From Streptomyces sp. NBC_00464 (GTDB lineage Bacteria; Actinomycetota; Actinomycetes; Streptomycetales; Streptomycetaceae): DNA of 64,000 bases. The stretch spans positions 2,046,001 to 2,110,000 of the forward strand of contig NZ_CP107899.1 in assembly GCF_036013915.1 (NCBI RefSeq), in the 5' to 3' direction. Positions within the stretch are counted from its first letter, which is position 1. Each line of letters opens with the position of its first letter. Under the pieces are notes generated by a model that was not told where the DNA came from, did not search any database, and worked only from the letters and a program-made list of their open reading frames with translations. The translations under genes and the position numbers were made by a program. Positions 1 through 64,000 of this stretch are shown in pieces.

Positions 1-800
1 AGCTGGCGGACCGCACCGGCGAGCTCGCCGATCTGGAGCTGGAGATCAGGGAGTCGGTCTCCGAGCTGGCCGCCGAGATGCGCGACGAGGTCCGGGGAGC
101 GGCGGGCAAGCTGCGCAGCGAGATGCGCGCCGCGGCCGACGAGTCGCGTCACACGGGGTCTTCGCGACCGGCCGGCAAGGCGGGAAAGGCGTCCCCGTTC
201 GGCGGCTTCGGCGATCTCGGCGACCTGGGCAACTTCGGGGACTTCGGCGACAAGGAGGCCTGGAGCACCGCGAAGGAAGAGCTGCGCAAGGCGAAGCAGG
301 AGTGGAAGGAGCAGGCGCGCCGGGCGAAGGACGAGTCCCGCCGCGCCCGCGAGGAGGCCCAGCAGGCCCGCCGCCAGGCCAAGGAGGCCCAGGACCGGGC
401 GCGCGAGCAGATGCAGAACGCCGCCCGTCAGGTCCAGGCCCACTTCGCCCGGGGCGACTGGCCGGCGGGCGTACGGGAGGGGCTGGCCGAGATCACCGGC
501 CAGCTGGGCGGCTTCGCCCGTACCGGCAACTGGCCGCCCTACGCGAAGCCGGACGCCACCGACGCCACCCCCGACACCGACTCCGCCTCCGACTGGGGCA
601 AGGACACGGGCGGCACCGGTGACCCGGCCCGCGACCTGGACCGCCTGCTCGACCGGTTCCGCGACGACATCCGTGATGCCGCCAGGGACCGGGGCGTGAC
701 GGAGGACCAGCTCGCGGCGGCCCGCCGTCATCTGTCGACGGCGGCGGCCCACATCGGCGCGCTGCTGCGCGAGGACACCGACGGCAACGCGAAGCAGTAG
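1..800 (+). CDS. PadR-like transcriptional regulator, C-terminal part (5' truncated)
   Basis: The reading frame is open from base 3, so the gene starts before the window. The visible 265 residues hold a Gly-Phe-Asp-rich linker (GFGDLGDLGNFGDFGD), then a long charged helix rich in Arg, Glu, Ala and Gln that is predicted coiled coil, and a C-terminal helical region. From memory, this layout matches Streptomyces PadR-family regulators with long C-terminal extensions. The DNA-binding winged helix would lie upstream and cannot be seen, so the family call is an inference. A strong bidirectional hairpin follows the stop. Confidence 0.55.
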   Translation, partial: LADRTGELADLELEIRESVSELAAEMRDEVRGAAGKLRSEMRAAADESRHTGSSRPAGKAGKASPFGGFGDLGDLGNFGDFGDKEAWSTAKEELRKAKQEWKEQARRAKDESRRAREEAQQARRQAKEAQDRAREQMQNAARQVQAHFARGDWPAGVREGLAEITGQLGGFARTGNWPPYAKPDATDATPDTDSASDWGKDTGGTGDPARDLDRLLDRFRDDIRDAARDRGVTEDQLAAARRHLSTAAAHIGALLREDTDGNAKQ

Positions 801-820
801 CAGAGGGAGAAGAAGAGACG

Positions 821-852
821 GGGCGGCCCGGGGAACACTCCCCGGGCCGCCC
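821..852. terminator. bidirectional hairpin terminator
   Basis: A perfect 14-bp stem (821-834 with 839-852) with a 4-base loop lies between two convergent genes, so it can end transcription from both sides. Confidence 0.8.
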
Positions 853-857
853 GGCGT

Positions 858-1433
858 TCAGCCCGCCTTGCGGTCCTGGCCCGCGTGGCCGTCCCCGTAC
901 AGCGCACGGTTGGCCGTCTCGTACGTCGCACCGTGCTCGGCGAGCACGTCGGCGACGACTCCGGGGGACGCGGTGAGGGCCAGCAGCAGGTGCTCCTCGC
1001 CGATGAACCGGTCACCGCGGCCGAGTGCGATCCGCAGCGACTTCTCCAGGATCTTCTTGGCCTCCTTGGTGAACGGCCGGCCGCCCGTCCACCGGCGACG
1101 GTCCTCACGGTCGCCCGTCAGGGCTCCCTCGCCGTGCGCCTCCTCGATGCGGGAGACGATCGCGGTGAGATCGATGCCGATCCCCGCGAGGGCGTCGACG
1201 TCGGCCTTCGTCATGCCGCCGCGCCTGCGCGCTTCGGCGAGCGCCGCCTCCACCGAGGCCCTGCGGTCCGTGAGTCCCAGTGCGGCAACGGCGAACGAGG
1301 CCCGGCTGCCCTCCTGGTCCAGCAGGGCGAACAGCAGATGCTCCGCGGTGACCGAACCGGCGTCGGCCCGTTCGGCATGTGTCACGGCACCGGTCACGGT
1401 GGCGCGGGCACCCTTGGTGAATCGCTCGAACAT
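858..1433 (-). CDS. Clp N-domain (double Clp repeat) protein
   Basis: The 191-residue protein begins MFERFTKGAR and carries two Clp amino-terminal repeats, around residues 5-75 (AEHLLFALL) and 105-180 (GEEHLLLALT). These bind substrates or adaptors in ClpA/ClpC. No AAA+ ATPase module follows, so it is a stand-alone N-domain protein, a common small Streptomyces family that may act as a Clp adaptor or decoy. The start is fixed by the 4-base ATGA overlap with the upstream HTH gene, which implies translational coupling. Confidence 0.8.
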   Translation of the reverse strand: MFERFTKGARATVTGAVTHAERADAGSVTAEHLLFALLDQEGSRASFAVAALGLTDRRASVEAALAEARRRGGMTKADVDALAGIGIDLTAIVSRIEEAHGEGALTGDREDRRRWTGGRPFTKEAKKILEKSLRIALGRGDRFIGEEHLLLALTASPGVVADVLAEHGATYETANRALYGDGHAGQDRKAG

Positions 1434-1642
1434 CAATGCCTCCCGTACTTCTTGTGCACGGCCTGCCGGCTGACACCCAGTTCGGCCGCGATCTCCTGCC
1501 ACGACCAGCCCTGCACCCGGGCGCTTCTGACTTGTACGGCTTCGAGCTGCTCCAGCAGCCGCCGCAGCGCGGCGACCGACCGCAGCCCCACCCGGGGGTC
1601 GCGGTCGCCGGCGCGCTCGGCGAGATCCGTTGCTTCGGTCAT
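1433..1642 (-). CDS. small helix-turn-helix regulator coupled to the Clp-N protein
   Basis: The 69-residue protein is helical and ends with a clear helix-turn-helix (WSWQEIAAELGVSRQAVHKKYG), like the DNA-binding half of sigma region 4 or Trp-repressor-type folds. It is first in a two-gene operon and overlaps the Clp-N gene by 4 bases. The region just upstream carries ttgac-like repeats around 1648-1685 (cttacattgacacc, gtcaaccctagttgac) that could be its own operator. It probably autoregulates the pair; the target is unknown. Confidence 0.75.
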   Translation of the reverse strand: MTEATDLAERAGDRDPRVGLRSVAALRRLLEQLEAVQVRSARVQGWSWQEIAAELGVSRQAVHKKYGRH

Positions 1643-1679
1643 GGCGTCAACTTACATTGACACCTGAGGCACGTCAACC

Positions 1680-2648
1680 CTAGTTGACAGCAGTCAGTAC
1701 GATCTTCCCGAACTGGTCACCCGAGGCAAGCCGTTCGAAGCCCTCGCGGGCGCGGTCCAGCGGCAGCACCTCGTCGATGACGGGACGCACCCCCGTGGCC
1801 GCGCAGAAGGCGAGGAGGTCCTCCAGCTCGTCCTTGGTGCCCATGGTCGAGCCGACGACCTTCAGTTCCAGGAAGAAGATGCGGGTCAGCTCGGCGTGCG
1901 CGGGCCGGTCGCCGCTGGTGGCGCCGGAGATGACCAGCGTGCCTCCGGGGCGCAGGGACTTGACGGAGTGCGACCAGGTGGCGGCGCCGACGGTCTCGAT
2001 GACGGCGTCGACCCGGTGGGGCAGCCGGGCGCCCGGCTCGTACGCCTCGGTCGCACCGAGTTCGACGGCCCGCTTGCGCTTGGCCTCGTCGCGGCTGGTG
2101 GCGTAGATCCGCAGCCCGGCGGCCCGGCCGAGCACGATCGCGGCGGTCGCGACACCGCCGCCGGCTCCCTGCACGAGTACGGAGTCGCCGGGGCGCACAC
2201 CGGCGTTGGTGAAGAGCATGCGGTACGCGGTCAGCCAGGCGGTGGGCAGACAGGCGGCCTGCTCGAAGGTGAGCTCCTTCGGCTTGGGAAGCACGTTCCA
2301 GCTGGGGACGGTGACCTGCTCGGCGAACGTGCCCTGATAGCGCTCGGTGAGGATGGAGCGGGGCTCGTCGGGGCCGACTCCGTGGCCGGTCTGGCCGATG
2401 ACGGAGTGCAGGACGACCTCGTTGCCGTCCTGGTCGGTGCCGGCGGCGTCGCAGCCGAGGATCATCGGCAGCTTGTCCTCGGTGATGCCGACACCGCGGA
2501 GGGACCAGAGGTCGTGGTGGTTGAGGGAGGCGGCCCGGACGTTGACGGTGGTCCACCCGGGACGCGCCTCGGGAGCCGGGCGTTCGCCCAGCTCAAGGCC
2601 GTTGAGGGGGTGGTCGCGGTCGAGGCGGGATGCGTAGGCGGCGAACAT
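1680..2648 (-). CDS. zinc-binding-type/quinone oxidoreductase (MDR family)
   Basis: This 322-residue medium-chain dehydrogenase/reductase has an N-terminal GroES-like domain (about residues 25-130) and a Rossmann domain with the nucleotide loop AGGGVATAAI around residue 170. It should be a cytosolic NAD(P)H-dependent quinone or enone reductase; the substrate is unknown. The zinc-ligand Cys cluster typical of alcohol dehydrogenases is not obvious, which favours the quinone reductase branch. The start at 2648 (MFAAYASRLD) fits family length; an in-frame extension upstream is Arg-rich and unlike the family. Confidence 0.8.
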   Translation of the reverse strand: MFAAYASRLDRDHPLNGLELGERPAPEARPGWTTVNVRAASLNHHDLWSLRGVGITEDKLPMILGCDAAGTDQDGNEVVLHSVIGQTGHGVGPDEPRSILTERYQGTFAEQVTVPSWNVLPKPKELTFEQAACLPTAWLTAYRMLFTNAGVRPGDSVLVQGAGGGVATAAIVLGRAAGLRIYATSRDEAKRKRAVELGATEAYEPGARLPHRVDAVIETVGAATWSHSVKSLRPGGTLVISGATSGDRPAHAELTRIFFLELKVVGSTMGTKDELEDLLAFCAATGVRPVIDEVLPLDRAREGFERLASGDQFGKIVLTAVN

Positions 2649-2746
2649 GGCCCCGACGATAGGCGGGGCCATGGCCCGACGTAACCGGCTGCGGGTGTGA
2701 CACGCACCGCGCGTGACAGCGACCGGCCCCGGCCGGTTCATTCGAG

Positions 2747-2810
2747 CGCCGGAGGCAAATCAAGCCCCTCCGGCGATCGAGGAGCGGGGGTCCGGGGGCA
2801 GCGCCCCCGA
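2747..2810. terminator. double hairpin in a Streptomyces intergenic repeat
   Basis: Two stem-loops stand side by side: a 9-bp stem (2747-2755 with 2768-2776) and a 7-bp stem (2794-2800 with 2804-2810). The GC-rich sequence between dehydrogenase and malic enzyme is of a kind repeated in many Streptomyces intergenic regions, as I recall. It probably ends malic enzyme transcription, which runs right to left. Confidence 0.6.
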
Positions 2811-2845
2811 AAGGCGCCACACCCGAACCCCCGCACCCACTCACC

Positions 2846-4069
<1,224 letters not shown>

Positions 4070-4592
4070 GGTGTTGACCCCTTAAGTCTTCATCGTTTGA
4101 GGGTGGCCACTCCTGGTTGAGGAGGGGTGGGTGGGCACCGCGTACGTTCCCTGCGCTGGGCGATTGGTCCGCCCCGGCAGGGATGGGATACATACGCGCG
4201 GGCGCGCCGCACACGCGCCCTGAGCCCCGGATGAGGGGTGTAAACGTCCTTCTTACCGGACAGGCAGCACCGCAGACGAGTCGGTATCCCCACGGTGACG
4301 TGTCTCATAGTGGGACATACAGACAAGTCGGCCAGCCGACACGAAACCCGCCCAGAGCAGGGCCAAGACGGGGGATCTTCCGGCAGGAAGAAGGGATTCC
4401 AGGGAAAGGTCCGGCCTTGATGTGCCGGCCCGCTGGGGTTCGGGGGTATCCCGTTACCCGATTTTGACATGCTGCGCCCCCTGTTTGGGGTAATCCAAAT
4501 GACAAGATGCCGAAACCACGCAGGGTTACGGCACTCGAAGACAAGTGCGTGATCATGCTGCACCGCCCCTCACCTGCCGGAGGACCCCGATC
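4070..4592. promoter_or_regulatory. divergent intergenic region between malic enzyme and ABC transporter operon
   Basis: This 523-base gap lies between divergently transcribed genes and should hold both promoters. I see no coding signal. It contains AT-richer patches (around 4410-4500) and the ribosome site cggagga at 4579-4585 for the binding-protein gene. No confident operator was found. Confidence 0.5.
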
Positions 4593-5558
4593 ATGACCGC
4601 ACCCACCACCCGCTGTAAGACCATCGCCTCGTCCCGGATCGCCGCGGTGGGCGCCCTCGCGGTAGCCGGCGCGCTGCTGCTCACCGCCTGCGGTGACCAG
4701 ACGAAGAACGGCTCAAATGGTTCCGACACGGCCAAGACCACGGCCGGCACCACTTCCCCCGCCGACCTCCTCCCCCCGGAGATCAAGTCCAAGGGCGTCA
4801 TCAAGGTCGGCTCGGACATCGCCTACCCGCCGGTCGAGTTCAAGGACGAGTCCGGCAAGACGGTCGGCATCGACCCCGACCTGGCTGCCGCGCTCGGCAA
4901 AGAGCTGGGCGTGGAGTTCCAGTTCGAGAACGGCACCTTCGACACCCTGGTCACCGGTCTGCGCGCCAAGCGCTACGACCTTGCGATGTCGGCCATGACC
5001 GACACCAAGGAGCGCCAGGAGGGCATCGACCCCGAGACCAAGAAGAAGGTCGGCGAGGGGGTCGACTTCATCGACTACTTCACCGCCGGTGTCTCGATCT
5101 ACACCAAGAAGGGCGACGACCAGGGGATCAAGACCTGGGCCGACCTCTGCGGCAAGAAGATCGCCGTCCAGCGCAACACCGTCTCGAACGACCTGGCCAA
5201 GGCCGAGTCCAAGAAGTGCACCGGCGGCAAGAAGATCGCCATCGAGTCGTACGACAACGACCTCCAGGCCCAGACCCGGCTGCGCTCCGGCGGGGCCGAC
5301 GCCGGCTCCTCCGACTTCCCGGTCGCCGCGTACGCGGTGAAGACCTCGGGCGGCGGCAAGGACTTCCAGATCGTCGGCGAGCAGGTCGAGGCGGCCCCGT
5401 ACGGCATCGCCGTCGCCAAGGGCAACGACCAGCTCACCAAGGCCGTCCAGGCGGCCCTGGAGGCGATCATCAAGAACGGCGAGTACGAGAAGATCATCGC
5501 CAAGTGGGGCGTGGAGGCCGGCGCGGTCACCGAGGCCAAGCTGAACGGCGGATCCTGA
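4593..5558 (+). CDS. amino-acid ABC transporter substrate-binding lipoprotein (family 3)
   Basis: This 321-residue precursor has a signal sequence ending in the lipobox LLLTAC, so Cys at about residue 30 is lipidated and the protein is tethered outside the membrane. The mature part is a solute-binding family 3 fold: KVGSDIAYPPVEF opens it, and IDPDLAAALGKELGVEFQF and DLAMSAMTDTKERQ are typical polar amino-acid binding segments. ATG 4593 is preceded by GGAGGA and gives a proper signal peptide; an upstream in-frame ATG does not. It heads a binding protein-permease-ATPase operon. Confidence 0.92.
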   Translation: MTAPTTRCKTIASSRIAAVGALAVAGALLLTACGDQTKNGSNGSDTAKTTAGTTSPADLLPPEIKSKGVIKVGSDIAYPPVEFKDESGKTVGIDPDLAAALGKELGVEFQFENGTFDTLVTGLRAKRYDLAMSAMTDTKERQEGIDPETKKKVGEGVDFIDYFTAGVSIYTKKGDDQGIKTWADLCGKKIAVQRNTVSNDLAKAESKKCTGGKKIAIESYDNDLQAQTRLRSGGADAGSSDFPVAAYAVKTSGGGKDFQIVGEQVEAAPYGIAVAKGNDQLTKAVQAALEAIIKNGEYEKIIAKWGVEAGAVTEAKLNGGS

Positions 5559-5586
5559 CCGGATCCGGCGCTGAAAGGCATCAGCC

Positions 5587-6537
5587 ATGACTGAACTCGA
5601 GAAGACGGGCCCGGTCGACCGGGCGCCCGCACCCCCCACACCGGCGGCCGGACCGGAAGCGATCAAGGCCATCCCGGTCCGGCACTACGGCCGGTACGTC
5701 TCGGCGGCCATCGCCATCGCCGCGCTCGTCGCGATCATCTACGCCTTCAGCCAGGGCAAGATCAACTGGGGCGCTGTCCCGGACTACTTCTTCGACGACC
5801 GGATCATCAAGGGCGTCGGCCAGACGCTCCTGCTGACTGTCCTGTCGATGGTGATCGGCGTGGTCGGCGGCATCCTGCTGGCCGTCATGCGCCTGTCGAA
5901 GAACCCGGTTACCTCGTCGATCGCCTGGTCGTACATCTGGTTCTTCCGCGGTACGCCGGTCCTGGTCCAGCTGTTCGTCTGGTTCAACCTGGGTCTGGTC
6001 TTCGAGTACATCAACCTCGGGCCGATCTACAAGGACTACTGGTCGAGCTTCATGACGCCGCTGCTGACGGCGCTGCTCGGGCTGGGCCTCAACGAGGCCG
6101 CGTACATGGCCGAGATCTGCCGGGCCGGTCTGCTCTCGGTCGACGAGGGCCAGACGGAGGCGTCCCACGCGCTGGGCATGAGTCACGGCAAGACGCTCCG
6201 GCGCGTCGTGCTCCCGCAGGCCATGCGGGTGATCGTGCCGCCGACGGGCAACGAAGTCATCAACATGCTCAAGACCACGTCGCTGGTGGCGGCCGTGCAG
6301 TTCTACGAGCTCTTCAAATACGCCCAGGACATCGGGCAGGCCTCCGGAGCCCCGGTGGAGATGTACTTCCTCGCCGCGGCCTGGTATCTGATCATGACCT
6401 CGGTACTGAGCGTCGGGCAGTACTACCTGGAGCGGTACTACGCCCGCGGCTCCAGCCGCAGTCTGCCGCCCACTCCGATGCAGAAGATCAAGGCCAACCT
6501 GCTGTCCCTGGGCCGCCCGAAGGGAGGCATGGCATGA
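5587..6537 (+). CDS. amino-acid ABC transporter permease
   Basis: This 316-residue inner-membrane protein has about five to six transmembrane segments. It carries the His/Glu/Gln-family permease signature: [12 protein letters not shown] near residue 80 and the EAA loop ([22 protein letters not shown]) near 200, which contacts the ATPase. A proline-rich cytoplasmic tail precedes the first segment. Only one permease gene is present, so it probably works as a homodimer. It follows the lipoprotein by 28 bases and overlaps the ATPase start by 4 bases. Confidence 0.93.
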
Positions 6538-7295
6538 CCGCCATGGTGAAGGCCGAGGGCGTCCACAAGTCCTTCGGCACCGCACACATCCTCAAGGGCA
6601 TCGACCTGGAGGTGGCCCCGCGCGAGGTCTTCTGCCTGATCGGCCCGTCCGGTTCCGGCAAGTCGACCTTCCTGCGGTGCATCAACCACCTGGAGCAGAT
6701 CAGCGCCGGACGGCTGTCCGTCGACGGCGAGCTGGTGGGCTACCGCCAGAAGGGCGACAAGCTCTACGAGCTCAAGGACAGCGAAGTCGCCCTGAAGCGC
6801 CGGGACATCGGCATGGTCTTCCAGCGCTTCAACCTGTTCCCCCACATGACGGCGATCGAGAACGTCATGGAGGCCCCCGTCCAGGTCAGGCGCGAGTCCA
6901 AGGCAGTCGCCCGGGCCCGCGCGGAACGGCTCCTGGACCGGGTCGGTCTGTCCGACAAGGCGAAGAACTACCCCTCGCAGCTCTCCGGCGGACAGCAGCA
7001 GCGGGTGGCCATCGCCCGGGCGCTGGCCATGGAGCCGAAGCTGATGCTCTTCGACGAGCCCACGTCGGCGCTCGACCCGGAGCTGGTGGGCGACGTGCTC
7101 GACGTCATGCGCGGTCTCGCCGAGGACGGCATGACGATGATCGTCGTCACCCACGAGATGGGCTTCGCCCGTGAGGTCGGCGACGCGCTGGTCTTCATGG
7201 ACGACGGCGTGGTGGTCGAATCGGGCCACCCGCGCGACGTCCTGACCAACCCGCAGCACGACCGGACGAAGTCGTTCCTGTCCAAGGTGCTCTAA
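6534..7295 (+). CDS. amino-acid ABC transporter ATP-binding protein
   Basis: This 253-residue ATPase energises the uptake system. The Walker A motif GPSGSGKST is near residue 40, the signature [15 protein letters not shown] near 155, Walker [15 protein letters not shown] near 178 and the switch His in [11 protein letters not shown] near 210. It belongs to the GlnQ/HisP class that imports polar amino acids. The ATGA overlap with the permease gene couples their translation. A strong terminator follows the stop by 28 bases. Confidence 0.95.
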
Positions 7296-7322
7296 CCGGG
7301 CATACGGAAAGCCAGGCGTACG

Positions 7323-7363
7323 GAAAGGGCGGTACGGACCTGCGTGGTCCGTACCGCCCTTTC
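7323..7363. terminator. 18-bp hairpin terminator after the ABC operon
   Basis: A perfect 18-bp inverted repeat (7323-7340 with 7346-7363) has a 5-base loop, with A-rich left and T-rich right edges. It sits between convergent genes and likely serves both. Confidence 0.88.
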
Positions 7364-7375
7364 GCCTTGCCGGGG

Positions 7376-8146
7376 TCACTTCTCCGGCAGCAGCTCCGGA
7401 CGCAGCATCAGCTCGCGCAGCTGTGCGCGGGTGAGCGGCGGGGTCTTGAGGAGCGGACCCTGCACCACGTCGGCCTCGAAGCCGGTGCTGTCGCGGACGG
7501 CTAGCACGCTGCCGTCGGCGAGGACGAGCCGGGCGGCCAGCTCGGGGCCCCACTGCGGGGTGCCGTCGCCATAGTCCATGTCGTCGCTCCACAGGGTGAG
7601 CACCCGGCCGCCGGACAACTCCTCGCGCACGCAGTCGGTACGGGCCGGCTCCCCGTTCTCCGGCTTGCACAGGTTCGTGACCGGCGCGCCGCCGCCCAGC
7701 TTCTTCCGCACGGCCTTCGCGTCCATGACGTCGATGGTCAGATAGCCGACACCGCCGTCCCGGCGGACCGCGTACTGTCCGTCCAGCGGCCCGGTCCTGG
7801 GAGGCTCGGGCGGCAGCGGCGAGGCGTGCTTGATGATGTCGGCGAACGACACCTCGTCGACCGTGCCGACCCCCGTCGGCAGCAGCTCGACCAGCCGCAC
7901 GTCCCGCGGCATGCCGCCGCCGGCCCGGGACGCCACGGACGAGGTCTGCGGCTCGGCCGGCGCCTGGGAGAGCTGGGGCACGACGAACGCCCCGGCCGCC
8001 ACCGTGCAGACCGCCGCCGCCGACACCGCGGCCCGGCGCCGCCACCGCACCCGCGCGGCCTTCGCGTAGACACCTTCCGTGCTGATGACCGGCTGCCCCG
8101 CGTCCTCTGCGGCCCGCCCCAGCAGTTCACGCACATCGTCACTCAT
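7376..8146 (-). CDS. membrane-anchored partner of SigE-family sigma factor (possible anti-sigma)
   Basis: This 256-residue protein has a short cytoplasmic N-terminus (MSDDVRELLGRAAEDAG), one transmembrane helix around residues 38-60 (AAVSAAAVCTVAAGAFVV) and a large extracytoplasmic domain of unknown fold. It overlaps the upstream sigma factor gene by 4 bases. This layout is typical of the membrane proteins co-expressed with SigE-family (SCO-type) sigma factors. An anti-sigma role is an inference from context; no zinc-binding ZAS motif is visible. Confidence 0.65.
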   Translation of the reverse strand: MSDDVRELLGRAAEDAGQPVISTEGVYAKAARVRWRRRAAVSAAAVCTVAAGAFVVPQLSQAPAEPQTSSVASRAGGGMPRDVRLVELLPTGVGTVDEVSFADIIKHASPLPPEPPRTGPLDGQYAVRRDGGVGYLTIDVMDAKAVRKKLGGGAPVTNLCKPENGEPARTDCVREELSGGRVLTLWSDDMDYGDGTPQWGPELAARLVLADGSVLAVRDSTGFEADVVQGPLLKTPPLTRAQLRELMLRPELLPEK

Positions 8147-8631
8147 ACCCGTACCTCCGCCATATCGGCGCGCAGCGCCGCCAACCCCCGAGCCGCGTGG
8201 CTCTTGACCGTGTTCTCCCGCATCCCGAGCAGTCCGGCCGTGGCCTCGACGCTCAGGTCCTCCCAGTAGCGCAGCACCAGGACGGCCCGTTGCCTGGGCG
8301 TCAGCCGGGCGAGTGCCGCCCGGACCGCGAGGCCGGTGTCCGTGTCGGGTGCGTGGACCGCCCGTTCGGGCAGTTCGCCGTACGACTGCTCGCGCCGCCA
8401 GAACCGGCGGCGGGACGCGATGAAGGTGTTGACCAGGGTCTTGCGCGCGTACGCCTCGATGTTGTCGAGCCGCCCGTGCCGCCGACCGCCCAGCACCACC
8501 TTGACCAGCGTCGCCTGCACCAGGTCCTCGGCCTCGTGCCGGTCGCCGCAGAGCAGATACGCACTGCGGAACAGTGCGGTGCGTCTGCCCTCGACGAAGG
8601 CGTGCAGCGCGGCGTCGTCATCGCTCCGCAT
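8143..8631 (-). CDS. SigE-family ECF RNA polymerase sigma factor
   Basis: This 162-residue ECF sigma factor has region 2 (FRSAYLLCGDRHEAEDLVQATLVKV, residues about 18-42) for core and -10 recognition, and region 4 (LTPRQRAVLVLRYWEDLSVEATAGLLGMRENTVKSHAARGLAAL) for -35 recognition. This is the short Streptomyces SigE-family type, usually cotranscribed with a membrane protein, as here. It probably reports cell-envelope or other extracytoplasmic signals. Its target promoter cannot be read from this window. Confidence 0.93.
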   Translation of the reverse strand: MRSDDDAALHAFVEGRRTALFRSAYLLCGDRHEAEDLVQATLVKVVLGGRRHGRLDNIEAYARKTLVNTFIASRRRFWRREQSYGELPERAVHAPDTDTGLAVRAALARLTPRQRAVLVLRYWEDLSVEATAGLLGMRENTVKSHAARGLAALRADMAEVRV

Positions 8632-8719
8632 CGTCAGCGCCCCTCTCCGGGTCCGCGGGCGCGGACCGTCTCACCCTTCCAGTGCGGTGGGACGCAGGGC
8701 GGGTTGCGGCCGGTGGCCG

Positions 8720-8764
8720 AAAAAATGGCGGGGCGGCACGGACCGTCGTCCGCACCGCCCCGCC
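8720..8764 (-). terminator. terminator of the methyltransferase gene
   Basis: A GC-rich stem (10 bp, 8727-8736 with 8755-8764, extended by a 5-bp inner stem) is flanked on its left by a run of A. On the minus strand this reads as hairpin followed by T residues. Confidence 0.8.
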
Positions 8765-8777
8765 CCGCATGGTGCCG

Positions 8778-9539
8778 CTACTTCACCGCGAGCACCAGAC
8801 TGTCCGAGGGCGAGGACCAGACGGCCCGCGCCTCGGCGAACCCTGCCGCGCGCAGGGTGTCCGCATGCCATGCGGCGGAGGGCATGTCGCCGTCGGCGTG
8901 CTCACCGTAGATCGCGAACCGCTCGGCGGTCGGCCCGGCGAGCACCGGGTCCTTGGCGGCCAGCGCCCACCACTGCGCCCAGTCCAGGACACCGGCGGCC
9001 TTGGCCCGGTCCATACCGGCGTGCCGGTGGGCGCGTTCGGCGGCGTTGATCCGGGGAGTCCCCGTCTCGATCATGCGGTCGGCGTTCATGAACACGCCGC
9101 CTTCCCGGACGAGTCCGCCGATCTGCCCGTAGAGGGTGGTGAGCGGTTCGCTGTGCAGCCAGTGCAGGGCAGTGGCCGTGAGCACGGCGTCGTACGAGTC
9201 GTGGGGCAGCCGCTCCGTCCACCGCGGGTCCTTGAGATCGGCGGTCACGAAGCTGACGCGCTCGTCGCCGGCGAAGGTGCCACGGGCGATGGCGAGCAGT
9301 GCGGGGTCGAGGTCGACGCCGGTGCTGGTGGCGTTCGGGAACCGCCGCAGCACCCTGTCCGTAATACTTCCCGTACCGCACGCGAGGTCGAGCACCCGCG
9401 GTTCCGGGCCGGTGAAGGCCTCGACCATGTCGAGCATGACCCGGAAGCGTTCCTCGCGGTCGGGCAGGTACCACTCCTGCTGCCGGTCCCAGCTTTCCTG
9501 CCAGGCGTTCCAGTCGGTACCTCGTGCAGTCTCCGTCAC
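8778..9539 (-). CDS. class I SAM-dependent methyltransferase
   Basis: This 253-residue enzyme has motif I VLDLACGTGSITDRVL near residue 50, an acidic motif II (TGVDLDPALLAIAR), and motif III around VSFVTADLKDP. It is similar to the trans-aconitate/ubiquinone-type small-molecule methyltransferases. The substrate is unknown. The gene stands alone, divergent from the CGNR regulator, with its own terminator. Confidence 0.85.
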   Translation of the reverse strand: MTETARGTDWNAWQESWDRQQEWYLPDREERFRVMLDMVEAFTGPEPRVLDLACGTGSITDRVLRRFPNATSTGVDLDPALLAIARGTFAGDERVSFVTADLKDPRWTERLPHDSYDAVLTATALHWLHSEPLTTLYGQIGGLVREGGVFMNADRMIETGTPRINAAERAHRHAGMDRAKAAGVLDWAQWWALAAKDPVLAGPTAERFAIYGEHADGDMPSAAWHADTLRAAGFAEARAVWSSPSDSLVLAVK

Positions 9540-9628
9540 CCGAAACCCTCCATGTAATACCCTGGACCGAGATCAGCCCATTACATCATCGCCGCATCGA
9601 CCTTAGACCGACGCCGTAAGGACTACAA

Positions 9629-10258
9629 GTGGAACTGGCCTATTACTCGGACTACGCCGTGCGTCTGGTCAACACCGAGGAGCCGGCCCGCAACAAGGAC
9701 GCCCTCACCTCGGTCGACGCGGTGCGCGAGCTCTTCGGCGCCAACGGGCAGGCGGCCCGGCGGGCGACCGACGCCGACGTGACCCGCTTCCGGTCCGTAC
9801 GGGCCCGGCTGCGCGCGGTCTTCGAGGCGGCCGACGGCGGCGACGAGACGCTCGCGGTCGACCTGCTCAACTCACTGCTGCTGGAGTTCCCGGTCAGCCC
9901 GCAGATCTCCGGCCACGACATCCGGGACGCGGACGGCAAGCCGGACTGGCACATGCATCTGGCCGACCACCCGTCCAACGCCACGGCGGGCTACACGGCG
10001 ATCGCCGCAATGGGCCTCGCCTTCCACCTCACCTCGTACGGCGTGGACCGGCTCGGCCTGTGCGAGGCGGCGCCCTGCCGCAACGCCTACCTCGACACCT
10101 CGACCAACCGCTCCCGCCGCTACTGCTCGGACCGCTGCGCGACCCGAGCCAACGTGGCCGCCTACCGGGCCCGCAAGCGCCTGGAGACGGAACGGGCCGC
10201 GGAGACCGGCCGCAGCGCGGAGACCGCCCAGCCCACCACACCGCGCACCGAGCGCTGA
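9629..10258 (+). CDS. CGNR zinc-finger transcriptional regulator
   Basis: This 209-residue protein has an N-terminal stress-induced (ABATE-like) domain followed by the CGNR zinc finger near residue 150: LCEAAPCRNAYLDTS...RRYCSDRCATR, with four Cys ligands. The family comprises putative DNA-binding regulators common in actinobacteria. Translation starts at GTG 9629 after gtaagga. Its 3' end overlaps the convergent sodX gene by about 97 bases, so the two transcripts are antisense to each other there. Its Ala/Arg/Thr-rich tail lies in that overlap. Confidence 0.85.
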   Translation: MELAYYSDYAVRLVNTEEPARNKDALTSVDAVRELFGANGQAARRATDADVTRFRSVRARLRAVFEAADGGDETLAVDLLNSLLLEFPVSPQISGHDIRDADGKPDWHMHLADHPSNATAGYTAIAAMGLAFHLTSYGVDRLGLCEAAPCRNAYLDTSTNRSRRYCSDRCATRANVAAYRARKRLETERAAETGRSAETAQPTTPRTER

Positions 10259-10620
10259 TCCTTCGTCAGCGGCCGGTACCGGGCCCGGACCCTGGCCAGC
10301 ACGAGCTCCTCGGGCACGGTCCCGTAGTCCGTGCTGTCCCCGCCCGCGAACCGGTTGTCACCCAGCACCCACCACCCACCGGCCCGCCGCTCCACGGCCC
10401 GCTTCACCACCAGCAGGTCCTGCTGGAACGGATGCCGCAGAATCACCACGTCACCGGGACGCACCGGCGCCCCGTACTGCACGAGCAGCCAGTCCCCGTG
10501 GTGAAGCGTGGGCACCATCGAGGGGCCCGTCACCTCCACCACCTGGAACGGCACTCTCGCCGCCAGCCCCCGTCCGGGCTGTTCATCGGTCAGCTCCGGC
10601 ACCTCCGGCACCTCCCGCAT
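10162..10620 (-). CDS. sodX: nickel-type superoxide dismutase maturation protease
   Basis: This 152-residue protein is a small S26/S24-like peptidase. It contains the Ser motif GPSMVPTLHHGD near residue 32, a downstream Lys in VVKRAVERR that completes a Ser/Lys dyad, and the signal-peptidase box GDNRFAGGDS. SodX removes the 14-residue leader of NiSOD, exposing the His1 that binds nickel. It is divergent from sodN, which supports the call. The C-terminal 30 residues are encoded opposite the CGNR gene. Confidence 0.9.
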   Translation of the reverse strand: MREVPEVPELTDEQPGRGLAARVPFQVVEVTGPSMVPTLHHGDWLLVQYGAPVRPGDVVILRHPFQQDLLVVKRAVERRAGGWWVLGDNRFAGGDSTDYGTVPEELVLARVRARYRPLTKDQRSVRGVVGWAVSALRPVSAARSVSRRLRAR

Positions 10621-10799
10621 CTCTCCGGCACCTCCCCGGTCCGTCAGTGCACCGTCCCCTACAGGGTTCCGTACATTCGGCCACTGGTCCCATCCTCACC
10701 CTGGACTTTTGGCCTAAGCCCATGGGGGCACCCGCTAAATCACGCTTCTCACGGAGTAATGTCCCACCTGAGAAGACGATCACGAGGAAGGACAGCCCC

Positions 10800-11195
10800 A
10801 TGCTTTCCCGCCTGTTTGCCCCCAAGGTGAAGGTCAGCGCCCACTGCGACCTCCCCTGCGGCGTGTACGACCCGGCCCAGGCCCGCATCGAGGCGGAGTC
10901 CGTCAAGGCCGTCCAGGAGAAGTACCAGGCCAACGAGGACCCGCACTTCCGGGCCCGCGCGGTGGTCATCAAGGAGCAGCGCGCCGAGCTCGCCAAGCAC
11001 CACGTCTCGGTGCTGTGGAGCGACTACTTCAAGCCCCCGCACTTCGAGAAGTACCCGGAGCTGCACCAGCTGGTCAACGACGCCCTCAAGGCGCTGTCGG
11101 CCGCGAAGGGCTCCACGGACCCGGCCACGGGCCAGAAGGCGCTCGACTTGATCGCCGAGATCGACAAGATCTTCTGGGAGACCAAGAAGGCTTGA
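10800..11195 (+). CDS. sodN: nickel-containing superoxide dismutase precursor
   Basis: This 131-residue precursor carries a 14-residue leader (MLSRLFAPKVKVSA) and then the nickel hook HCDLPCGVYDP, whose His1, Cys2 and Cys6 bind nickel after SodX cleavage. The rest is the expected four-helix bundle, so length and sequence match NiSOD exactly. The ATG follows aggaagga at 10786-10793. In S. coelicolor NiSOD expression responds inversely to SodF through Nur and a small RNA; I did not verify such a site here. The last 5 codons and the stop are part of the attachment repeat of the adjoining mobile element. Confidence 0.97.
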   Translation: MLSRLFAPKVKVSAHCDLPCGVYDPAQARIEAESVKAVQEKYQANEDPHFRARAVVIKEQRAELAKHHVSVLWSDYFKPPHFEKYPELHQLVNDALKALSAAKGSTDPATGQKALDLIAEIDKIFWETKKA

Positions 11196-11310
11196 TCTAC
11201 GGTTAGGCCGTCTGACCTGCGGTTTCGCTGGTCATATGGCCTACCGGTCCGCACCCGGTCCGCAGGCCGCCGAGCACGGCGTCCATCACGGACCGGGTGC
11301 GGTCTTCTTC
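11177..11310. repeat. attL, left attachment repeat (regenerated sodN 3' end plus terminator)
   Basis: This copy aligns to 29466-29604. The first 15 bases are identical, and about 8 mismatches fall in the first 54 columns. A hairpin with 14-bp arms (11249-11262 and 11289-11302) matches the attR hairpin. Because sodN is intact here, the repeat must restore its final codons, stop and terminator. The integrase stop codon (11203-11205) lies inside it. Confidence 0.88.
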
Positions 11311-12357
11311 GCCCGGCCACAGGTGCGCGTAGATCCGCAGGGTGATGACGGCGGACGCGTGGCCGAGGACCATCTGGACCTGCTTGACGCTCGCCCCGCC
11401 CGCGATGAGCGCGGAGGCGTAGAAGTGCCGCAGGTCGTGGGTCACCATGTGCGGCAGCCCGACGGGCTTGCGGCCCTCGTTCTTGGCCGCCTCGCTCTCC
11501 TCCGCCTGGAGCGCCCTACGGGCGCAGTTCCACTCGGTCTTCCAGCGGCGGTAGTTGAGCGGCTCCCCCTCCTCCATCGTGAACAGCCACTCCGTGGAGG
11601 GGCGGGCGGCGAGGTGTCCGAGAAGCGCGTCGGTGACGACCTCCCCGACCGGAACGGTTCGACGTGACTTCGCGGTCTTCGGCGGGCCGACCTTCCCCGA
11701 CTGGAGCCGCTGCCGCTCCACGCGGATGGTGCCGGCCTTGAAGTCGACATCCGCCACCTTGAGGCCGAGCAACTCACCTATGCGCAAGCCTGACCCTGCG
11801 AGCACGACGACGGCTGACCGGATGTACGGCGGCATCACGCGTGCCATGTCCTCCACCTGGGCGACGGTGGGCGGAGTGACCTCCTCGTCCGGCATGACCG
11901 GAAGGGTGATCCGGCGGCACGGAGTGGATGCGATGACCTTGTCGTCCACGGCCGCGGTCATGACGCGCACGAGGACGTCGTGGACGTTCCGGACGCTGCC
12001 GGGGCCGAGCTGGTCGGACAGGTGCTTGAAGAGCACCTGTATGTCATTACGGCGTATCGCCGCCAGTGAGCGGGCGCCCAACGCCGGTACGAGGTGGAGC
12101 CGGAGCGCGTTGTCGGTGATGCGCTCACCCGCCTCGCTCGCGATGAGCGAGCCCTGCCACCTCTCGGCGTACTTCTGGAACGTGATGCGACCGGCGCGCG
12201 GGTCGACGTACTGACCGGTGACCACGCTGGTCGTGACTTCGTCGAGCCAGCGCTGGGCGTCGAGCTTCCGGTCGAAGTGGCGGGCGTGCTCCTTGCCGTC
12301 GAGGTCACGGTATCGGGCGCGCCATTTGCCGTTGGGGCGCTTCTGGATGTTCGCCAA
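11203..12357 (-). CDS. int: tyrosine-type site-specific integrase of the sodN-integrated element
   Basis: This 384-residue recombinase has an N-terminal arm-binding Arm-DNA-bind region (KRPNGKWRARYRDLDGKEH), a core-binding SAM-like domain (about residues 58-150) and a catalytic domain. The catalytic residues are Arg192 (GSGLRIGELL), Lys near 227, His307 and Arg310 (THDLRH), His333 (LGHAS) and the nucleophile Tyr343 (RIYAH). It is convergent with sodN, and the stop codons are 7 bases apart. Its C-terminal 35 residues are read through the attL terminator hairpin, so this sequence is both code and terminator. It catalyses integration into sodN. Confidence 0.95.
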   Translation of the reverse strand: MANIQKRPNGKWRARYRDLDGKEHARHFDRKLDAQRWLDEVTTSVVTGQYVDPRAGRITFQKYAERWQGSLIASEAGERITDNALRLHLVPALGARSLAAIRRNDIQVLFKHLSDQLGPGSVRNVHDVLVRVMTAAVDDKVIASTPCRRITLPVMPDEEVTPPTVAQVEDMARVMPPYIRSAVVVLAGSGLRIGELLGLKVADVDFKAGTIRVERQRLQSGKVGPPKTAKSRRTVPVGEVVTDALLGHLAARPSTEWLFTMEEGEPLNYRRWKTEWNCARRALQAEESEAAKNEGRKPVGLPHMVTHDLRHFYASALIAGGASVKQVQMVLGHASAVITLRIYAHLWPGEEDRTRSVMDAVLGGLRTGCGPVGHMTSETAGQTA

Positions 12358-12381
12358 GTGGCTTCTCCTCTGTGCTGGTTG

Positions 12382-12882
12382 TCAGTAGTGGCCCCCGTCC
12401 TCGATGTCGCCGCTGAGGACGCGGGCGTCTCGCTCGTCCCCCATGAGGCGGAGGCATTGCTCATGGATCGCCCGCGAGCTGTCCGGGTGGGCCTTGATGT
12501 GGCCGGCGACGGCGACCACGGCACGGTGCAGACGGTCGCGGGCGTCACGGGTTTCGTAGAACGCTTCGACGGCTTCCTGGACGAGCCGTCGGCTGTCGAC
12601 GTCGAGCCCTTCGAGGGGCGGCGACATCAGCTCTTCGAGGGGGAGCTCGAAGACGCGGGAGAAGGCGAGCGCCTCGTCGAGGTTGATCCGGCGACGGGGT
12701 GAGCCGTTCTCGATGCGCCAGACGGCCGTCTGGTTCATCTTCACGCCGGCTCTGGTCACCCGTTCGGCCAGCTCGGTCGTGCTCCAGCCTCTGACCTCGC
12801 GCTCCAGGGCCACGCGGCCCGCCACGTTGCCTTCGCTGTAGAGCAGCGGCACCTCGCCACCCTCGGGCTTCTCGCTTGCCAT
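12382..12882 (-). CDS. XRE-type helix-turn-helix protein, likely element repressor
   Basis: This 166-residue protein has an XRE/Cro-like helix-turn-helix around residues 20-85 (WSTTELAERV ... NQTAVWRIENG) and a helical C-terminal half. It lies 24 bases upstream of the integrase, on the same strand. The ATG at 12882 is preceded by GGAGG at the right spacing; a start 30 bases further up lacks this. It is divergent from the excisionase gene, so it probably controls the int/xis switch, an inference from position. Confidence 0.8.
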   Translation of the reverse strand: MASEKPEGGEVPLLYSEGNVAGRVALEREVRGWSTTELAERVTRAGVKMNQTAVWRIENGSPRRRINLDEALAFSRVFELPLEELMSPPLEGLDVDSRRLVQEAVEAFYETRDARDRLHRAVVAVAGHIKAHPDSSRAIHEQCLRLMGDERDARVLSGDIEDGGHY

Positions 12883-13002
12883 CGAACCTCCATCGCGACC
12901 ATCGCTATCCAAATTGAAACACGGGCTTCCCGGTTTGGCTAACCGCCGATCATGAGGTACTGATTATGCAGATCGAATCACTACCTAGCCGAATGGGAAC
13001 GC

Positions 13003-13197
13003 ATGCGATACCTGACCACCGCCGAGGTAGCCGAGCGCTACCGCACCGCCGAGAGCACCGTCCGCTACTGGCGCCAGCTCAAGAAGGGGCCGCGCGGCAT
13101 CAAGGTCGGCAAGCGGGTGCTCTACCCCGAGGCCGAACTGCTGCGCTACGAGCGCGCGCTTATCGACGGCGGAGACGAGTGGGGCCTGGCCTCATGA
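13003..13197 (+). CDS. excisionase / MerR-like winged-helix DNA-binding protein
   Basis: This 64-residue protein is almost entirely one winged-helix domain (MRYLTTAEVAERYRTAESTVRYWRQ). It has the final strand GKRVLYPEAEL typical of helix-turn-helix domain 17 excisionases. Such proteins bend att DNA and steer tyrosine integrases to excision. It lies first in the rightward operon of the element and is followed by a strong hairpin, so read-through to the next gene may be limited. Confidence 0.85.
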   Translation: MRYLTTAEVAERYRTAESTVRYWRQLKKGPRGIKVGKRVLYPEAELLRYERALIDGGDEWGLAS

Positions 13198-13223
13198 GCC
13201 GCCGGACCGCCCGGACACAGGAA

Positions 13224-13253
13224 CGGCCCTCGGCGCGCCTACGCCGAGGGCCG
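13224..13253. terminator. 12-bp hairpin after the excisionase gene
   Basis: A perfect inverted repeat (13224-13235 with 13242-13253) has a 6-base loop and sits 27 bases past the stop. It may terminate or attenuate transcription before the DUF3631 gene. Confidence 0.75.
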
Positions 13254-13340
13254 GAGATCCCCTTGCACCTCGCCCATCCCTGAACGAACTGGTCGGGGGC
13301 GAGACCTTGCCCGTCTCGCCCCCACCTGAGAGGAACATCT

Positions 13341-14780
13341 ATGAAGGACCCTACGTCCCCCGCCACCTCGAAGGCATCCGGTGTTGCCTGGCCACCGATC
13401 GCGGTCCCGGGCCAGGGTCTGCCTCGCGACCGAGAAGCACGCCCCGCCATCGGAGGCCCGCCCGCCGATGCTCCGAGCCGGAGCTCACGCGATTCGCGAC
13501 CTGCCGAAACTAGTGCCCCGACAACAGCGTCGGACAACGCAGGCGTTCCTGCTCCAGGCGGACCAGAGTCCCAAGATAGCGGCGGGCCGGCAGGCGAAGG
13601 CAGCGCGCTGCTGGACGATCTCCGCACGGCGATCGGGCGGTACGTGGTGCTGCCGAGCGACGAGGCCCTGACCGCCGTCACGCTCTGGGTCGCGGCCTCC
13701 CACATCCAGCCGGGCCTCCAGCACGCGCCACGGCTGGCGGTGGTCGGGCCGACCAAGGGGTGCGGCAAGTCCCGTCTCCTGGACGTCCTCTACGAGACCG
13801 TCCACCAGCCGATGATGACGGTGAACACCTCCCCCGCCGTCGTCTTCCGCGTCATCGGCAAGAACCCGCCGACGCTGCTGGTGGACGAGGCAGACACCAT
13901 CTTCGGCCCCAAGGCAGGCGACAAGGAGGACCTGCGCGGCCTTCTGAACGCAGGGCACCAGCGCAACCGGCCCGCCTGGCGGATCTCCGGTCCTGAGCAC
14001 AAGCCGACCGCGTTCCCCACCTTCGCCATGGCGGCGCTGGCCGGCATCGGCGACCTGCCGGACACGATCATGGACCGGGCGATCGTCATCCGCATGCAGA
14101 AGCGCAAGCCGGGTGAGCGGATCACCCCGTTCCGATCGCGATACTCCGTACCGGAACTGCACGCGATTCGCGACCGGCTGGCCGACTGGCTGGTCCCGCA
14201 GCGCGGCACCGTCGCGGGCGCGGTGCCGAAGATGCCCGTCGAGGACCGCGCCGCCGACACATGGGAGCCGCTCGTCATCGTCGCCGACCTCGCCGGCGGG
14301 CACTGGCCCGCGCGGGCACGTGCCGCTTGCCTCGCGATGACGCGCAACGAGGTGGTCCAGGACGAGCAGACGACGCTGAAGACGCGGCTGCTGCGTGACA
14401 TCCGCCGCGTCTTCGACCAGGAGGCCGGCAAGGAGGCCATGCGCAGCCAGGACCTGCTCGCGGTCCTCATCCAGGACGCCGAGGCTCCGTGGGCGGAGTA
14501 CGGCACGAAGGGGTTGAACGCCTACCACCTGGCGAATCTGCTGCGCGACTTCGGTATCAGCCCGGCCAACTACCGGTTCGAGAACGGCAGGCAGGCCAAG
14601 GCGTACGCCCGCAACCAGTTCGTGGACGCATGGGCCCGCTACTGCCCCGACCCCGCCCTGTCGGCACCCACCGCCGAGGTCCCGGCACATCCGACCCGGG
14701 GCAGGCCGCCCGCCCCTCCGTCCGGGACGCTGCCCACCGGCCCGCCGGGAGGGCCCGCAGGCCCCAGGCCCACTCGCTGA
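13341..14780 (+). CDS. DUF3631-domain ATPase, plasmid/AICE replication-type protein
   Basis: This 479-residue protein has a disordered Pro/Ser/Ala-rich N-terminus (residues 1-90). An ATPase core follows, with Walker A GPTKGCGKS near residue 137 and Walker B LLVDEAD near 177. The later stretch GIGDLPDTIMDRAIVIRM is typical of DUF3631 proteins. These occur in actinobacterial plasmids and integrative elements, often beside primase-like functions, and are presumed helicase-type replication proteins. A primase domain is not visible here. ATG 13341 follows gagaggaac. The gene precedes a repeat-rich gap and mobC. Confidence 0.8.
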   Translation: MKDPTSPATSKASGVAWPPIAVPGQGLPRDREARPAIGGPPADAPSRSSRDSRPAETSAPTTASDNAGVPAPGGPESQDSGGPAGEGSALLDDLRTAIGRYVVLPSDEALTAVTLWVAASHIQPGLQHAPRLAVVGPTKGCGKSRLLDVLYETVHQPMMTVNTSPAVVFRVIGKNPPTLLVDEADTIFGPKAGDKEDLRGLLNAGHQRNRPAWRISGPEHKPTAFPTFAMAALAGIGDLPDTIMDRAIVIRMQKRKPGERITPFRSRYSVPELHAIRDRLADWLVPQRGTVAGAVPKMPVEDRAADTWEPLVIVADLAGGHWPARARAACLAMTRNEVVQDEQTTLKTRLLRDIRRVFDQEAGKEAMRSQDLLAVLIQDAEAPWAEYGTKGLNAYHLANLLRDFGISPANYRFENGRQAKAYARNQFVDAWARYCPDPALSAPTAEVPAHPTRGRPPAPPSGTLPTGPPGGPAGPRPTR

Positions 14781-14960
14781 CACCAGGTCCGCATCAATCC
14801 GTCGCATCCGTCCCCGCGCAGGTCAGCGCGGGGACGGATCTCCTCGGCGTTACGGATCACTCCGTACCTGCCTCCGTCTCCGTACCTGTGCTGACCAGCC
14901 ACGCGACGGATGCGACGGATGCGACGACGGGCCACCCCACACGACTGACGGAGCACCACC
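14781..14960. other. candidate oriT or replication origin with repeats
   Basis: This 180-base noncoding gap between the ATPase and mobC is densely structured. It has an 8-bp hairpin (14812-14819 with 14826-14833), a 13-bp inverted repeat (14799-14811 with 14906-14918), and direct repeats of gcgacggat at 14903-14911 and 14912-14920 with a partial third. The word ccgtacctg occurs twice around 14863-14898. The position just before the MobC/relaxase genes is typical of oriT, but no nic site was identified. Confidence 0.5.
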
Positions 14961-15665
14961 ATGCCCGAATCAAACGCCGACGACCCCACCTCCCGCCGCC
15001 GCAGGAAGTTGTTCAGGCTCACCCGACGACCAGCAGCAAGCTGGAGCGAACGAGCCTCTAACGAGGCTTCGTCCGCGCTTGCCCCCGCCTCAGGGATGGC
15101 GGAGGACAAGGCCGAGCGCCAGGGGGCGCCCGAGCCGAAGGAGGGGGTGGCCGAGGACTCCGGCCGGCCCGCAGCCGACTCCGCTCCTCCCAGTAGTCCG
15201 GCCGATGCCCCACCGCTCGTCGAGCAGCTCTCCTGGCGGGATCTCGACGCCCCTGCCCTGCCCGCGCAGATGAACCGCAAGCGCACCGTGGAGAAGCGCG
15301 ACCAGGAGAAAACCATCCGCTTTACACGCACCGCAGTCCAGGTGATCAGCGCCGCCGCTCACCAGCGCGGTCAGAGGTTCGCCGGATTCGTCGGGGACGC
15401 AGCCCTGGCTGTTGCGCAGGGCAAGGCGGCGATGGTCGGCAGCCCGGAGGACGATCCTCTCCGCCCGCTGATCGAGGCCGTCGAGGCGCACACCGTCGCG
15501 CTGAACCGCATCGGCGGCAACCTCAACCAGATCACCGCAGCCATCAACCGAGGAACCGTGCCCGAGCGCGCCGAGACGGTTCTCGACCGCGTCGAGCAAG
15601 CAGCGCAGAACAGCTTCCACCTCATCGACCAGCTCCTCGCGAACGGCACGACCCATGGTTCCTGA
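14961..15665 (+). CDS. mobC: MobC-like relaxosome accessory protein
   Basis: This 234-residue protein has a low-complexity Ala/Pro/Glu N-terminal half. Its C-terminal half (KTIRFTRTAVQVISAAAHQRG near residue 118 and LNRIGGNLNQITAAINRG near 190) matches the MobC family, a ribbon-helix-helix-like protein that melts oriT for the relaxase. The motif around NRIGGNLNQI is the family hallmark. The gene overlaps the relaxase start by 11 bases, so the two are translated together. Confidence 0.85.
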   Translation: MPESNADDPTSRRRRKLFRLTRRPAASWSERASNEASSALAPASGMAEDKAERQGAPEPKEGVAEDSGRPAADSAPPSSPADAPPLVEQLSWRDLDAPALPAQMNRKRTVEKRDQEKTIRFTRTAVQVISAAAHQRGQRFAGFVGDAALAVAQGKAAMVGSPEDDPLRPLIEAVEAHTVALNRIGGNLNQITAAINRGTVPERAETVLDRVEQAAQNSFHLIDQLLANGTTHGS

Positions 15666-17331
15666 CGTCTCCACCGGCTCCGACAGCCGCGGACTGATCG
15701 CCTACCTCTTCGGCCCTGGGCGCCGCGACGAGCACACCAACCCCCACATCGTCGCCGCCTGGGACATGGCCGGTGCTCCCGATCCCGGCCGTGACCCGGC
15801 AGCCACCTACTCCCAGCTCGCCAGGCGACTCGACCACCACGTCGACCTCCGCACCCGCGAGCTGGGCGGCAAGAAGCCACCGCAGCACGTCTGGCACTGC
15901 CCGGTCCGCACCGCCCCCGGCGACCGCTACCTCACCGACAACGAGTGGGCCGAGGTCGCCCGCCGCGTCGTGCACGCCACGGGCATCGCCCCCGACGGCG
16001 ACGAGAGGGCATGCCGATGGATCGCGGTACGCCACGCCGACGACCACATCCACATCATGGCCACCACCGTCCGCGCCGACGGACGCCGCCCACGCACCCA
16101 CCAGGACGGACGCCGAGCCCAGGCCGAGTGCCGTCGGATCGAAGCTGAGTTCGGTCTGCGCCGCCTGAAGTCCGGCGACCTCACCGCGCCCCGCACCCCC
16201 ACCGGTGCCGAACGCGCCAAGGCCGAGCGCCAGGGCCAGTCGGTGACGGCACGGCACTGGCTGCGCGAGCGGGCGTACGCGGTCGCCGCCGCCGTACACA
16301 CCGAGGCCGACTACTTCACCGTGCTGCAGTCCCTCGGCATCAAGGTCAAGACACGCCTCGGCCCCGAGAGCGGCGACGTGATCGGCTACAGCCTCGCCGC
16401 ACCCGGCGACACCAACAGCGCCGGCGAACCCATCTGGTACGGCGGCTCGAAACTCGCCCCCGACCTCTCCATCAACCGCCTCCGCGAACGCCTCCCCGAC
16501 CAGGAGATGGCCGACCGCCCCCGGTATGCGGCAGACCCTGCCGAGCCGTGGGAGCACACCATCACCGCGATACAGATGGCGCACTCCGTCCTCGACTCCG
16601 ATGACGATGCCGCCGCCCAGGGCCACCTCGCCGCCTTCGGCGACGCCCTGTACAACATCGCCAGCTCCACGAGCGGCCCACACCGAGCGGAACTACGGGC
16701 GGCGGCGATGGCGTTCAACCGCGCCCGCCGCTCCGCCACCCGCGCCGACCACCAGGCCGCCACGGAACTCGCCTATGCCTCCAACGAGCCCGGCGGACTC
16801 GCCATCGCCCTGCTCTTCGCCACCGTGCACCTGGCCCGCGCCGCCGCCACGTGGCACGAACAGCGCGGCCACGAACAGCAGGCCGCTGCGGCCGAGGAAG
16901 CCTTCCTCCACCTCCAGGCGGGCTACCAGCAGGCCGCCGCACCGGCCTTGGCGGAGCTTGCCCACCGCACACCACGAGCCGCCACCGCCAGCCGCTTCGA
17001 GCAGGACGTGCGCGCGGCCCTCCCCGACCACGCCGACCGGATTCTCACCGACCCCACTTGGGCCGCCCTGACCACAACCCTCGCCCAAGCCGAAACCGCC
17101 GGCCACAACCTTCGACGTCTCCTGACCGAGGTAAGTGCCCAACGAGAACTCGACAGCGCCGAGCGCCCCGCCGAGGTCCTCAACTGGCGCATCGCCGCAC
17201 AACCGAACCGGCGGACGCAAGCCGCTCGCAGGCAAAGCGCCATCAACGGCACATCAGTCAGGTCCGCCACGCCACACCCGCCGGCTACGCCAGTGACCAC
17301 GAGGCCCGCGGAGCGCAGTCGGCACCGCTGA
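15655..17331 (+). CDS. relaxase / mobilization nuclease
   Basis: This 558-residue protein nicks oriT and pilots the strand during transfer. The N-terminal third is the relaxase domain: a conserved Tyr in LIAYLFGPGR near residue 17 and the metal-binding His triad in RHADDHIHI (His127, His131, His133). The remainder is helical and Ala/Arg-rich, as in actinobacterial relaxases that lack a helicase. It starts inside the end of mobC. A perfect 18-bp hairpin follows. With no coupling protein in the element, transfer would need a helper. Confidence 0.9.
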   Translation: MVPDVSTGSDSRGLIAYLFGPGRRDEHTNPHIVAAWDMAGAPDPGRDPAATYSQLARRLDHHVDLRTRELGGKKPPQHVWHCPVRTAPGDRYLTDNEWAEVARRVVHATGIAPDGDERACRWIAVRHADDHIHIMATTVRADGRRPRTHQDGRRAQAECRRIEAEFGLRRLKSGDLTAPRTPTGAERAKAERQGQSVTARHWLRERAYAVAAAVHTEADYFTVLQSLGIKVKTRLGPESGDVIGYSLAAPGDTNSAGEPIWYGGSKLAPDLSINRLRERLPDQEMADRPRYAADPAEPWEHTITAIQMAHSVLDSDDDAAAQGHLAAFGDALYNIASSTSGPHRAELRAAAMAFNRARRSATRADHQAATELAYASNEPGGLAIALLFATVHLARAAATWHEQRGHEQQAAAAEEAFLHLQAGYQQAAAPALAELAHRTPRAATASRFEQDVRAALPDHADRILTDPTWAALTTTLAQAETAGHNLRRLLTEVSAQRELDSAERPAEVLNWRIAAQPNRRTQAARRQSAINGTSVRSATPHPPATPVTTRPAERSRHR

Positions 17332-17404
17332 CCGCGGAATCTCCCAGCCAGATTCCCGACGAAGGGACCGGCGGGCGAAGGCCGGCGCAGCCCCCGGTGC
17401 GACA

Positions 17405-17445
17405 CGTTCCCCGAGGGAACACCGGAAGTGTTCCCTCGGGGAACG
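17405..17445. terminator. perfect 18-bp hairpin after the mobilization operon
   Basis: Arms 17405-17422 and 17428-17445 are exact complements with a 5-base loop. The gttccccgagggaac core is itself near-palindromic. Its place after the relaxase stop fits a terminator, but a protein-binding site is possible. Confidence 0.75.
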
Positions 17446-17504
17446 CCCAACCCTGAAAGGACGGGGCTTTCCGTTCAGTTCCGGATGGCGTACCAGATCA
17501 GCGA

Positions 17505-18203
17505 TCAGCTTGAGCGCTGAGCGGTTGCCTGAAGGTGCTCATAGAGGAAGGGGGCGTCGAGACGTGTGTCGATGACACGATCGCGCACGTCGGTGAGAAG
17601 CCAGCCCAGCAGTTCGGCAGTGGCGTCGTACTCATCGTAGAAGCCCATGCGCAAGTCGGTGATCTCGAACTCGAACATCACGTCGTCAACGAGGTCTGCC
17701 AAGTGCGCATCGGCGGCTGGGGTATTGGTCGCGGTCCATACGTTCAGCCAAGGACGCAGGCTGTTGGTGGCCACGGTGATGACGCTGAGGGAATCCCTGA
17801 CGGGCACGGGGCTGGGGTGAGTATGCAGCGTGCTCTGCCACCAAGCGGACCAGACGTCCTGCAGGGCCTCGGCCAAGGGCAAGCCCCAGGTGGCCCAGCC
17901 CGCGTGGATCAAGCGGGAGGCAATGAGCTCCTCGTCGATGTGGAGCCGGCCTGTGACGAGTAGCCGAATGATGCGCGGGACGAGGTGACGATAGAGACGA
18001 GGAAAGTCTTCCCAATGATCAGGCGTCTTTGCGGCAACCGAGGAAACCAGGTCGTCGCCTATGAGGTGCAGCGGGCCGGAGAGTTCGGCGAAGTCGCGAT
18101 CGCCGTAGCAGTACGTGCATCCTGTGACGAGGAAGGAACCTTCTGAGGCGAAGGCGTGGTCCAGGGCATCGAGAGCTGTCATGAGCTGCTCAGAGCAAGA
18201 CAT
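17505..18203 (-). CDS. conserved hypothetical protein (element cargo)
   Basis: This 232-residue soluble acidic protein has no signal or membrane segment. It is helical and Trp-rich in the middle (AGWATWGLPLAEALQDVWSAWWQS) and has a CTYCYGD stretch near residue 28 whose two Cys might bind metal. I do not recognise the family. It faces away from the mobilization operon and stands alone, 74 bases past the relaxase hairpin's gene end. Confidence 0.6.
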   Translation of the reverse strand: MSCSEQLMTALDALDHAFASEGSFLVTGCTYCYGDRDFAELSGPLHLIGDDLVSSVAAKTPDHWEDFPRLYRHLVPRIIRLLVTGRLHIDEELIASRLIHAGWATWGLPLAEALQDVWSAWWQSTLHTHPSPVPVRDSLSVITVATNSLRPWLNVWTATNTPAADAHLADLVDDVMFEFEITDLRMGFYDEYDATAELLGWLLTDVRDRVIDTRLDAPFLYEHLQATAQRSS

Positions 18204-18368
18204 GAAGACCTGCCGGGGGACTCCGTCCGGGTGACCGGCGAAGATCGCAGGCTATCAGGCCGTCCCCCGCCTCTCACGGAATACCTTGATGGTCCGAGTG
18301 GAGGGGAGCGCAGTTCCGTGAAGGACCTATCTCCGATCCTTACACGGGCGACTCGATAGGGTCGGGCC

Positions 18369-18887
18369 ATGATGGAGAGTCCCGTGGTCGAGCTACTTGA
18401 GACCGAGTACCGGCGCGTTTGGGACCGCTTCTACGACGAGTTCACGTTCCGGCCGAGTACGAGTTCATTCAAGTGGCCGGCCATCAAGGAGCCCGTCGCA
18501 TCGGTTACCTGGAGCCTTGCCGCGCTTGACGACGATCCTGAATACGAGCGTTTGGACCGCTTGGTCGAGGTGGTCGAGCAGGGGCTGAAGTCCTGCATGG
18601 GTCGGAGCGGAACACTGCTCGCGCTCGACTGGCAGCACACGTCGTATCGCTTCGCACCGCTGGGCGTCGGCGGCCCGGGGCAGCTGGCCTGGCCTTTGAG
18701 CCCGTATCCCGATGGGGATTACTACATCTACCTCTCGGAAGACTTCCGGACGGGCAGTTTTGGGCACCCCTGGGAACAGTCCCTCTGTCTGTTCGGTCAG
18801 GAATTCCTCGACGCCGCATCCGCGGAGGTGGAGAAGCTTCTCGGCCAGCCGATCCGTAGGTCCGGCAGGGCAGTCGGCACCGCCTGA
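18369..18887 (+). CDS. DUF2716-like protein
   Basis: This 172-residue protein resembles DUF2716 proteins. It contains RVWDRFYDEFTFRPS near the start, ALDWQHTSYRF near residue 85, then YPDGDYYIYLSEDFRTGSFGHPWEQSLCLFG, a pattern I associate with that Streptomyces family. The function is unknown; members are small cytosolic proteins. The ATG at 18369 follows an ATG-rich stretch with a weak ribosome site. It is divergent from the preceding gene. Confidence 0.7.
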   Translation: MMESPVVELLETEYRRVWDRFYDEFTFRPSTSSFKWPAIKEPVASVTWSLAALDDDPEYERLDRLVEVVEQGLKSCMGRSGTLLALDWQHTSYRFAPLGVGGPGQLAWPLSPYPDGDYYIYLSEDFRTGSFGHPWEQSLCLFGQEFLDAASAEVEKLLGQPIRRSGRAVGTA

Positions 18888-18981
18888 GTTGAGCCCCCGA
18901 CTCCACAGGAACCAGGGAGTCAACCCCACAGCGCATCCTGATGCCCTCGCTGCTCTGCTCGCGGCAGCGAGGGCATGAGCG

Positions 18982-19527
18982 TCAAACGGCGCGGGCTGTG
19001 GGTAACTGCGCGAGCCACTTCGTCACCTCGGTCAGATGCTCGGGCTGCAGTCCGAGATGTGGGTCGGGCTGAACGATCAGTGTCGGCGTTCCGCCGGCGG
19101 TACGCTCCGCCGCCCAGTCGTGGTCGAGGCTGGTGAAGTCGTCGTCGATCCAGACGGCGGGGGCGTCTGCCAGCCAGACGTCGACGTGTTCGCGTTTCCA
19201 GAGGTAGCCGTCGGGGTGACTGGTGGTGATCTGGAGTCGAGGCAGGTCGAGGTAAGGGAAGTCGGGCAGCCCCAGGAGAGGGCCAATGATCGTGGTGGCG
19301 TCCTTGCGCCAGCTCGTGCACCACACAGGGGTGACGATCCCGCTGGTCAGGAGGTCGGCGAGAATGCCGCCCTGACTCGGGTCGAGCCAGATGGGCACGG
19401 GGTCGTCGGGGCGCCGGCCGGTAGGCAGGACGGTGTGACGGACGTGGGTGGGCGGGGTGCTCCCGTCGGCGGCCGGGAACGGTATGAGGACGCCGTCGAT
19501 GTCGAGAAGCAGGTAGGGCAGGGTCAT
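18982..19527 (-). CDS. HAD-like phosphatase of the RNA-repair-associated type
   Basis: This 181-residue HAD-fold protein opens with LLLDIDGVLIPF, whose Asp pair is the catalytic DxD motif I. It has motif II-like WCTSWRKDA and the acidic motif IV IDDDFTSLD. It matches the HAD domain found in Swiss-army-knife RNA-repair proteins, so a polynucleotide or nucleotide phosphatase role is plausible. It is the last gene in a minus-strand group with a methyltransferase, a phosphotransferase and an unknown protein, 15 bases after the methyltransferase. Confidence 0.75.
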   Translation of the reverse strand: MTLPYLLLDIDGVLIPFPAADGSTPPTHVRHTVLPTGRRPDDPVPIWLDPSQGGILADLLTSGIVTPVWCTSWRKDATTIIGPLLGLPDFPYLDLPRLQITTSHPDGYLWKREHVDVWLADAPAVWIDDDFTSLDHDWAAERTAGGTPTLIVQPDPHLGLQPEHLTEVTKWLAQLPTARAV

Positions 19528-19542
19528 CGGTGCCTCCGTCGG

Positions 19543-20235
19543 TCAGCGTTTACGGGCGGTGATCAGGAGGGTGGTGGGCCACGGGTCACGGTGCGGGTGC
19601 CGCAGCTCCACCGTCGAGGTGATCCGCAGGCCGGTCCTGGAGAGGTGGGCTTCCCAGCGGCGGGCGTCGAACTCCCATCGAACGAGGGGCAATCGGGTGC
19701 GGTCGGGCATGGTGACGTAGTCCTCGCGCGGACGGTCGTCCGTGGATGGATGTCTTCCGGCCCGTGCCGGGTGAGGGACGGAGAAGGCCAGGACACCGCC
19801 AGGCTTCAGGCGTCGGGAAACGGCAGCGAGGAGGAGCTCGGGGGCGACGAGGCCGACGGCGCCGAAGACGGAGTAGATCGCGTCGAAGGTCTGGCTGGTG
19901 GCTTGCAGGTGGTGCAGTGCGTGGCCGGCGGCGAAGGTGGCGCCGTCGATGTGGCCGTAGTGGGAGCGGGCACGGCGTACTTGGAGGCCGACCAGGTCCA
20001 CGCCGGTGACGCGGGCCTGGTGGTGCTTCGCAAGGTGGGCCACGTTGTGGCCGGGGCCGCAGCCCAGCTCCAGGACGCGTTTTCCGCACAGGTCCTGGCC
20101 CAGGATCTCGGCGCCGGGACCGATGCTGGCATGGGTGCTCCATTCCATCCGGGTCGGTGCAGTGAGGGCGTGCGCGGGAGCTGCGGCTGTGCGCTGGGCT
20201 GCGTGGGCGTACCAGGGGGAGACCTGGGCGAGCAC
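19543..20235 (-). CDS. class I SAM-dependent methyltransferase
   Basis: This 230-residue enzyme has motif I VLELGCGPGHNVAHLA near residue 55, motif II VTGVDLVGLQVRRAR and the post-motif FDAIYSVFGAVG, LKPGGVLAFSVPHP typical of small-molecule or tRNA methyltransferases. It starts at GTG 20235 with no gap after the upstream phosphotransferase stop (20236), so the two are translationally coupled. The substrate is unknown. Confidence 0.82.
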   Translation of the reverse strand: MLAQVSPWYAHAAQRTAAAPAHALTAPTRMEWSTHASIGPGAEILGQDLCGKRVLELGCGPGHNVAHLAKHHQARVTGVDLVGLQVRRARSHYGHIDGATFAAGHALHHLQATSQTFDAIYSVFGAVGLVAPELLLAAVSRRLKPGGVLAFSVPHPARAGRHPSTDDRPREDYVTMPDRTRLPLVRWEFDARRWEAHLSRTGLRITSTVELRHPHRDPWPTTLLITARKR

Positions 20236-21147
20236 CTAGACCTCCAGGAGTCGGACCACGTCATTGAGGTGGCGGCGGACGACGGGGATGTACGCGGGGT
20301 CCTTGGCCGGGTCGTTGATCCAGCGGATGGCCTGTTCCATGAACCACTCCACGGCCCACATGCGGTGCCAGCCCAAGGCCCACGCCTCTGCGGCCAGTCC
20401 GCCCCGCGCGGCGAGGGCGTCCTCATGACCGCCTGCGGTGACGTACTGCTCCAGGAACACCCGCATGCGGAAGGGGCTCGGCACGTCGGTGGTGCCGTGG
20501 TACGAGGCGAGGTCGATCAGGCCGGGGCCGGTGAAGGCGCGGGCGAAGTCGAGGAGGTGCCAGCCGTTCTCCCCGATGTGGACGCTCGTGGGGTGGAACT
20601 CGGAGTGGACCCAGCCGAAGGGGTCGAGCGTCGCACCCTGGACACGGGCCTCGGCTGCGGCGGAGATCTTCCCCAGCGTGGTCTCGATGTCGTCGCAGTC
20701 CGCCCAGCGGTCAACTTTCCGCAGCCGTTGGAGGTGATCGAGGGCTCGGCCGGGCAGGGCTGCGAGGCCCGCCCCGTCGAGGAGGGGCAGACCGCCCGCG
20801 GGGCGGGCGGCGTGGAGCATGACGGCGGCGGCGACACCGTCGAGGTCGTCGGCGTCCCGTACAGGGGTGCCGAGGTCGTCCATGAGTATCCCGAGCCACT
20901 TGTCCTGCATGGCGGTGGCGTGGAGCGCGGGGACCGGGAGCTGGTGCTGGTGGGCCATCCGCAGGACCTGGGCCTCGCGATCGAAGGGCTCCTTGGCGTA
21001 CTTGAAAACGGCTGTGGTGCCGTCGGGGAAGGTGACGCGTTCGACGCCGGACATGCCCCAGACGCGAATCTCGGTACGTTCGGGGAGGGGCTTGCCGATG
21101 AGAGCGCACAGGTCGTTCAGCAGGGTGGCGGACAGGCGCTGGGCCAT
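20236..21147 (-). CDS. aminoglycoside phosphotransferase-like kinase
   Basis: This 303-residue protein is an APH/choline-kinase-type small-molecule kinase. VERVTFPDGTTAVFKYAKEP supplies the ATP-binding Lys, GILMDDLG follows, the catalytic loop is HSEFHPTSVHIGENGWHLLDFARAF and the metal-binding Asp lies in LLDF. In the loop the usual HGD is HSE, a conservative but unusual change that may alter activity. ATG 21147 is preceded by GGAGACC. It is second in a four-gene minus-strand group. The substrate may be a nucleoside, antibiotic or tRNA-derived molecule. Confidence 0.75.
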   Translation of the reverse strand: MAQRLSATLLNDLCALIGKPLPERTEIRVWGMSGVERVTFPDGTTAVFKYAKEPFDREAQVLRMAHQHQLPVPALHATAMQDKWLGILMDDLGTPVRDADDLDGVAAAVMLHAARPAGGLPLLDGAGLAALPGRALDHLQRLRKVDRWADCDDIETTLGKISAAAEARVQGATLDPFGWVHSEFHPTSVHIGENGWHLLDFARAFTGPGLIDLASYHGTTDVPSPFRMRVFLEQYVTAGGHEDALAARGGLAAEAWALGWHRMWAVEWFMEQAIRWINDPAKDPAYIPVVRRHLNDVVRLLEV

Positions 21148-21224
21148 GGGGGTCTCCAGGGACTGGTGGGCTCCGGGGCGGGCGCGCGCGAGCTGGCCCG
21201 CCCCGGAGCCGTACTGGGGGTGGG

Positions 21225-21974
21225 TTACTCGGCTGCGGTCACGCGGTGGGCGTAGACCTGCTCGATCCAGCCCGCCTTGAACTCGGCCAGGTCGTCTCGG
21301 AAGTTCGCCATCGAGGCACCGTAGGGCGCGACGACGCCGCCGGACTGGTCCGGCACGGACTGGCAGCCGTGCACGAGCCGGCCGCCGAGCGCGGCATGGG
21401 CCTTGATGGCCTCGATCCGGCGGTGCTCGTTGAACCAGCCGCCGTGGTAGACCTCGTCCAGCATTTCGCCCGTCGCGTCGTCCAGGTCGAAGACGACGGA
21501 CGTGGCGGCGGGGAAGAACCAGCACGGGCCGACGTTGGAGATGTGCCCGTCCAGCTCGACTTTGTTGAGCGCCATCAGCGTGGCCGCCTCACGGAGCATC
21601 CTCAGGTGCTCGACGGTGATCTGCGGGAGGCCGAGGCCGGCCAGGTGCTCCTCGCGGAAGAGGTACGAGTACACCTCGTACGCCGTCGCCAGCACGCGGG
21701 CCGCGTCGGAGGTGGACTCGCCGTGGTTCTTGATGAAGTCAAGCGCGAGCTGCTCGACCGCGCTCTCGGTCGTCTCGTCCACGTCGAGGAGCTGAGTCTT
21801 GATCAGCTCCCAGTCGGCGACGAGCCAGGTGTTCGACTCGAAGCGGAAGAAGTACTCGGCCGGGTCGATGGTGATGCGCCGGCCGTCGACCTGAATGCCG
21901 GGCAGGCGGTTCCAGCGCGGGTCGAAGGCGTCGGGCAGCTCGACCGTGATGGTTGCGGTGTCGATGGTGGTCAC
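21225..21974 (-). CDS. hypothetical protein heading the phosphotransferase/methyltransferase group
   Basis: This 249-residue acidic soluble protein has an N-terminal beta-rich segment (ITVELPDAFDPRWNRLPGIQVDGRRI), a helical middle and a Trp/Phe-rich segment (VGPCWFFPAATSVVFDLDD) near residue 150. I do not recognise the family. It begins the minus-strand group and is divergent from the XRE-TPR regulator, with 202 bases between them, so it is a likely target of that regulator. Confidence 0.65.
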   Translation of the reverse strand: MTTIDTATITVELPDAFDPRWNRLPGIQVDGRRITIDPAEYFFRFESNTWLVADWELIKTQLLDVDETTESAVEQLALDFIKNHGESTSDAARVLATAYEVYSYLFREEHLAGLGLPQITVEHLRMLREAATLMALNKVELDGHISNVGPCWFFPAATSVVFDLDDATGEMLDEVYHGGWFNEHRRIEAIKAHAALGGRLVHGCQSVPDQSGGVVAPYGASMANFRDDLAEFKAGWIEQVYAHRVTAAE

Positions 21975-22176
21975 CGTGTCTCCGTCTCTGATCGTCCGGG
22001 GCGAGGCATAGGAATGCCCGAACCCGTTGGGGCGTACGGAACTTGGGAGCCGCCCGGCCCGCGATGCCGTGAGTGGGGCGGCTGTCGATAAGTGAACCGC
22101 CCGCTACGCAGAGTGGGTACGGTGTGAGCGAGGTCAAGCGGTATACACGGTTTACGGATACGGAGCGGAGGCGATC

Positions 22177-23532
22177 GTGCCGGCACCGACCAGCGCCAAC
22201 TCCCGCCTGCGCGACACGATCAACGCCGTCGGGTGCACGTACGAGGCACTCGCCAGGGACGTACGCCGGATCGCTGCCGAGAACGGCGAACTGCTCCAGA
22301 CCAACAAGTCGGCCATCTCCCACTGGGTGGGCGGTGCCCGCACGCCGTCCGGCAGGGCCGGCCAGTACCTTGCCGAAGCCCTCTCCCGGCGGCTGGGCCG
22401 GGTCGTCACTCGAACCGAGCTCGGCCTCCACTCACCCGATACGGAGTCGCCACCGGACACCGACCCCGTCACCGCGGTCACCGACCTCGGCCGCGCGGAT
22501 GTCGAGCGCCGCCGCTTCCTCGCCATCGCCGCTTTCACCACGGCCGGCGTGGCCATGCCGCTCCTGCACGACCACGAGGCCACCTCGCGGATGCTCCGCG
22601 CCCGCACCGCCCGTTCCCTCGTCGGCAGCGACGACATCGACGTCGTACGGCAGATCACGGCGGCCTTCAGCGCCGCCGACGAACGCCTCGGCGGCGGCCA
22701 CGGCCTCACCACAGTCACCGCCTACCTCGCCGACACGGCAGCCCCCATGCTGCGCGGCCTCTTCCCCACAGAAGCCTTACGCCAAGCCGCCTTCGGCGCC
22801 GTCGCCGAACTCGCCTACCTCGCAGGCTGGAAGCACCACGACCTCGGCCACGAAGGCGCTGCCCAGCGCTACTACCAGGTCGGCTACCAACTTGCATGCG
22901 AAGCCGACCCCCACGGCCACGCCGCATGGATGATGCGCGCCCTCGCCCATCAATCCCTCAGCCTCAAGCAACCCCACCACTGCGTCGACCTCGTCAAAGG
23001 CGCCCTCACCCGCGGCCTCGGCCACGTCGACGGCCAGACGGAAGCGCTCCTCCACATCACGCACGCCCGCGCCTACGCAGCCGTCGGCGAGAACCCATTG
23101 GCCGCTCGTGCTCTGCTCGCCGCCGAAGACGCCCTCCTGCGCGAGGACGGTCCCCAGCCCAGCTTCTCCCGCGTCAGCGGCCCCGCCGCCGGCACCGTGG
23201 CCAGCCACACCGCCCGCACGCTGACCGACCTCGCCGACCACATCGGCACGGAACAACAGCACCGCGACGCGCTCACCCGCTGGGACCCGGAGAAGTACAA
23301 GCGCGTCCACGCACTCACCCACGCCGACCTCGGCGACAGTCTCGCCGCTCAGGCCCGCGCCGACGAAGCAGTCGCCGCCTGGACCCAGGCCCTGGTCTTC
23401 ATGGAGGGCATGACCTCAGACCGCACCCGCAAAGCGATCATCTCGATCCGCTCCACCCTCGCTATCTATCAGCGTCGCAAGGTCCCCGGCGCGGCCGAAC
23501 TCGCCCGCTGGGCAAGGGAAGCACTGACCTAA
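22177..23532 (+). CDS. XRE-like regulator with TPR domain (TTA-containing)
   Basis: This 451-residue protein has an N-terminal helix-turn-helix (GCTYEALARDVRRI ... NKSAISHWVGGARTP). A RRFL-type hinge near residue 110 and a long C-terminal tetratricopeptide array follow. Such Streptomyces regulators are often paired with metabolic or NUDIX genes. The start is GTG 22177. Codon 201 (22777-22779) is TTA, the rare Leu codon, so expression may depend on the bldA tRNA. It precedes the NUDIX gene by 35 bases. Confidence 0.82.
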   Translation: MPAPTSANSRLRDTINAVGCTYEALARDVRRIAAENGELLQTNKSAISHWVGGARTPSGRAGQYLAEALSRRLGRVVTRTELGLHSPDTESPPDTDPVTAVTDLGRADVERRRFLAIAAFTTAGVAMPLLHDHEATSRMLRARTARSLVGSDDIDVVRQITAAFSAADERLGGGHGLTTVTAYLADTAAPMLRGLFPTEALRQAAFGAVAELAYLAGWKHHDLGHEGAAQRYYQVGYQLACEADPHGHAAWMMRALAHQSLSLKQPHHCVDLVKGALTRGLGHVDGQTEALLHITHARAYAAVGENPLAARALLAAEDALLREDGPQPSFSRVSGPAAGTVASHTARTLTDLADHIGTEQQHRDALTRWDPEKYKRVHALTHADLGDSLAAQARADEAVAAWTQALVFMEGMTSDRTRKAIISIRSTLAIYQRRKVPGAAELARWAREALT

Positions 23533-23567
23533 GCTACCGACAATCAGCGGACGAAAGGACACCAGCC

Positions 23568-24050
23568 GTGGCAGACCCGCTCCCGCCCGCGCTCGACTCG
23601 ATGACCCTGCTCGTCGCCGCCGTCATCGTCCACGACAAAGCCACCAACCGCGTGGTCCTCCTCCAACGCGGCGAGAATGCCAAGTTCGCCAAAGGCATGT
23701 GGGACCTCCCGGTCGGCAAGAGCGAACCGGGCGAGCCAATCACGGAAACCGCAGTCCGCGAGCTCTACGAGGAGACCGGTCTGACCGTGAAACCGGAGGC
23801 GCTTAAGGTCGCCCACATCATCCACAGCGCGTACGGAGTCGAATCCCCCAACGGTTTCCTCACCGTCGTCTTCGCGGCCCACGAATGGACCGGCGAACCG
23901 GAGAACCGCGAGCCGCGCAAACACGCCCAGGCTCGATGGGTAGACGCCCACGCCGTCCCTGAGGAGTTTGTGGAGACCACAGCAAGCGCCCTTCACCGGT
24001 ACCTCACGGGAGGACCGGAGATCTCCCTCGACGGCTGGCGGTATCAATAG
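23568..24050 (+). CDS. NUDIX hydrolase
   Basis: This 160-residue hydrolase has a complete Nudix box near residues 49-71 (GKSEPGEPITETAVRELYEETGL, showing Gx5Ex7REUxEExGU) and should cleave a nucleoside diphosphate-linked substrate or sanitise the nucleotide pool. The start is GTG 23568 with gaaagga nine bases upstream. It is cotranscribed with the XRE-TPR regulator. Its substrate cannot be told from sequence. Confidence 0.88.
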   Translation: MADPLPPALDSMTLLVAAVIVHDKATNRVVLLQRGENAKFAKGMWDLPVGKSEPGEPITETAVRELYEETGLTVKPEALKVAHIIHSAYGVESPNGFLTVVFAAHEWTGEPENREPRKHAQARWVDAHAVPEEFVETTASALHRYLTGGPEISLDGWRYQ

Positions 24051-24147
24051 CAGCGTCTTACGGTCACCACACCATCGAAGTCCGTCTTCTACGCTCTTAG
24101 CCAGGGGCATCACCCACAGCCCTGCTCCGCAGCACTGCACACCTGCT

Positions 24148-24167
24148 AGGTCGCCGCGCGGCGACCT
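24148..24167. terminator. 20-base perfect palindrome between convergent genes
   Basis: The sequence AGGTCGCCGCGCGGCGACCT reads the same on both strands. It sits in the 282-base gap between the NUDIX and kinase genes, which converge, so a weak bidirectional terminator is likely. Nothing else was recognised in the gap. Confidence 0.45.
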
Positions 24168-24332
24168 CTCGGTTCCTCCGCGCGGCAGGGTTCAATTCCC
24201 ACCTGACGATCTACTCCTTGTGCGGTCGCGGCACGGTGAGCACCACTGGACGAAGGGGAACTGAGAGATGCGAATCGCCTGCGTCCGCAAGTCGGACAGT
24301 ACGTCGACTCTTCCCCTCTTTATCCCTTAGGG

Positions 24333-26570
24333 CTATGGCGTCACCGCAGCCGCCTGAATTGCCGCGCGGATCCGAAGGTCCACGGTTCCGTCCTGCGCCA
24401 AGCCGGAAAAGTGTTGTGCAGAGCGCGGGTGATCTCGCAGAACGGAACCTATAAGCTGCGCTGCCTGGCCTGACAGTGAGCGCAGCCAGGGCGCGATTCG
24501 ATCTTGGGCACTCCACTGATCCCATGCGGCATCCCAGGTGCACATCGTGCGGGCTGCCTCTTCGAGGAGGTCCCAGTCGTCCTTGGCTGCGGCGAAATTC
24601 GCGATGGCGTGAAGCCATACAGCGACTCGGCCAGCTTCAGCGAACTGGACCCGTCGCGTTGCTTGGCCATGAGCATGGTCGGCCATGGCCTTGAAGATGC
24701 GACCACTGGCTCGTGGGTCGCGGGACAGCCAAGGGCCTGCCTGTTCGGCGGATAGAGCTATAAGCGCGCGGACATACAGTTCATAGTCTTCGGGGTGGTC
24801 TGCGATCAGTTCGAGCAGGGACCCCACGGCCGCTGGATCGCCGGCGCGCGTCCGTTCCAACAGGCGCTTCGCTTGTTCAGTCGGAGGCTCCGCTGGCTCG
24901 GTAAGCTGGCGATTGATCAAGTCTCGGAGGCTTTGGATGCTCTGCACCCTTTGGTGAGGATCGGCGTGTGTAGCAATTCGGGTGATGTTCCTCCACGGAC
25001 CTGGAGGAGGGGAAAGCGGCATGTTCATCTGCGGATAATCGCCGGTAAGCGCCCAGGCAATGACCCGCCCGATGCCGTAGATGTCGGCTGCTGCCGTGGC
25101 CTCGTGTGCATCAACGAAGAGTTCAGGCGCTGCGAAGCCTTCCGTGCCAAGCTCGAAGCGAGTACGCCCTTCCTGCGTGGTCTGACCTCGCGGCCGTCGG
25201 ACGATTCCCCAGTCCGCGAGAGTCCATTGGTTATCCAGCAGAAGGATGTTGGACGGTTTCACGTCGCGGTGTAGCCAGTCGTGTGCATGAGCAAGTTCCA
25301 GTACATCCATCAGCGCCTCGACCAGAGCTCGCAACTGCACAGGGTCGCTCAGGTTGTCGCGCCGTTGCTCTGCGGTAGCCTGCGCCATCGGCATGACCAG
25401 CCACCCATCTACAGGGTTGGAGTCGAGGATGGGCATGTAGTGCGCGTGCTGGCCAAGCAGCTGAGAGATTTCAATCTCTCGCCTCATCCGAGCGGCGGGG
25501 GTGTCTCGCTGCGATGTTCTCCGCTTGAAGGCGACTTCGACGTCGGTTGGCTTGTGAACGGCTCGGAAGATCTGCGCCTGTCCACCCTCCTCTTTGGGGA
25601 GGCGATCGAGACGATAGTCCCTCCGCTCCCCGCGGGCCTGAGCACGGACCAGATCATATGGGTTGAGGGCAGCATCCTTGGCTGCAGAGACACGGATGCG
25701 TGCCGTCTGGGGCGGGGCCATAGGCCGGGCCTGTACTGGAATACGTTGCCCACCGTAAATGGCGTGACCGCTGATCGAGTCTACGGGCATCAGCGCATAG
25801 CCATCGCGGACCAACAGGGAATTAAAGAGTTCTAGCAGCTTTCGCAGTTCTGCTTCGTCAATCCGCACTACAGGGTGGAGCATTTCAGAGAGGAAGCGCA
25901 GGAGAACCGAGTCTGGACCGCTCCTCAATCCGAATCGTTCGTCAGTAAATACCCAGTCCAGTTCCCAGTCATCGTTGTTGGCGCGATGCTGGTAGATGTC
26001 ACCTTCGGCCGTTTTGAAACGGGAGTCGTAGCTTTCGAACGCGTTCAGATTGAAAATGCGCTTGAGGAACTCAGCCTCCTCTAGCCTGCCAGCCCAGTCG
26101 GTACCCTGAAGCCGCAGGGTGTCGAAGAGTCGCATGCGGGTGACTTCGGTAATGCGGGCCGACTTGCCGTCGCCTATAAGTGTGTCTTGCGGCTGGAAGA
26201 GCGTTGACTCTTGGCCTCCTCCCAACGCCTGCCGCCAGTTCATGTCCGGGGCATGGAGGGCTGGCCTAACCAGGATTTGATTGACGGCAGGTCGGCCATT
26301 CTGAGCGGCCACCTCAGCGATCGTGGGCAGCAAGTGGTCCAAGACCTCATCGTCAAAGCTGGGAGTGTCTACTGCGTCGATGTAGAGGATGGCGGCCCAG
26401 TAGTAATCGTTCCAGTTACTGGATGTCGTGTAGCCGTCCTCTGTCTGCTCGAATTCCAGCCTTTCAACTGCGCGTAGCAGTTCCGTCGCCCCGATATTCG
26501 AGCGAGCAGCAAAAATCGCGGCAGCCTGCGCCAATACACGCTCTCCGAGTTGCTCCCGCCCGCTGTTCAT
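24333..26570 (-). CDS. Hanks-type Ser/Thr protein kinase with AbiJ-like N-terminal region
   Basis: This 745-residue protein has three parts. Residues about 160-275 resemble the AbiJ N-terminal domain 3 of abortive-infection proteins (LLRFLSEMLHPVV, FNSLLVRDGYAL). Residues about 320-540 are a kinase: ATP Lys in VAFKRR, catalytic loop HRDVKPSN near 434, metal site DWG instead of DFG near 453, and APE-type GTEGFAAPEL. A helical C-terminal tail follows. No membrane segment is seen. It sits in a less GC-rich minus-strand block with DUF488 genes. Homology to a phage-defence kinase is inferred from domain pattern. ATG 26570 was chosen over one 24 bases upstream. Confidence 0.8.
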   Translation of the reverse strand: MNSGREQLGERVLAQAAAIFAARSNIGATELLRAVERLEFEQTEDGYTTSSNWNDYYWAAILYIDAVDTPSFDDEVLDHLLPTIAEVAAQNGRPAVNQILVRPALHAPDMNWRQALGGGQESTLFQPQDTLIGDGKSARITEVTRMRLFDTLRLQGTDWAGRLEEAEFLKRIFNLNAFESYDSRFKTAEGDIYQHRANNDDWELDWVFTDERFGLRSGPDSVLLRFLSEMLHPVVRIDEAELRKLLELFNSLLVRDGYALMPVDSISGHAIYGGQRIPVQARPMAPPQTARIRVSAAKDAALNPYDLVRAQARGERRDYRLDRLPKEEGGQAQIFRAVHKPTDVEVAFKRRTSQRDTPAARMRREIEISQLLGQHAHYMPILDSNPVDGWLVMPMAQATAEQRRDNLSDPVQLRALVEALMDVLELAHAHDWLHRDVKPSNILLLDNQWTLADWGIVRRPRGQTTQEGRTRFELGTEGFAAPELFVDAHEATAAADIYGIGRVIAWALTGDYPQMNMPLSPPPGPWRNITRIATHADPHQRVQSIQSLRDLINRQLTEPAEPPTEQAKRLLERTRAGDPAAVGSLLELIADHPEDYELYVRALIALSAEQAGPWLSRDPRASGRIFKAMADHAHGQATRRVQFAEAGRVAVWLHAIANFAAAKDDWDLLEEAARTMCTWDAAWDQWSAQDRIAPWLRSLSGQAAQLIGSVLRDHPRSAQHFSGLAQDGTVDLRIRAAIQAAAVTP

Positions 26571-26860
26571 CGCCCACTTCCCCCTCGCACGCACAGTCGG
26601 ACATGGTCCGCGCTTACGTCAGCAATTCCTATTCGATCAGGCACGGCAGACCCGCCCCCCTACATCACGCCATCCGCTCAGAACGATAAGACGGCTATCG
26701 TAGACCCGATGGAACCAGGGAGAGGAAGCCTGATCTTCGCGCAAGTGAGCGAACTGAGGATGGAGCTCATCTTCGAACTGACGGCTACAGAGAGCGGCTC
26801 CGGCAGCGCCAGCTCAGACGACTGTAGTTGTGGGGCGGCTCTTGACCGCAGCGCCGCAGC

Positions 26861-27298
26861 TCACGCCAGGTGCTCGATTGTGACGTCATCCCACTGCTGT
26901 GCGAGATAATCCGCGACCAACCGGCGGTGGCAATGCTGCGCATTGTCCTCGCTACAGAGCAGGACTGCGTTGTCGAACACCTCTCGCCGGATGGTTTCCT
27001 CAATCTGACGAGCCTTTATCAATTCGAGGAATCGTTCTTCGTAGGCCGCCCATCCGATATCCCGCTTCTTGTAGGCGTCGAGCATCTCCTTGGTCGGCGC
27101 CAACTCGGTACGGTGAGCGTACTGCGCACCGCAGATCTCACCCAGGAAGTACCTAAGATCATCACGCTTGGCGAAACCGGATAGTTGTGAGACGTTGTTG
27201 AGTCGAACATCGACCAGCGCTGTCACTCCAACTTCGCGCAATAGCCCGAAAAACTTTTCGGCAGACTTCTTCGTGAACCCAATGGTGTAGAGTTTCAT
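26861..27298 (-). CDS. DUF488 family protein, shorter copy
   Basis: This 145-residue protein is a DUF488 domain: MKLYTIGFTKKSAEKFF at the start, LVDVRLNN, and the C-terminal signature CSEDNAQHCHRRLVADYL with Cys and His. The biochemical role is unknown; proposals link these proteins to nucleic acids or thiol chemistry, but none is certain. It overlaps the end of the next DUF488 gene by 4 bases and is translationally coupled. About 290 bases separate it from the kinase. Confidence 0.88.
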   Translation of the reverse strand: MKLYTIGFTKKSAEKFFGLLREVGVTALVDVRLNNVSQLSGFAKRDDLRYFLGEICGAQYAHRTELAPTKEMLDAYKKRDIGWAAYEERFLELIKARQIEETIRREVFDNAVLLCSEDNAQHCHRRLVADYLAQQWDDVTIEHLA

Positions 27299-27909
27299 CT
27301 TTCTGGTGTCCCGTCGATGCGAAGCTCCTCGTTAACATACGCGATCCGTTGTTCCTGACGGTCGAGAGCTTCTTGGAGGCGCTCGACCGAGGTCCGGAAA
27401 AGATCTTCCTGATCCAGCCCGAAATTAGCCATCAGGCGTCGCATGGCCGAGGCATGGTCCTCGATATGCCCGTCACCATGAATGTGTTCGACAGTGATCC
27501 CGTCCCCTTCGAGGACTCGCGCGACGAGCACGCAACGATGACAGTCGAGTGGTTCCTGTTCGGTGCACATGACAGCGACTCGCTCGCTCTGCGAACCGTT
27601 CCGCAGGCGCTTGATGCCGCTCTCGAAATCCGAGGTCCGGGCAAGAAGGTCGTACCGCACCCGTCCGTCGACATAGCAGGTGAGGTCTCCGGTACGCGCG
27701 CCCAGTTCCTTTCCCAGGAAGACGTACTTAATATCGACGTCGGACAGGATACGCTCCACAGCGTATCGATTGAACTGGGGCGTGAATCGACTGACGGGCA
27801 TCGACCGCACATCGGCGACTGCAGTGATTCCATGCTTCTGCAGTAGACTCAGGAAACCTGAGCTGCTGTGCGTGGAATGGCCGATAGTGAATACTGTATG
27901 AGGTGTCAT
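27295..27909 (-). CDS. DUF488 family protein, longer copy
   Basis: This 204-residue protein starts with the classical DUF488 signature FTIGHSTHSSSGFL and VADVRSMPVSRFTPQF. It carries the Cys/His motif CTEQEPLDCHRCVL near residue 115 and ends with a helical, coiled-coil-like extension. It is only distantly similar to the shorter copy, which follows with a 4-base overlap. It starts 14 bases after the dual-OB gene. Two unlike DUF488 genes side by side suggest a heteromeric complex. Confidence 0.9.
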   Translation of the reverse strand: MTPHTVFTIGHSTHSSSGFLSLLQKHGITAVADVRSMPVSRFTPQFNRYAVERILSDVDIKYVFLGKELGARTGDLTCYVDGRVRYDLLARTSDFESGIKRLRNGSQSERVAVMCTEQEPLDCHRCVLVARVLEGDGITVEHIHGDGHIEDHASAMRRLMANFGLDQEDLFRTSVERLQEALDRQEQRIAYVNEELRIDGTPER

Positions 27910-27923
27910 CGCCTGCTGCCTGT

Positions 27924-28604
27924 TTAGATATTCGCTCGTTCGATAATGGCTGCCACTAATTTGTAGACGTAGCCTTCAAACGGTTCACCCAGGCTCACCG
28001 TAAGGAAGGATTCACCCAGTTCGTAGACCCCTTCCGGTTTGGCCATATATTCCAGCTCATATTGGGGATCGGTCACCCGCAGTATATATTCATGTGCCTT
28101 GTAAGAGAAGCGGGCACGTAGGACCCGCTTCTGATCACCGAACATCGCCCCGGGGACATGTAGCTGTAACGTCAGGTCGGTGACGCGTATCAGCTTAAGC
28201 GAGTCCGAAAGAGTGACAGTTTCTTCAATCGGGATGTGGTCATTATTTCCATGATAGGTACTGGACCCGTTGACCCACAGTGTGCTGGGGCGCTGCTCCA
28301 AGCTCAGTAATCCTCTCCACCCAACCCTGCCGGTCTTCTTCCAGTAGTAATCGGGGTCAAGGAGCCAATTCTCGATCTGGAAGTTGTGCGACTGTGGCCG
28401 AAGAAGTGGCACCGAGACAATATCGAGAACATTCGGGTCGGTTCCATCTTCGTACTGCCTTTCGCGGGCGGAGACTTCGCGGTTCAGGCGAGCGCTGACT
28501 GGGCGTACCCACTCTCCTGAATCGTCGTCAACCATGCCTGCAACACACCGGCCCGAAAGCTTGCGGGAATTTGCGAGACACACGAGTGTCTTTATCAGTG
28601 CCAT
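27924..28604 (-). CDS. probable dual OB-fold protein, first gene of the DUF488 operon
   Basis: This 226-residue protein starts MALIKTLVCLANSRKLSGRC and contains WVRPVS, the ERQYEDGTDPNVLDIVSVPL segment and ENWLLDPDYYWKKTG. I recall this pattern from proteins annotated with a dual OB-containing domain that sit beside DUF488 genes. The fold implies binding of nucleic acid or nucleotides, possibly as the sensor of the operon. ATG 28604 is preceded by a G-run (ggggg). An in-frame extension upstream is Arg-rich and unlikely. Confidence 0.7.
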   Translation of the reverse strand: MALIKTLVCLANSRKLSGRCVAGMVDDDSGEWVRPVSARLNREVSARERQYEDGTDPNVLDIVSVPLLRPQSHNFQIENWLLDPDYYWKKTGRVGWRGLLSLEQRPSTLWVNGSSTYHGNNDHIPIEETVTLSDSLKLIRVTDLTLQLHVPGAMFGDQKRVLRARFSYKAHEYILRVTDPQYELEYMAKPEGVYELGESFLTVSLGEPFEGYVYKLVAAIIERANI

Positions 28605-29465
28605 GCGTACCCCCCAAAAAAATCTGATACAGCGACTTCCTGCGGGACGAAAGCGCGGCGCACCTACACGAAGCGATGACGAGCGCAATGGATTGTCAGT
28701 TCCGCGAGTCATCCAAGAGCCTACGACGGGGGTACGACACCCGTCTGCCGTTCAGGCTAGCGCGATGTTCAAACCAGATCATGGTGCGCTTCGCCCCCAG
28801 GCCGGCTGGCTAGCGCCACACGGGGCAGCCGACGACTAGGTGTTGGGCGGTGTTTCGGCGTAGTCGCATGACGCTCGGTTCCTGGTAGCCCGTCAGGTCA
28901 GGCGCGAGGCCGGAACGTGACACGCATGGCTTCCAAGATCATGAACTTCTCGACGCCCGGTGACCCGAGTGGAAGACCGTGCCCTGCCGACGCTTCATCG
29001 CCGACCCCGCCAATCCTTGACCAGCTCCGCTAGCACGCCGAGGTCGTACATTTCCGAGGAGGTCACGAGCTTTCTGAAGCGGTTGGCCAAGGCGCCCGCC
29101 ACCGCGTGCGCGGTCCTGGCTGGGGCGACCTCGCTGCTGGTGGCGAGGTCCTCCCTCCGGGGACATCACGCAACAAAGCCAGCTCGGCCGTACGGCAAGG
29201 CCCGCCGCCGCGCTGAGCAGTGCGGCATCGAGTGGCGACGCTGCCGAGGAGATTCCGAAAAAGGCCCACTCCTTCTGTGCCAACACCCCGCTCCAGGATT
29301 AAGGCCACTGCTGCTCCGGCGGCAGAGCGCCGCAGCAGCAGTCCGCACGCAGTCCGCAAGACACCCGATCAAGACCGTCACACTCCATCGCCAGCCAACA
29401 GCAAAAGGCCAGGTCAGCAACCCGCAGAAAAGATCCCCGCAGGTCACCGACCCGGCCCATTACTA
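28605..29465. other. 861-base degenerate region between the DUF488 operon and attR
   Basis: No intact gene is convincing. The left part should hold the promoter of the DUF488 operon. The only trace of coding sequence is a minus-strand frame at 28995-29165. Short frames on both strands lack start signals and typical codon bias. It is the decayed right end of the element. Confidence 0.5.
28995..29165 (-). pseudogene. possible 3' remnant of an unrecognised gene
   Basis: An open frame of 56 codons without a start runs into a stop. Its product ends with a protein-like segment (ANRFRKLVTSSEMYDLGVLA). It is bounded upstream by an in-frame stop, so at most a decayed tail remains. Family unknown. Confidence 0.25.
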
Positions 29466-29604
29466 GGAGACCAAGAAGGCCTGATCTCCGGTTGGGCCGC
29501 CTGACCCGCGATATCGCGGGTCGCGTCGCTCGTACCTGACCGCACCCGGTCCGCGGGGCGCCGATGACGGCGTCCGTCGCGGACCGGGTGCGGTTTTTTG
29601 CCAG
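29466..29604. repeat. attR, right attachment repeat (duplicated sodN 3' end and terminator)
   Basis: The copy begins with GGAGACCAAGAAGGC followed by a TGA stop, the last residues (ETKKA) of sodN out of context. It then aligns to attL through the terminator. It lacks any upstream sodN sequence, as expected for the chromosomal half left behind by insertion. Confidence 0.88.
29540..29599 (+). terminator. displaced original sodN terminator
   Basis: A perfect 15-bp stem (29540-29554 with 29579-29593) with a smaller hairpin inside is followed by six T residues. It matches the weaker attL hairpin and is best read as the native sodN terminator, now 18 kb from the gene. Confidence 0.85.
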
Positions 29605-29847
29605 TATGAGCATGGAGGCACAGAAGCGCCGCGGATCCGTGGATTCCCTGCGATCAGCTGAACAGGCCTGCCTCCAGTGGGACCTTCGACGCGCGTAAAC
29701 GCGACACCACCGAGCACACCGGCAGCCACGCCGGTCGACTCCACAATTCCCCCGCTCGTCGACGTGGCGCCGATACCCCGAGCGGACGGACGGATTCTCG
29801 TCAAAGTGACATGCTGGAGGCTTCGCTGAAGCAAGGGAGTTGGGCTC

Positions 29848-30388
29848 ATGCGGTGGACCGTCCATGGCGAGCGACAGATCTACAACACCCGTGGGTGAAC
29901 CTCTGGCTAGTGGACGTCCAGCAGCCTGACGGCCGGCGGTGGGAACACCCTGCGTGCGGATGCGGCACTTGGCCGTAGCAGCCGTGGTCGACGACCAAAA
30001 GCGTGTGCTGATGATGTGGCGGCACCGGTTCATCACCGATACCTGGGGCTGGGAGCTTCCGATGGGCCTCATCGAGACCGACGAGACCCCCGAGCAGACT
30101 GCCGCTCGCGAGGTGGAGGAGGAGACCGGGTGGCGGGTGGAGAACGTCAAGCCGCTGGTTTACGCGCAACCCGCGAACGGCATCACAGATTCCGAGCACT
30201 TCGTCTTCCGCGCCGAGGCCGCCTCATATGCAGGCCCGCCTACCGAGTTGAACGAGTCAGACCGGATCGAGTGGATTCCGATCTCGGAGGTCCGCGGCAT
30301 GATCGACCGCCGCGAGGTCGTCAGCAGTGGCAGCCTGGTCGGTCTGCTGTATCTGCTGCTGGACGAGACGACCGGCAGTTCCTCATAA
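29848..30388 (+). pseudogene. NUDIX hydrolase gene with two frameshifts near its start
   Basis: The frame from ATG 29848 reads MRWTVHGERQIYNT and then hits a stop. A second frame continues with WVNLWLVDVQQPDGRRWEH, and a third from about 29955 gives the NUDIX domain (MRHLAVAAVVDDQ, Nudix box GLIETDETPEQTAAREVEEETGW). Together they make one normal protein, so two single-base losses, near 29891 and 29955, broke it. A shortened protein could still start at GTG 29939 or ATG 29960 and keep the whole domain. Confidence 0.7.
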
Positions 30389-30391
30389 GGG

Positions 30392-30715
30392 TCAGCCGAG
30401 GGCTTCACGCAGACGTTGCTCGAAGGCGAGGACGGGGGCTTCGCGTGCGTAGGGCAGCATTCGGCGGTGAAGTTCCTGGACGTGGCCGCTCACTCGTGGC
30501 GAATCAATGACAGCGGCGAGGTCGAGGGCGAGGCCGGCGCTGGTGCATGCCTCGTCGAGTTTGCCCAGCCGGAGCTGGGCGCTGGCCAGCCAGTAGGCGT
30601 GAAAGGCCCGGCCTCGCTGTTGGTCGGCATCTTCTCGACGTAAGCCCTCAATGATGAGGGGTTCGGCGCGGGCCGGTTCGCCGATCACCCCCGGCCGTGA
30701 CGCCGCCGAACTCAT
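30392..30715 (-). pseudogene. C-terminal remnant of a TPR-type regulator
   Basis: The 107 residues (AFHAYWLASAQLRLGKLDEACTSAGLALDL, ending EQRLREALG) look like the end of an XRE-TPR regulator of the kind encoded at 22177. The helix-turn-helix part is missing, and the first dozen residues are unlike the family, so the gene was cut about 30690. It lies tail-to-tail with the damaged NUDIX gene. Confidence 0.6.
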
Positions 30716-30745
30716 CGCACCGGCGGGCCGTTCCCCGGCAGCCCG

Positions 30746-31300
30746 TCAGTGCCGGGGCGCGGGGGCGCCCCGGTGCGGGAGGCGGCGCGAGAGGACGGCG
30801 CGGACGCCCTTGACACCGTCGAGGCCGAGGGCGCGCTTGGGGAGGTAGTGCACGACCAGGAGGTACGGGGCGGGCGTGAGCAGGACGAACCCGTCGACGG
30901 TCTCCACGTATCCGCCGAAGCTCCCCCAGCCCCGCCGGGTCTCCATGTCGGTGCAGGAGAGGCGCACCCCCTCGTCGGTGTCCGCCACCGTCACCGTCCA
31001 GGCGCCCAGCGCGGCCCCGGTCCGGGTCTGGCGGGCGGCCAGGGCCCGAGTCCGGGCGAAGAGGCCGAGAACGCCTCCGACGAACACCGTCAACCCGGCC
31101 CAGGGACTGTCCGCGAGCAGCCACGCCGCCGCGCCGATCAGCACCGGCACGTACAGGGCCTTCAGCCGGCCCTTCGGGCCCCGCATGCGGCCGACCCCGC
31201 GGAACGCGTCCGTCCAGTCCGCCCGCCCCAGCTCGAAGCGGAACACGACGGAGGCCCCGGTGGCGTTCGTGTCGGCCGCCGCCCTGTGCGCGTCTGTCAT
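30746..31300 (-). CDS. YcxB-like membrane protein
   Basis: This 184-residue protein has two adjacent transmembrane helices near residues 45-85 (LYVPVLIGAAAWLLA, LTVFVGGVLGLFA) and a C-terminal cytoplasmic domain with GYVETVDGFVLLTPAPYLLVVHYLPKRAL, the pattern of YcxB-like C-terminal proteins. The function is unknown. ATG 31300 gives the family-like start MTDAHRAAADTN; an upstream in-frame ATG adds an Arg-rich stretch. Confidence 0.7.
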   Translation of the reverse strand: MTDAHRAAADTNATGASVVFRFELGRADWTDAFRGVGRMRGPKGRLKALYVPVLIGAAAWLLADSPWAGLTVFVGGVLGLFARTRALAARQTRTGAALGAWTVTVADTDEGVRLSCTDMETRRGWGSFGGYVETVDGFVLLTPAPYLLVVHYLPKRALGLDGVKGVRAVLSRRLPHRGAPAPRH

Positions 31301-31436
31301 GTCCTCATCCCATCGTCGCGAGCCGTGATCGTAGCGGGCCGTCCGGGGCCGCCGACAAGGCGCACCCACCGGGCGAAGCGGTCACCAACGACTCGTGCCG
31401 TCGCCCCGGTTCACGCCTGCCACTACCCTCCCGGAC

Positions 31437-31856
31437 ATGACAAATCAAGGGCGCAGTCCCGGAGCCGTCCTGTGCATCGTCGTGGCCATGATCAGCCTGC
31501 TCACTGCAGTGATCCTTTCCGCGATCGCGCTGGACGCGGCCTCCAAGGTGTCGGGGAAGGCATTCGACGATTCCAGCAGCGCGTCGATCCACTTCGAGGA
31601 ATCCCGGTGCGATGCGGATCGCGACGACCCGCTGGACCGGCCGTTCATGAAGTGCCTCTCCGAGTACGAGGCCGCCAACCAGCAGGGCTCGGTGCTCTGG
31701 GAGAGGGAGATCGCGAAGCGGCAGGCCGCCATCCAGACGAAGGGCAACCTGGCGGTCATCTTCGGCCTGGCCGCTGTGACCTTCGCGGTCTGCGGCATGG
31801 GCGCCGGCCGAGCCCGCCGCCCCGAGCCGCAGACCACCAACGGGCCCGGGGCGTAG
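31437..31856 (+). CDS. small membrane protein, unknown function
   Basis: This 139-residue protein has a transmembrane helix at about residues 12-33 (VLCIVVAMISLLTAVILSAI) and a second near residues 100-122, with a Cys-containing loop between them outside the cell. It starts at ATG 31437, divergent from the YcxB-like gene, and ends before a strong hairpin. Family not recognised. Confidence 0.65.
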   Translation: MTNQGRSPGAVLCIVVAMISLLTAVILSAIALDAASKVSGKAFDDSSSASIHFEESRCDADRDDPLDRPFMKCLSEYEAANQQGSVLWEREIAKRQAAIQTKGNLAVIFGLAAVTFAVCGMGAGRARRPEPQTTNGPGA

Positions 31857-31864
31857 ACGGGTTC

Positions 31865-31892
31865 CGGGGCCCTCACACGGATGAGGGCCCCG
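31865..31892. terminator. 11-bp hairpin between convergent genes
   Basis: Arms 31865-31875 and 31882-31892 are complementary with a 6-base loop. It lies 8 bases past the plus-strand stop and faces the minus-strand gene ending at 31938. Confidence 0.75.
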
Positions 31893-31937
31893 TCCTCGGA
31901 ACCGTGCAACCCGTCCACGGAGCCGTTTGACCCGCCC

Positions 31938-32582
31938 TCAGAGCCGTGTGACCCGCCCGCACCGGTCGCCGCCGTCCTCGGGCACGCGTTCCTCCATGGA
32001 GGTGTCCCGCTCGTACAGGTCCTTCGCGGCGCCCTCCAGGGATCCGTCGCGGGTCGCGCGGTCGGCGGCGAACTCCGGGACGTAGTAGCCGGTGTGGTTG
32101 GCACAGCCGCCGTTGGCGGCGTCCGTGCGGAAGACGATGAGCGAGAACGTCCCGGGCTCGATCTGCACCTTGGCCGGGTCCTCCCAGCTCATGACCGTTT
32201 CGCGGCGGACGACGGTCCGGGCCACCTCGTCGCTGTCGCCGTCCGCGCGGACGACCGGGTAGACGTACGTCACGTCGGCCGTGACGTCGACCGCGCCGCT
32301 CTTGCCCTCGCGGTACGTGATCCGCCCCAGGGTGCGGACGATGTCGTCGACCACGCGGAACCGGGCCGGGTCGAACCGGCTGAAGAGGTGCAGCGGGTCG
32401 TTGTCGGCGCTCGGCGCGGACAGCGCGGTCTTCGCATAGCTCTGCACGTCCTTCTGGTGCGGGTTGAGCAGCGCGAGCGCCTTCGCCGGACGCTCACCGC
32501 GCAGGACGCCGGGATCGATGCCCGTGGCGGCCAGGAAGTCCCGGGACCGGACCAGCGCCTTCGCCACCTCCGCCTCGCTCAT
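31938..32582 (-). CDS. hypothetical protein, possibly secreted or 5' truncated
   Basis: This 214-residue frame begins MSEAEVAKALVRSRDFLAATG. The reading frame is open further upstream without a clear start or signal peptide, so the true N-terminus may lie outside or have been lost. The sequence is beta-rich with LIVFRTDAANGGCANHTGYY near residue 150. I do not recognise the family. Expression level cannot be judged. Confidence 0.5.
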   Translation of the reverse strand: MSEAEVAKALVRSRDFLAATGIDPGVLRGERPAKALALLNPHQKDVQSYAKTALSAPSADNDPLHLFSRFDPARFRVVDDIVRTLGRITYREGKSGAVDVTADVTYVYPVVRADGDSDEVARTVVRRETVMSWEDPAKVQIEPGTFSLIVFRTDAANGGCANHTGYYVPEFAADRATRDGSLEGAAKDLYERDTSMEERVPEDGGDRCGRVTRL

Positions 32583-32979
32583 CCAGCCCGTGGCCCCGTG
32601 TGCGCCCTCCCGCTCGTCCGGCCGACGGCGGACCGGTACCGGCCGGTCAATCCTTTTCGGCCAAATCTCATAAGAAACTCCGAGCCATCGGGCCTTCCAC
32701 CCGGGGCTTCACGCCTGAGGGAGTCACAGAAAGCGCATTTCACAAGTAGTACGTGTACACATCAATCACCCTTTCGCGAGCGCCTCGATTACCCGCACCT
32801 ATCGCCAGGCAAACACTCTCCGGCATACCTCTGCCCCGACCTCCCACCACCTTTGAGGTGTACTGCGGCGACATGTCCAACTTCGACATCTGCGCAGGTG
32901 GGGGCGCAATAACTCCACATAGTCCCGCGCACGTTCACATAGGCTGCGCCTGCTTCTCCGACCCCCGGAGCGGCATGGA
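32583..32979. other. 397-base intergenic region upstream of exported-protein gene
   Basis: Unusually AT-richer than its surroundings (for example around 32660-32790 and 32900-32940). No coding signal was found. It should hold the promoter of the rightward genes from 32980, and possibly of the leftward 31938 gene. No operator was identified. Confidence 0.45.
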
Positions 32980-33549
32980 ATGTCCGAGGTGATGGGTGTG
33001 CACGGCATACGTAGATGGGGGCCGACGACAGCAGCACTGGCGCTGCTGGCCGGAGTCTTCCAAGGAATCGCGGCTTCCCCGGCCGCAGCGGAATTCGACT
33101 GCTTTCGGGACACGTGCTCGGGAAAGGACCCCATTGCGATGGGGTGCGACAAGGACGCAGAAATTCTACAACAGGCGACCATGCCGGACGAGTCGGTCTC
33201 GGTACGGCTGCTCTGGTCGCCGATGTGTCAGGGCGTATGGGCAAAGGTCTCACGCGATCTCGATACGTCGCCCGCCTCCGTATATCTGACCCTGTGGACG
33301 ACACGCGATCCCGACGGCGGCGTTCAGGCCGGTGACAGCCCGGCCGTTCTCGGCAGCGGCGTGGCAGGCGCCTACACCAAGATGCAGAACTGGAAAAAGA
33401 CAACGGCGAAGGCGTGCTGGAACGACGTCGATAACGCGTTTGACCCCGCGCCGACGAAGTACACCATCCAGAGCCCCGCCAAGGAGAACGACTGGCCGGT
33501 CGACGCGAGCATGGCCGTCCTGCACGGCAGCTGCACGCAATGGATGTGA
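32980..33549 (+). CDS. secreted DUF2690-type protein
   Basis: This 189-residue precursor has an N-terminal signal peptide (RRWGPTTAALALLAGVFQGIAASPAAA) and a mature domain with four Cys residues (DCFRDTCSGKDP, MGCDKD). It resembles DUF2690, a small Streptomyces exported family. The start is uncertain: ATG 32980 or ATG 32992, both before the signal. It ends 9 bases before the next gene and overlaps its ribosome site, so it may be its operon leader. Confidence 0.6.
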   Translation: MSEVMGVHGIRRWGPTTAALALLAGVFQGIAASPAAAEFDCFRDTCSGKDPIAMGCDKDAEILQQATMPDESVSVRLLWSPMCQGVWAKVSRDLDTSPASVYLTLWTTRDPDGGVQAGDSPAVLGSGVAGAYTKMQNWKKTTAKACWNDVDNAFDPAPTKYTIQSPAKENDWPVDASMAVLHGSCTQWM

Positions 33550-33557
33550 GGAGCATC

Positions 33558-36545
33558 ATGCGGAAAAGACGTCTCATACGCCACTTGTCCATGAATCCAC
33601 TGATGATCATGAGCGTGGTGGCGGCATCCGCCGCGCTGGTCCCGCTGGCTTCCGCGGATCCCGCACCGGCCCCCACCGCCGCGGAGAACACGACGCGCAT
33701 GTTCTCCGCGCCCGGCAAGGACCTCGGGGCGGACTACACCTCATCGGCCGACGAGATCGTGCAGGCCACCGGCGACGCCGAAGGGCTTCACATCCTTTCG
33801 GCGCGGGAGAGCGACGGGTTCTCCTTCTACGAGGTCGCCCGGCTCAAGCGCAAGGAACTGTCCGACGTCGGCCCGTGGACGGGCTACGTCTGCACCACCG
33901 GCTCGGGGAACTACGCGGCGGCCGTCTACGCCCCGTCGGTCTGGTCCAACAAGCCCGGTGCCTACGCCGACGGCGCGTTCGCCGCGGTGATCCGGCTGTC
34001 GGACGGCAAGGTCACCGAGATTCCCGACGGAGTGCAGCTCGCCTACTTCTCGCCGGGCTGCGGCGCGGGCGACGACGTGGCGTTCACCTCCAGTTCCGCC
34101 ACGGACACGTCGGCCGGCCGGACCACGGTGATCTCGGTCGACGCGACCAGCGGAGCGGTCTCCTCCCGCCGCACCGTCGACGGCTTCCTGACGCACGTCA
34201 CCCCCACCGGGAAGGGCACCGTCGGCGTCCTCTCCGGCAACCTGGTCGACCTCAAGGACGACGGGAGGACGAAGCTGTCCGCCCGTAAGCTCTCCAAGGT
34301 GCCCGGCCCCATGTTCGCGCTGGCCGCCTCGGCGAACGGCGCCGTGGACATCGGCACGGTCAACGGCGGGAAGAGCGTCATCTCCCGCTTCGACGGCAAG
34401 AAGTTCACCGAGCTGGGCCGCGCGCCCAAGGGCAAGGTGAAGCTGCTGCGCACGGCCGAGGGCGACGCGGTCGTCGGTGACGTGAAGGCCATCGACACCG
34501 GCAAGGCCCCGGGGCTCGCCAAGCACGCCGTGGACGGCCGGGTGGCCGGGATCTCGCGCCTCGGTCATCTGGTGACCCACTCGGTGTTCTCCGAGCAGAT
34601 GAAGGGCGTCACCGAGGGCGTCGGCTCGTCCGCGGCCAAGGGCGCCGGATCCCTCACCGTCAAGGCGACCGCGTTGAGGACGGGCACGCAGGCCACCACG
34701 CTCGTGGACGCCGACCGCAAGCGGCCGAAGTCGGACGCGACGCTGCCGATGGGCCCGGCCGCGTTCGCCATGTCCGATGACGACGATCCGGCCAACTGCG
34801 GTGAGGGCGGCCCTGAGACCCAGTGCCTTTCCGGGCTCGGCGCGGCCGTCATCGGCAAGATCCCGCGCATGGAGACCCCCTGCATCGTCAAGCGCAACGA
34901 CCCCAAGCGGCAGGCTCTCCAGGCCAGCGCCAACCAGGTCGAGTGGGCGGTCGACCAGGCGGTCCACGGCAGGCTGACCCTCTCGCGTCCGGCGGACTGG
35001 CACGACACCGGCCTCGGCTCCTACACCCCGCAGAGTCTGTTCCCCAAGCCGGTCCTGACCGGCGGAGGCGAGATTCCCGCGCAGGTCATGCTGGGCATCC
35101 TCGCCCAGGAGTCCAACTTCAAGCAGGCGTCCTGGCACTCCATGAACGGTGACTCGGGCAACGTCACCCGGTCCGACTGGCTCGGGAACGGGAACGGCAT
35201 CCACGGCTACCCCGACGTGACCGCGGCCGACTGCGGCTACGGCATCGCCCAGGTCACGACCGGTATGGACTCGGCGTACCCGGACCAGCTGGACACCCTG
35301 CACGCGGGCGCCGTCACCACGGACTACGCGGCGAACATCGCCGCCGGTCTGCGCATCCTGGGCGAGAAGTGGAACCAGCTCAAGGATCTGGGCATGAACG
35401 CCAACAGCGGCAGCGCGACCTACATCGAGAACTGGTACATGGCGCTCTGGGGCTACAACTCCGGCGTCTACACCGTCGGGGCCAACGCCGGACTGGGCTT
35501 CTTCAACAACCCGATCAACCCGACCTACCCGGCCGACCGCGACCCGTTCCTGCGCTACAACTACGACGACGCGTCCCGCCCCGGCGAGTGGAACTACCCC
35601 GAGAAGATCCTCGGCTGGGCGGAGAACCCCCAGCGGACCTGGAACAACGAAGAGTCCTACGTCCGGCCCGACATGCCGCTGTCCGTCCTCAAGACGCCCC
35701 CGTACGGCGCCTTCTGCGACGCGTCCAACGCGTGCGACCCGGCCGCGGCCGACCCGTGCCCGAGCTGGAACAACCTGTGCTACTGGGGCAAGAGCGCGGA
35801 GTGGATCGGCTCACAGAGCGGCAGCAACTCCAGTACCGAGAATCTCCGTTACTCGCTCGGCGCGTCGGAACCCGAGTTGCAGAGCAAGTACGACCACGGC
35901 AACTGCTTCGACTGGCCGAACGGCAATCCCAACGCCATCGTCATCGATGACCTCGGAGAGCACGAGGACACCTACGACTGCGGGGACTTCGAGGCGGCCT
36001 GGGACGGCAAGTTCACCCTCCAGTCCGGTGACAACTTCACCATGCAGAGGGAAGACAGCAGCTACCGCGCGACCCCCTACATCGGCAACATCGACCTGCA
36101 CCAGCTCGGCGCCGGGTACGACCACCACGTGTACTTCACGCACAGCTACCCCTACGGGGAGATCTTCCACAAGGTCACCGGCCGGTGGCAGATCAACCCG
36201 AAGCTGCTTCCGTCCGGCGACGAGCCCGGCAACCGCTACCGGGTCTTCGTCCACCTGCCGAGCCACGGCGCCGAAGCGACCATCGGGTACGACTTCATCC
36301 CGGGCGAGAACACGGTCGGCGCCGAGTCCGACCACTGCAGCATCAACCAGGGAACTCGCAGTGCGGGCCAGGAGACCTGGGTCGAGATGGGCACCTTCAC
36401 CTTCTGGAAGGGCGGCCGGATCGAACTGGACAACATCCAGAAGGGTGCCACCGGGGACGGCAACGTGGTGTTCGACGCGGTCGGCTTCATTCCGGCCACC
36501 TTCGCCGACCCCGGCATCTGCGGCCTCAACGACGGCGGCCTGTGA
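33558..36545 (+). CDS. large exported protein: propeller-like, lysozyme-like and golvesin-like regions
   Basis: This 995-residue precursor has a signal peptide (residues about 1-35). A beta-propeller-like region of repeated short strands covers residues about 45-400. A lysozyme/transglycosylase-like region near residues 460-690 has QVMLGILAQESNFKQASWHS, where Glu may be catalytic, and CGYGIAQVTTGM. A C-terminal golvesin/carbohydrate-binding-like part covers about 800-990. It is paralogous to the 1342-residue protein at 38317 but lacks its SGNH domain. ATG 33558 follows gaggag. It overlaps the downstream lipoprotein by one base. Confidence 0.72.
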   Translation: MRKRRLIRHLSMNPLMIMSVVAASAALVPLASADPAPAPTAAENTTRMFSAPGKDLGADYTSSADEIVQATGDAEGLHILSARESDGFSFYEVARLKRKELSDVGPWTGYVCTTGSGNYAAAVYAPSVWSNKPGAYADGAFAAVIRLSDGKVTEIPDGVQLAYFSPGCGAGDDVAFTSSSATDTSAGRTTVISVDATSGAVSSRRTVDGFLTHVTPTGKGTVGVLSGNLVDLKDDGRTKLSARKLSKVPGPMFALAASANGAVDIGTVNGGKSVISRFDGKKFTELGRAPKGKVKLLRTAEGDAVVGDVKAIDTGKAPGLAKHAVDGRVAGISRLGHLVTHSVFSEQMKGVTEGVGSSAAKGAGSLTVKATALRTGTQATTLVDADRKRPKSDATLPMGPAAFAMSDDDDPANCGEGGPETQCLSGLGAAVIGKIPRMETPCIVKRNDPKRQALQASANQVEWAVDQAVHGRLTLSRPADWHDTGLGSYTPQSLFPKPVLTGGGEIPAQVMLGILAQESNFKQASWHSMNGDSGNVTRSDWLGNGNGIHGYPDVTAADCGYGIAQVTTGMDSAYPDQLDTLHAGAVTTDYAANIAAGLRILGEKWNQLKDLGMNANSGSATYIENWYMALWGYNSGVYTVGANAGLGFFNNPINPTYPADRDPFLRYNYDDASRPGEWNYPEKILGWAENPQRTWNNEESYVRPDMPLSVLKTPPYGAFCDASNACDPAAADPCPSWNNLCYWGKSAEWIGSQSGSNSSTENLRYSLGASEPELQSKYDHGNCFDWPNGNPNAIVIDDLGEHEDTYDCGDFEAAWDGKFTLQSGDNFTMQREDSSYRATPYIGNIDLHQLGAGYDHHVYFTHSYPYGEIFHKVTGRWQINPKLLPSGDEPGNRYRVFVHLPSHGAEATIGYDFIPGENTVGAESDHCSINQGTRSAGQETWVEMGTFTFWKGGRIELDNIQKGATGDGNVVFDAVGFIPATFADPGICGLNDGGL

Positions 36546-37273
36546 TGCGGACCGTCCTCCGCGTTCCCGTCGTGCTGATGGCCCTCGCCATCGGTGCGGC
36601 GGGGGTGGTCTCCTGTGGCAGCAGCACCCCTGAGAAGACGGCGGCGTCCGCGCCGACGACGGCGTCCGGGCAACCGACGGCCGCAGCGGCCAAGACCGCC
36701 GCCAAGCCGTCCGCGACGCCGGACCTGACGCCTGCCAGCGCCCTGCCGAAGCACGCGGTGGCCGGAAAGGACCGTCCCAGCATCGGCGCGGGGGTCACGA
36801 TGGCCGCCGGATACACCGGGAAGGACTACCTCTCCCGGCTCGCCAAGAACTGGAGTCTGGACCTGGGCAAACCCGTCAAGCAGGAAATGCCCAACGGGAA
36901 GATGAGAACGTACATCCACGGACGCGGCACAACGGGAAAGGGCACCGGGACAACGGTGTCGGCCGGATTCGCCGACCACACGAACCTGTCGTCCCTGCTG
37001 TGCGGGACCGGCACGGACCAGCCCGGCGCTCTCGACTTCCTCTCGGCCTGCACCGGACTGGACGTGGCGGGAATCGATCACGCCAAGGCGTCCTCCTGGG
37101 TCGAACAGGCCAAGAGGGAAACCGACTCCCTGTACAAGGAGCGGGCCGCCGAGACCAAGAACAAGAAGGAGTACGTCGTCAGCGGAGTGCTCACCTCGGG
37201 CCCCGTGGTGATGGTCCTGCACCGGACGTACGACACCTATTCGCTGCGCATCCTCGGACACGCGGCGGCCTAA
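36545..37273 (+). CDS. exported lipoprotein, unknown function
   Basis: This 242-residue precursor has a signal peptide ending GVVSCG, a lipobox whose Cys (about residue 24) is lipidated. A long Ala/Thr/Pro-rich linker follows, then a folded domain of about 150 residues with two Cys (SLLCGTG, LSACTGL). Its ATG overlaps the stop of the preceding giant protein by one base, so it is translationally coupled and should be a partner of that protein at the cell surface. Confidence 0.72.
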   Translation: MRTVLRVPVVLMALAIGAAGVVSCGSSTPEKTAASAPTTASGQPTAAAAKTAAKPSATPDLTPASALPKHAVAGKDRPSIGAGVTMAAGYTGKDYLSRLAKNWSLDLGKPVKQEMPNGKMRTYIHGRGTTGKGTGTTVSAGFADHTNLSSLLCGTGTDQPGALDFLSACTGLDVAGIDHAKASSWVEQAKRETDSLYKERAAETKNKKEYVVSGVLTSGPVVMVLHRTYDTYSLRILGHAAA

Positions 37274-37291
37274 CGAGCAAATGACCGGAAA

Positions 37292-37324
37292 CGGGAGGCC
37301 CTGCCCGAGGCGGCAGGCCTCCCG
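37292..37324. terminator. hairpin terminator after the lipoprotein gene
   Basis: A 13-bp stem with one bulged C pairs 37292-37305 with 37312-37324. It follows the stop by 18 bases and precedes the next plus-strand gene. Confidence 0.75.
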
Positions 37325-37356
37325 CCCGGATCCCCATCTCGACAGAATGAGGAATC

Positions 37357-37869
37357 ATGCGCACCGCACAACGCGTTCTCGTCCGCTTCGTCGCTCCGGC
37401 GACAACCGCTCTCCTCGCCACACTCGTCGCCGCACCCATGGCCTCGGCGACGCCCGCGCGGGCCGCGGCCGAGATCTGCGACAACATATGCGTCGACGGG
37501 GTACGCGCCGCCACCCACGACGGCTACGACCGCGTCGTCTTCGACCTGGGCACGGGCACCCTGCCGCAGGTCACCGTCAACCAGAGCACGAGCCCGGACT
37601 ACGGACCCCCGAGCGGTCAGACGGCGAGCCTGGCCACCACCGGCAGTTCGTACCTCTTCACCGACCTCTATCCGGCCCGCAGCGGCGACTACACGGACAC
37701 CAACCCGATCGTGAAGCCGTTCGCCCTGCCCACGGTCAAGGCCGTCCAGTACCTCTACGAACAGCACTCCCAGCCGTCCTTCGGCATCACGCTCGACGGG
37801 CCGGTCTCCCGCTACAACGTCTTCACCCTGACGGCCCCGAACCGCGTGGTCGTCGACATCTACCGCTAG
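37357..37869 (+). CDS. AMIN-like domain secreted protein
   Basis: This 170-residue precursor has a signal peptide (residues about 1-38) ending in ASATPARAAA. The mature part (DGYDRVVFDLGTG near residue 55 and RVVVDIYR at the C-terminus) resembles the AMIN-like beta-sandwich that binds peptidoglycan or anionic polymers. Three Cys are near the start. It follows the lipoprotein gene and its hairpin, so it may have its own promoter, and meets the next gene tail-to-tail with a 4-base overlap. Confidence 0.72.
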   Translation: MRTAQRVLVRFVAPATTALLATLVAAPMASATPARAAAEICDNICVDGVRAATHDGYDRVVFDLGTGTLPQVTVNQSTSPDYGPPSGQTASLATTGSSYLFTDLYPARSGDYTDTNPIVKPFALPTVKAVQYLYEQHSQPSFGITLDGPVSRYNVFTLTAPNRVVVDIYR

Positions 37870-38306
37870 GTCGCACCGTTGGAGCCCTGCACCGGTTCCT
37901 CCGTCAGGGCGGGGCAGGCGTCGAGCCGGCTGCGGTGGACGGCCGTGGTGCCGTTCAGCGGGTACGGAATCTCGTACCGGTAGCAGACGGGTCCCGGGCT
38001 GTAGCCGACGACGACACGGATGGTGGAGCGTTCACGCACGGCGCTCCACCGTCCGCCGGCCGCGTACGCGATCTCGGCATCGGTGAGGGTTCCGTCCTCC
38101 ACGGCCCTCTCCAACCGGTACTCGGTGAGGCCGGACTTCTTGCCGAGCAGTTCCTCGGGCGGTGGGTCCGGCCTTTCGAGGAAGCCGGTGACGGCCGCGG
38201 TGACGGCGAGGCAGACGGCGACGATGCCGAGGGCCACCGCGGATATGGCCAGGGCCGCGCACCCGGTCCCACGGGACCGGGTGCGCGTGGTGGGTTCCTG
38301 TGTCAC
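37866..38306 (-). CDS. small single-pass membrane protein
   Basis: This 146-residue protein has one transmembrane helix at about residues 18-42 (LAISAVALGIVAVCLAVTAAVTGF) after a short Arg-rich tail. Its C-terminal extracellular part has YEIPYPLNG and two Cys. The function is unknown. It lies 10 bases downstream of the SGNH-containing giant protein on the same strand, so the two are probably cotranscribed, and it could be a membrane anchor or partner. Confidence 0.68.
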   Translation of the reverse strand: MTQEPTTRTRSRGTGCAALAISAVALGIVAVCLAVTAAVTGFLERPDPPPEELLGKKSGLTEYRLERAVEDGTLTDAEIAYAAGGRWSAVRERSTIRVVVGYSPGPVCYRYEIPYPLNGTTAVHRSRLDACPALTEEPVQGSNGAT

Positions 38307-38316
38307 CGGGTCAGGA

Positions 38317-41300
38317 TCACGTATATCCGATCTCGCCGAGGCGCTTCTTCATGACGTCGGCGTAGCCGGTGGTACCGGCGTTCTTGGGGTGGAAGGACTC
38401 GCGGCTGATGCACCGACCGCCCGTCAGGCCCCAGAGGCACGACGCCGGTTCGGCCGCGGGGTCGCCGTCGTGGAAGTCGCCGTCGCCGGCGGGGCCGACG
38501 ACGATCTTGTTGATCCACTCGGGGTCGTCGCATCCACCGTGGCCGACGAAGGCGTTGACCGGGTCGGCGTATTCGATCTTGAGACCGGATTTGGCGCGCA
38601 GATCGTCCACCATCTTCTTCTGTTCGGCGTCGGCATAGTTGACCAGTTCGGCCAGGGCCTCGACCTCCGGCATGTCGATGTACCAGGAACCGGCGCACTT
38701 GACCGATCGGCTGAGGAGTTCGGGATACCCCATCAGGACGATCTGGGCTTTGTCCGCCTTGGCGGCGATCTTTTCCAGGACCGCACGGAGGTCGGGGATC
38801 ATCCGGTCGACGATGGCCTTCTTGTCGGCCATGAAGGAGTCGGAGACGCAGCTGGTGATGTTGCTGCACTCCATCATCGCGCCCGCGAAGCCGCCCTCGT
38901 CGTTTCCGCCGAGGGTCAGCATCACGAGCGTGGTGTCGCTGCTCAGGACCCCCGAGTCGACCTGGAGCACTTCGTTGAACTGACCCTCCTTGTGCTTCTG
39001 CGGAACGTTGCCGGAGGGGACGGTGGCCACGTTCTTCGTCATGGCACCGGAACAGGCCGCGAAACCGAGTTCCGCGTCGTAGCCCCAGCCGTCCGTGTCC
39101 GCGCCGACCGACTCGGTCATGCCCGGCAGGACGAGCTTGCGGCCCCAGGCGTTGTCGCTGCGGCGGCAGCCGTTCCACTCCGACGTGCCGTGGTCCTTGT
39201 CGCTCTCGAAGGAGTAGTCACCGGCGCCCTCACCGGAACTGTACGAGTCACCGAGCACGGCGACCATGTGCTTGGGCTTGCCGAGGAGCGGCTGGAAGGC
39301 GACCGCGTCCCAGGCGATGTCCTCGCTGCCGGTGCCGTCGAGGGTGGTGTTCGACAGCCGGACGCGCGGCTTGCCGTTGACGTTGTAGGCGCCGAGCGAC
39401 ACCCACTCGTTCGTACCGCGCTTCTGGCCGATGGTGCGGTTCCGGGAGAAGGTGCCGTTGCCCGTGTCGATCTCGTAGCGCGCCTGCTGGGTGTGGGCCC
39501 CGTGGTCGGGCAGGTGCACCATGATGCGGACCCATTGCGTCATCTCGTAGCCCAGCGACCAGGTGCCGGTGGTCTTCAGACGCGCGCCGTCGGAGTCACT
39601 GGCCTTGCGGGTGTGCGAGAACCAGAAGTGGTTGCCGTACGCGGCACCGATCTGGTGCAGGTCCATCTTCCCGGACGGGGTGTCGAAGTCGAAGGTGAAC
39701 GATCCGGCCGAGGAGACGTTGCCGCAGGTGCGCAGATCGGATCCGGCCGGCCGTGTGCCATCGGGCAGGTTGTCGACGATGTACGTGCCGGACGGGATCT
39801 CGGCCTGGCAGCGCGGCGGGTAGGCGTTGCCGTCGGGCTGTTCCGGATAGGTGTCGTCGAAGCGGTGGACGGGGTTGCCGCACTGGGCGCCGTCGTCACA
39901 GTCCTTCCACTTGACGTCCTTGTTCCACCAGCAGTAGAGGCGGATGGAGGAGCTGGGGTCGTCCAGCTCACAGGCGCCCTTGCCCTGGTCGTTGGAGTCG
40001 TTCTCGCCGATCTTGCCGGGGTTGCAGTTGTTGGAGGAGTCGCAGAACAGGTCCTCGGCCGGCTTGGCACCGGTACGCAGGGTGTCGCTGTTCCACCAGG
40101 CGGCCCGGTAGCCGGCCTGCATGTCGCCGGGGGCGAACATCGCGGAGATGGGGCGGGCCGCCCAGCCGATGACCTTCTCCTGGTACGGCCAGTCCTGCGG
40201 GTGCGCGGCGTGCGAGTAGTCGTCCTTGTGCTCGGAGTTCTCCAGGAACGGGGTGCGGTTGGCCTTCCACAGCGGGTTGGCCGGGTTGTTGGTCCAGCCC
40301 ACCCCCCACTTGCCGCCGTTCTGGGACGCCTCGGACTGGGGATGGAATCCGGCGTTGTACGCCCACAGGGCGAACGTCCAGTTCTCGATGTACTTCGGGC
40401 TGCCCTCGTTGACGAGCATCCCGGCGTTGTACGTGTCGTTCCACTTGCCGACGAGGATGTTCACGCCCGCGGCGATGTTGGCGGTGTAGTCGAGTGCCAC
40501 GGCCTCCTGCTGCGTGGTGGTCAGCGGCGTCTCGCCCGTCTTCTCCTTGCCGTGCACCCGCATGCCGTCGGTGACCTGGGTGATGCCGTAGCCGCAGTCG
40601 GCCTTCGTGAAGTCGATCTTCCAGGGGTCGCTCTGCTCGCCGTCGGCGGCGTACTCGATGCCGTAGTAGTTGCCGATCAGCGGATTGGCGGTGACACCGG
40701 GCACGGCGTAGCGGGTCGCCTGCCACATGTTGGACTCCTGCGCGGTGATGCCGAGCATCACCTGCGCGGGGATGTGGTAGTCCTCGTCGTCACCGGGGTC
40801 GCCCGCCATCGGTGCCAGCGGGAACAGGCTCTGCGGCTGGTAGGCGGCCATGCCCGTGTTCTTCCAGTCGGCCGCACGGGAGATGTGCTTGTTCAGGTTG
40901 CCGGTGACGGCCTGGTCCACGGCCCACTCGACCTGCCGGGGCGTGGGCTGGAACGCCTGTTTGCGGGGATCGCCGCGCGGCACCGAACAGTAGCGGTCCG
41001 CGTCCACCGGGCTCTCGGCGGCGGCACGCGGGGCCATCGTGGCGGGCTCCGGTTCGGGCAGCGCCGGCGAGGCGCTGGTGCCTGCCGTCATGGCCTTCTC
41101 GCCGCCCAGCATCTCACCCGCGGGCAGCGCGTCCAGGGTCACGGACCTGTCCGTGGACAGCACATGCACGTCGGTACGGACCGTGCGCGCGGTCAGCGCT
41201 TCCTCGGGGCGGATGCGCGAGTCCTTGCCGTCGGCCCACCGCGAGGTGACGGCCGCCTTCCCCGACGTCGATACGGTGGCGTCCTTGTCGATGCCCGCCA

Positions 41301-42345
41301 CGTGCTTGACCGTGCCCGGCAGAACCCCCCGGACCTGGGCATCGCCGGTGACGAAGACCGTCCCCGACGCGGCACGCGCCAGGTCCAGGCCCGCCATGTC
41401 CCCGGACGCGAGCACGCCGGGAATTCTGCCGCCCTTGCCCGTGCCCGCGCTGATCTGCCCGGCGGACACGCGGCGCACGGCGCCCTGGGGCCGCTTGCCC
41501 CGGTCGGCGGCGCGGTCCAGGAACACCACACCGCCGTCCGAGTCCGGCTTGAGCTGGAAGGGCACGGCCACCGTCTCGCCGACGGTGTGCACCGACCCGT
41601 CGGCGTCGACCCTGGCCAGGCTCGATCCGCGCGCGGCCACGATGTCCCGGCCGACCGGGACGGCCGAGGTGACCTGGCCGTTCAGGGTCAGCGTCTTGCC
41701 CGCGGCGCCCCGCGCGCTGTCCACCCGGATCAGCCGCGTCTCGTTGCGCTCCGAGTCGTCGTCGGTGAACTGGGAGAACACGGCGTCCTCACCCGTACCG
41801 CAGCCGGGTGAGAAGTAGCCGAGCGTCGCCTGGAACGGCAGCTTGGTGACCTTGCCGCTGGTCAGGTCGACCACGGCGGTGAACGCGCCGCGTGTCATCA
41901 TCTCCGGCTTGTTCGTGAACGTCCGGGGCGCGTACGCGACGGCCGCGCGCTTTCCCGAGGCGGTCACACAGACGTTGCCGATCCAGGTGTCGGTGTCGAA
42001 ACCCGGTTCGGAGAGCGTCGCCGCGGTCTTCCACCGGTAGCCGTCCTTCGCGACGGCGGTCAGGACGTGGAACCCCGTCCCGTCGCCCGACGACGTCCAG
42101 ATCCGGTCCGCCGAGTCCTCGTAACCGTCGCCCAGTACGGCACTCCGGCTGCCGGCGGGCACCACCGACGGGCGGAGGTCCTTCACCTCGGTGCCGCCGG
42201 CCGCGGACCAGCCCTCGGCAGCGCCCGGGGGCACGGGCTCGGCGGCGGACGCCGGCGTCTGGACCAGCCCCATCACCGTGGCGCACACGGCCAGGCCGAT
42301 GACGGCTCTGCTCCTTCGGCGTATTCGGTGTCTGTGCTTCGGCAT
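38317..42345 (-). CDS. giant exported multi-domain protein with C-terminal SGNH/GDSL hydrolase
   Basis: This 1342-residue precursor has a signal peptide ending QTPASAA, a beta-propeller-like region (about 45-420), a lysozyme-like region (about 480-720, QVMLGITAQESNMW and CGYGITQVTDGM), a golvesin-like region (about 840-1020) and an SGNH hydrolase domain from 1026. In it the nucleophile Ser is near 1034 (GDSYSSGE), block III Asn near 1148 (GGNDEG) and the final His near 1319 (ESFHPKN). It is paralogous to the 995-residue protein, which stops before the SGNH part. ATG 42345 follows GGAGGA. It probably acts on cell-wall or surface polymers. Confidence 0.8.
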   Translation of the reverse strand: MPKHRHRIRRRSRAVIGLAVCATVMGLVQTPASAAEPVPPGAAEGWSAAGGTEVKDLRPSVVPAGSRSAVLGDGYEDSADRIWTSSGDGTGFHVLTAVAKDGYRWKTAATLSEPGFDTDTWIGNVCVTASGKRAAVAYAPRTFTNKPEMMTRGAFTAVVDLTSGKVTKLPFQATLGYFSPGCGTGEDAVFSQFTDDDSERNETRLIRVDSARGAAGKTLTLNGQVTSAVPVGRDIVAARGSSLARVDADGSVHTVGETVAVPFQLKPDSDGGVVFLDRAADRGKRPQGAVRRVSAGQISAGTGKGGRIPGVLASGDMAGLDLARAASGTVFVTGDAQVRGVLPGTVKHVAGIDKDATVSTSGKAAVTSRWADGKDSRIRPEEALTARTVRTDVHVLSTDRSVTLDALPAGEMLGGEKAMTAGTSASPALPEPEPATMAPRAAAESPVDADRYCSVPRGDPRKQAFQPTPRQVEWAVDQAVTGNLNKHISRAADWKNTGMAAYQPQSLFPLAPMAGDPGDDEDYHIPAQVMLGITAQESNMWQATRYAVPGVTANPLIGNYYGIEYAADGEQSDPWKIDFTKADCGYGITQVTDGMRVHGKEKTGETPLTTTQQEAVALDYTANIAAGVNILVGKWNDTYNAGMLVNEGSPKYIENWTFALWAYNAGFHPQSEASQNGGKWGVGWTNNPANPLWKANRTPFLENSEHKDDYSHAAHPQDWPYQEKVIGWAARPISAMFAPGDMQAGYRAAWWNSDTLRTGAKPAEDLFCDSSNNCNPGKIGENDSNDQGKGACELDDPSSSIRLYCWWNKDVKWKDCDDGAQCGNPVHRFDDTYPEQPDGNAYPPRCQAEIPSGTYIVDNLPDGTRPAGSDLRTCGNVSSAGSFTFDFDTPSGKMDLHQIGAAYGNHFWFSHTRKASDSDGARLKTTGTWSLGYEMTQWVRIMVHLPDHGAHTQQARYEIDTGNGTFSRNRTIGQKRGTNEWVSLGAYNVNGKPRVRLSNTTLDGTGSEDIAWDAVAFQPLLGKPKHMVAVLGDSYSSGEGAGDYSFESDKDHGTSEWNGCRRSDNAWGRKLVLPGMTESVGADTDGWGYDAELGFAACSGAMTKNVATVPSGNVPQKHKEGQFNEVLQVDSGVLSSDTTLVMLTLGGNDEGGFAGAMMECSNITSCVSDSFMADKKAIVDRMIPDLRAVLEKIAAKADKAQIVLMGYPELLSRSVKCAGSWYIDMPEVEALAELVNYADAEQKKMVDDLRAKSGLKIEYADPVNAFVGHGGCDDPEWINKIVVGPAGDGDFHDGDPAAEPASCLWGLTGGRCISRESFHPKNAGTTGYADVMKKRLGEIGYT

Positions 42346-42699
42346 GTGTCTCCTCCAATGGGTGGGATATCCGGCGGGACCCGATGCATTCGCCTCGCGC
42401 CGTGAACCTCTCCTGACCAACCGTGGCTGCTTTTCGGGGCCCTCCGAGGGACCGGTCCGACGCCTGCGGAGCCACCATCTGCAGGGCTCCCGGAGCGGGT
42501 GTCAACAGCGTGGAAAAATAGGGGAGATGGAATGGCTGATTCTCCCCGCCACAGGGAACGTCGCCCCCTTCGTTCGGCACGCGCTCGTCGGCGCCGTCAC
42601 CGGGTCTGGTAGGCGCGGCCGTCAGCGCCTGGGCTTCGCACCGTCCGCGTGGACACGCCCTCGCTGTCATCGCGGGGCCGACGGCGGGCCGGTGAAACC
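42346..42699. other. 354-base gap upstream of the giant SGNH protein gene
   Basis: The gap holds the ribosome site and, presumably, the promoter of the leftward 38317 gene. I see no gene in it. It borders the damaged secreted-protein gene at 42700. Confidence 0.5.
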
Positions 42700-43240
42700 T
42701 CAGTACTCCATGACCGAGTCGATATAAACCTTCGGGTCGTCCGGGTCTGCACCGCCGGGGAAATCACCCATGACGGTGGTGGTAGAGGGGCCCGGCGTAG
42801 CTGCTGAACGTTCCCGAGTCCTCGACGTCCGCGGTGTCGGTGTAATTGTCGGCCAGCTTGAGCCGCATCGAATGGGCGACCCCGGTGTCATTGAAGAAGA
42901 CGGCGCAGATCGGCTTGTCGTAGTAGCTGCTCCCCGTGGTCTTCCCGTTCGTCCAGGTGTATGTGGTCCCATACGTTCCGTACCGGGCCGCGCTGACGGA
43001 AATGGTGTATCCCGTTCCGCAGACATTGGCGGCAGCCGCGGCGACCCCCGCATTGGCCGCAACAATGCTCTTCGTCGTGTCGCTCGCCTGCTTGTCGACC
43101 GTGATCCCCTGAATATTCACGGTCGCGATCGGTGCACTGCCCGTCGGGCCGGTTCCGTCGGCCGCCGACGCGGCGGGCGCCGCCACAGTTGCGACGAGAA
43201 GGGCGGCGGAGATACCGGCAAGCCCAGCATAAATCTTCAC
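42700..43240 (-). pseudogene. secreted protein gene with a probable frameshift
   Basis: The product starts at GTG 43240 (ribosome site AGGGGG) with signal peptide VKIYAGLAGISAALLVATVAAPAASA and a mature domain of about 130 residues. The frame ends early at 42764. In a second frame the sequence continues with strong codon bias (VMGDFPGGADPDDPKVYIDS) to a stop at 42700. One base shift in the C-run near 42795 joins the two. A true frameshift, a sequencing error or an alternative short protein are all possible. Family unknown. Confidence 0.55.
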
Positions 43241-43809
43241 TTTGCCCCCTAAATGTAAGCGCCATGTGATCTCGGCGTACGGAGAGTATCGCGACGCACA
43301 CACATATTGCGAGATCTTTTTTCCGCCGTCTCGAAAAGAAATGAGCATTTGACATCCAATTCGCCATTCCTCTGGATATGGACAACAAGACGCCTATGCA
43401 TAGACAAAGGGTTCGTTCACCTGGTCGACGGCGCCACCCGGGCGCACCACACCGCCCGCAGCCGCACGACGGCCATGGCGAGCGTGCCGCGCCCTCCGAA
43501 CGGGCTTATATTTCACCGTATTTCGACGTCATGAACACCCCGCGGCGCGTTCGCCGGCCTCCGTGCTCACGGCTCCCTGCTCACGACTGCGTGCTCACGT
43601 CGCGGCTCCGACGGCGAGCACCGCCCCCTCGCCGCGCCGCCCGGCGGTCAGCAGAGGAGATCCTGCGTCTTCGCCTCGAAGTCCCTCACCTCGCCCGCCT
43701 CGGCTCCCGAGTCGAGCTTGGCGGCCACGATCGCCTCCAGATCACCGCACAGGCGGTCACGCTGGGCGTCGACGTAGTTCTTGACGCCGACGTACCTAGG
43801 CTGATCGGC
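43241..43809. other. 569-base region between the secreted-protein gene and the SUKH-like gene
   Basis: Left part: promoter region of the secreted-protein gene, AT-richer around 43250-43380. Right part: a minus-strand gene tail at 43648-43808. No intact gene was found; a frame reading 5' into the SUKH-like gene is unlike coding sequence. Confidence 0.45.
43648..43808 (-). pseudogene. possible 3' remnant of an unrecognised gene
   Basis: A minus-strand frame with good codon bias reads RYVGVKNYVDAQRDRL ... DFEAKTQDLLC and ends at a stop, but has no start codon. The tail of a lost gene is the simplest reading. It touches the start of the SUKH-like gene. Confidence 0.35.
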
Positions 43810-44949
43810 ATGACCACGCAGTCGCCCCCCTGCCTGACGCCGGAAGCCGCCCGGCTTCTCCAGGGCATGCTCCGAACTGAGATCGGCCCCGGCCTCAGCG
43901 GGCAGGAACTCGAGTTGGTCGAGCGGCAGTTCGGCTTCACCTTCTCCGCAGATCACAGGGTCTTCCTCGCCGCCGGGCTCCCCCACGGTTCGTCGGGGTG
44001 GCCCGACTGGCGAAACGGCGACCCCGAGGACCTGGCCGAGCGGCTGGCGTGGCCGGTGGAGGGCGTGCTCTTCGATGTGAAGCACAACGTGTTCTGGCAT
44101 CCCGCCTGGCCGTCGAGGCCCGCGGATGCCGCCGACGCGCTGCGCGTCGCGCGCGCCGAGCTGGCGGCCGTACCGCAGTTGGTCCCGGTCTACGGGCACC
44201 GCTACCTGCCCGGCATGGCGGGCGAGTACGGGCACCCCGTGCTGTCCGTATGGCAGACCGACATCATCATTTACGGGAACGACCTCGCCGACTACATCCG
44301 ACACGAGTTCACGGGCTGGGCAGGCAACGCCCCCACCGCCGCCCGGACAGCCGTCGACTTCTGGTCGTACTTCGTCGAGGACGGCCCGGGCATCGACGTC
44401 ACCGCGCCCACGCCGTTCACCCCGTACGCCACGAGCGCACAGGAGGCCGTCGACTGCCTCCGGATGCTGGCCCTGGAACGCCTGATCGGCCGACGACACC
44501 ACCCCGAACAGCTCATCGAAGCCGGCCTCACGGCCCTGGTCCTCGATGTCGAGGCGGAATCCCTCCCCCTCCTCGCCGGCCTGTCGCGCTCCGAGCACGA
44601 GCAGGCCGACGCGCTCTTCGACCAGGTCCTGCCCGAGCTCGATCTGCTTCAGGACCTCCCTGCCGACGCCACCAACCTCCCCTGGGAAGCGGCCCGCTGG
44701 GAACTCGTCCGCTGGTGGCTCCAGCTGATCGTGAACGGCCACCTGGACCCCGGCCCGGGCGGTGACCTGATCACGTACGAAGGCTGGGCCGCGTTGGCCC
44801 GGCCGCAGCAGCTCGAGCCACTGGTCGAGAAGACCGACGCGTACAACGCTTCGACGGTGATCCGACGCGGCGACCGGGCACCACTGGCGGATGCGATCGT
44901 CGAGGAGGCAAGGCGCCTGCTCGCCGGGCCCTGGCCGCCATTGAGCTGA
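43810..44949 (+). CDS. SMI1/KNR4 (SUKH)-like protein
   Basis: This 379-residue soluble protein has a SUKH-like N-terminal half: a helical start (LTPEAARLLQGMLRTEI), then ELELVERQFGFTFSADHRVFLAAGLPHGSSGWPDW. The segment YGHPVLSVWQTDIIIYGNDLADYIRHEF near residue 155 is typical. A helical C-terminal part follows. SUKH proteins often act as immunity proteins against toxins, but many stand alone. No toxin gene is adjacent. The start at ATG 43810 is preceded by an upstream frame of unlike composition. Confidence 0.65.
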   Translation: MTTQSPPCLTPEAARLLQGMLRTEIGPGLSGQELELVERQFGFTFSADHRVFLAAGLPHGSSGWPDWRNGDPEDLAERLAWPVEGVLFDVKHNVFWHPAWPSRPADAADALRVARAELAAVPQLVPVYGHRYLPGMAGEYGHPVLSVWQTDIIIYGNDLADYIRHEFTGWAGNAPTAARTAVDFWSYFVEDGPGIDVTAPTPFTPYATSAQEAVDCLRMLALERLIGRRHHPEQLIEAGLTALVLDVEAESLPLLAGLSRSEHEQADALFDQVLPELDLLQDLPADATNLPWEAARWELVRWWLQLIVNGHLDPGPGGDLITYEGWAALARPQQLEPLVEKTDAYNASTVIRRGDRAPLADAIVEEARRLLAGPWPPLS

Positions 44950-45041
44950 TCTCACCGCCGCGGACGAGGATCCCCGCCAAGGACTTCTGCGGTGTCGCCG
45001 CCGAGCGGAACCACCGATACCGGTCGGCCCGCCGTGCGTGG

Positions 45042-45407
45042 TCAGCTCGCCGCGGCGTCCCGTGCTGCCGTGGCTTCGAGCGCACCGCGCAGGCGGCGGA
45101 TCTCGGCGATCAGGCGAGGAATGTCCTGGCGGGCGTTGGCGATGAACCGGGCGTTCTCGTCCCAGCGTTCGTCCGCGACATCGACGTAGCGCGGCTGCTG
45201 GACGAGAGTGGCGGCCACGATCTCGTGGTGGTCGAAGCCGGGCCGGCGTTCGCCGCGCCCCGTGTCGGGAACGGTGCTGACGGCAACGAGGCCCATGGCC
45301 CAGTCGTCGTCGAGTATCCGCAGGTACCAGGGACCAGGGGTCGTGGCCTCGGTGATTTCCTCGATGTCGGCGAGTTCTTCGTCGGTCAGCGGTTCCGGTG
45401 TGCTCAT
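45042..45407 (-). CDS. small conserved hypothetical protein
   Basis: This 121-residue acidic protein starts MSTPEPLTDEELADIEEITEAT and ends in a helical, Arg/Ala-rich tail. The middle (PWYLRILDDDWAMG, IVAATLVQQPRYVDVADERWDENARFIANARQDIPRL) matches a small Streptomyces family that I have seen without a function. No membrane segment is visible. The start at ATG 45407 follows a GAGG-like site. A tRNA-like sequence lies 60 bases upstream. Confidence 0.65.
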   Translation of the reverse strand: MSTPEPLTDEELADIEEITEATTPGPWYLRILDDDWAMGLVAVSTVPDTGRGERRPGFDHHEIVAATLVQQPRYVDVADERWDENARFIANARQDIPRLIAEIRRLRGALEATAARDAAAS

Positions 45408-45466
45408 CAGCCCTGCCAACTCCTCGCGTTCGACCGGGTGTCGCTCTGCTGACCGCACAGAGGGGG

Positions 45467-45541
<75 letters not shown>

Positions 45542-45732
45542 CCCCGGTGGGGATCGTATAAGCCGCCCGCACTCCGCCGCTTTCGAATTTCGCGAGCGCC
45601 GACGGATCACTCGGCTCGGTGCCGCAAACGGCGGCCGCGTGCTTGCCGCCCCAGCGGGACGGCGACCACGAACGAGGTCTGCCACCTGCAGCCACTGTCA
45701 CCCCGCGGACAGGGAGATCGATACGACTTCAC

Positions 45733-45993
45733 TCAACGACCGTAGTGGTAACGAGCCTTGAGGATCTTCACTATCTTTTCGTCGACCCGGTAGACCAGTC
45801 GGTGCTCGTCGTCGATGCGACGGGACCAGCACCCGGAGAGGTCTCCCTTGAGGGCCTCCGGTTTACCGATCCCCTCAAAAGGCGTTCGCTGGATTTCGCC
45901 GACCATCCGGGCCAGTCGACGGAGTGTCTTCCGGTCGGCCGACCATGAATCGAAGTCCTCCCAGCCGTCGGGATCGAAATGGACTTCCCTCAC
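45733..45993 (-). CDS. yoeB: YoeB/RelE-type mRNA interferase toxin
   Basis: This 86-residue toxin starts at GTG 45993 ([31 protein letters not shown]). It contains the family C-terminal stretch [33 protein letters not shown], with the catalytic Arg, His and final Tyr/His region. It would cut mRNA in the ribosome when free. Its GTG overlaps the antitoxin stop by 4 bases. The operon order is antitoxin first, as usual. Confidence 0.92.
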
Positions 45994-46265
45994 TCGGCAC
46001 CCTCGGCCAAAGCGTTCAGCTCCCCCATGGTCTTGACGATGGTGGCCGCCCCCTCCTTGTCGCGCGCGACGGCAGCCATCAGCCGGGCGGCGTTCGCCGG
46101 ACTCCGAAGCAGGTAGACCGTCTCCTGCCATGCGTCGTAGTCCTCGGCGGACATCAGGACCGCATCGCCGGCCCTGGAGGAGATCCGCTTGACCGTGTGG
46201 TCGTTGTTCACCTCTTCGATCAGAGGGAACAGGCGCTGTCGAGCCTCGCTCGCGCTCATGGTCAT
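45990..46265 (-). CDS. yefM: Phd/YefM-family antitoxin
   Basis: This 91-residue antitoxin begins [23 protein letters not shown]. It has the family segment [29 protein letters not shown], where the fold binds DNA, and a disordered acidic C-terminus that neutralises YoeB. It is translationally coupled to the toxin. The ribosome site is GAGAGG. It should repress its own operon through the operator just upstream. Confidence 0.92.
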
Positions 46266-46290
46266 CGGCCACCTCTCTCCATTTCAAGTC

Positions 46291-46331
46291 GTACCGAAAA
46301 CCGGTACCACTATCGTACGGGTTATTGGTAC
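46291..46331. promoter_or_regulatory. candidate YefM-YoeB operator with four GTAC cores
   Basis: GTAC occurs at 46291, 46304, 46315 and 46328, spaced 13, 11 and 13 bases. The two outer pairs form related 17-bp sites (GTACCgaAaACCgGTAC and its inverse), giving a symmetric array. TGTACA-like cores are known for YefM operators, so this fits autorepression. Confidence 0.6.
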
Positions 46332-46348
46332 GTGACCCAAGGGAGCAA

Positions 46349-46381
46349 GGAGACGCGGGGCCGCTGCGGCCCCGCGTCTCC
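46349..46381. terminator. 14-bp hairpin after the MFS exporter
   Basis: Arms 46349-46362 and 46368-46381 are exact complements with a 5-base loop. It sits between the YefM promoter and the 3' end of the minus-strand exporter. Confidence 0.85.
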
Positions 46382-46417
46382 GGTCGGTCGTGTGCGTACA
46401 GTGCGCGCTCCGCGCCG

Positions 46418-47920
46418 TCACCGCCGGTCGCCGCTCCTCGCGCTCCGGGGGCGGAGGAAGGCTCCGGCGAGCAGGGCTCCGGCCAGGACCAGGGCGGAGT
46501 TGACCAGGATCGCGATCGAGACTCCGGAGAGGACGCCCTCGGGACCGGGGTCACCGAGCGCGGACATCCGGGCGGTGGCGATGGCGCTCATCACCGGGAT
46601 ACCCAGGGTGATGCCGACCTGCTGGGTCATCGTGGCGAGGCCGGTGGCCAGGCCCTGCTCGTCGTCGGGGAGGCCGGAGGTCGCGGTGACCATGAAGCCG
46701 ACGATCATCAGCATGTTGCCGATGCCACCGATGAACGTGGCTGCCAGCAGGAGCCAGATCCAGGCCCCGGAGGTGCCGAGCGCCACCAGCGAGAGTGTGG
46801 CGACCGCCTGGATGATGCCGCCGGCGACGATGGTCGTCCGGTTGCCGAAGCGGCCGACGGCCCGGCCGCCGAGCGTGCCGCCGATCACCGTGCCGATGCC
46901 CAGGACACCGAAGGCGAGACCGGTGGCCAGGGGCGAGTAGCCGAGGACTTCCTGGAGGTAGAGCGTCAGCAGGAAGACCAGCGAGGTCTCGGTGACGAAG
47001 GCGATCAGGCCGGTGGTGTTGCCCCAGATGACGCTGCGGCGCTTGAGGATGCGTACGGGGACGAGCGGCGCGGCCGCCTTCTTCTCGACGAACCAGAAGC
47101 CGATGAGCAGGGCGATGCCGGCGAGGAGAGCGGCCAGGGTGGTGGGCGTGGTCCAGCCGGTGGCGCCGGCCTGGGTGAGGCCGAAGACCAGGAGCAGCAG
47201 TCCGCCGGTGACGGTCGCGGCGCCGGGGATGTCGAGCTTGGGCCGCTCGGCGGGGCGCGAGTCGGTGATGACGGAGGGGGCCAGGGCGACGACGAGGGCG
47301 GCGACGGGGACGTTGATGAAGAAGGCCCAGCGCCAGGAGAGCAGGTCGGTGAGGAGTCCGCCGAGGATCGCACCCGCGGTGAAGCCCGCGGACATCAGAG
47401 CACCGTTGAGGCCGAGGGCCCGTTCGCGCAGCGGGCCCTCCTTGAACGCGGTGGTCAGCAGGGCGAGGCCGGCCGGGGTGACGGCGGCGGTGGCGAGGCC
47501 CTGCAGGACCCGCGCGGTGAGCAGGACCTCGGGCGAGGTCGCAAGACCGCCGAGCGCCGAGGAGAGGCCGAGGACGACCATGCCGCCCACGAAGAGGCGC
47601 TTGCGGCCCACGAGGTCGGCGATGCGGCCGAACAGGAGGGTGAATCCGGCGGCGGCCAGGGCGAAGGAGGTGGCGATCCACTGAAGGTTCGGGAGGGAGA
47701 AGCCGAGTCCTTCGCCGACGACCGGCAGTGCGACGTTCAGGATCGAGAAGTCCACGGCAATCATGAACTGGGCGCCGAGGAGGAGGGCGAGGACGAGCTT
47801 CTGCCGTCCGGTCATACGGGGGGCCGCCGACTGCGCCGCGGCGGTGGCAGTGGTGGCGGGGGCGGTGACCGTGGTGGCAGCGGGGGCGCTGCGTTGCGGG
47901 GTCTGACTGGGTGCGGACAT
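46418..47920 (-). CDS. MFS drug exporter, DHA2 (14-TM) type
   Basis: This 500-residue transporter has a low-complexity Ala/Thr N-terminus and about 14 transmembrane helices. Motif A-like loop [16 protein letters not shown] near residue 100 and the motif around [16 protein letters not shown] near 50 are typical of proton-coupled drug and antiseptic exporters. It likely expels a hydrophobic compound. It is divergent from a TetR gene, the classical arrangement for drug-inducible export. Confidence 0.9.
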
Positions 47921-47946
47921 GGTCGTCCTTCCTCGGACGGGAGTTT

Positions 47947-48022
47947 TAACGGTTCTGTGGTTCCGTTAAGATGGAACGACCGTAGCAGAGGAAGCGCCAT
48001 TAATGGAACTGGAGAACCGTTA
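47947..48022. promoter_or_regulatory. exporter/TetR divergent promoter with inverted operator
   Basis: Ten-base inverted arms taacggttct (47947-47956) and agaaccgtta (48013-48022) flank the gap, with ggttccgtt and ggaac half-sites in between. The second arm overlaps the TetR start codon, as expected for self-repression. Confidence 0.6.
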
Positions 48023-48633
48023 TGACGTCCGACAGTGTGGAACCCGGTACCGTCCGGCCCGGCGGGCGCACCGCCCGCGTCCGCGAATCCGTCCTGCGCG
48101 CGGCAGGTGACGCGCTGGCCGAGCACGGCTTCGACCGGCTCGACCTCGCCGATGTCGCCCGCCGCGCGGAGGTCGGCAAGACGACCGTCTACCGGCGCTG
48201 GTCCACCACCACCGGCCTGATCGCCGATCTTCTCGACGACATGGCCGAGCAGTCCCTGCCGCGCGCCAGGACCGGCTCACTGGCCGAGGACCTCCGGGCC
48301 AACGCCCGGCTCGTGCTCTCCACGCTCACCGATCCGCGCCAGGGCGCCCTGTTCCGCTCCGTGATCGCCGCGGCGACCTGCGACGCGCGCACGGCACAGG
48401 CTCTGCACCGGTTCTACGCGGTCCGCATCAAGGAGTGGTCGGGCTGTGTCACCGAGGCCGTCGAACGCGGTGAGCTCCCCGCCGGCACCGATCCGGACGA
48501 GGTGATCCGCGCCGTCTCGGCCCCCCTCTACTACCGGCTGCTGGCCAGCGGCGACCCCCTCGACGAGGCGGCCGCCGACCGCGCCGCCGAAGCCGCGGTC
48601 GTGGCGGCGAAAGCGGGTACGTACGTGATCTGA
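48022..48633 (+). CDS. TetR-family regulator of the divergent exporter
   Basis: This 203-residue regulator has the TetR helix-turn-helix near residue 45 (LDLADVARRAEVGKTTVYRRWST) and a helical ligand-binding C-terminal domain. It is divergent from the MFS gene with a shared palindromic region, so it most likely represses the exporter until its ligand binds. It ends beside a 23-base direct repeat. Confidence 0.92.
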   Translation: MTSDSVEPGTVRPGGRTARVRESVLRAAGDALAEHGFDRLDLADVARRAEVGKTTVYRRWSTTTGLIADLLDDMAEQSLPRARTGSLAEDLRANARLVLSTLTDPRQGALFRSVIAAATCDARTAQALHRFYAVRIKEWSGCVTEAVERGELPAGTDPDEVIRAVSAPLYYRLLASGDPLDEAAADRAAEAAVVAAKAGTYVI

Positions 48634-48669
48634 GCCGGACGTACCGACGTACGTGATCCGAGCCGGACG
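48619..48669. repeat. 23-base direct repeat at the end of the TetR gene
   Basis: The stretch at 48619-48641 recurs at 48647-48669 with one change, a recent-looking duplication across the stop codon. No function is suggested. Confidence 0.7.
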
Positions 48670-48696
48670 CCCACCCGCCGGAACGCCAAAGAGCCG

Positions 48697-49311
48697 TCAG
48701 ACCGCCCGCAGCCGGGCCGCCCACGGGTGACCGGCGCCCTCGGCCAAGGTGATCGTCTCGGTCAGCCAGGCCCGCCGGTCCGCGTCGAGGACGGGCAGCG
48801 CGGCCTCGAAGTCCTGCTCGTCCTTGGGACGCCGGGACCTGGCCTTGTAGAGGAGCTGGACCTCGGGCGCGAGGTAGGGAACGCCGTCCCCGGAAACCTT
48901 CCCTAGCCGGTCCAGCGGAAGGCGGATCCTCGGGTCGCGGCGGAACACCCAGTCGCCGTCCTCCGCGTCGTCGAGCATGAACTGCACGCGCCACGGCTCG
49001 TCCGCGCACGGGCGGCACCAGATGTCGTGGACCTGCGGGGGCAGGATCTCGCCGGGGAGCCAGGGCCGCAGGGTGCCGGGCGGATCGGCGGCCCACCACT
49101 GCCCGTCCGGCAGGATCCGCTGGACGGCGAGCTGGTCGCGGCGGAGCAGGAGTACGTCGATGTCGCCGTGGTCCCGGTAGGCGCGGCCCACGGCCAGCTC
49201 GACCGCGTACCCGCCCGCGATCCACCACGGCGTGCGCAGCGGGGAGAGCAGGCGCACGGCATCGGCGAGGGACATCGGGTCCCAGGGGCCCCAGGGGGTC
49301 TCCGTGCGCAT
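48697..49311 (-). CDS. nucleotidyltransferase, aminoglycoside 2''-adenylyltransferase-like
   Basis: This 204-residue protein has the nucleotidyltransferase core WWIAGGYAVELAVGRAYRDHGDIDVLLLRRD near residue 30. In it GG and the DxD pair bind metal and nucleotide, and VQFMLDD near 110 supplies the third carboxylate. It resembles small antibiotic-modifying adenylyltransferases, but a resistance function is only inferred. It is 7 bases after the end of the NmrA gene on the same strand, so likely cotranscribed. Confidence 0.78.
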   Translation of the reverse strand: MRTETPWGPWDPMSLADAVRLLSPLRTPWWIAGGYAVELAVGRAYRDHGDIDVLLLRRDQLAVQRILPDGQWWAADPPGTLRPWLPGEILPPQVHDIWCRPCADEPWRVQFMLDDAEDGDWVFRRDPRIRLPLDRLGKVSGDGVPYLAPEVQLLYKARSRRPKDEQDFEAALPVLDADRRAWLTETITLAEGAGHPWAARLRAV

Positions 49312-49317
49312 CGGCCG

Positions 49318-50250
49318 TCAGCCCGGGGTGAGGAGGTGGCGGTAGCTGTTCGGATGCTCGCGGAGGTACGTGGCCAGGTTCATGGCCGGCCTGCCGGTGA
49401 GCCTCGGCACGGCGTCCGAGACCGTCGCCATCTCCCCGGCCGCGATGGCCTCGTACGACGTCACCCAGCCGGCCACCTCCCAGTCCTGCGCGCCGTATCG
49501 GGACCGCGAGGCGTAGGCCTCCTCCCGGGTCTCCGGTACGTAGGTGATGGTCCGTCCGGTGACCCGGCTCAGCTCCTCGGCGGCCTCGGTGAGGGTGAAC
49601 GCCTCGGGCCCCGTCAGGTCGTACGTCTCTCCGTCGTGCGTGGGGCCGGTGGGGTCGGTGCCGGCCAGCAGGACGGCGGTCGCCGCGTCGGCGATGTCCT
49701 CGTGGGCCACCGCGGCGACCCTGCCGTCGCCGGCCGGTCCGCGCAGGACGCCGTCGGTGCCGGTCATCGCCGGGAGCCCGGCCAGATACCAGCTGTCGCG
49801 CAGGAAGGTGTGCCGGACACCGGAGGATCGGATGTGGGCCTCCGTGTCCCAGTGGTCGCGGGCGAAGGTGAACGTCGCGTCGGGTGCGGCTCCGAGGAAG
49901 GAGACGTACACGATCCTTTCGACGCCCGCCGCGACCGCCGCGTCCACGGCCGTCGTGTGCTCGTGCACCCGGTCCGGGCTCTCGTGCGCCGATACGAGGA
50001 ACAGGGTGTGCGCCCCGGCCAGGGCGCGGCGCATGGCCTCCCCGTCGCCGTAGGGGGCGGCGGGTGCGGTGTCGGCACCGGGGAGTTCGGGCAGCCGGGA
50101 GGGGTCGCGGCCCAGAAGCCTTACGGGGACGCCCGCCCGGGTCAGCCGCTTCGCGACGCGGCCGCCGAGCGCGCCGCTCGCGCCGGTGACGGCGGTGAGG
50201 GGGCCGTTCGTGACGCCTTCGGAATCCTGCGTGCGGTCTGTGGGGTTCAT
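49318..50250 (-). CDS. NmrA-like NAD(P)H-binding protein
   Basis: This 310-residue protein has a Rossmann fold with the glycine motif GASGALGGRVAKRL near residue 24 and no catalytic YxxxK in the usual place, as in NmrA/HSCARG-like sensors and QOR2-type reductases. It may sense cofactor redox state or reduce quinones. It starts in a 4-base overlap with the upstream DUF952 gene and is followed closely by the adenylyltransferase gene. Confidence 0.82.
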   Translation of the reverse strand: MNPTDRTQDSEGVTNGPLTAVTGASGALGGRVAKRLTRAGVPVRLLGRDPSRLPELPGADTAPAAPYGDGEAMRRALAGAHTLFLVSAHESPDRVHEHTTAVDAAVAAGVERIVYVSFLGAAPDATFTFARDHWDTEAHIRSSGVRHTFLRDSWYLAGLPAMTGTDGVLRGPAGDGRVAAVAHEDIADAATAVLLAGTDPTGPTHDGETYDLTGPEAFTLTEAAEELSRVTGRTITYVPETREEAYASRSRYGAQDWEVAGWVTSYEAIAAGEMATVSDAVPRLTGRPAMNLATYLREHPNSYRHLLTPG

Positions 50251-50603
50251 GAGGGGTTGCCTTCCTTGTGCGGCCAGGGGCGCACCTCCACGACCGCCTC
50301 GACCGGAACCGGTCCGTAGATGTGCGGGAACTCCTCGCCGCCGGGCGGGAGCGACTCGTACCGCACGGGCGCGGGGAGCCGTTCGGTGTCGATGACGAGC
50401 ACCACCAGGTCCTGGTCACCGGCCCCGGCCCGGCTCCCGGCGCCGTACAGCAGCTCGGCCACACCGGCGAGCTGGTGCGGCAGCGAACAGTGGATGAAGC
50501 CTTCTTCGTGCAGGGTGCGGCCGCGGGTGGACATCTCGTACGTCCCGATCCCGCGGGCCGCCTCCCACAGCGGGCGTTCGGTCAGGTGCAGCAGTTCGGC
50601 CAT
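50247..50603 (-). CDS. DUF952 family protein
   Basis: This 118-residue protein matches DUF952: MAELLHLTERPLWEAA, then EEGFIHCSLPHQLAGVAELLY and the C-terminal EFPHIYGPVPVEAVVEVRPW. Members resemble glutathione S-transferase-like or cysteine-utilising proteins, without known function. It is first in a three-gene minus-strand group with the NmrA-like and adenylyltransferase genes, overlapping the NmrA start by 4 bases. Confidence 0.85.
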   Translation of the reverse strand: MAELLHLTERPLWEAARGIGTYEMSTRGRTLHEEGFIHCSLPHQLAGVAELLYGAGSRAGAGDQDLVVLVIDTERLPAPVRYESLPPGGEEFPHIYGPVPVEAVVEVRPWPHKEGNPS

Positions 50604-50612
50604 GGGCCAAAA

Positions 50613-52001
50613 CTAGCCGCGTCGGCGCGTCCTTCGGGCGATCAGCGTGGCCGCCGATCCAGCGACCAGCAGTCCGGCCGCAATCCCGCCGATCACCCAT
50701 TCACCGCCGCGCGAACCCGTGTCCGGGAGCTGTCCGCCGGGGTGGGGCGGGCTGGGCGGCCAGCTGTGCGTCGGGGTGGGGTGCGGACCCGGCGTCGACT
50801 GCGAGGGGGACGGCCCCGGGCTGTCGGAGGGGGTGGGCGTCGGCGAGTCCGTCGGAGTGGGTGTGGGCGAATCCGTCGGGGTGGGCGAGTCGGTCGGGGT
50901 CGGGGACGGCGAGTCCGTCGGCGACGGCGACGGCTCCTCTCCGCAGTCCGGCAGATCACCGTCGAACGGGTAGGCGTGCAGTTCCTGACCGCCCGACTCC
51001 CCCTCCGAGGTATGGGTCAGCGAACCGGCACTGTAGAAGCGCCCGTTGGTGCCGCTCATCGCGAGCGTCGCCATGCTGGACTGCTGCCCGATCAGCACGC
51101 TGCCCTGGAACTGGCCGGTGCCCTTCAGCCCGATCGTGGTGGCGTCCGGGAAGTTCCACATCAGGTTCTCGCGGAGTCCGGACTGAGGCAGCGACCCCAT
51201 GTACGTACTGATGTTGCGCGTGCTGCCGTAGAGGTTGACCAGCACGGTCGCGCCGTCCGGGATACCGCGGAAGAAGATGCCCGCCTGGCCGCCCGCCTCC
51301 GTGGTCAGGTCGGCGTCCACCGCGAAGACCTGGAGGGCGGACGTTCCGTCGCCGGTGAAGTAGGTGTCGCCGCCGTCCTTCTGCACCGTTCCGTTCGCCG
51401 GACGGCGGTGGTCCTCGTTGTCGTCGTACGCGTAGCAGTGGCTGGCCGCCGTCAGCTGGTCGCGCAGCGCGGTGTACGGATCGGTGGCGTCGGCGTCGTG
51501 GACCGGGTCGGGGATCACCGTGCCGCTGAGGCCCTGGGCGTAGCGCACCACCCCGTGGTTGTCCCCCTCCTCGGCGAGGAGCCGCTTCCCGCTCTGGACG
51601 GTGAGGTCGCCGCCCACCGTCAGGTAGTCGGAGCCGTTGGGCGGCGGCACCCGCGATCCCACGCCGGCGACACCGACGTTGTAGATCTCGGAGACCCCCT
51701 CCCGCTTCCTCATGTCGAACTGCCCCAGGGTGACGATCTTGCCCTCGGCCTCCGAGGCGGCCTCCCTGACCAGGTAGTCGCCGCCGACGAAGATGTTGAT
51801 GTTGCTGTCGTGGTACGTGACGGGGCCACTGTTCGAATCCGGCCAGCTGGGAGGGCAGTCGTCCCCCAGGCACGGACCCAGACCACCGGGCAGCGGGTCG
51901 GCGGCCGCGGTGGGCGCGAAGGCCCCCACCATGGCTGCTGCCGCCGCCACCGTCACCGCCACGCGGTGATTTTTACCGCTTCTGCGCTTATTTGATCCCA
52001 T
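50613..52001 (-). CDS. choice-of-anchor A family surface protein with LPxTG-type sortase signal
   Basis: This 462-residue precursor has a signal peptide (residues about 10-36, [20 protein letters not shown]). A choice-of-anchor A domain of beta strands follows (residues about 45-335). A long Pro/Ser/Thr/Asp repeat linker of DSPTPTPT units then leads to the sortase motif LPDTG, a transmembrane helix and an Arg-rich tail. It should be covalently fixed to the cell wall with the linker spanning it. The ATG at 52001 has no clear ribosome site; a TTG 9 bases upstream is possible. Confidence 0.85.
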
Positions 52002-52146
52002 ACAGCGCAATATGCAGCTTTATTGAGTAACCATCGGTCGTGCCACGCCGGGATATCGGTCTGGATCCGCCGACTGCCCCTCCCCGAATCCGTCGCCCCG
52101 GCGCCGCCGCCGTCGGCCGGATGTCGTCCTTCCGGTACGGCCGCCG

Positions 52147-53160
52147 TCAACCTGCCAGCAGCTTCGCCTCGGTCGCCGGGTCGAGACCAGTCAGCGGCCG
52201 GTCGGCCCGCTGGGGCGCCGCACCGCCGAGCTCGCACAGCCACGCCCAGGTGTCGGCGACGGTCTCCTCGACCGGCCGGCAGCGCAGCCCCGTTCCGTAC
52301 GCCCGGCTGACATCGCCCTGGTGGAGGGTGTCGTACAGCTCCCCCGGCGGCAGCCAGACCGGCAGGTCGGTCCAGGGCTCGACGCCCGCCGCGAGGATCC
52401 GTTCGGCGTCGGTCCAGCGCAGCTCGGCACCGGAACCGGTGGCGCGCACGCAGGCGTTCAGCAGTTCGCCCATCGTGGTGTGCCCGGGGCGGCTGACCAG
52501 GTTGTACGGGCCGTTCAGCCCCTTCCCGGAGGCATCGAGCAGCCATTCGGCGAGGTCGCGCACGTCGATGTACTGCAGGGCCAGGTCCGGGGTGCCGGGC
52601 GCGAGCACGGGGCCGCCGCGGGCGATCCGCGTCAGCCACCACGGCAGCCTGCCGACGTTCTCCCAGGGGCCGATGATCAACCCGGCACGGGCGAGGAGTG
52701 CCCGGTCCCCGAAGGCGTCCAGCGCGGCCAGTTCACCGCCGCGCTTGGCCAGGGCGTACGAGAGGTCGCCGTCGGCGTCCGGCGAGGCGCCCGCCACCAG
52801 CGGACCGTCCTCGGACAGGCCCGCCGGTGCCGGGTAGTCGTACACCGACCGGCTGGAGACGTACGCGTACCGAGCGGCCCGGCCGGACAGCAGCCGGGCC
52901 GCGTCCCGTACGGCCGACGGGGCGCCGCTCCAGGTGTCGACCACCAGGTCCCAGGTGAAGGTTCCGTCGTCCGGTTCGCCGACCCCGGCCAGCGCGGCGA
53001 GGCCGCCCTCCACGGTGCGGTCGCCGAGCAGTTCGGCCACTCCGGGCGGGGGTGCGTGACGGCCGCGGTGGAACACCGTGATCTCCCAGCCGCGTGCGAG
53101 CGCGGCCTCGGTGACAGCCCTGCCGACGAATTCCGTACCACCCAGGATCAGAAGCCTCAT
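52147..53160 (-). CDS. NAD-dependent epimerase/dehydratase family protein
   Basis: This 337-residue extended short-chain dehydrogenase has the NAD motif ILGGTEFVGRAV near residue 5 and the substrate-pocket region YVSSRSVYD with the active-site Ser/Tyr. The usual YxxxK is read in SYALAKRGGE. It belongs to the isoflavone-reductase or sugar-epimerase-like branch. The substrate is unknown. It stands alone, divergent from nothing obvious, 127 bases before the LysR gene. Confidence 0.8.
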   Translation of the reverse strand: MRLLILGGTEFVGRAVTEAALARGWEITVFHRGRHAPPPGVAELLGDRTVEGGLAALAGVGEPDDGTFTWDLVVDTWSGAPSAVRDAARLLSGRAARYAYVSSRSVYDYPAPAGLSEDGPLVAGASPDADGDLSYALAKRGGELAALDAFGDRALLARAGLIIGPWENVGRLPWWLTRIARGGPVLAPGTPDLALQYIDVRDLAEWLLDASGKGLNGPYNLVSRPGHTTMGELLNACVRATGSGAELRWTDAERILAAGVEPWTDLPVWLPPGELYDTLHQGDVSRAYGTGLRCRPVEETVADTWAWLCELGGAAPQRADRPLTGLDPATEAKLLAG

Positions 53161-53287
53161 GCCCCGACTCTGCCCGCCCGCGCCCCGGTCCGGAACGGTC
53201 CTCGCTCTCGGCTGAATCGCCCCGGAGCGGCACAGAGCGGAACCGGATACCGGGATGAGCCTCTCCGCACCCGGGGCGGCTCCGCGC

Positions 53288-54238
53288 TCAGGACCGGGCG
53301 AGCGGGCTGCGGTGGCGCACCAGCCACTGGTGGTAGCCGGCCGCCCGCCGGGCCGCCTCGCGGTAGGCGGCCTCCAGTTCCCCGTACACCACGGTCATGT
53401 CGGCGCCCGGACGGGAGACCAGGAGCAGCCGGACGGCGAGCGGGTCGTCGCGCAGCGGGCGGATCGCCATGTCGTCGCGGGGGCCCGAGGTGGGCTGGCA
53501 CGGCGCCACCGCCTCGCCGAGCACGATGAGTGAGGCAGCGGTGAGGTAGTCGCCGTGCAGCACGGTCGGCGCGACGCCCGCGGCGCCGAACACCCGGCGC
53601 AGGCCGTCCCATTCGCCGTCCACCGTGGGGTCGACCATCCACCGGTCGGCGGCCAGGTCGGCCAGGTCGACGACGGGCAGCGCGGCCGCCGGATGGTCGC
53701 GGGCCATGGAGATGAACTGCGGTTCACGGTCCAGCAGAACGCGCTGCTCCAGACCGTCGGGGACGGACAGCGGGCAGCCCTCCACCTCGTGCACGAAGGC
53801 GACGTCGAGCCGGCCCTCCCCGACCGCGCGCAGGAGCGCACCGGCCGACACGTCGACCCGCAGCGAGATGTCCGTACCGGGTAGCCGGAGCCGCAGTCCG
53901 CGCAGCCAGCCGCCGATGACCCGGCTGGCGGTGCAGCCGATCCGCAGGCGCGGCCCGCCGGCTCTGGCGGCCTCCGCCTCCGCCTTCGCGTCGGTGACCA
54001 GTGCGCTCATGCCGTCGACGAGGGGGCGTGCCCTGCTGAGGACGGCGCTGCCCAGCACGGTGGGGCGGCAGCCGGTGCGCTCACGGCTGAACAGTTCGGC
54101 GCCCAGGGCGTTCTCGATCCGGCGCAGCTGAGTGGTGAGCGAGGGCTGGCTGACGCCCAGTCTGCGGGCCGCCCGGTGCAGGCTGCCGGTCTCGGCGATG
54201 GCGCACAGCGCCCTGAGGTGCCTCACCTCAAGCTCCAT
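53288..54238 (-). CDS. snpR: LysR-family activator of snapalysin
   Basis: This 316-residue regulator has the LysR winged helix at residues 1-60 (MELEVRHLRALCAIAETGSLHRAARRLGVSQPSLTTQLRRIE) and a periplasmic-binding-like C-terminal domain. It is divergent from the snapalysin gene, with a shared promoter region holding a LysR-type palindrome. In Streptomyces the SnpR-like gene beside snapalysin activates it, so function is inferred by homology and position. ATG 54238 was chosen over an upstream in-frame start that would add 31 unlike residues. Confidence 0.88.
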   Translation of the reverse strand: MELEVRHLRALCAIAETGSLHRAARRLGVSQPSLTTQLRRIENALGAELFSRERTGCRPTVLGSAVLSRARPLVDGMSALVTDAKAEAEAARAGGPRLRIGCTASRVIGGWLRGLRLRLPGTDISLRVDVSAGALLRAVGEGRLDVAFVHEVEGCPLSVPDGLEQRVLLDREPQFISMARDHPAAALPVVDLADLAADRWMVDPTVDGEWDGLRRVFGAAGVAPTVLHGDYLTAASLIVLGEAVAPCQPTSGPRDDMAIRPLRDDPLAVRLLLVSRPGADMTVVYGELEAAYREAARRAAGYHQWLVRHRSPLARS

Positions 54239-54358
54239 GCTGCCGAGGGTAGGGCGGCGGAGTCGTACCGCACCAGAGGCCACAACCCCATCAAATGACG
54301 TCAATTCAGCGGCTGTTGGGGCGGTGTACATCAGGTGTGCGCTCGCCGGGTCCGGACG

Positions 54359-54381
54359 GGCGATAGTGCGGGGCTATCGCC
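54359..54381. promoter_or_regulatory. candidate SnpR operator (LysR T-N11-A palindrome)
   Basis: The inverted repeat ggcgatag (54359-54366) and ctatcgcc (54374-54381) has a 7-base centre. It contains the ATAG-N7-CTAT form expected for a LysR T-N11-A site. It lies 116 bases before the snpA start. Confidence 0.65.
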
Positions 54382-54496
54382 GGTTGGCATCATCCGCGCG
54401 GAGCCGCGGTCCCCGACACTCGCTGCGTACCGCCCCCGTCCGCGTCCGCTGACCGGACGGGGTTCCCCCTGGCAGGCAACCGGCAGGAGACCCCCC

Positions 54497-55177
54497 ATGA
54501 GACACCCCAGGACCGCCATGTCAGCCGTGATCGGCCTCGGCTTCGGCCTCGCCGCCGCACTGGGCACCGCCCCCGCGATCGCCTCCGCCGCCCCGGCGCC
54601 CGTCGCTCCCCCCACATCCGCCGCGGCCGTCCACTCCGCGTACACCTCGCACTCCGGATCACACGAGAGCGCGGCCGCCAACAAGGCGTTCTTCGAGGCG
54701 GTGACGAAGTCGGTGGCCGAGAAGCGGGCCGCCCACCCGGGCGTCCAGGCCGTCACCATCGTCTACAGCACCGCCAACGCGCCGAGCTTCCGTTCGGAGA
54801 TAGCCAACAGCGCGCAGATCTGGAACAGCTCGGTCTCCAACGTCCGGCTGCAGGAGGGCTCCAACGCCGACTTCTCGTACTACGAGGGCAACGACCCGAG
54901 TGGCTCGTACGCGAGCACCGACGGCCACGGCAACGGCTACATCTTCCTGGACTACGCACAGAACCAGCAGTACGACTCCACCCGCGTCACGACCCACGAG
55001 ACCGGGCACGTCCTCGGCCTGCCGGACCACTACTCGGGCCCGTGCAGCGAGCTGATGTCGGGCGGGGGCCCCGGCCCCTCGTGCACCAACCCGTATCCGG
55101 ACTCCAATGAGCGCAGCGAGGTGAACTACCTCTGGCAGAACGGCTTCGCGGCCGCGCTCGCCCGTAGCGGTTCCTGA
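54497..55177 (+). CDS. snpA: snapalysin (M7 zinc metalloprotease) precursor
   Basis: This 226-residue precursor has a signal peptide ([32 protein letters not shown]), a short propeptide and a small protease domain. The zinc site is [15 protein letters not shown], the metzincin-like HExGHxxGxxD with Asp as third ligand, plus [10 protein letters not shown]. It is the smallest known metalloprotease type, secreted to degrade proteins during growth. The ATG follows gcaggaga. It is divergent from its LysR activator. Confidence 0.95.
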
Positions 55178-55285
55178 CCGCGTCTGCCCGCAGCGGTTCG
55201 TGACCGTGCTCGTGTGCAGCGTTTCTGACCGCACGCGCGTGGAGCGGTTCCTGACCGCTCGCCCGTAGCGGATTCCGACCGCGTC
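55161..55285. repeat. five degenerate tandem repeats downstream of snapalysin
   Basis: Copies of about 24-28 bases sharing tagcggttcctgaccgc recur five times from the last codons of snpA to about 55285. They diverge from each other and form no long hairpin. Confidence 0.6.
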
Positions 55286-55286
55286 G

Positions 55287-55321
55287 TGAAGGGCCGCCTC
55301 GCAGGACGGGGTGGCCCTTCA
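55287..55321. terminator. hairpin terminator between snpA and the GntR gene
   Basis: A 9-bp stem pairs 55287-55295 with 55313-55321. It lies between convergent genes. Confidence 0.65.
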
Positions 55322-55345
55322 TGGTCGTCGGAGGCACCGCAGCCG

Positions 55346-55705
55346 TCATCCGGCCGCGAGTTCGCTACGGACCAGGGCCAGCAGTTCGTCCTCCGTCATC
55401 CCGAGCCCACGCGCCTCGGCGACCGTCTCGCGTACCCGCTCCAGCAGCCTGGCGCGGTGCGGGGATGCGCCGTCGGCGACGACCGCGCCGCGACCCCGGC
55501 GCAGTTCGATCAGCCCTTCCTCGCGCAGCCTCTGGTAGCCGCGCAGGACTGTGTGCACGTTCACGCCCAGCGATTCGGCGAGGACCCGGGCGGCGGGCAG
55601 CCGTTCGCCGGGGGCCACCGCCCCGTCGGCGACGGCGCGGCGCACACAGGCCGCGATCTGGTCGCCGAGCGGCACGGTGGAGGTGGGGTCGACCCGGAAG
55701 AGCAT
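55346..55705 (-). CDS. GntR-family (YtrA-type) regulator
   Basis: This 119-residue regulator has the GntR winged helix (PLGDQIAACVRRAVADGAVAPGERLPAARVLAESLGVNVHTVLRGYQRLREEGL) and a short helical tail, typical of the YtrA subfamily. It follows the DUF1648 membrane-protein gene by 2 bases, so they form one operon and it probably controls that operon. ATG 55705 is close to the membrane gene's stop. Confidence 0.88.
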   Translation of the reverse strand: MLFRVDPTSTVPLGDQIAACVRRAVADGAVAPGERLPAARVLAESLGVNVHTVLRGYQRLREEGLIELRRGRGAVVADGASPHRARLLERVRETVAEARGLGMTEDELLALVRSELAAG

Positions 55706-55707
55706 GA

Positions 55708-56691
55708 TCAGTGCTCCGTTCGACGCTGGTCGATCAGGGTGTTGAGGAGCGCGGCAGCGGTCTTCGAGTCGTCGACCGTCACCGCGAAGTCCCGGCCGTC
55801 GGCCAGCCGTGCCACGATCCCCTCGCCGGAACGGATCATGACGCCGGTGCGTCCCGGCCGGATCCGGTAGCCCCAGCCGCCGTACTCGGCGAGCGGCCTG
55901 ATGTCCCGGCTGACCGCCGCCTCGATCCGGTCGAGCGGAACGTGGACGCGCGGCCAGGGCAGCATCCCGGTGACGGTGATGCCTCGCCGGTCCACTGCCA
56001 CGTACGGACGGGCGAAGCTCACCAGGAGCAGCCCGACCAGGAGCGCCGGAACCGCGGCGATCCATCCCGTGGTGAACAGCAGGGCGACTCCTCCCGCGCA
56101 GGCCAGGACCGCCACCGGCAGCAGCCACCGGTTCCCCGCGCTGCGCGCCCACCCTGCGACCTCCCCGGCAGCCAGCGCGATCCGTTCCCCGTTCCCGTCC
56201 GGCCCGCCCCCCGACGGTTGCTCCGTTACGGGAAGGGGCGCGGCCAACAGCAGCCCCACCCCGAAGGCGAGCGCGGCGGCCCCCAGTGCGGCGGCCAGCT
56301 GCCACATCGGGAACGAGACGTCCTGGGCACGGCCCTGCGCGTCCTGGGCGGCGTCCACGTTGACCAGCAGGACCACCGCCATCAGGTAGCCCAGGAACCC
56401 GGCGAGGGCATAACCGCCGGCGACCATCCTCTTGAGCTCCGGGCCGCGGAACCGTCCCCTGGCGGTCATCAGGGTCCACAGTGCGCCGATGCCGACGAGC
56501 AGCACCGTGGTGACGACGACGTACGAGGTCCGGCCCGCGTAGTCGTCCGCCCGGCCGTTGCCCACGAAATGGCTGGCCAGTTGGGAGGGCAGACGGTCCC
56601 GGTGCGTGACGAAGAGGACGAGGTCGACGGCGAGGGCAAGCAGGAACGGCAGAGCGGTGAGAGCCACGCGGCCGATGTTCTTCCGGTTCAT
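55708..56691 (-). CDS. DUF1648 family multi-pass membrane protein
   Basis: This 327-residue protein has about seven transmembrane segments. An N-terminal DUF1648 domain (ALPFLLALAVDLVLFVTHRDRLPSQLASHFVGNGRADDYAGR) is followed by a C-terminal PH-like cytoplasmic stretch (VAVDRRGITVTGMLPWPRVHVPLDRIEAA). The family occurs with YtrA/GntR regulators, as here, and is linked to envelope or antibiotic stress. The ribosome site is GGGAGG. Its promoter region contains the long tandem repeat array starting 78 bases upstream. Confidence 0.85.
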   Translation of the reverse strand: MNRKNIGRVALTALPFLLALAVDLVLFVTHRDRLPSQLASHFVGNGRADDYAGRTSYVVVTTVLLVGIGALWTLMTARGRFRGPELKRMVAGGYALAGFLGYLMAVVLLVNVDAAQDAQGRAQDVSFPMWQLAAALGAAALAFGVGLLLAAPLPVTEQPSGGGPDGNGERIALAAGEVAGWARSAGNRWLLPVAVLACAGGVALLFTTGWIAAVPALLVGLLLVSFARPYVAVDRRGITVTGMLPWPRVHVPLDRIEAAVSRDIRPLAEYGGWGYRIRPGRTGVMIRSGEGIVARLADGRDFAVTVDDSKTAAALLNTLIDQRRTEH

Positions 56692-56769
56692 TAAAACCTC
56701 CCTTGTTCGCATGCTAGTAGAACAATAGAGACTCGGCAACGCGCCGATCAGGCGATCAGCCGAGAAGGC

Positions 56770-56969
56770 GGGAGGCCGGGAGGCCGGGAGGCCGGGAGGC
56801 CGGGAGGCCGGGAGGCCGGGAGGCCGGGAGGCCGGGAGGCCGGGAGGCCGGGAGGCCGGGAGGCCGGGAGGCCGGGAGGCCGGGAGGCCGGGAGGCCGGG
56901 AGGCCGGGAGGCCGGGAGGCCGGGAGGCCGGGAGGCCGGGAGGCCGGGAGGCCGGGAGGCCGGGAGGCC
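56770..56969. repeat. 25-copy perfect 8-bp tandem repeat
   Basis: The unit gggaggcc repeats 25 times without a single change over 200 bp. The perfect identity suggests recent expansion or slippage, and copy number probably varies among strains. It lies just upstream of the DUF1648 promoter. Confidence 0.95.
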
Positions 56970-56980
56970 GTAACAACGAG

Positions 56981-57017
56981 GAACCGGCCTGACGGTGTCG
57001 CTCCGTCAGGCCGGTTC
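56981..57017. terminator. 15-bp hairpin terminator
   Basis: Arms 56981-56995 and 57003-57017 are exact complements with a 7-base loop. It lies downstream of the minus-strand gene at 57114 and should end its transcript. Confidence 0.8.
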
Positions 57018-57018
57018 G

Positions 57019-57072
57019 GTGGATCAGGTGGATCAGGGGGATCGGGTGGATCAGGTGGATCAGGAGGATCGA
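57019..57072. repeat. six-copy 9-bp tandem repeat
   Basis: Units of the form gtggatcag repeat six times, four of them exact. Codons in frame would read Asp-Pro-Pro repeats, but no gene uses them. Confidence 0.85.
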
Positions 57073-57113
57073 GGTATGGGACAGCGTGCCGGAGTGCCGG
57101 GCCGCCGGTGTGC

Positions 57114-57782
57114 TCAGGCCGTTTCGAGTGGGAACGCTCCACGGTGGCCGGTGCCCGCACCCGCCTCGGGGCGCGGCTCGAACTCGCGGCAGCTCCAGAT
57201 CTCCTGGACGAATCCGCTGCGCCGGTCCCACAGGTCGAGGACGTCGTCCTCGCCGGCCGCCCCGCGGTAGGCCTCCTTGGCCCCCCGGAAGCAGGCGAGA
57301 CCGCCGGAGAGCCCGCGGCCGGGTGCCGGGAAGTAGTCCGAGAAGGCGCAGGCGATGCACGTCTGGAGCCGGATCCCGGGCGGGAGGGACCGCTGGATGG
57401 TGGCGAGTGCGGCGCCGAAGTCGCTCTCCGCCCGGTGGGACCGGAAGGCCGCACCGCCGTACCGCAGCTCGAGAAAGAGATACGGGTCGGGCCTGCGCAG
57501 CGACAACAGGCAGCTCAGCGTGGCCTGATGGACCGCACCGTCCGCGGTGACGGGGAACGGCAGGTCCCATTCCAGGACGCAGTCGTTGAGCGCCCCGTCC
57601 GCGAGGGCGAACATCCCGCTCTCCGGCGGCATGCCCGCCACCGGGCACAGTCCGTCGAAGCTCTCGCCCTCGAAATCGACGCCCCTGACGCGCAGGCGGA
57701 GTTGCTGTCCGTCGGTGGTGAGGATGACGGCATCGGAGCCCTGTCGGTCCCGGTACCACCCTGCCCACGACTCATCTGTCAT
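57114..57782 (-). CDS. hypothetical protein of Streptomyces type, possibly DUF6304
   Basis: This 222-residue soluble protein starts MTDESWAGWYRDRQGSDAVILTTDGQQLRLRVRGV. It contains FSDYFPAPGRGLSGGLACFRGAKEAYRG and a cluster of Cys (CIACAF, LCPVAG). I believe the family is annotated as DUF6304, but cannot be certain. No signal or membrane segment is seen. The function is unknown. It ends 42 bases before the repeat arrays. Confidence 0.65.
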   Translation of the reverse strand: MTDESWAGWYRDRQGSDAVILTTDGQQLRLRVRGVDFEGESFDGLCPVAGMPPESGMFALADGALNDCVLEWDLPFPVTADGAVHQATLSCLLSLRRPDPYLFLELRYGGAAFRSHRAESDFGAALATIQRSLPPGIRLQTCIACAFSDYFPAPGRGLSGGLACFRGAKEAYRGAAGEDDVLDLWDRRSGFVQEIWSCREFEPRPEAGAGTGHRGAFPLETA

Positions 57783-57954
57783 GGGCAGGGACTGTAGCCC
57801 GTGGCTCGGACACTCCCCTTGCCGCCCTCCACTTCACCGTCCGACCCCTGTGACCTCGACCGATTCCCGATCCGCCCCCGCCGCTCCCTCACCCCCTCCA
57901 CCCGGCCCTCGTCCTCCCCTGCCGGATTACGTCCTGATGGTGCGGAACCTCCGT

Positions 57955-59007
57955 TCAGTGCGTCCGGCGCGTGACGAACTCCGCCAGCGCCAGGAGATCG
58001 CCCGCCGCCGACAGATCGGGCACGGCCCGGGACAGGTGGTGCACCGCGCGTGCCATCCGGTCCGCGGCGCAGACCTGCGCCCAGTCGCGGCCGCCCGCCC
58101 GGTCCACGGCGTCGGCCGCGCGGCTCACCTCACCGGATGTGTTCATGGGGCCCCGGTAGAGCGCGGCGAGCTCCGCCGCCGCCGGGGTGCCCGACGTCAG
58201 TGCCGCGACCACGGGCAGCGACTTCTTGTGGGCGGAGAGGTCGGCGCCGACCGGCTTCCCTGTCTGGGCGGGGTCGCCCCAGATGCCGATCAGGTCGTCG
58301 ATGAGCTGGAAGGCGAGTCCGGCCTCCCGGCCGAAGCCGTCCATCGCGCCGACGGCGCGCTCGTCCACGCCCGCATAGAGCGCACCCAGCGCGCAGGCAC
58401 AGCCGAGCAGCGCGCCCGTCTTCGCCGTCGCCATGGCGAGGCACTCGTCCAGGGAGACCTCGTCGGGTCCGCGTTCCTCGAAGGCACAGTCCGCCTGCTG
58501 GCCCGCGCACAGCTCGATGACACAGGTGGAGAGCCGGGCCGAGGCACGGGCCGACACCGCGCGCGCGTCCTCGGCGAGGAGCCTCTGGGCGAGGGCGAAC
58601 ATGGCGTCGCCCGCGATGACGGCGTCCGGGATTCCGAAGACCGTCCAGGCCGTTGCCCGGTGGCGGCGGGTGCGGTCCTCGTCGATGACGTCGTCGTGCA
58701 GCAGGGTGAAGTTGTGGGCCAGTTCCACGGCGACGGCCGCCCGCACGGCCTCCTTCGGGTCACCGCCGAGCGCCCTGGTGGCGGCGAGGACGAGCGCGGG
58801 TCTGATCGCCTTTCCCGCGCCGCCCGCGGCGGGTCTGCCGTCGGCGTGCTCCCAGCCGAAGTGGTACATCGCCACGCGCCGGATCGACCCCGGCAGCGAG
58901 GCGATCGCGGCCCGCAGATGCGGATCGACGAGGGTCCGGGTGTACTCCAGGAGCGCCGCGGCCTCGTTGCCCTCGGTGGCGGCGGCGTCGGTACGGGTCA
59001 TGGTCAA
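57955..59007 (-). CDS. polyprenyl synthase, family 2B encapsulin cargo
   Basis: This 350-residue enzyme is a trans-isoprenyl diphosphate synthase. The first Asp-rich motif HDDVIDED is near residue 110, and the second, DDLIGIWGD, near 240, both for metal-bound diphosphate. A short unstructured N-terminus (MTMTRTDAAATEGN) could serve as the targeting tail that family 2B cargos use. It lies 135 bases downstream of the encapsulin shell gene, the usual arrangement. The product chain length is unknown. Confidence 0.9.
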   Translation of the reverse strand: MTMTRTDAAATEGNEAAALLEYTRTLVDPHLRAAIASLPGSIRRVAMYHFGWEHADGRPAAGGAGKAIRPALVLAATRALGGDPKEAVRAAVAVELAHNFTLLHDDVIDEDRTRRHRATAWTVFGIPDAVIAGDAMFALAQRLLAEDARAVSARASARLSTCVIELCAGQQADCAFEERGPDEVSLDECLAMATAKTGALLGCACALGALYAGVDERAVGAMDGFGREAGLAFQLIDDLIGIWGDPAQTGKPVGADLSAHKKSLPVVAALTSGTPAAAELAALYRGPMNTSGEVSRAADAVDRAGGRDWAQVCAADRMARAVHHLSRAVPDLSAAGDLLALAEFVTRRTH

Positions 59008-59142
59008 TCGGTCACCCCGGTCATTGCCGTCCCGGCCCCCGATGGCTGTCGCCCCGGGGCCGGAGACGTGGGTGGTTGCTGTGGGTGCGCCGGCTGCCGC
59101 CGGTCGGGGTCCCGGACCCGGCGGGCCCGGGACCCCGTGGAA

Positions 59143-60549
59143 TCACCGCCAGCGGCTGACCTCGACGTTCTCCAGGACGCCGAGGGCGTCCGGGACCAGT
59201 ACGGCCGCGGAGTAGTAGGCCGTCACGAGGTAGGAGATGATCGCCTGCTCGTCGATCCCCATGAAGCGGACCGACAGGCTGGGCTCGATCTCGTCCGGGA
59301 TGCCCGTCTGCTGGAGGCCGATGACGCCCTGTTCGGCCTGGCCGGTCCTCATGCAGATGATCGACGTGGTGCGGGCGTCCGTGACCGGGATCTTGTTGGA
59401 CGGGAAGATCGGGACCCCGCGCCAGGCCGGCACGTGATGACCGCCGACGTCCACGCTCTCCGGCACCAGCCCGCGCTTGTTGCACTCGCGGCCGAAGGCG
59501 GCGATGGCCCGCGGGTGGGCGAGGAAGAGCTTCGATCCGCGGCGGCGCGACAGCAGTTCGTCCATGTCATCGGGGGTGGGCGCCCCGTCGTGCGGCTGGA
59601 TCCGCTGCCCGTAGTCGCAGTTGTTGAGCAGGCCGAACTCCCGGTTGTTGATGAGCTCGTGCTCCTGGCGCTCGCGCAGCGCCTCGACCGTGAGCCGCAA
59701 CTGCTGCTCGGTCTGGTTCATCGGCTGGTTGTAGAGGTCGGCGACCCTGCTGTGGACCTTCAGCACGGTCTGGGCGACGCTCAGTTCGTACTCGCGGGGC
59801 GCGGACTCGTAGTCCACGTACGTGTGCGGGACGACGGCCTCGCCGACATGGCCCGCGGACAGGTCGATCTCCGCCTCGCCGTACTTGTTGGTGCGCTGCT
59901 GCGGGATCGCGAGCAGCCCGGCGAGGTGGGTGCTCAGCGATTCGGCGCGCTCGGCGAGGTTGAGCACATCGGCCCGCCTCAGTGTCAGAACCGTGCACGC
60001 CGTGACGGCGCGGGCCGTGTACTCCCAGACGGCGTCGCCCTCGATCAGGGAGTGGTCGCCGAAGTACGCCCCGTCCGCATGGACCCCGAGCACCGTCTCG
60101 TCCCCGTAGGGCCCGGTGCCGACCTTCTCGACCTTTCCGTGCGCCAGCAGGAAGACCCGGTCCGCCGCCTCCCCCGCCGTGGCCAGGAGCTGTCCGGCGG
60201 GAATCTCGCGCTGCTCGCACCTCCTGGCCAGTTCGGCAAGCACTTCCTCGTCCCCGAAGTCCCTCAGGGCCGGGAGTTCACCGAGCTCGGCGGGGATGAC
60301 CGAGACCCGGTCCCCGGTCTGTACGAAGGTCACCCGGCCGTCCCCGACCGAGTAGCTCAGCCGCCGGTTGACCCGGTAGGTGCCGCCCTGCACCTGGACC
60401 CACGGCAGCATCTTCAGCAGCCACCGTGAGCTGATCTCCTGCATCTGCGGAGCGGACTTGGTGGTCGTCGCGAGGTTCCGCGCGGCTGCCGTGCCAAGAC
60501 TCTGCTGCGGCGGCACCTGCGTGTTCTGAACCTCTTCACCAACGGACAT
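59143..60549 (-). CDS. family 2B encapsulin shell protein with cyclic-nucleotide-binding domain
   Basis: This 468-residue protein has an HK97-type capsid core interrupted by a cNMP-binding insertion near residues 105-215 ([19 protein letters not shown]). The C-terminal segment [39 protein letters not shown] is typical of the family. It should assemble into a protein nanocompartment that packages the polyprenyl synthase encoded next. The start at ATG 60549 gives the conserved [19 protein letters not shown]. An upstream frame is unlike the family. Confidence 0.93.
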
Positions 60550-60688
60550 CTGTCGTCCTCTCGATTCATCGGCTGACCTGCGAGAAGAACCTTTCAGCAT
60601 GAGGGCTCGGCACGCCATTACACAAAAGAGTGTGACTAATCGGGCTTTGGGTTGGGCACCACGCTGCGCGATGCCCGGCCACTCGAAA

Positions 60689-60711
60689 AATTTGCATACG
60701 GAATGCAAATT
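60689..60711. promoter_or_regulatory. NsrR operator upstream of nsrR
   Basis: A perfect palindrome with 9-bp arms (aatttgcat and atgcaaatt) around a 5-base centre spans 23 bases, the size of Streptomyces NsrR sites. Most of its bases recur in the hmp promoter. It is also near the encapsulin shell start (60549). Confidence 0.75.
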
Positions 60712-60728
60712 CACTTACCGTGACCGTC

Positions 60729-61178
60729 ATGCGGCTGACGAGATTCACGGACGTGGCGCTGCGGGTACTGATGCGTCTCGCGGTCGTCGAGAGCGAGGAT
60801 CCGCCGACCACCCGGGAGGTGGCGGCGACCATGCAGGTGCCGTACACCCACGCCGCGAAGGTCGTGGCCCGTCTCCAGCACCTCGGCCTGGTCGAGGCAC
60901 GGCGTGGCCGCGGCGGCGGCCTTTCCCTCACCGCAGCCGGCCGCTCCGCCTCCATCGGCGGCCTCGTCCGCGAGCTGGAGGGACCGGGCGACGTCGTCGA
61001 GTGCGAGGGCGCCACCCCGTGCCCACTGCGGTCGGCCTGCCGGCTGCGCAACGCCCTGCGTGCGGCCTCGGAGGCCTTCTACACCTCGCTGGACCCGCTG
61101 ACCGTCGCCGAACTGGTCTCCTCCCCCACCGGCCCCCTGCTGATCGGCATCAGCAGCAGACCGCCGGCGGAGGGCTGA
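60729..61178 (+). CDS. nsrR: NO-sensing Rrf2-family regulator NsrR
   Basis: This 149-residue regulator starts MRLTRFTDVALRVLMRLAVV, has the Rrf2 winged helix (PPTTREVAATMQVPYTHAAKVVARL) and the cluster Cys92, Cys98 and Cys104 (ECEGATPCPLRSAC) that hold an iron-sulfur cluster in NsrR. It represses NO-detoxification genes until NO destroys the cluster. ATG 60729 fits NsrR length; a GTG 9 bases upstream is in frame. It is divergent from the encapsulin gene and upstream of hmp. Confidence 0.92.
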   Translation: MRLTRFTDVALRVLMRLAVVESEDPPTTREVAATMQVPYTHAAKVVARLQHLGLVEARRGRGGGLSLTAAGRSASIGGLVRELEGPGDVVECEGATPCPLRSACRLRNALRAASEAFYTSLDPLTVAELVSSPTGPLLIGISSRPPAEG

Positions 61179-61227
61179 ACCCACCCCGCCGCACCGGGCC
61201 CGCGGCCCGGTTTCTACACTGACCTTA

Positions 61228-61250
61228 AATGCGCATCTCAAATGCCAATT
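61228..61250. promoter_or_regulatory. NsrR operator upstream of hmp
   Basis: A 23-base imperfect palindrome shares 16 of 23 positions with the perfect site at 60689 and lies 19 bases before the hmp start. It implies that NsrR controls hmp. Confidence 0.65.
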
Positions 61251-61268
61251 TAATCCGAGGAGTCAACG

Positions 61269-62465
61269 ATGCTCTCCGAGCCGTCCACCGCCACTGTCCG
61301 TGCCACCCTCCCCGCCGTCGGCGCGGCCATCGGGGACATCGCCGATCTCTTCTACCGCAAGCTGTTCGACGCCCACCCGGAGCTGCTGCGCGACCTGTTC
61401 AACCGCGGCAACCAGGCCTCCGGCGCCCAGCGCCAGGCGCTCGCGGGCTCCATCGCCGCGTTCGCGACCCAGCTGGTCGAGCACCCCGGCACCCGTCCCG
61501 ACGTGATGCTCGACCGCATCGCGCACAAGCACGCCTCGCTCGGCGTCACGGCCGCCCAGTACGACGTCGTGCACACCCACCTGTTCGCGGCCATCGCCGA
61601 AGTGCTCGGCGACGCGGTGACGTCCGAGGTCGCAGCCGCCTGGGACGAGGTGTACTGGCTGATGGCCAACGCCCTGATCACCATCGAGGAGCGGCTGTAC
61701 GCGCAGCAGGGCGTCGTCGCCGGTGACGTGTGGCGCGACTGGGAGGTGGTCTCCCGCACCGAGGAGACCGCAGACGTCGCCACGTTCCGGATCCGCCCCG
61801 CCGACGGCGCCCCCGCCCCCGCGTTCCACCCGGGGCAGTACGTGTCCGTGCAGGTCGAACTCTCCGACGGCGCCCGCCAGATACGCCAGTACAGCCTCTC
61901 CTGCGCCCCCGGTTCGGCAGTTCGCTCGTTCACCGTCAAGCGGGTGCACGGCGACGGCGCCCCTGACGGCGAGGTCTCGCGGCACCTGCACGCACGGACC
62001 GTGGCCGGCGACCGGCTCCGGGTCTCGGCCCCGTACGGCGACCTCGTACTGAAGTCCACCGACGCCCCGCTCCTCCTCGCCTCCGCGGGCATCGGCTGCA
62101 CCCCGATGCTGTCGATGCTGGAGCACCTCGCGGACTCCGGTCACCGCGCGCCGGTGACCGTGGTGCACGGCGACCGCTCCCCCGCCGACCACGCGCTGCG
62201 CGCCGACCACGCCCTGTTCACCGCCGAACTGCCCGACGCCGCGGCGCACTTCTGGTACGAGACCCCCGAGGAGGGTCACCCGGCGGACCGCACCGGCCTC
62301 GTCGACCTGACCGGCGTGGTGATCCCGTCCGGCACCCACGCCTACCTCTGCGGCCCGCTGCCCTTCATGCGGGCCGTGCGCACCCAACTGCTCGCCAAGG
62401 GCGTACCGGCGGCCGACATCCACTACGAGGTGTTCGGCCCCGACCTGTGGCTCGCCCAGGACTGA
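61269..62465 (+). CDS. hmpA: flavohaemoglobin, NO dioxygenase
   Basis: This 398-residue protein has an N-terminal globin (residues about 1-138, with the haem-ligand His in DRIAHKHASLG), an FAD-binding domain (FHPGQYVSVQV, RQYSLSCAPG near 205) and an NAD-binding domain (LASAGIGCTPMLSML, YLCGPLPFM). It oxidises nitric oxide to nitrate. It follows nsrR and has an NsrR-type operator in its promoter. The ribosome site is ccgagg. A hairpin follows the stop. Confidence 0.94.
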   Translation: MLSEPSTATVRATLPAVGAAIGDIADLFYRKLFDAHPELLRDLFNRGNQASGAQRQALAGSIAAFATQLVEHPGTRPDVMLDRIAHKHASLGVTAAQYDVVHTHLFAAIAEVLGDAVTSEVAAAWDEVYWLMANALITIEERLYAQQGVVAGDVWRDWEVVSRTEETADVATFRIRPADGAPAPAFHPGQYVSVQVELSDGARQIRQYSLSCAPGSAVRSFTVKRVHGDGAPDGEVSRHLHARTVAGDRLRVSAPYGDLVLKSTDAPLLLASAGIGCTPMLSMLEHLADSGHRAPVTVVHGDRSPADHALRADHALFTAELPDAAAHFWYETPEEGHPADRTGLVDLTGVVIPSGTHAYLCGPLPFMRAVRTQLLAKGVPAADIHYEVFGPDLWLAQD

Positions 62466-62542
62466 GAGGCCACCCCACCGCCCCCGAATCCCGGGCGGCG
62501 CTCGCGGAATTGACCGGATCGGCTCGCACAGCGCCCGAACAG

Positions 62543-62576
62543 GGCCCCGGAATCTCCTCGTAACTGGTCCGGGGCC
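62543..62576. terminator. hairpin after hmpA
   Basis: Arms ggccccgg (62543-62550) and ccggggcc (62569-62576) pair over an 18-base loop. Confidence 0.5.
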
Positions 62577-62644
62577 GTGTCCGTCGGGTACATCGGATAC
62601 AAGCGCTGTACGGACACACTCCCCCACGCACGAAGGAGTCGGTC

Positions 62645-63235
62645 ATGTCCTCACCCATGTCCGCGAGCACCTTTCTCGACGCCCTCAAGGACGAAGGGCT
62701 CACCGTCGTCCAGGTCGGCGACTGGCGCACCCACAACCGCAACCACAAGGGCCCCTGGGGGCCGGTCAACGGCGTGATGATCCATCACACCGTCACCAGG
62801 GGCACCGCCGCGACCGTCCGGATCTGCCGCGACGGCTACCCCGCACTGCCGGGGCCGCTGTGCCACGGCGTCATCGCCAAGGACGGCCGGGTCCATCTGG
62901 TCGGCTACGGAAGGGCCAACCACGCCGGACTCGGCGACGACGACGTACTGCGCGCCGTCGTCGCCGAGAAGCGGCTGCCCTCGGACAACGAGACCAACAC
63001 CGACGGGAACCGGCACTTCTACGGCTTCGAGTGCGAGAACCTCGGCGACGGCGAGGACCCCTGGCCCGCCGTCCAGCTCGAAGCCATCGAGAAGGCCGCG
63101 GCCGCGATCTGCCGCCACCACCACTGGACGTCCCGGTCCGTCATCGGCCACCGGGAGTGGCAGCCCGGAAAGGTCGACCCGCGCGGCTTCTCGATGACCG
63201 CCATGCGGGCACGGATCCACGACCGCCTGAAGTAG
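62645..63235 (+). CDS. peptidoglycan N-acetylmuramoyl-L-alanine amidase
   Basis: This 196-residue protein is an amidase 2/PGRP-like domain: the zinc His in MIHHTVTRG near residue 48 and the downstream HREWQPGKVDPRGF with His and Asp complete the site. The middle (LCHGVIAKDGRVHLVGYGRANHAG) is typical of phage-endolysin-like amidases. No signal peptide is visible, so export, a holin or an intracellular recycling role is open. ATG 62645 follows gaaggag. An alternate start 12 bases on is possible. Confidence 0.88.
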   Translation: MSSPMSASTFLDALKDEGLTVVQVGDWRTHNRNHKGPWGPVNGVMIHHTVTRGTAATVRICRDGYPALPGPLCHGVIAKDGRVHLVGYGRANHAGLGDDDVLRAVVAEKRLPSDNETNTDGNRHFYGFECENLGDGEDPWPAVQLEAIEKAAAAICRHHHWTSRSVIGHREWQPGKVDPRGFSMTAMRARIHDRLK

Positions 63236-63277
63236 CCCGTGGGCCCGCTCCGGCCGGGGCGCGGCCACAATGGAGCC

Positions 63278-64000
63278 ATGCCCTCCACGCCCCCCGGACA
63301 GGACCCCGGCCTCTCCCGGCTGCGGCCGGCGCTCCCCTCGCCCCTGCAGCCGGCCGAGGACGAGCGCTTCGCCCGCCACGGCGTGACACTGCTCCTCAAG
63401 CGCGACGACCTGATCCACCCGGACCTGCCGGGCAACAAGTGGCGCAAGCTCGCCCCGAACCTCCGCGCCGCCGCAGGCCGCCCCGTGCTGACCTTCGGCG
63501 GCGCGTACTCCAACCATCTGCGGGCCACGGCCGCCGCGGGCCGGCTGCTGGGCTTCCGCACCGTCGGCGTCGTCCGGGGCGACGAGCTCGCCCACCGCCC
63601 GCTCAACCCCTCGCTCGCCCGGTGCGCGGCCGACGGCATGCGGCTGCACTTCGTGGACCGGCAGACGTACCGCGCCAAAGCCGATCCGCAGGTCCTGGCG
63701 GGCCTGCTGAGCGCCCACGGGGAGTGCGAGGTCATCCCGGAGGGTGGCAGCAACGCTCTGGCCGCACAGGGCTGCACAGAGCTCGGGCACGAGCTGCGCG
63801 AAGCCGTCGACGTGGCGGCGGTGGCCTGCGGCACCGGCGGCACCCTCGCCGGACTCGCCGCGGGACTGGCACCCGGACAGCGCGCCCTCGGCATCCCGGT
63901 CCTGCGGGGCGGCTTCCTGGGGGACGCGGTCCGGGACCTCCAGCAGGCGGCGTTCGGCGGACCGGCCGGCACCTGGTCCCTCGACGACCGCTTCCACTTC
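63278..64000 (+). CDS. PLP-dependent deaminase/D-cysteine desulfhydrase-like enzyme (3' truncated)
   Basis: The frame runs off the window after 241 residues. It has the cofactor Lys in GNKWRKL near residue 58, the phosphate-binding region FGGAYSNHLRATAAAG near 82 and GTGGTLAGLAAGLA near 190, the pattern of 1-aminocyclopropane-1-carboxylate deaminase and D-cysteine desulfhydrase. Which reaction it runs cannot be told without the C-terminus. The ATG is preceded by tggagc, and the gene is 42 bases after the amidase. Confidence 0.88.
   Translation, partial: MPSTPPGQDPGLSRLRPALPSPLQPAEDERFARHGVTLLLKRDDLIHPDLPGNKWRKLAPNLRAAAGRPVLTFGGAYSNHLRATAAAGRLLGFRTVGVVRGDELAHRPLNPSLARCAADGMRLHFVDRQTYRAKADPQVLAGLLSAHGECEVIPEGGSNALAAQGCTELGHELREAVDVAAVACGTGGTLAGLAAGLAPGQRALGIPVLRGGFLGDAVRDLQQAAFGGPAGTWSLDDRFHF

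Follow-up and report, generated by a model that had tools for sequence, protein, structure and literature searches.

What completes the nickel superoxide dismutase gene, sodN, of Streptomyces sp. NBC_00464: its own DNA, or that of a mobile element settled at its 3′ end? The question arises from the window analysed here, by which we mean the whole 64-kb stretch, where the end of the gene (stop codon ending at 11195) recurs downstream. A sequence-only reading had proposed that sodN is the attachment site (attB) of an integrated element, and the facts from which it started, namely the core repeat with its downstream copy and the integrase at the left end, are both real, as shown by a 20-mer search and a match to Phage_integrase. 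We conclude with high confidence that an integrative and mobilizable element (IME) of 18.3 kb has inserted in the window at the sodN 3′ end; its features are collected in table 1. In a profile search the longer ORF 10647-11195, which includes the target gene, matches TIGR02753 (E 1.5e-55) and Sod_Ni (E 7.2e-45), and sodN was found in 387 of the 392 genomes of the genus Streptomyces searched.

Table 1. Features of the sodN locus, with positions in the window and the evidence for each
Feature	Position	Strand	Evidence
sodN, nickel superoxide dismutase, target gene, 131 aa, end ETKKA	10800..11195	+	start set at ATG 10800
attL core GAGACCAAGAAGGC	11178..11191	+	24 loci with both cores; G025 off-target insertion
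Element-supplied sodN 3′ flank: last base of Ala codon, stop, UTR, hairpin about 11247-11304	11192..11312	+	L156 comparison
Tyrosine integrase, 384 aa	11203..12357	-	PF00589 (Phage_integrase) E 1.8e-25; phrog_1 integrase E 7.5e-63
Repressor-like regulator, 176 aa	12382..12912	-	phrog_3 transcriptional repressor E 6.4e-6; 17/18 full-integrase loci
Small HTH_17 protein, 64 aa, excisionase candidate	13003..13198	+	PF12728 E 1.5e-9; 15/18 full-integrase loci
DUF3631 protein, backbone gene	13341..14780	+	PF12307 E 1.4e-71; 14/18 full-integrase loci
MobC/NikA-like relaxosome protein (weak, under Pfam cut-off)	14961..15665	+	PF05713 E 0.0017; 15/18 full-integrase loci
MobA/VirD2-type relaxase, 558 aa	15655..17331	+	PF03432 E 2.6e-9; 15/18 full-integrase loci
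Cargo: AbiJ_NTD3 + protein kinase, probable defence protein	24333..26594	-	PF18860 E 1.6e-49; Pkinase E 2.2e-22
Cargo: PDC-M45 A, B, C (DuOB, DUF488, DUF488), candidate defence system	26861..28712	-	PADLOC E 7.6e-101, 3.1e-97, 3.8e-77
Element right end CCGGCCCATTACTAG	29452..29466	+	identical or near-identical before the far core in 24 two-core loci, which were selected by this likeness
attR core GAGACCAAGAAGGC	29467..29480	+	64-kb core search; 24 two-core loci
Displaced former sodN 3′ end + terminator	29481..29604	+	hairpin z -7.8 and -8.0; terminator-like in scan
DNA containing a Nudix gene (29939-30388), possible rest of older visitor	29741..30682	+	likeness to interior of G023 sodN element

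The element extends from 11178 to 29466, its cores starting at 11178 and 29467, and combines a site-specific integrase with att direct repeats, as IMEs do. Across both strands of the 64-kb sequence, the sole sites with fewer than 6 mismatches to GAGACCAAGAAGGCCTGATC are the two copies of the 20-mer GAGACCAAGAAGGC[T/C]TGATC, at 11178-11197 and 29467-29486, and the gct/gcc difference that had been noticed between the last codons of the copies is genuine. The core search found no further copy, on either strand, at 30.7-46 kb (Golvesin_C-like, YoeB, MFS), a region which we do not claim as part of the element. Among 24 loci that carry both cores, TGA followed directly by TCT continues the core on the sodN side in 22 and on the far side in 6, and 15 pairs have T as wobble base next to sodN with C at the far core; exceptions among these pairs include L129, where the order is reversed, four C/C and three T/T. 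The right end deviates at L098 and in genome G025.

The diverged repeat of about 139 bases described earlier stands as a similarity (about 11174-11313 vs 29463-29602) but not as a plain att duplication: judged from the sequences, the attachment core is at most 14-18 nt long and reaches up to the stop codon, and the DNA beyond the far core, compared by eye, is unlike the sodN side in loci such as L112, L116-L118, L121 and L128. The far flank, 29481-29604, is probably the remnant of an older element, which would explain the length of the repeat. Read antisense, its segment 29533-29598 shows a trace of an integrase C-terminus (64% over 22 aa, E 5.8e-7), and since the far side is itself element-like, the likeness runs past the core. 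Beyond it, 29741-30682 is 88.4% identical over 946 bp to L122 1859-2801, inside another sodN element (that of genome G023), and weaker relatives of this Nudix-gene DNA (up to 80%) are found in other genomes too. With a probable integrase stub at its far core, the site in the window has probably been invaded at least twice.

A search for related integrases next to sodN, which the sequence-only reading had suggested as a check, gave a clear association. Such an integrase, at 70% identity or above, faces sodN in 63 of 68 named loci, at one fixed distance in 62, and the same orientation towards sodN is seen in 36 of the 38 genus genomes that have an integrase of this group (392 searched); in the window, too, the integrase 3′ end faces the sodN 3′ end at the core. 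Taken with the two-core loci and the G025 insertion described below, these counts bear out the role of sodN as attB. The 12 integrases at 42-46% identity all lack sodN in the DNA stretch examined, and at L190, L200 and L210 an integrase of 85-86% identity adjoins decayed cores, again with no sodN in the stretch examined. sodN is targeted by at least two integrase families.

In genome G025 a complete element occupies the 3′ end of an SBP_bac_5 gene that has the same 3′ DNA as sodN, with the junctions GAGATCAAGAAGGC (attL) and GAGACCAAGAAGAA (attR). From these junctions the uninterrupted G025 gene is predicted to have had the native end KKN, with N last. The nearest homologue, which differs at residues 384 and 526 only, ends KKN and, by this protein end, appears to have no element. 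The solute-binding protein gene of Streptomyces sp. NPDC048577 should be element-free, with the predicted end AAGAAGAACTGA or a synonymous form. As to the crossover within the core, the mapping of which was proposed earlier, the G025 junctions place it in the 7 nt CAAGAAG, most likely 11183-11189 in the window, a position inferred from G025. No empty-allele DNA of Streptomyces sp. NBC_00464 was found.

How much of the end of sodN the element contributes emerges from comparison with S. mutomycini (L156), in which 11192-11340 is identical at 149 of 149 positions, vs 92.3% identity for the sodN coding sequence before the flank and 70.8% for 10500-10800. The identity step falls at 11178, and comparison with L157 gives the opposite step. 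These steps, the two-core loci and G025 support the earlier claim that the 3′ end is supplied by the element; that even the last base of the last codon derives from it is backed by the wobble bases of the two-core loci, by G025 and by the KKN homologue. Comparative data of this kind establish hybrid cores, element-linked flanks, a step in identity at the core and, off target, an insertion following the same rule. The sodN-side flank overlaps the 3′ coding end of the integrase, inside which its hairpin (z -6.6 and -7.5) is encoded. This hairpin, with its broken T run, is not listed by the simple or consensus terminator scan, which does list the far-side hairpin as terminator-like. Between 10500 and 30500 no Rfam family matched up to E 1; the idea of the sodN 3′ UTR as a source of sRNA was dropped, as the title of PMC3919588 names sodF as that source.

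The gene content is that of a mobilizable element. The integrase has what we take to be its catalytic residues at R192, H307-x-x-R310, H333 and Y343, and the element encodes its own relaxase, as IMEs do, 35-47% identical to ten plasmid places listed, several of which are annotated 'mobilization protein'; mobC is annotated adjoining relatives of this relaxase on Streptomyces plasmids. The 18 full-integrase loci used for gene conservation represent 17 genomes (G025 twice; L106 cut), L096 being cut by a contig end. Pfam scans, which covered part of the element ORFs, found no type IV secretion gene, in keeping with an IME; the scanned ORFs 19036-21255 and 21246-22091 are probably antisense of real genes, themselves scanned in part. 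For a replication gene such as an AICE (an actinomycete integrative and conjugative element) may have, RepSA-type or other, the gene considered was that of the DUF3631 protein, to which no role is assigned.

Two other accounts of the locus would deny the element this nature. It might be a prophage or an actinomycete integrative and conjugative element (AICE), as a 97% integrase in one IMG/VR contig and the abundance of AICEs in Streptomyces (PMC3218068, PMC9513070) could suggest. Yet the Pfam scans revealed no virion family and no FtsK/TraB-type translocase in the ORFs scanned, PHROGs matched only the integrase and the regulator among 9 element ORFs, a relaxase and a MobC-like protein are present, and all phage or plasmid records matched by the integrase are below 60% identity (34-35% for the top ones listed), all of which renders this account very improbable. 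The repeat could instead have arisen long ago by tandem duplication of the sodN 3′ end with its terminator, the integrase being a bystander; it is indeed diverged and longer than a typical core. Against this stand the recurrence, across many species, of the same integrase equally far from sodN, the unlike DNA adjoining far cores at many loci and the G025 element, which sits at another gene under the same junction rule and for which a duplication would need a natively KKA gene although the nearest homologue ends KKN. We consider a duplication hardly credible.

A wider issue is how often such elements have left their ends behind. An element-type flank (E<1e-5) occurs at 59 of 150 sampled sodN loci and at none of 300 controls, the sample being non-random (30 top-ranked loci, the next 60 listed and 60 lower-ranked genomes spread by hand). 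Thirteen listed places lie outside it, 12 retrieved earlier and G182 at a contig end; the flank is present in 11 of those 12, giving 70/162 with them included. An integrase of nearly full length is retained within 1.3 kb at 4 of the 59 flank loci, so that decayed remnants look common. We tentatively suggest, with somewhat less than even confidence, that in a large part of Streptomyces the sodN 3′ flank and terminator hairpin may be a domesticated integrase 3′ coding end, shaped to fold like a terminator on the other strand, that persisted as elements repeatedly invaded and decayed. Conversely, the hairpin flank could be a native sodN terminator that was captured into attP and the integrase gene, loci with the flank and no integrase then being ancestral; many such loci exist, and CCGCACCCGG-armed hairpins with unrelated middles at L141, L299, L302, L305 and L310 imply that part of the hairpin may be native. 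Moreover, flank distance has a partial rank correlation with host distance (0.25) at least as strong as that with the integrase (0.17), and does not demonstrably follow the integrase over the host. This native origin is nevertheless unlikely, for the hairpin arm codes for a [DE]RTR..xD-like end also found in the 42-46% class of integrases (11 of 12, the twelfth having one change); 14 of the 59 flank loci keep a longer integrase piece beyond the hairpin; the median peptide score is 73 of 104 in 41 stub loci vs 19 in loci without flank; and the flank is absent at all 17 sodN loci outside the genus. A two-mismatch hairpin pattern matched 392/392 genomes and does not discriminate.

Our preferred scheme is that the element's own tyrosine integrase would recombine attP with attB, the last codons of sodN, strand exchange presumably occurring inside CAAGAAG. 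Excision may be helped by the HTH_17 protein, and transfer would proceed by the relaxase using the secretion system of a helper. Insertion would leave sodN whole, since the element provides the final base of its closing codon, the stop and a hairpin formed by the integrase 3′ coding end in antisense; once decayed, the element would tend to leave an integrase stub as the sodN 3′ flank. As sodN and the integrase gene are convergent, with an expected overlap of about 100 nt, nickel-dependent transcription of sodN could conceivably damp integrase expression. A near-universal redox gene thereby joins the protein-gene attachment sites of Streptomyces, to which the 3′ end of rlmN also belongs, and the integrase/attB pair comes with a naturally occurring off-target site by which the crossover is narrowed to 7 nt. 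Should the remnant interpretation be correct, mobile elements have repeatedly rewritten one and the same housekeeping gene at its 3′ end, leaving a functional part, which would make sodN a case, open to direct testing, of coding sequence from a mobile element turned into host terminator.

A protein-coding target, which the sequence-only reading had set against the tRNA genes mostly used, is not exceptional in Streptomyces: bacA and aviX1 are such targets (PMC10711302, PMC4057263), and one population survey counts 14 protein-coding sites among 51 insertion sites (PMC9513070). Its other point, that sodN was undescribed, agrees with our search of the open-licence literature, in which sodN was not found as a named integration target, while unnamed entries in island databases are possible. 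PAISt and related islands in Streptomyces likewise integrate site-specifically at a protein-gene 3′ end, that of bacA, with ~140-bp copies of this end at their borders, tandem modules and integrases eroded in some hosts (PMC4057263); they differ in target, integrase (INTSt), an 8-bp palindrome, TTCATGAA, far larger size and other cargo. The aviX1 elements (TR1/TR2 site) have another gene and another core; TAGACGTTGAAGCGGAAC is quoted as aviX1-island border in PMC10711302, and sequence with at most one mismatch to it faces 11 of the 12 integrases in the 42-46% class (5 exact), L222 being without it, so that these loci may belong to TR1/TR2. AICEs such as pSAM2 have in common an integrase, a small HTH gene and an actinobacterial host, whereas the sodN element has a relaxase, no TraB/FtsK-type gene found and a site other than a tRNA gene. 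With IMEs it shares integrase, relaxase, relaxosome-like protein and no secretion system in the ORFs scanned, and it is set apart from them by its sodN target and by a target-gene hairpin encoded in the 3′ end of its integrase.

The string that ends sodN in the window recurs on the far side of the element (table), 18,289 bases away from core start to core start, and a scan of the 64 kb with a 20-mer showed no third place that matches with fewer than six mismatches. The genes lying between the two cores include a cargo with a candidate defence system, which was not found in the 40 other stretches compared save for one weak kinase match.

Features of the sodN region in the window, and loci in compared stretches (L numbers; bare coordinates refer to the window)
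Feature	Coordinates	Remarks
sodN	10800-11195	stop at 11195; terminal sequence GAGACCAAGAAGGCTTGA
Tyrosine integrase	between cores	stop codon 11203-11205; oriented toward sodN; family scans
Repressor-like gene, small HTH_17 protein, DUF3631 protein	between cores	family scans
Weakly MobC-like protein, MobA/VirD2 relaxase, cargo	between cores	family scans
Candidate defence system in cargo	26861-28712	PDC-M45 A/B/C, adjoining AbiJ_NTD3-kinase protein
Far core	29467	GAGACCAAGAAGGCTTGA, last codon with C instead of T
Piece related to G023 sodN element	29741-30682	~88% identical
Segment before resumed synteny	30700-46300	Golvesin_C-like proteins, YoeB-type toxin domain, tRNA-Met
G025 element at SBP_bac_5 gene	L106:12027-13607; L399:590-17747	
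454-aa integrase family at sodN	L115:17417-18781; L104:1038-2402; L377	three genomes, repeats in two

The search for integrases of the same group beside sodN, which the sequence-only reading had proposed, showed sodN to be the main target of the family. Public genome contigs were scanned and 80 of 135 relatives kept; among these, sodN faces the integrase in 63 of the 68 loci with at least 70% identity, at one fixed distance in 62 of them and at 71 nt in L220. No sodN lies within the stretch compared in the other five: L214 terminates at the integrase, L218 has only the final 11 codons of sodN, and the integrases of L190, L200, and L210 adjoin decayed cores. Among the same 80 relatives, sodN is absent from the stretch in all 12 loci with 42-46% identity, and 11 of these 12 integrases face a sequence that departs from the published border of the aviX1 islands by one mismatch at most. 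Within the genus sample, sodN was found in 387 of 392 Streptomyces genomes and the integrase, whole or partial at 77% identity or more, in 38 (a manual count from the match list). Integrase coding DNA is faced by sodN in 36 of these 38, the exceptions being G025 and G278; the gap is at most 100 nt in 35 genomes and 232 nt in G381, and in G214 only a stub adjoins sodN, the full integrase lying about 4.3 kb off. Full-length integrases of the group also stand at sodN in S. turgidiscabies Car8 (L211) and S. ipomoeae 91-03 (L176), and an IMG/VR contig of 46.8 kb (L378) carries an integrase of 97% identity, with no sodN found in the 7-kb stretch examined.

A scan for junctions in the window and 40 other stretches recognised both cores in 24; the sodN-side core was not recognised in L102 and L106, nor the far core within the remaining stretches. 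Directly before the far core the element ends in CCGGCCCATTACTAG or close to it, likeness to this end being itself a selection rule of the scan. The sodN-side core is followed by TGA and then TCT in 22 of 24 stretches and the far core in 6, the remainder being varied. At the wobble position of the final sodN codon stand (sodN side/far side) T/C in 15, C/C in 4, T/T in 3, T/G in 1, and C/T in 1, this reversal belonging to S. buecherae (L129, genome G031), where the flanks of the two cores are alike. Since the base is mostly T on the sodN side and C on the far side, it is as a rule the element that completes this codon. Comparison with S. mutomycini (L156) agrees, with identity of 70.8% in 10500-10800, 92.3% in the sodN coding sequence, and 149/149 from 11192 on; the earlier claim that the element supplies the sodN 3' end is supported. 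Against S. poriferorum (L157), identity drops from 99.7% to 95.3% at the same position, and the step is less clear-cut in six other pairs.

The best evidence for DNA recognition by the element, for movement by a defined exchange, and for an overwritten target end is a natural off-target copy in G025 (integrase 91%, relaxase 87% identical), which adjoins not sodN but a SBP_bac_5 gene, again at the 3' end. The sodN-side type of junction reads GAGATCAAGAAGGCCTGA and the far one, 17.1 kb away, GAGACCAAGAAGAACTGA. If the former keeps the left part of the host sequence and the latter its right part, the crossover fell within CAAGAAG and the gene had a KKN end before the insertion, which would have replaced the terminal N by A. 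The nearest homologue, P0001 from Streptomyces sp. NPDC048577, ends FWEIKKN and differs from the G025 protein only at residue 384 and the last residue. Among the homologues listed, 85 of 120 end in KKx, x being N in two and A in seven, and thus A may in general also be a native end. The own sodN of G025 already bears an element-like flank.

What is this flank? Because the integrase stop codon lies just past the sodN stop, it is integrase coding DNA read antisense. Within it lies a hairpin, strong by its z values of -6.6 and -7.5, that encodes DRTRSVMDAVLGGLRTGCG and is missing from the output of a simple terminator scan, which does report the far copy. Over 61 element loci, 98.9% of cells pair in the consensus structure, and by raw count variation on both sides is seen at 7 of its 22 pairs. 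At E<1e-5 the flank profile matches 59 of the 150 sodN loci in the sample (70/162 including 12 loci first passed over) and none of 300 reversed or shuffled controls. Sixteen genomes outside the genus gave 17 sodN loci; none of these has the flank, and 16 of the 17 loci have AAGCAG in place of the core AAGAAG. Of the 59, an almost complete integrase lies no more than 1.3 kb away in 4, split into two pieces at one of these; 14 have a partial integrase and 41 a stub or the flank only. We read the integrase-less loci as remnants of elements; integrase C-terminus coding is detected at E<1e-3 in 43 of the 59. Against this reading, hairpins with similar arms and a different middle occur in L141, L299, L302, L305, and L310, and the correlation of the flank with the integrase (0.17, reached by 10/500 permutations) and with the host (0.25, 1/500) is neutral.

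Beyond the far core there follow a hairpin, an antisense trace of integrase (KNRTRSATDAVIGAPRTGCGQV, 64% over 22 aa, E 5.8e-7), and the piece resembling DNA within the G023 sodN element, weaker relatives of which exist in other genomes too. From these traces, an older element had probably occupied the site before the present one arrived. Matches of the window to the right flanks of L155, L097, L099, and L122 restart only at 46.3-50.3 kb; about 15 kb (30700-46300) separate the probable older remnant from this restored synteny.

A second integrase family also faces sodN, which is therefore a shared target. G006 and G278 have a longer repeat of the sodN 3' end, 11-12 codons (33-36 bp), at about 40 and 52 kb from sodN, with a 454-aa tyrosine recombinase oriented toward the gene. 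This protein shares 25% identity over 212 residues with the first integrase, and a LysM match inside its catalytic part is above cut-off in one of the two genomes and below it in the other. At E<=1e-100 it occurs in 2 of 256 genus genomes, G006 and G184, facing sodN in both; G278 was evidently outside this draw.

As to known systems, tRNA sites are stressed in PMC3218068, and the sequence-only reading had held that actinobacterial integrative elements mostly use tRNA genes. Protein-coding targets are not exceptional in Streptomyces, however: bacA is a 3'-end site with tandem islands and eroded integrases (PMC4057263), the 3' ends of aviX1 (PMC10711302) and rlmN (PMC9513070) are others, and 14 of the 51 sites in PMC9513070 are protein-coding. 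The claim that sodN itself was undescribed fares better, for no title or abstract among the literature matches listed names it as an insertion site. The word "superoxide" is absent from the main text of PMC9513070, PMC12884075, PMC3218068, and PMC10711302, and "sodN" from that of PMC12884075, PMC10711302, and PMC4057263. The sodN element is filed as an integrative and mobilizable element of known kind whose target is new and whose 3' flank, encoded by the integrase, is unusual.
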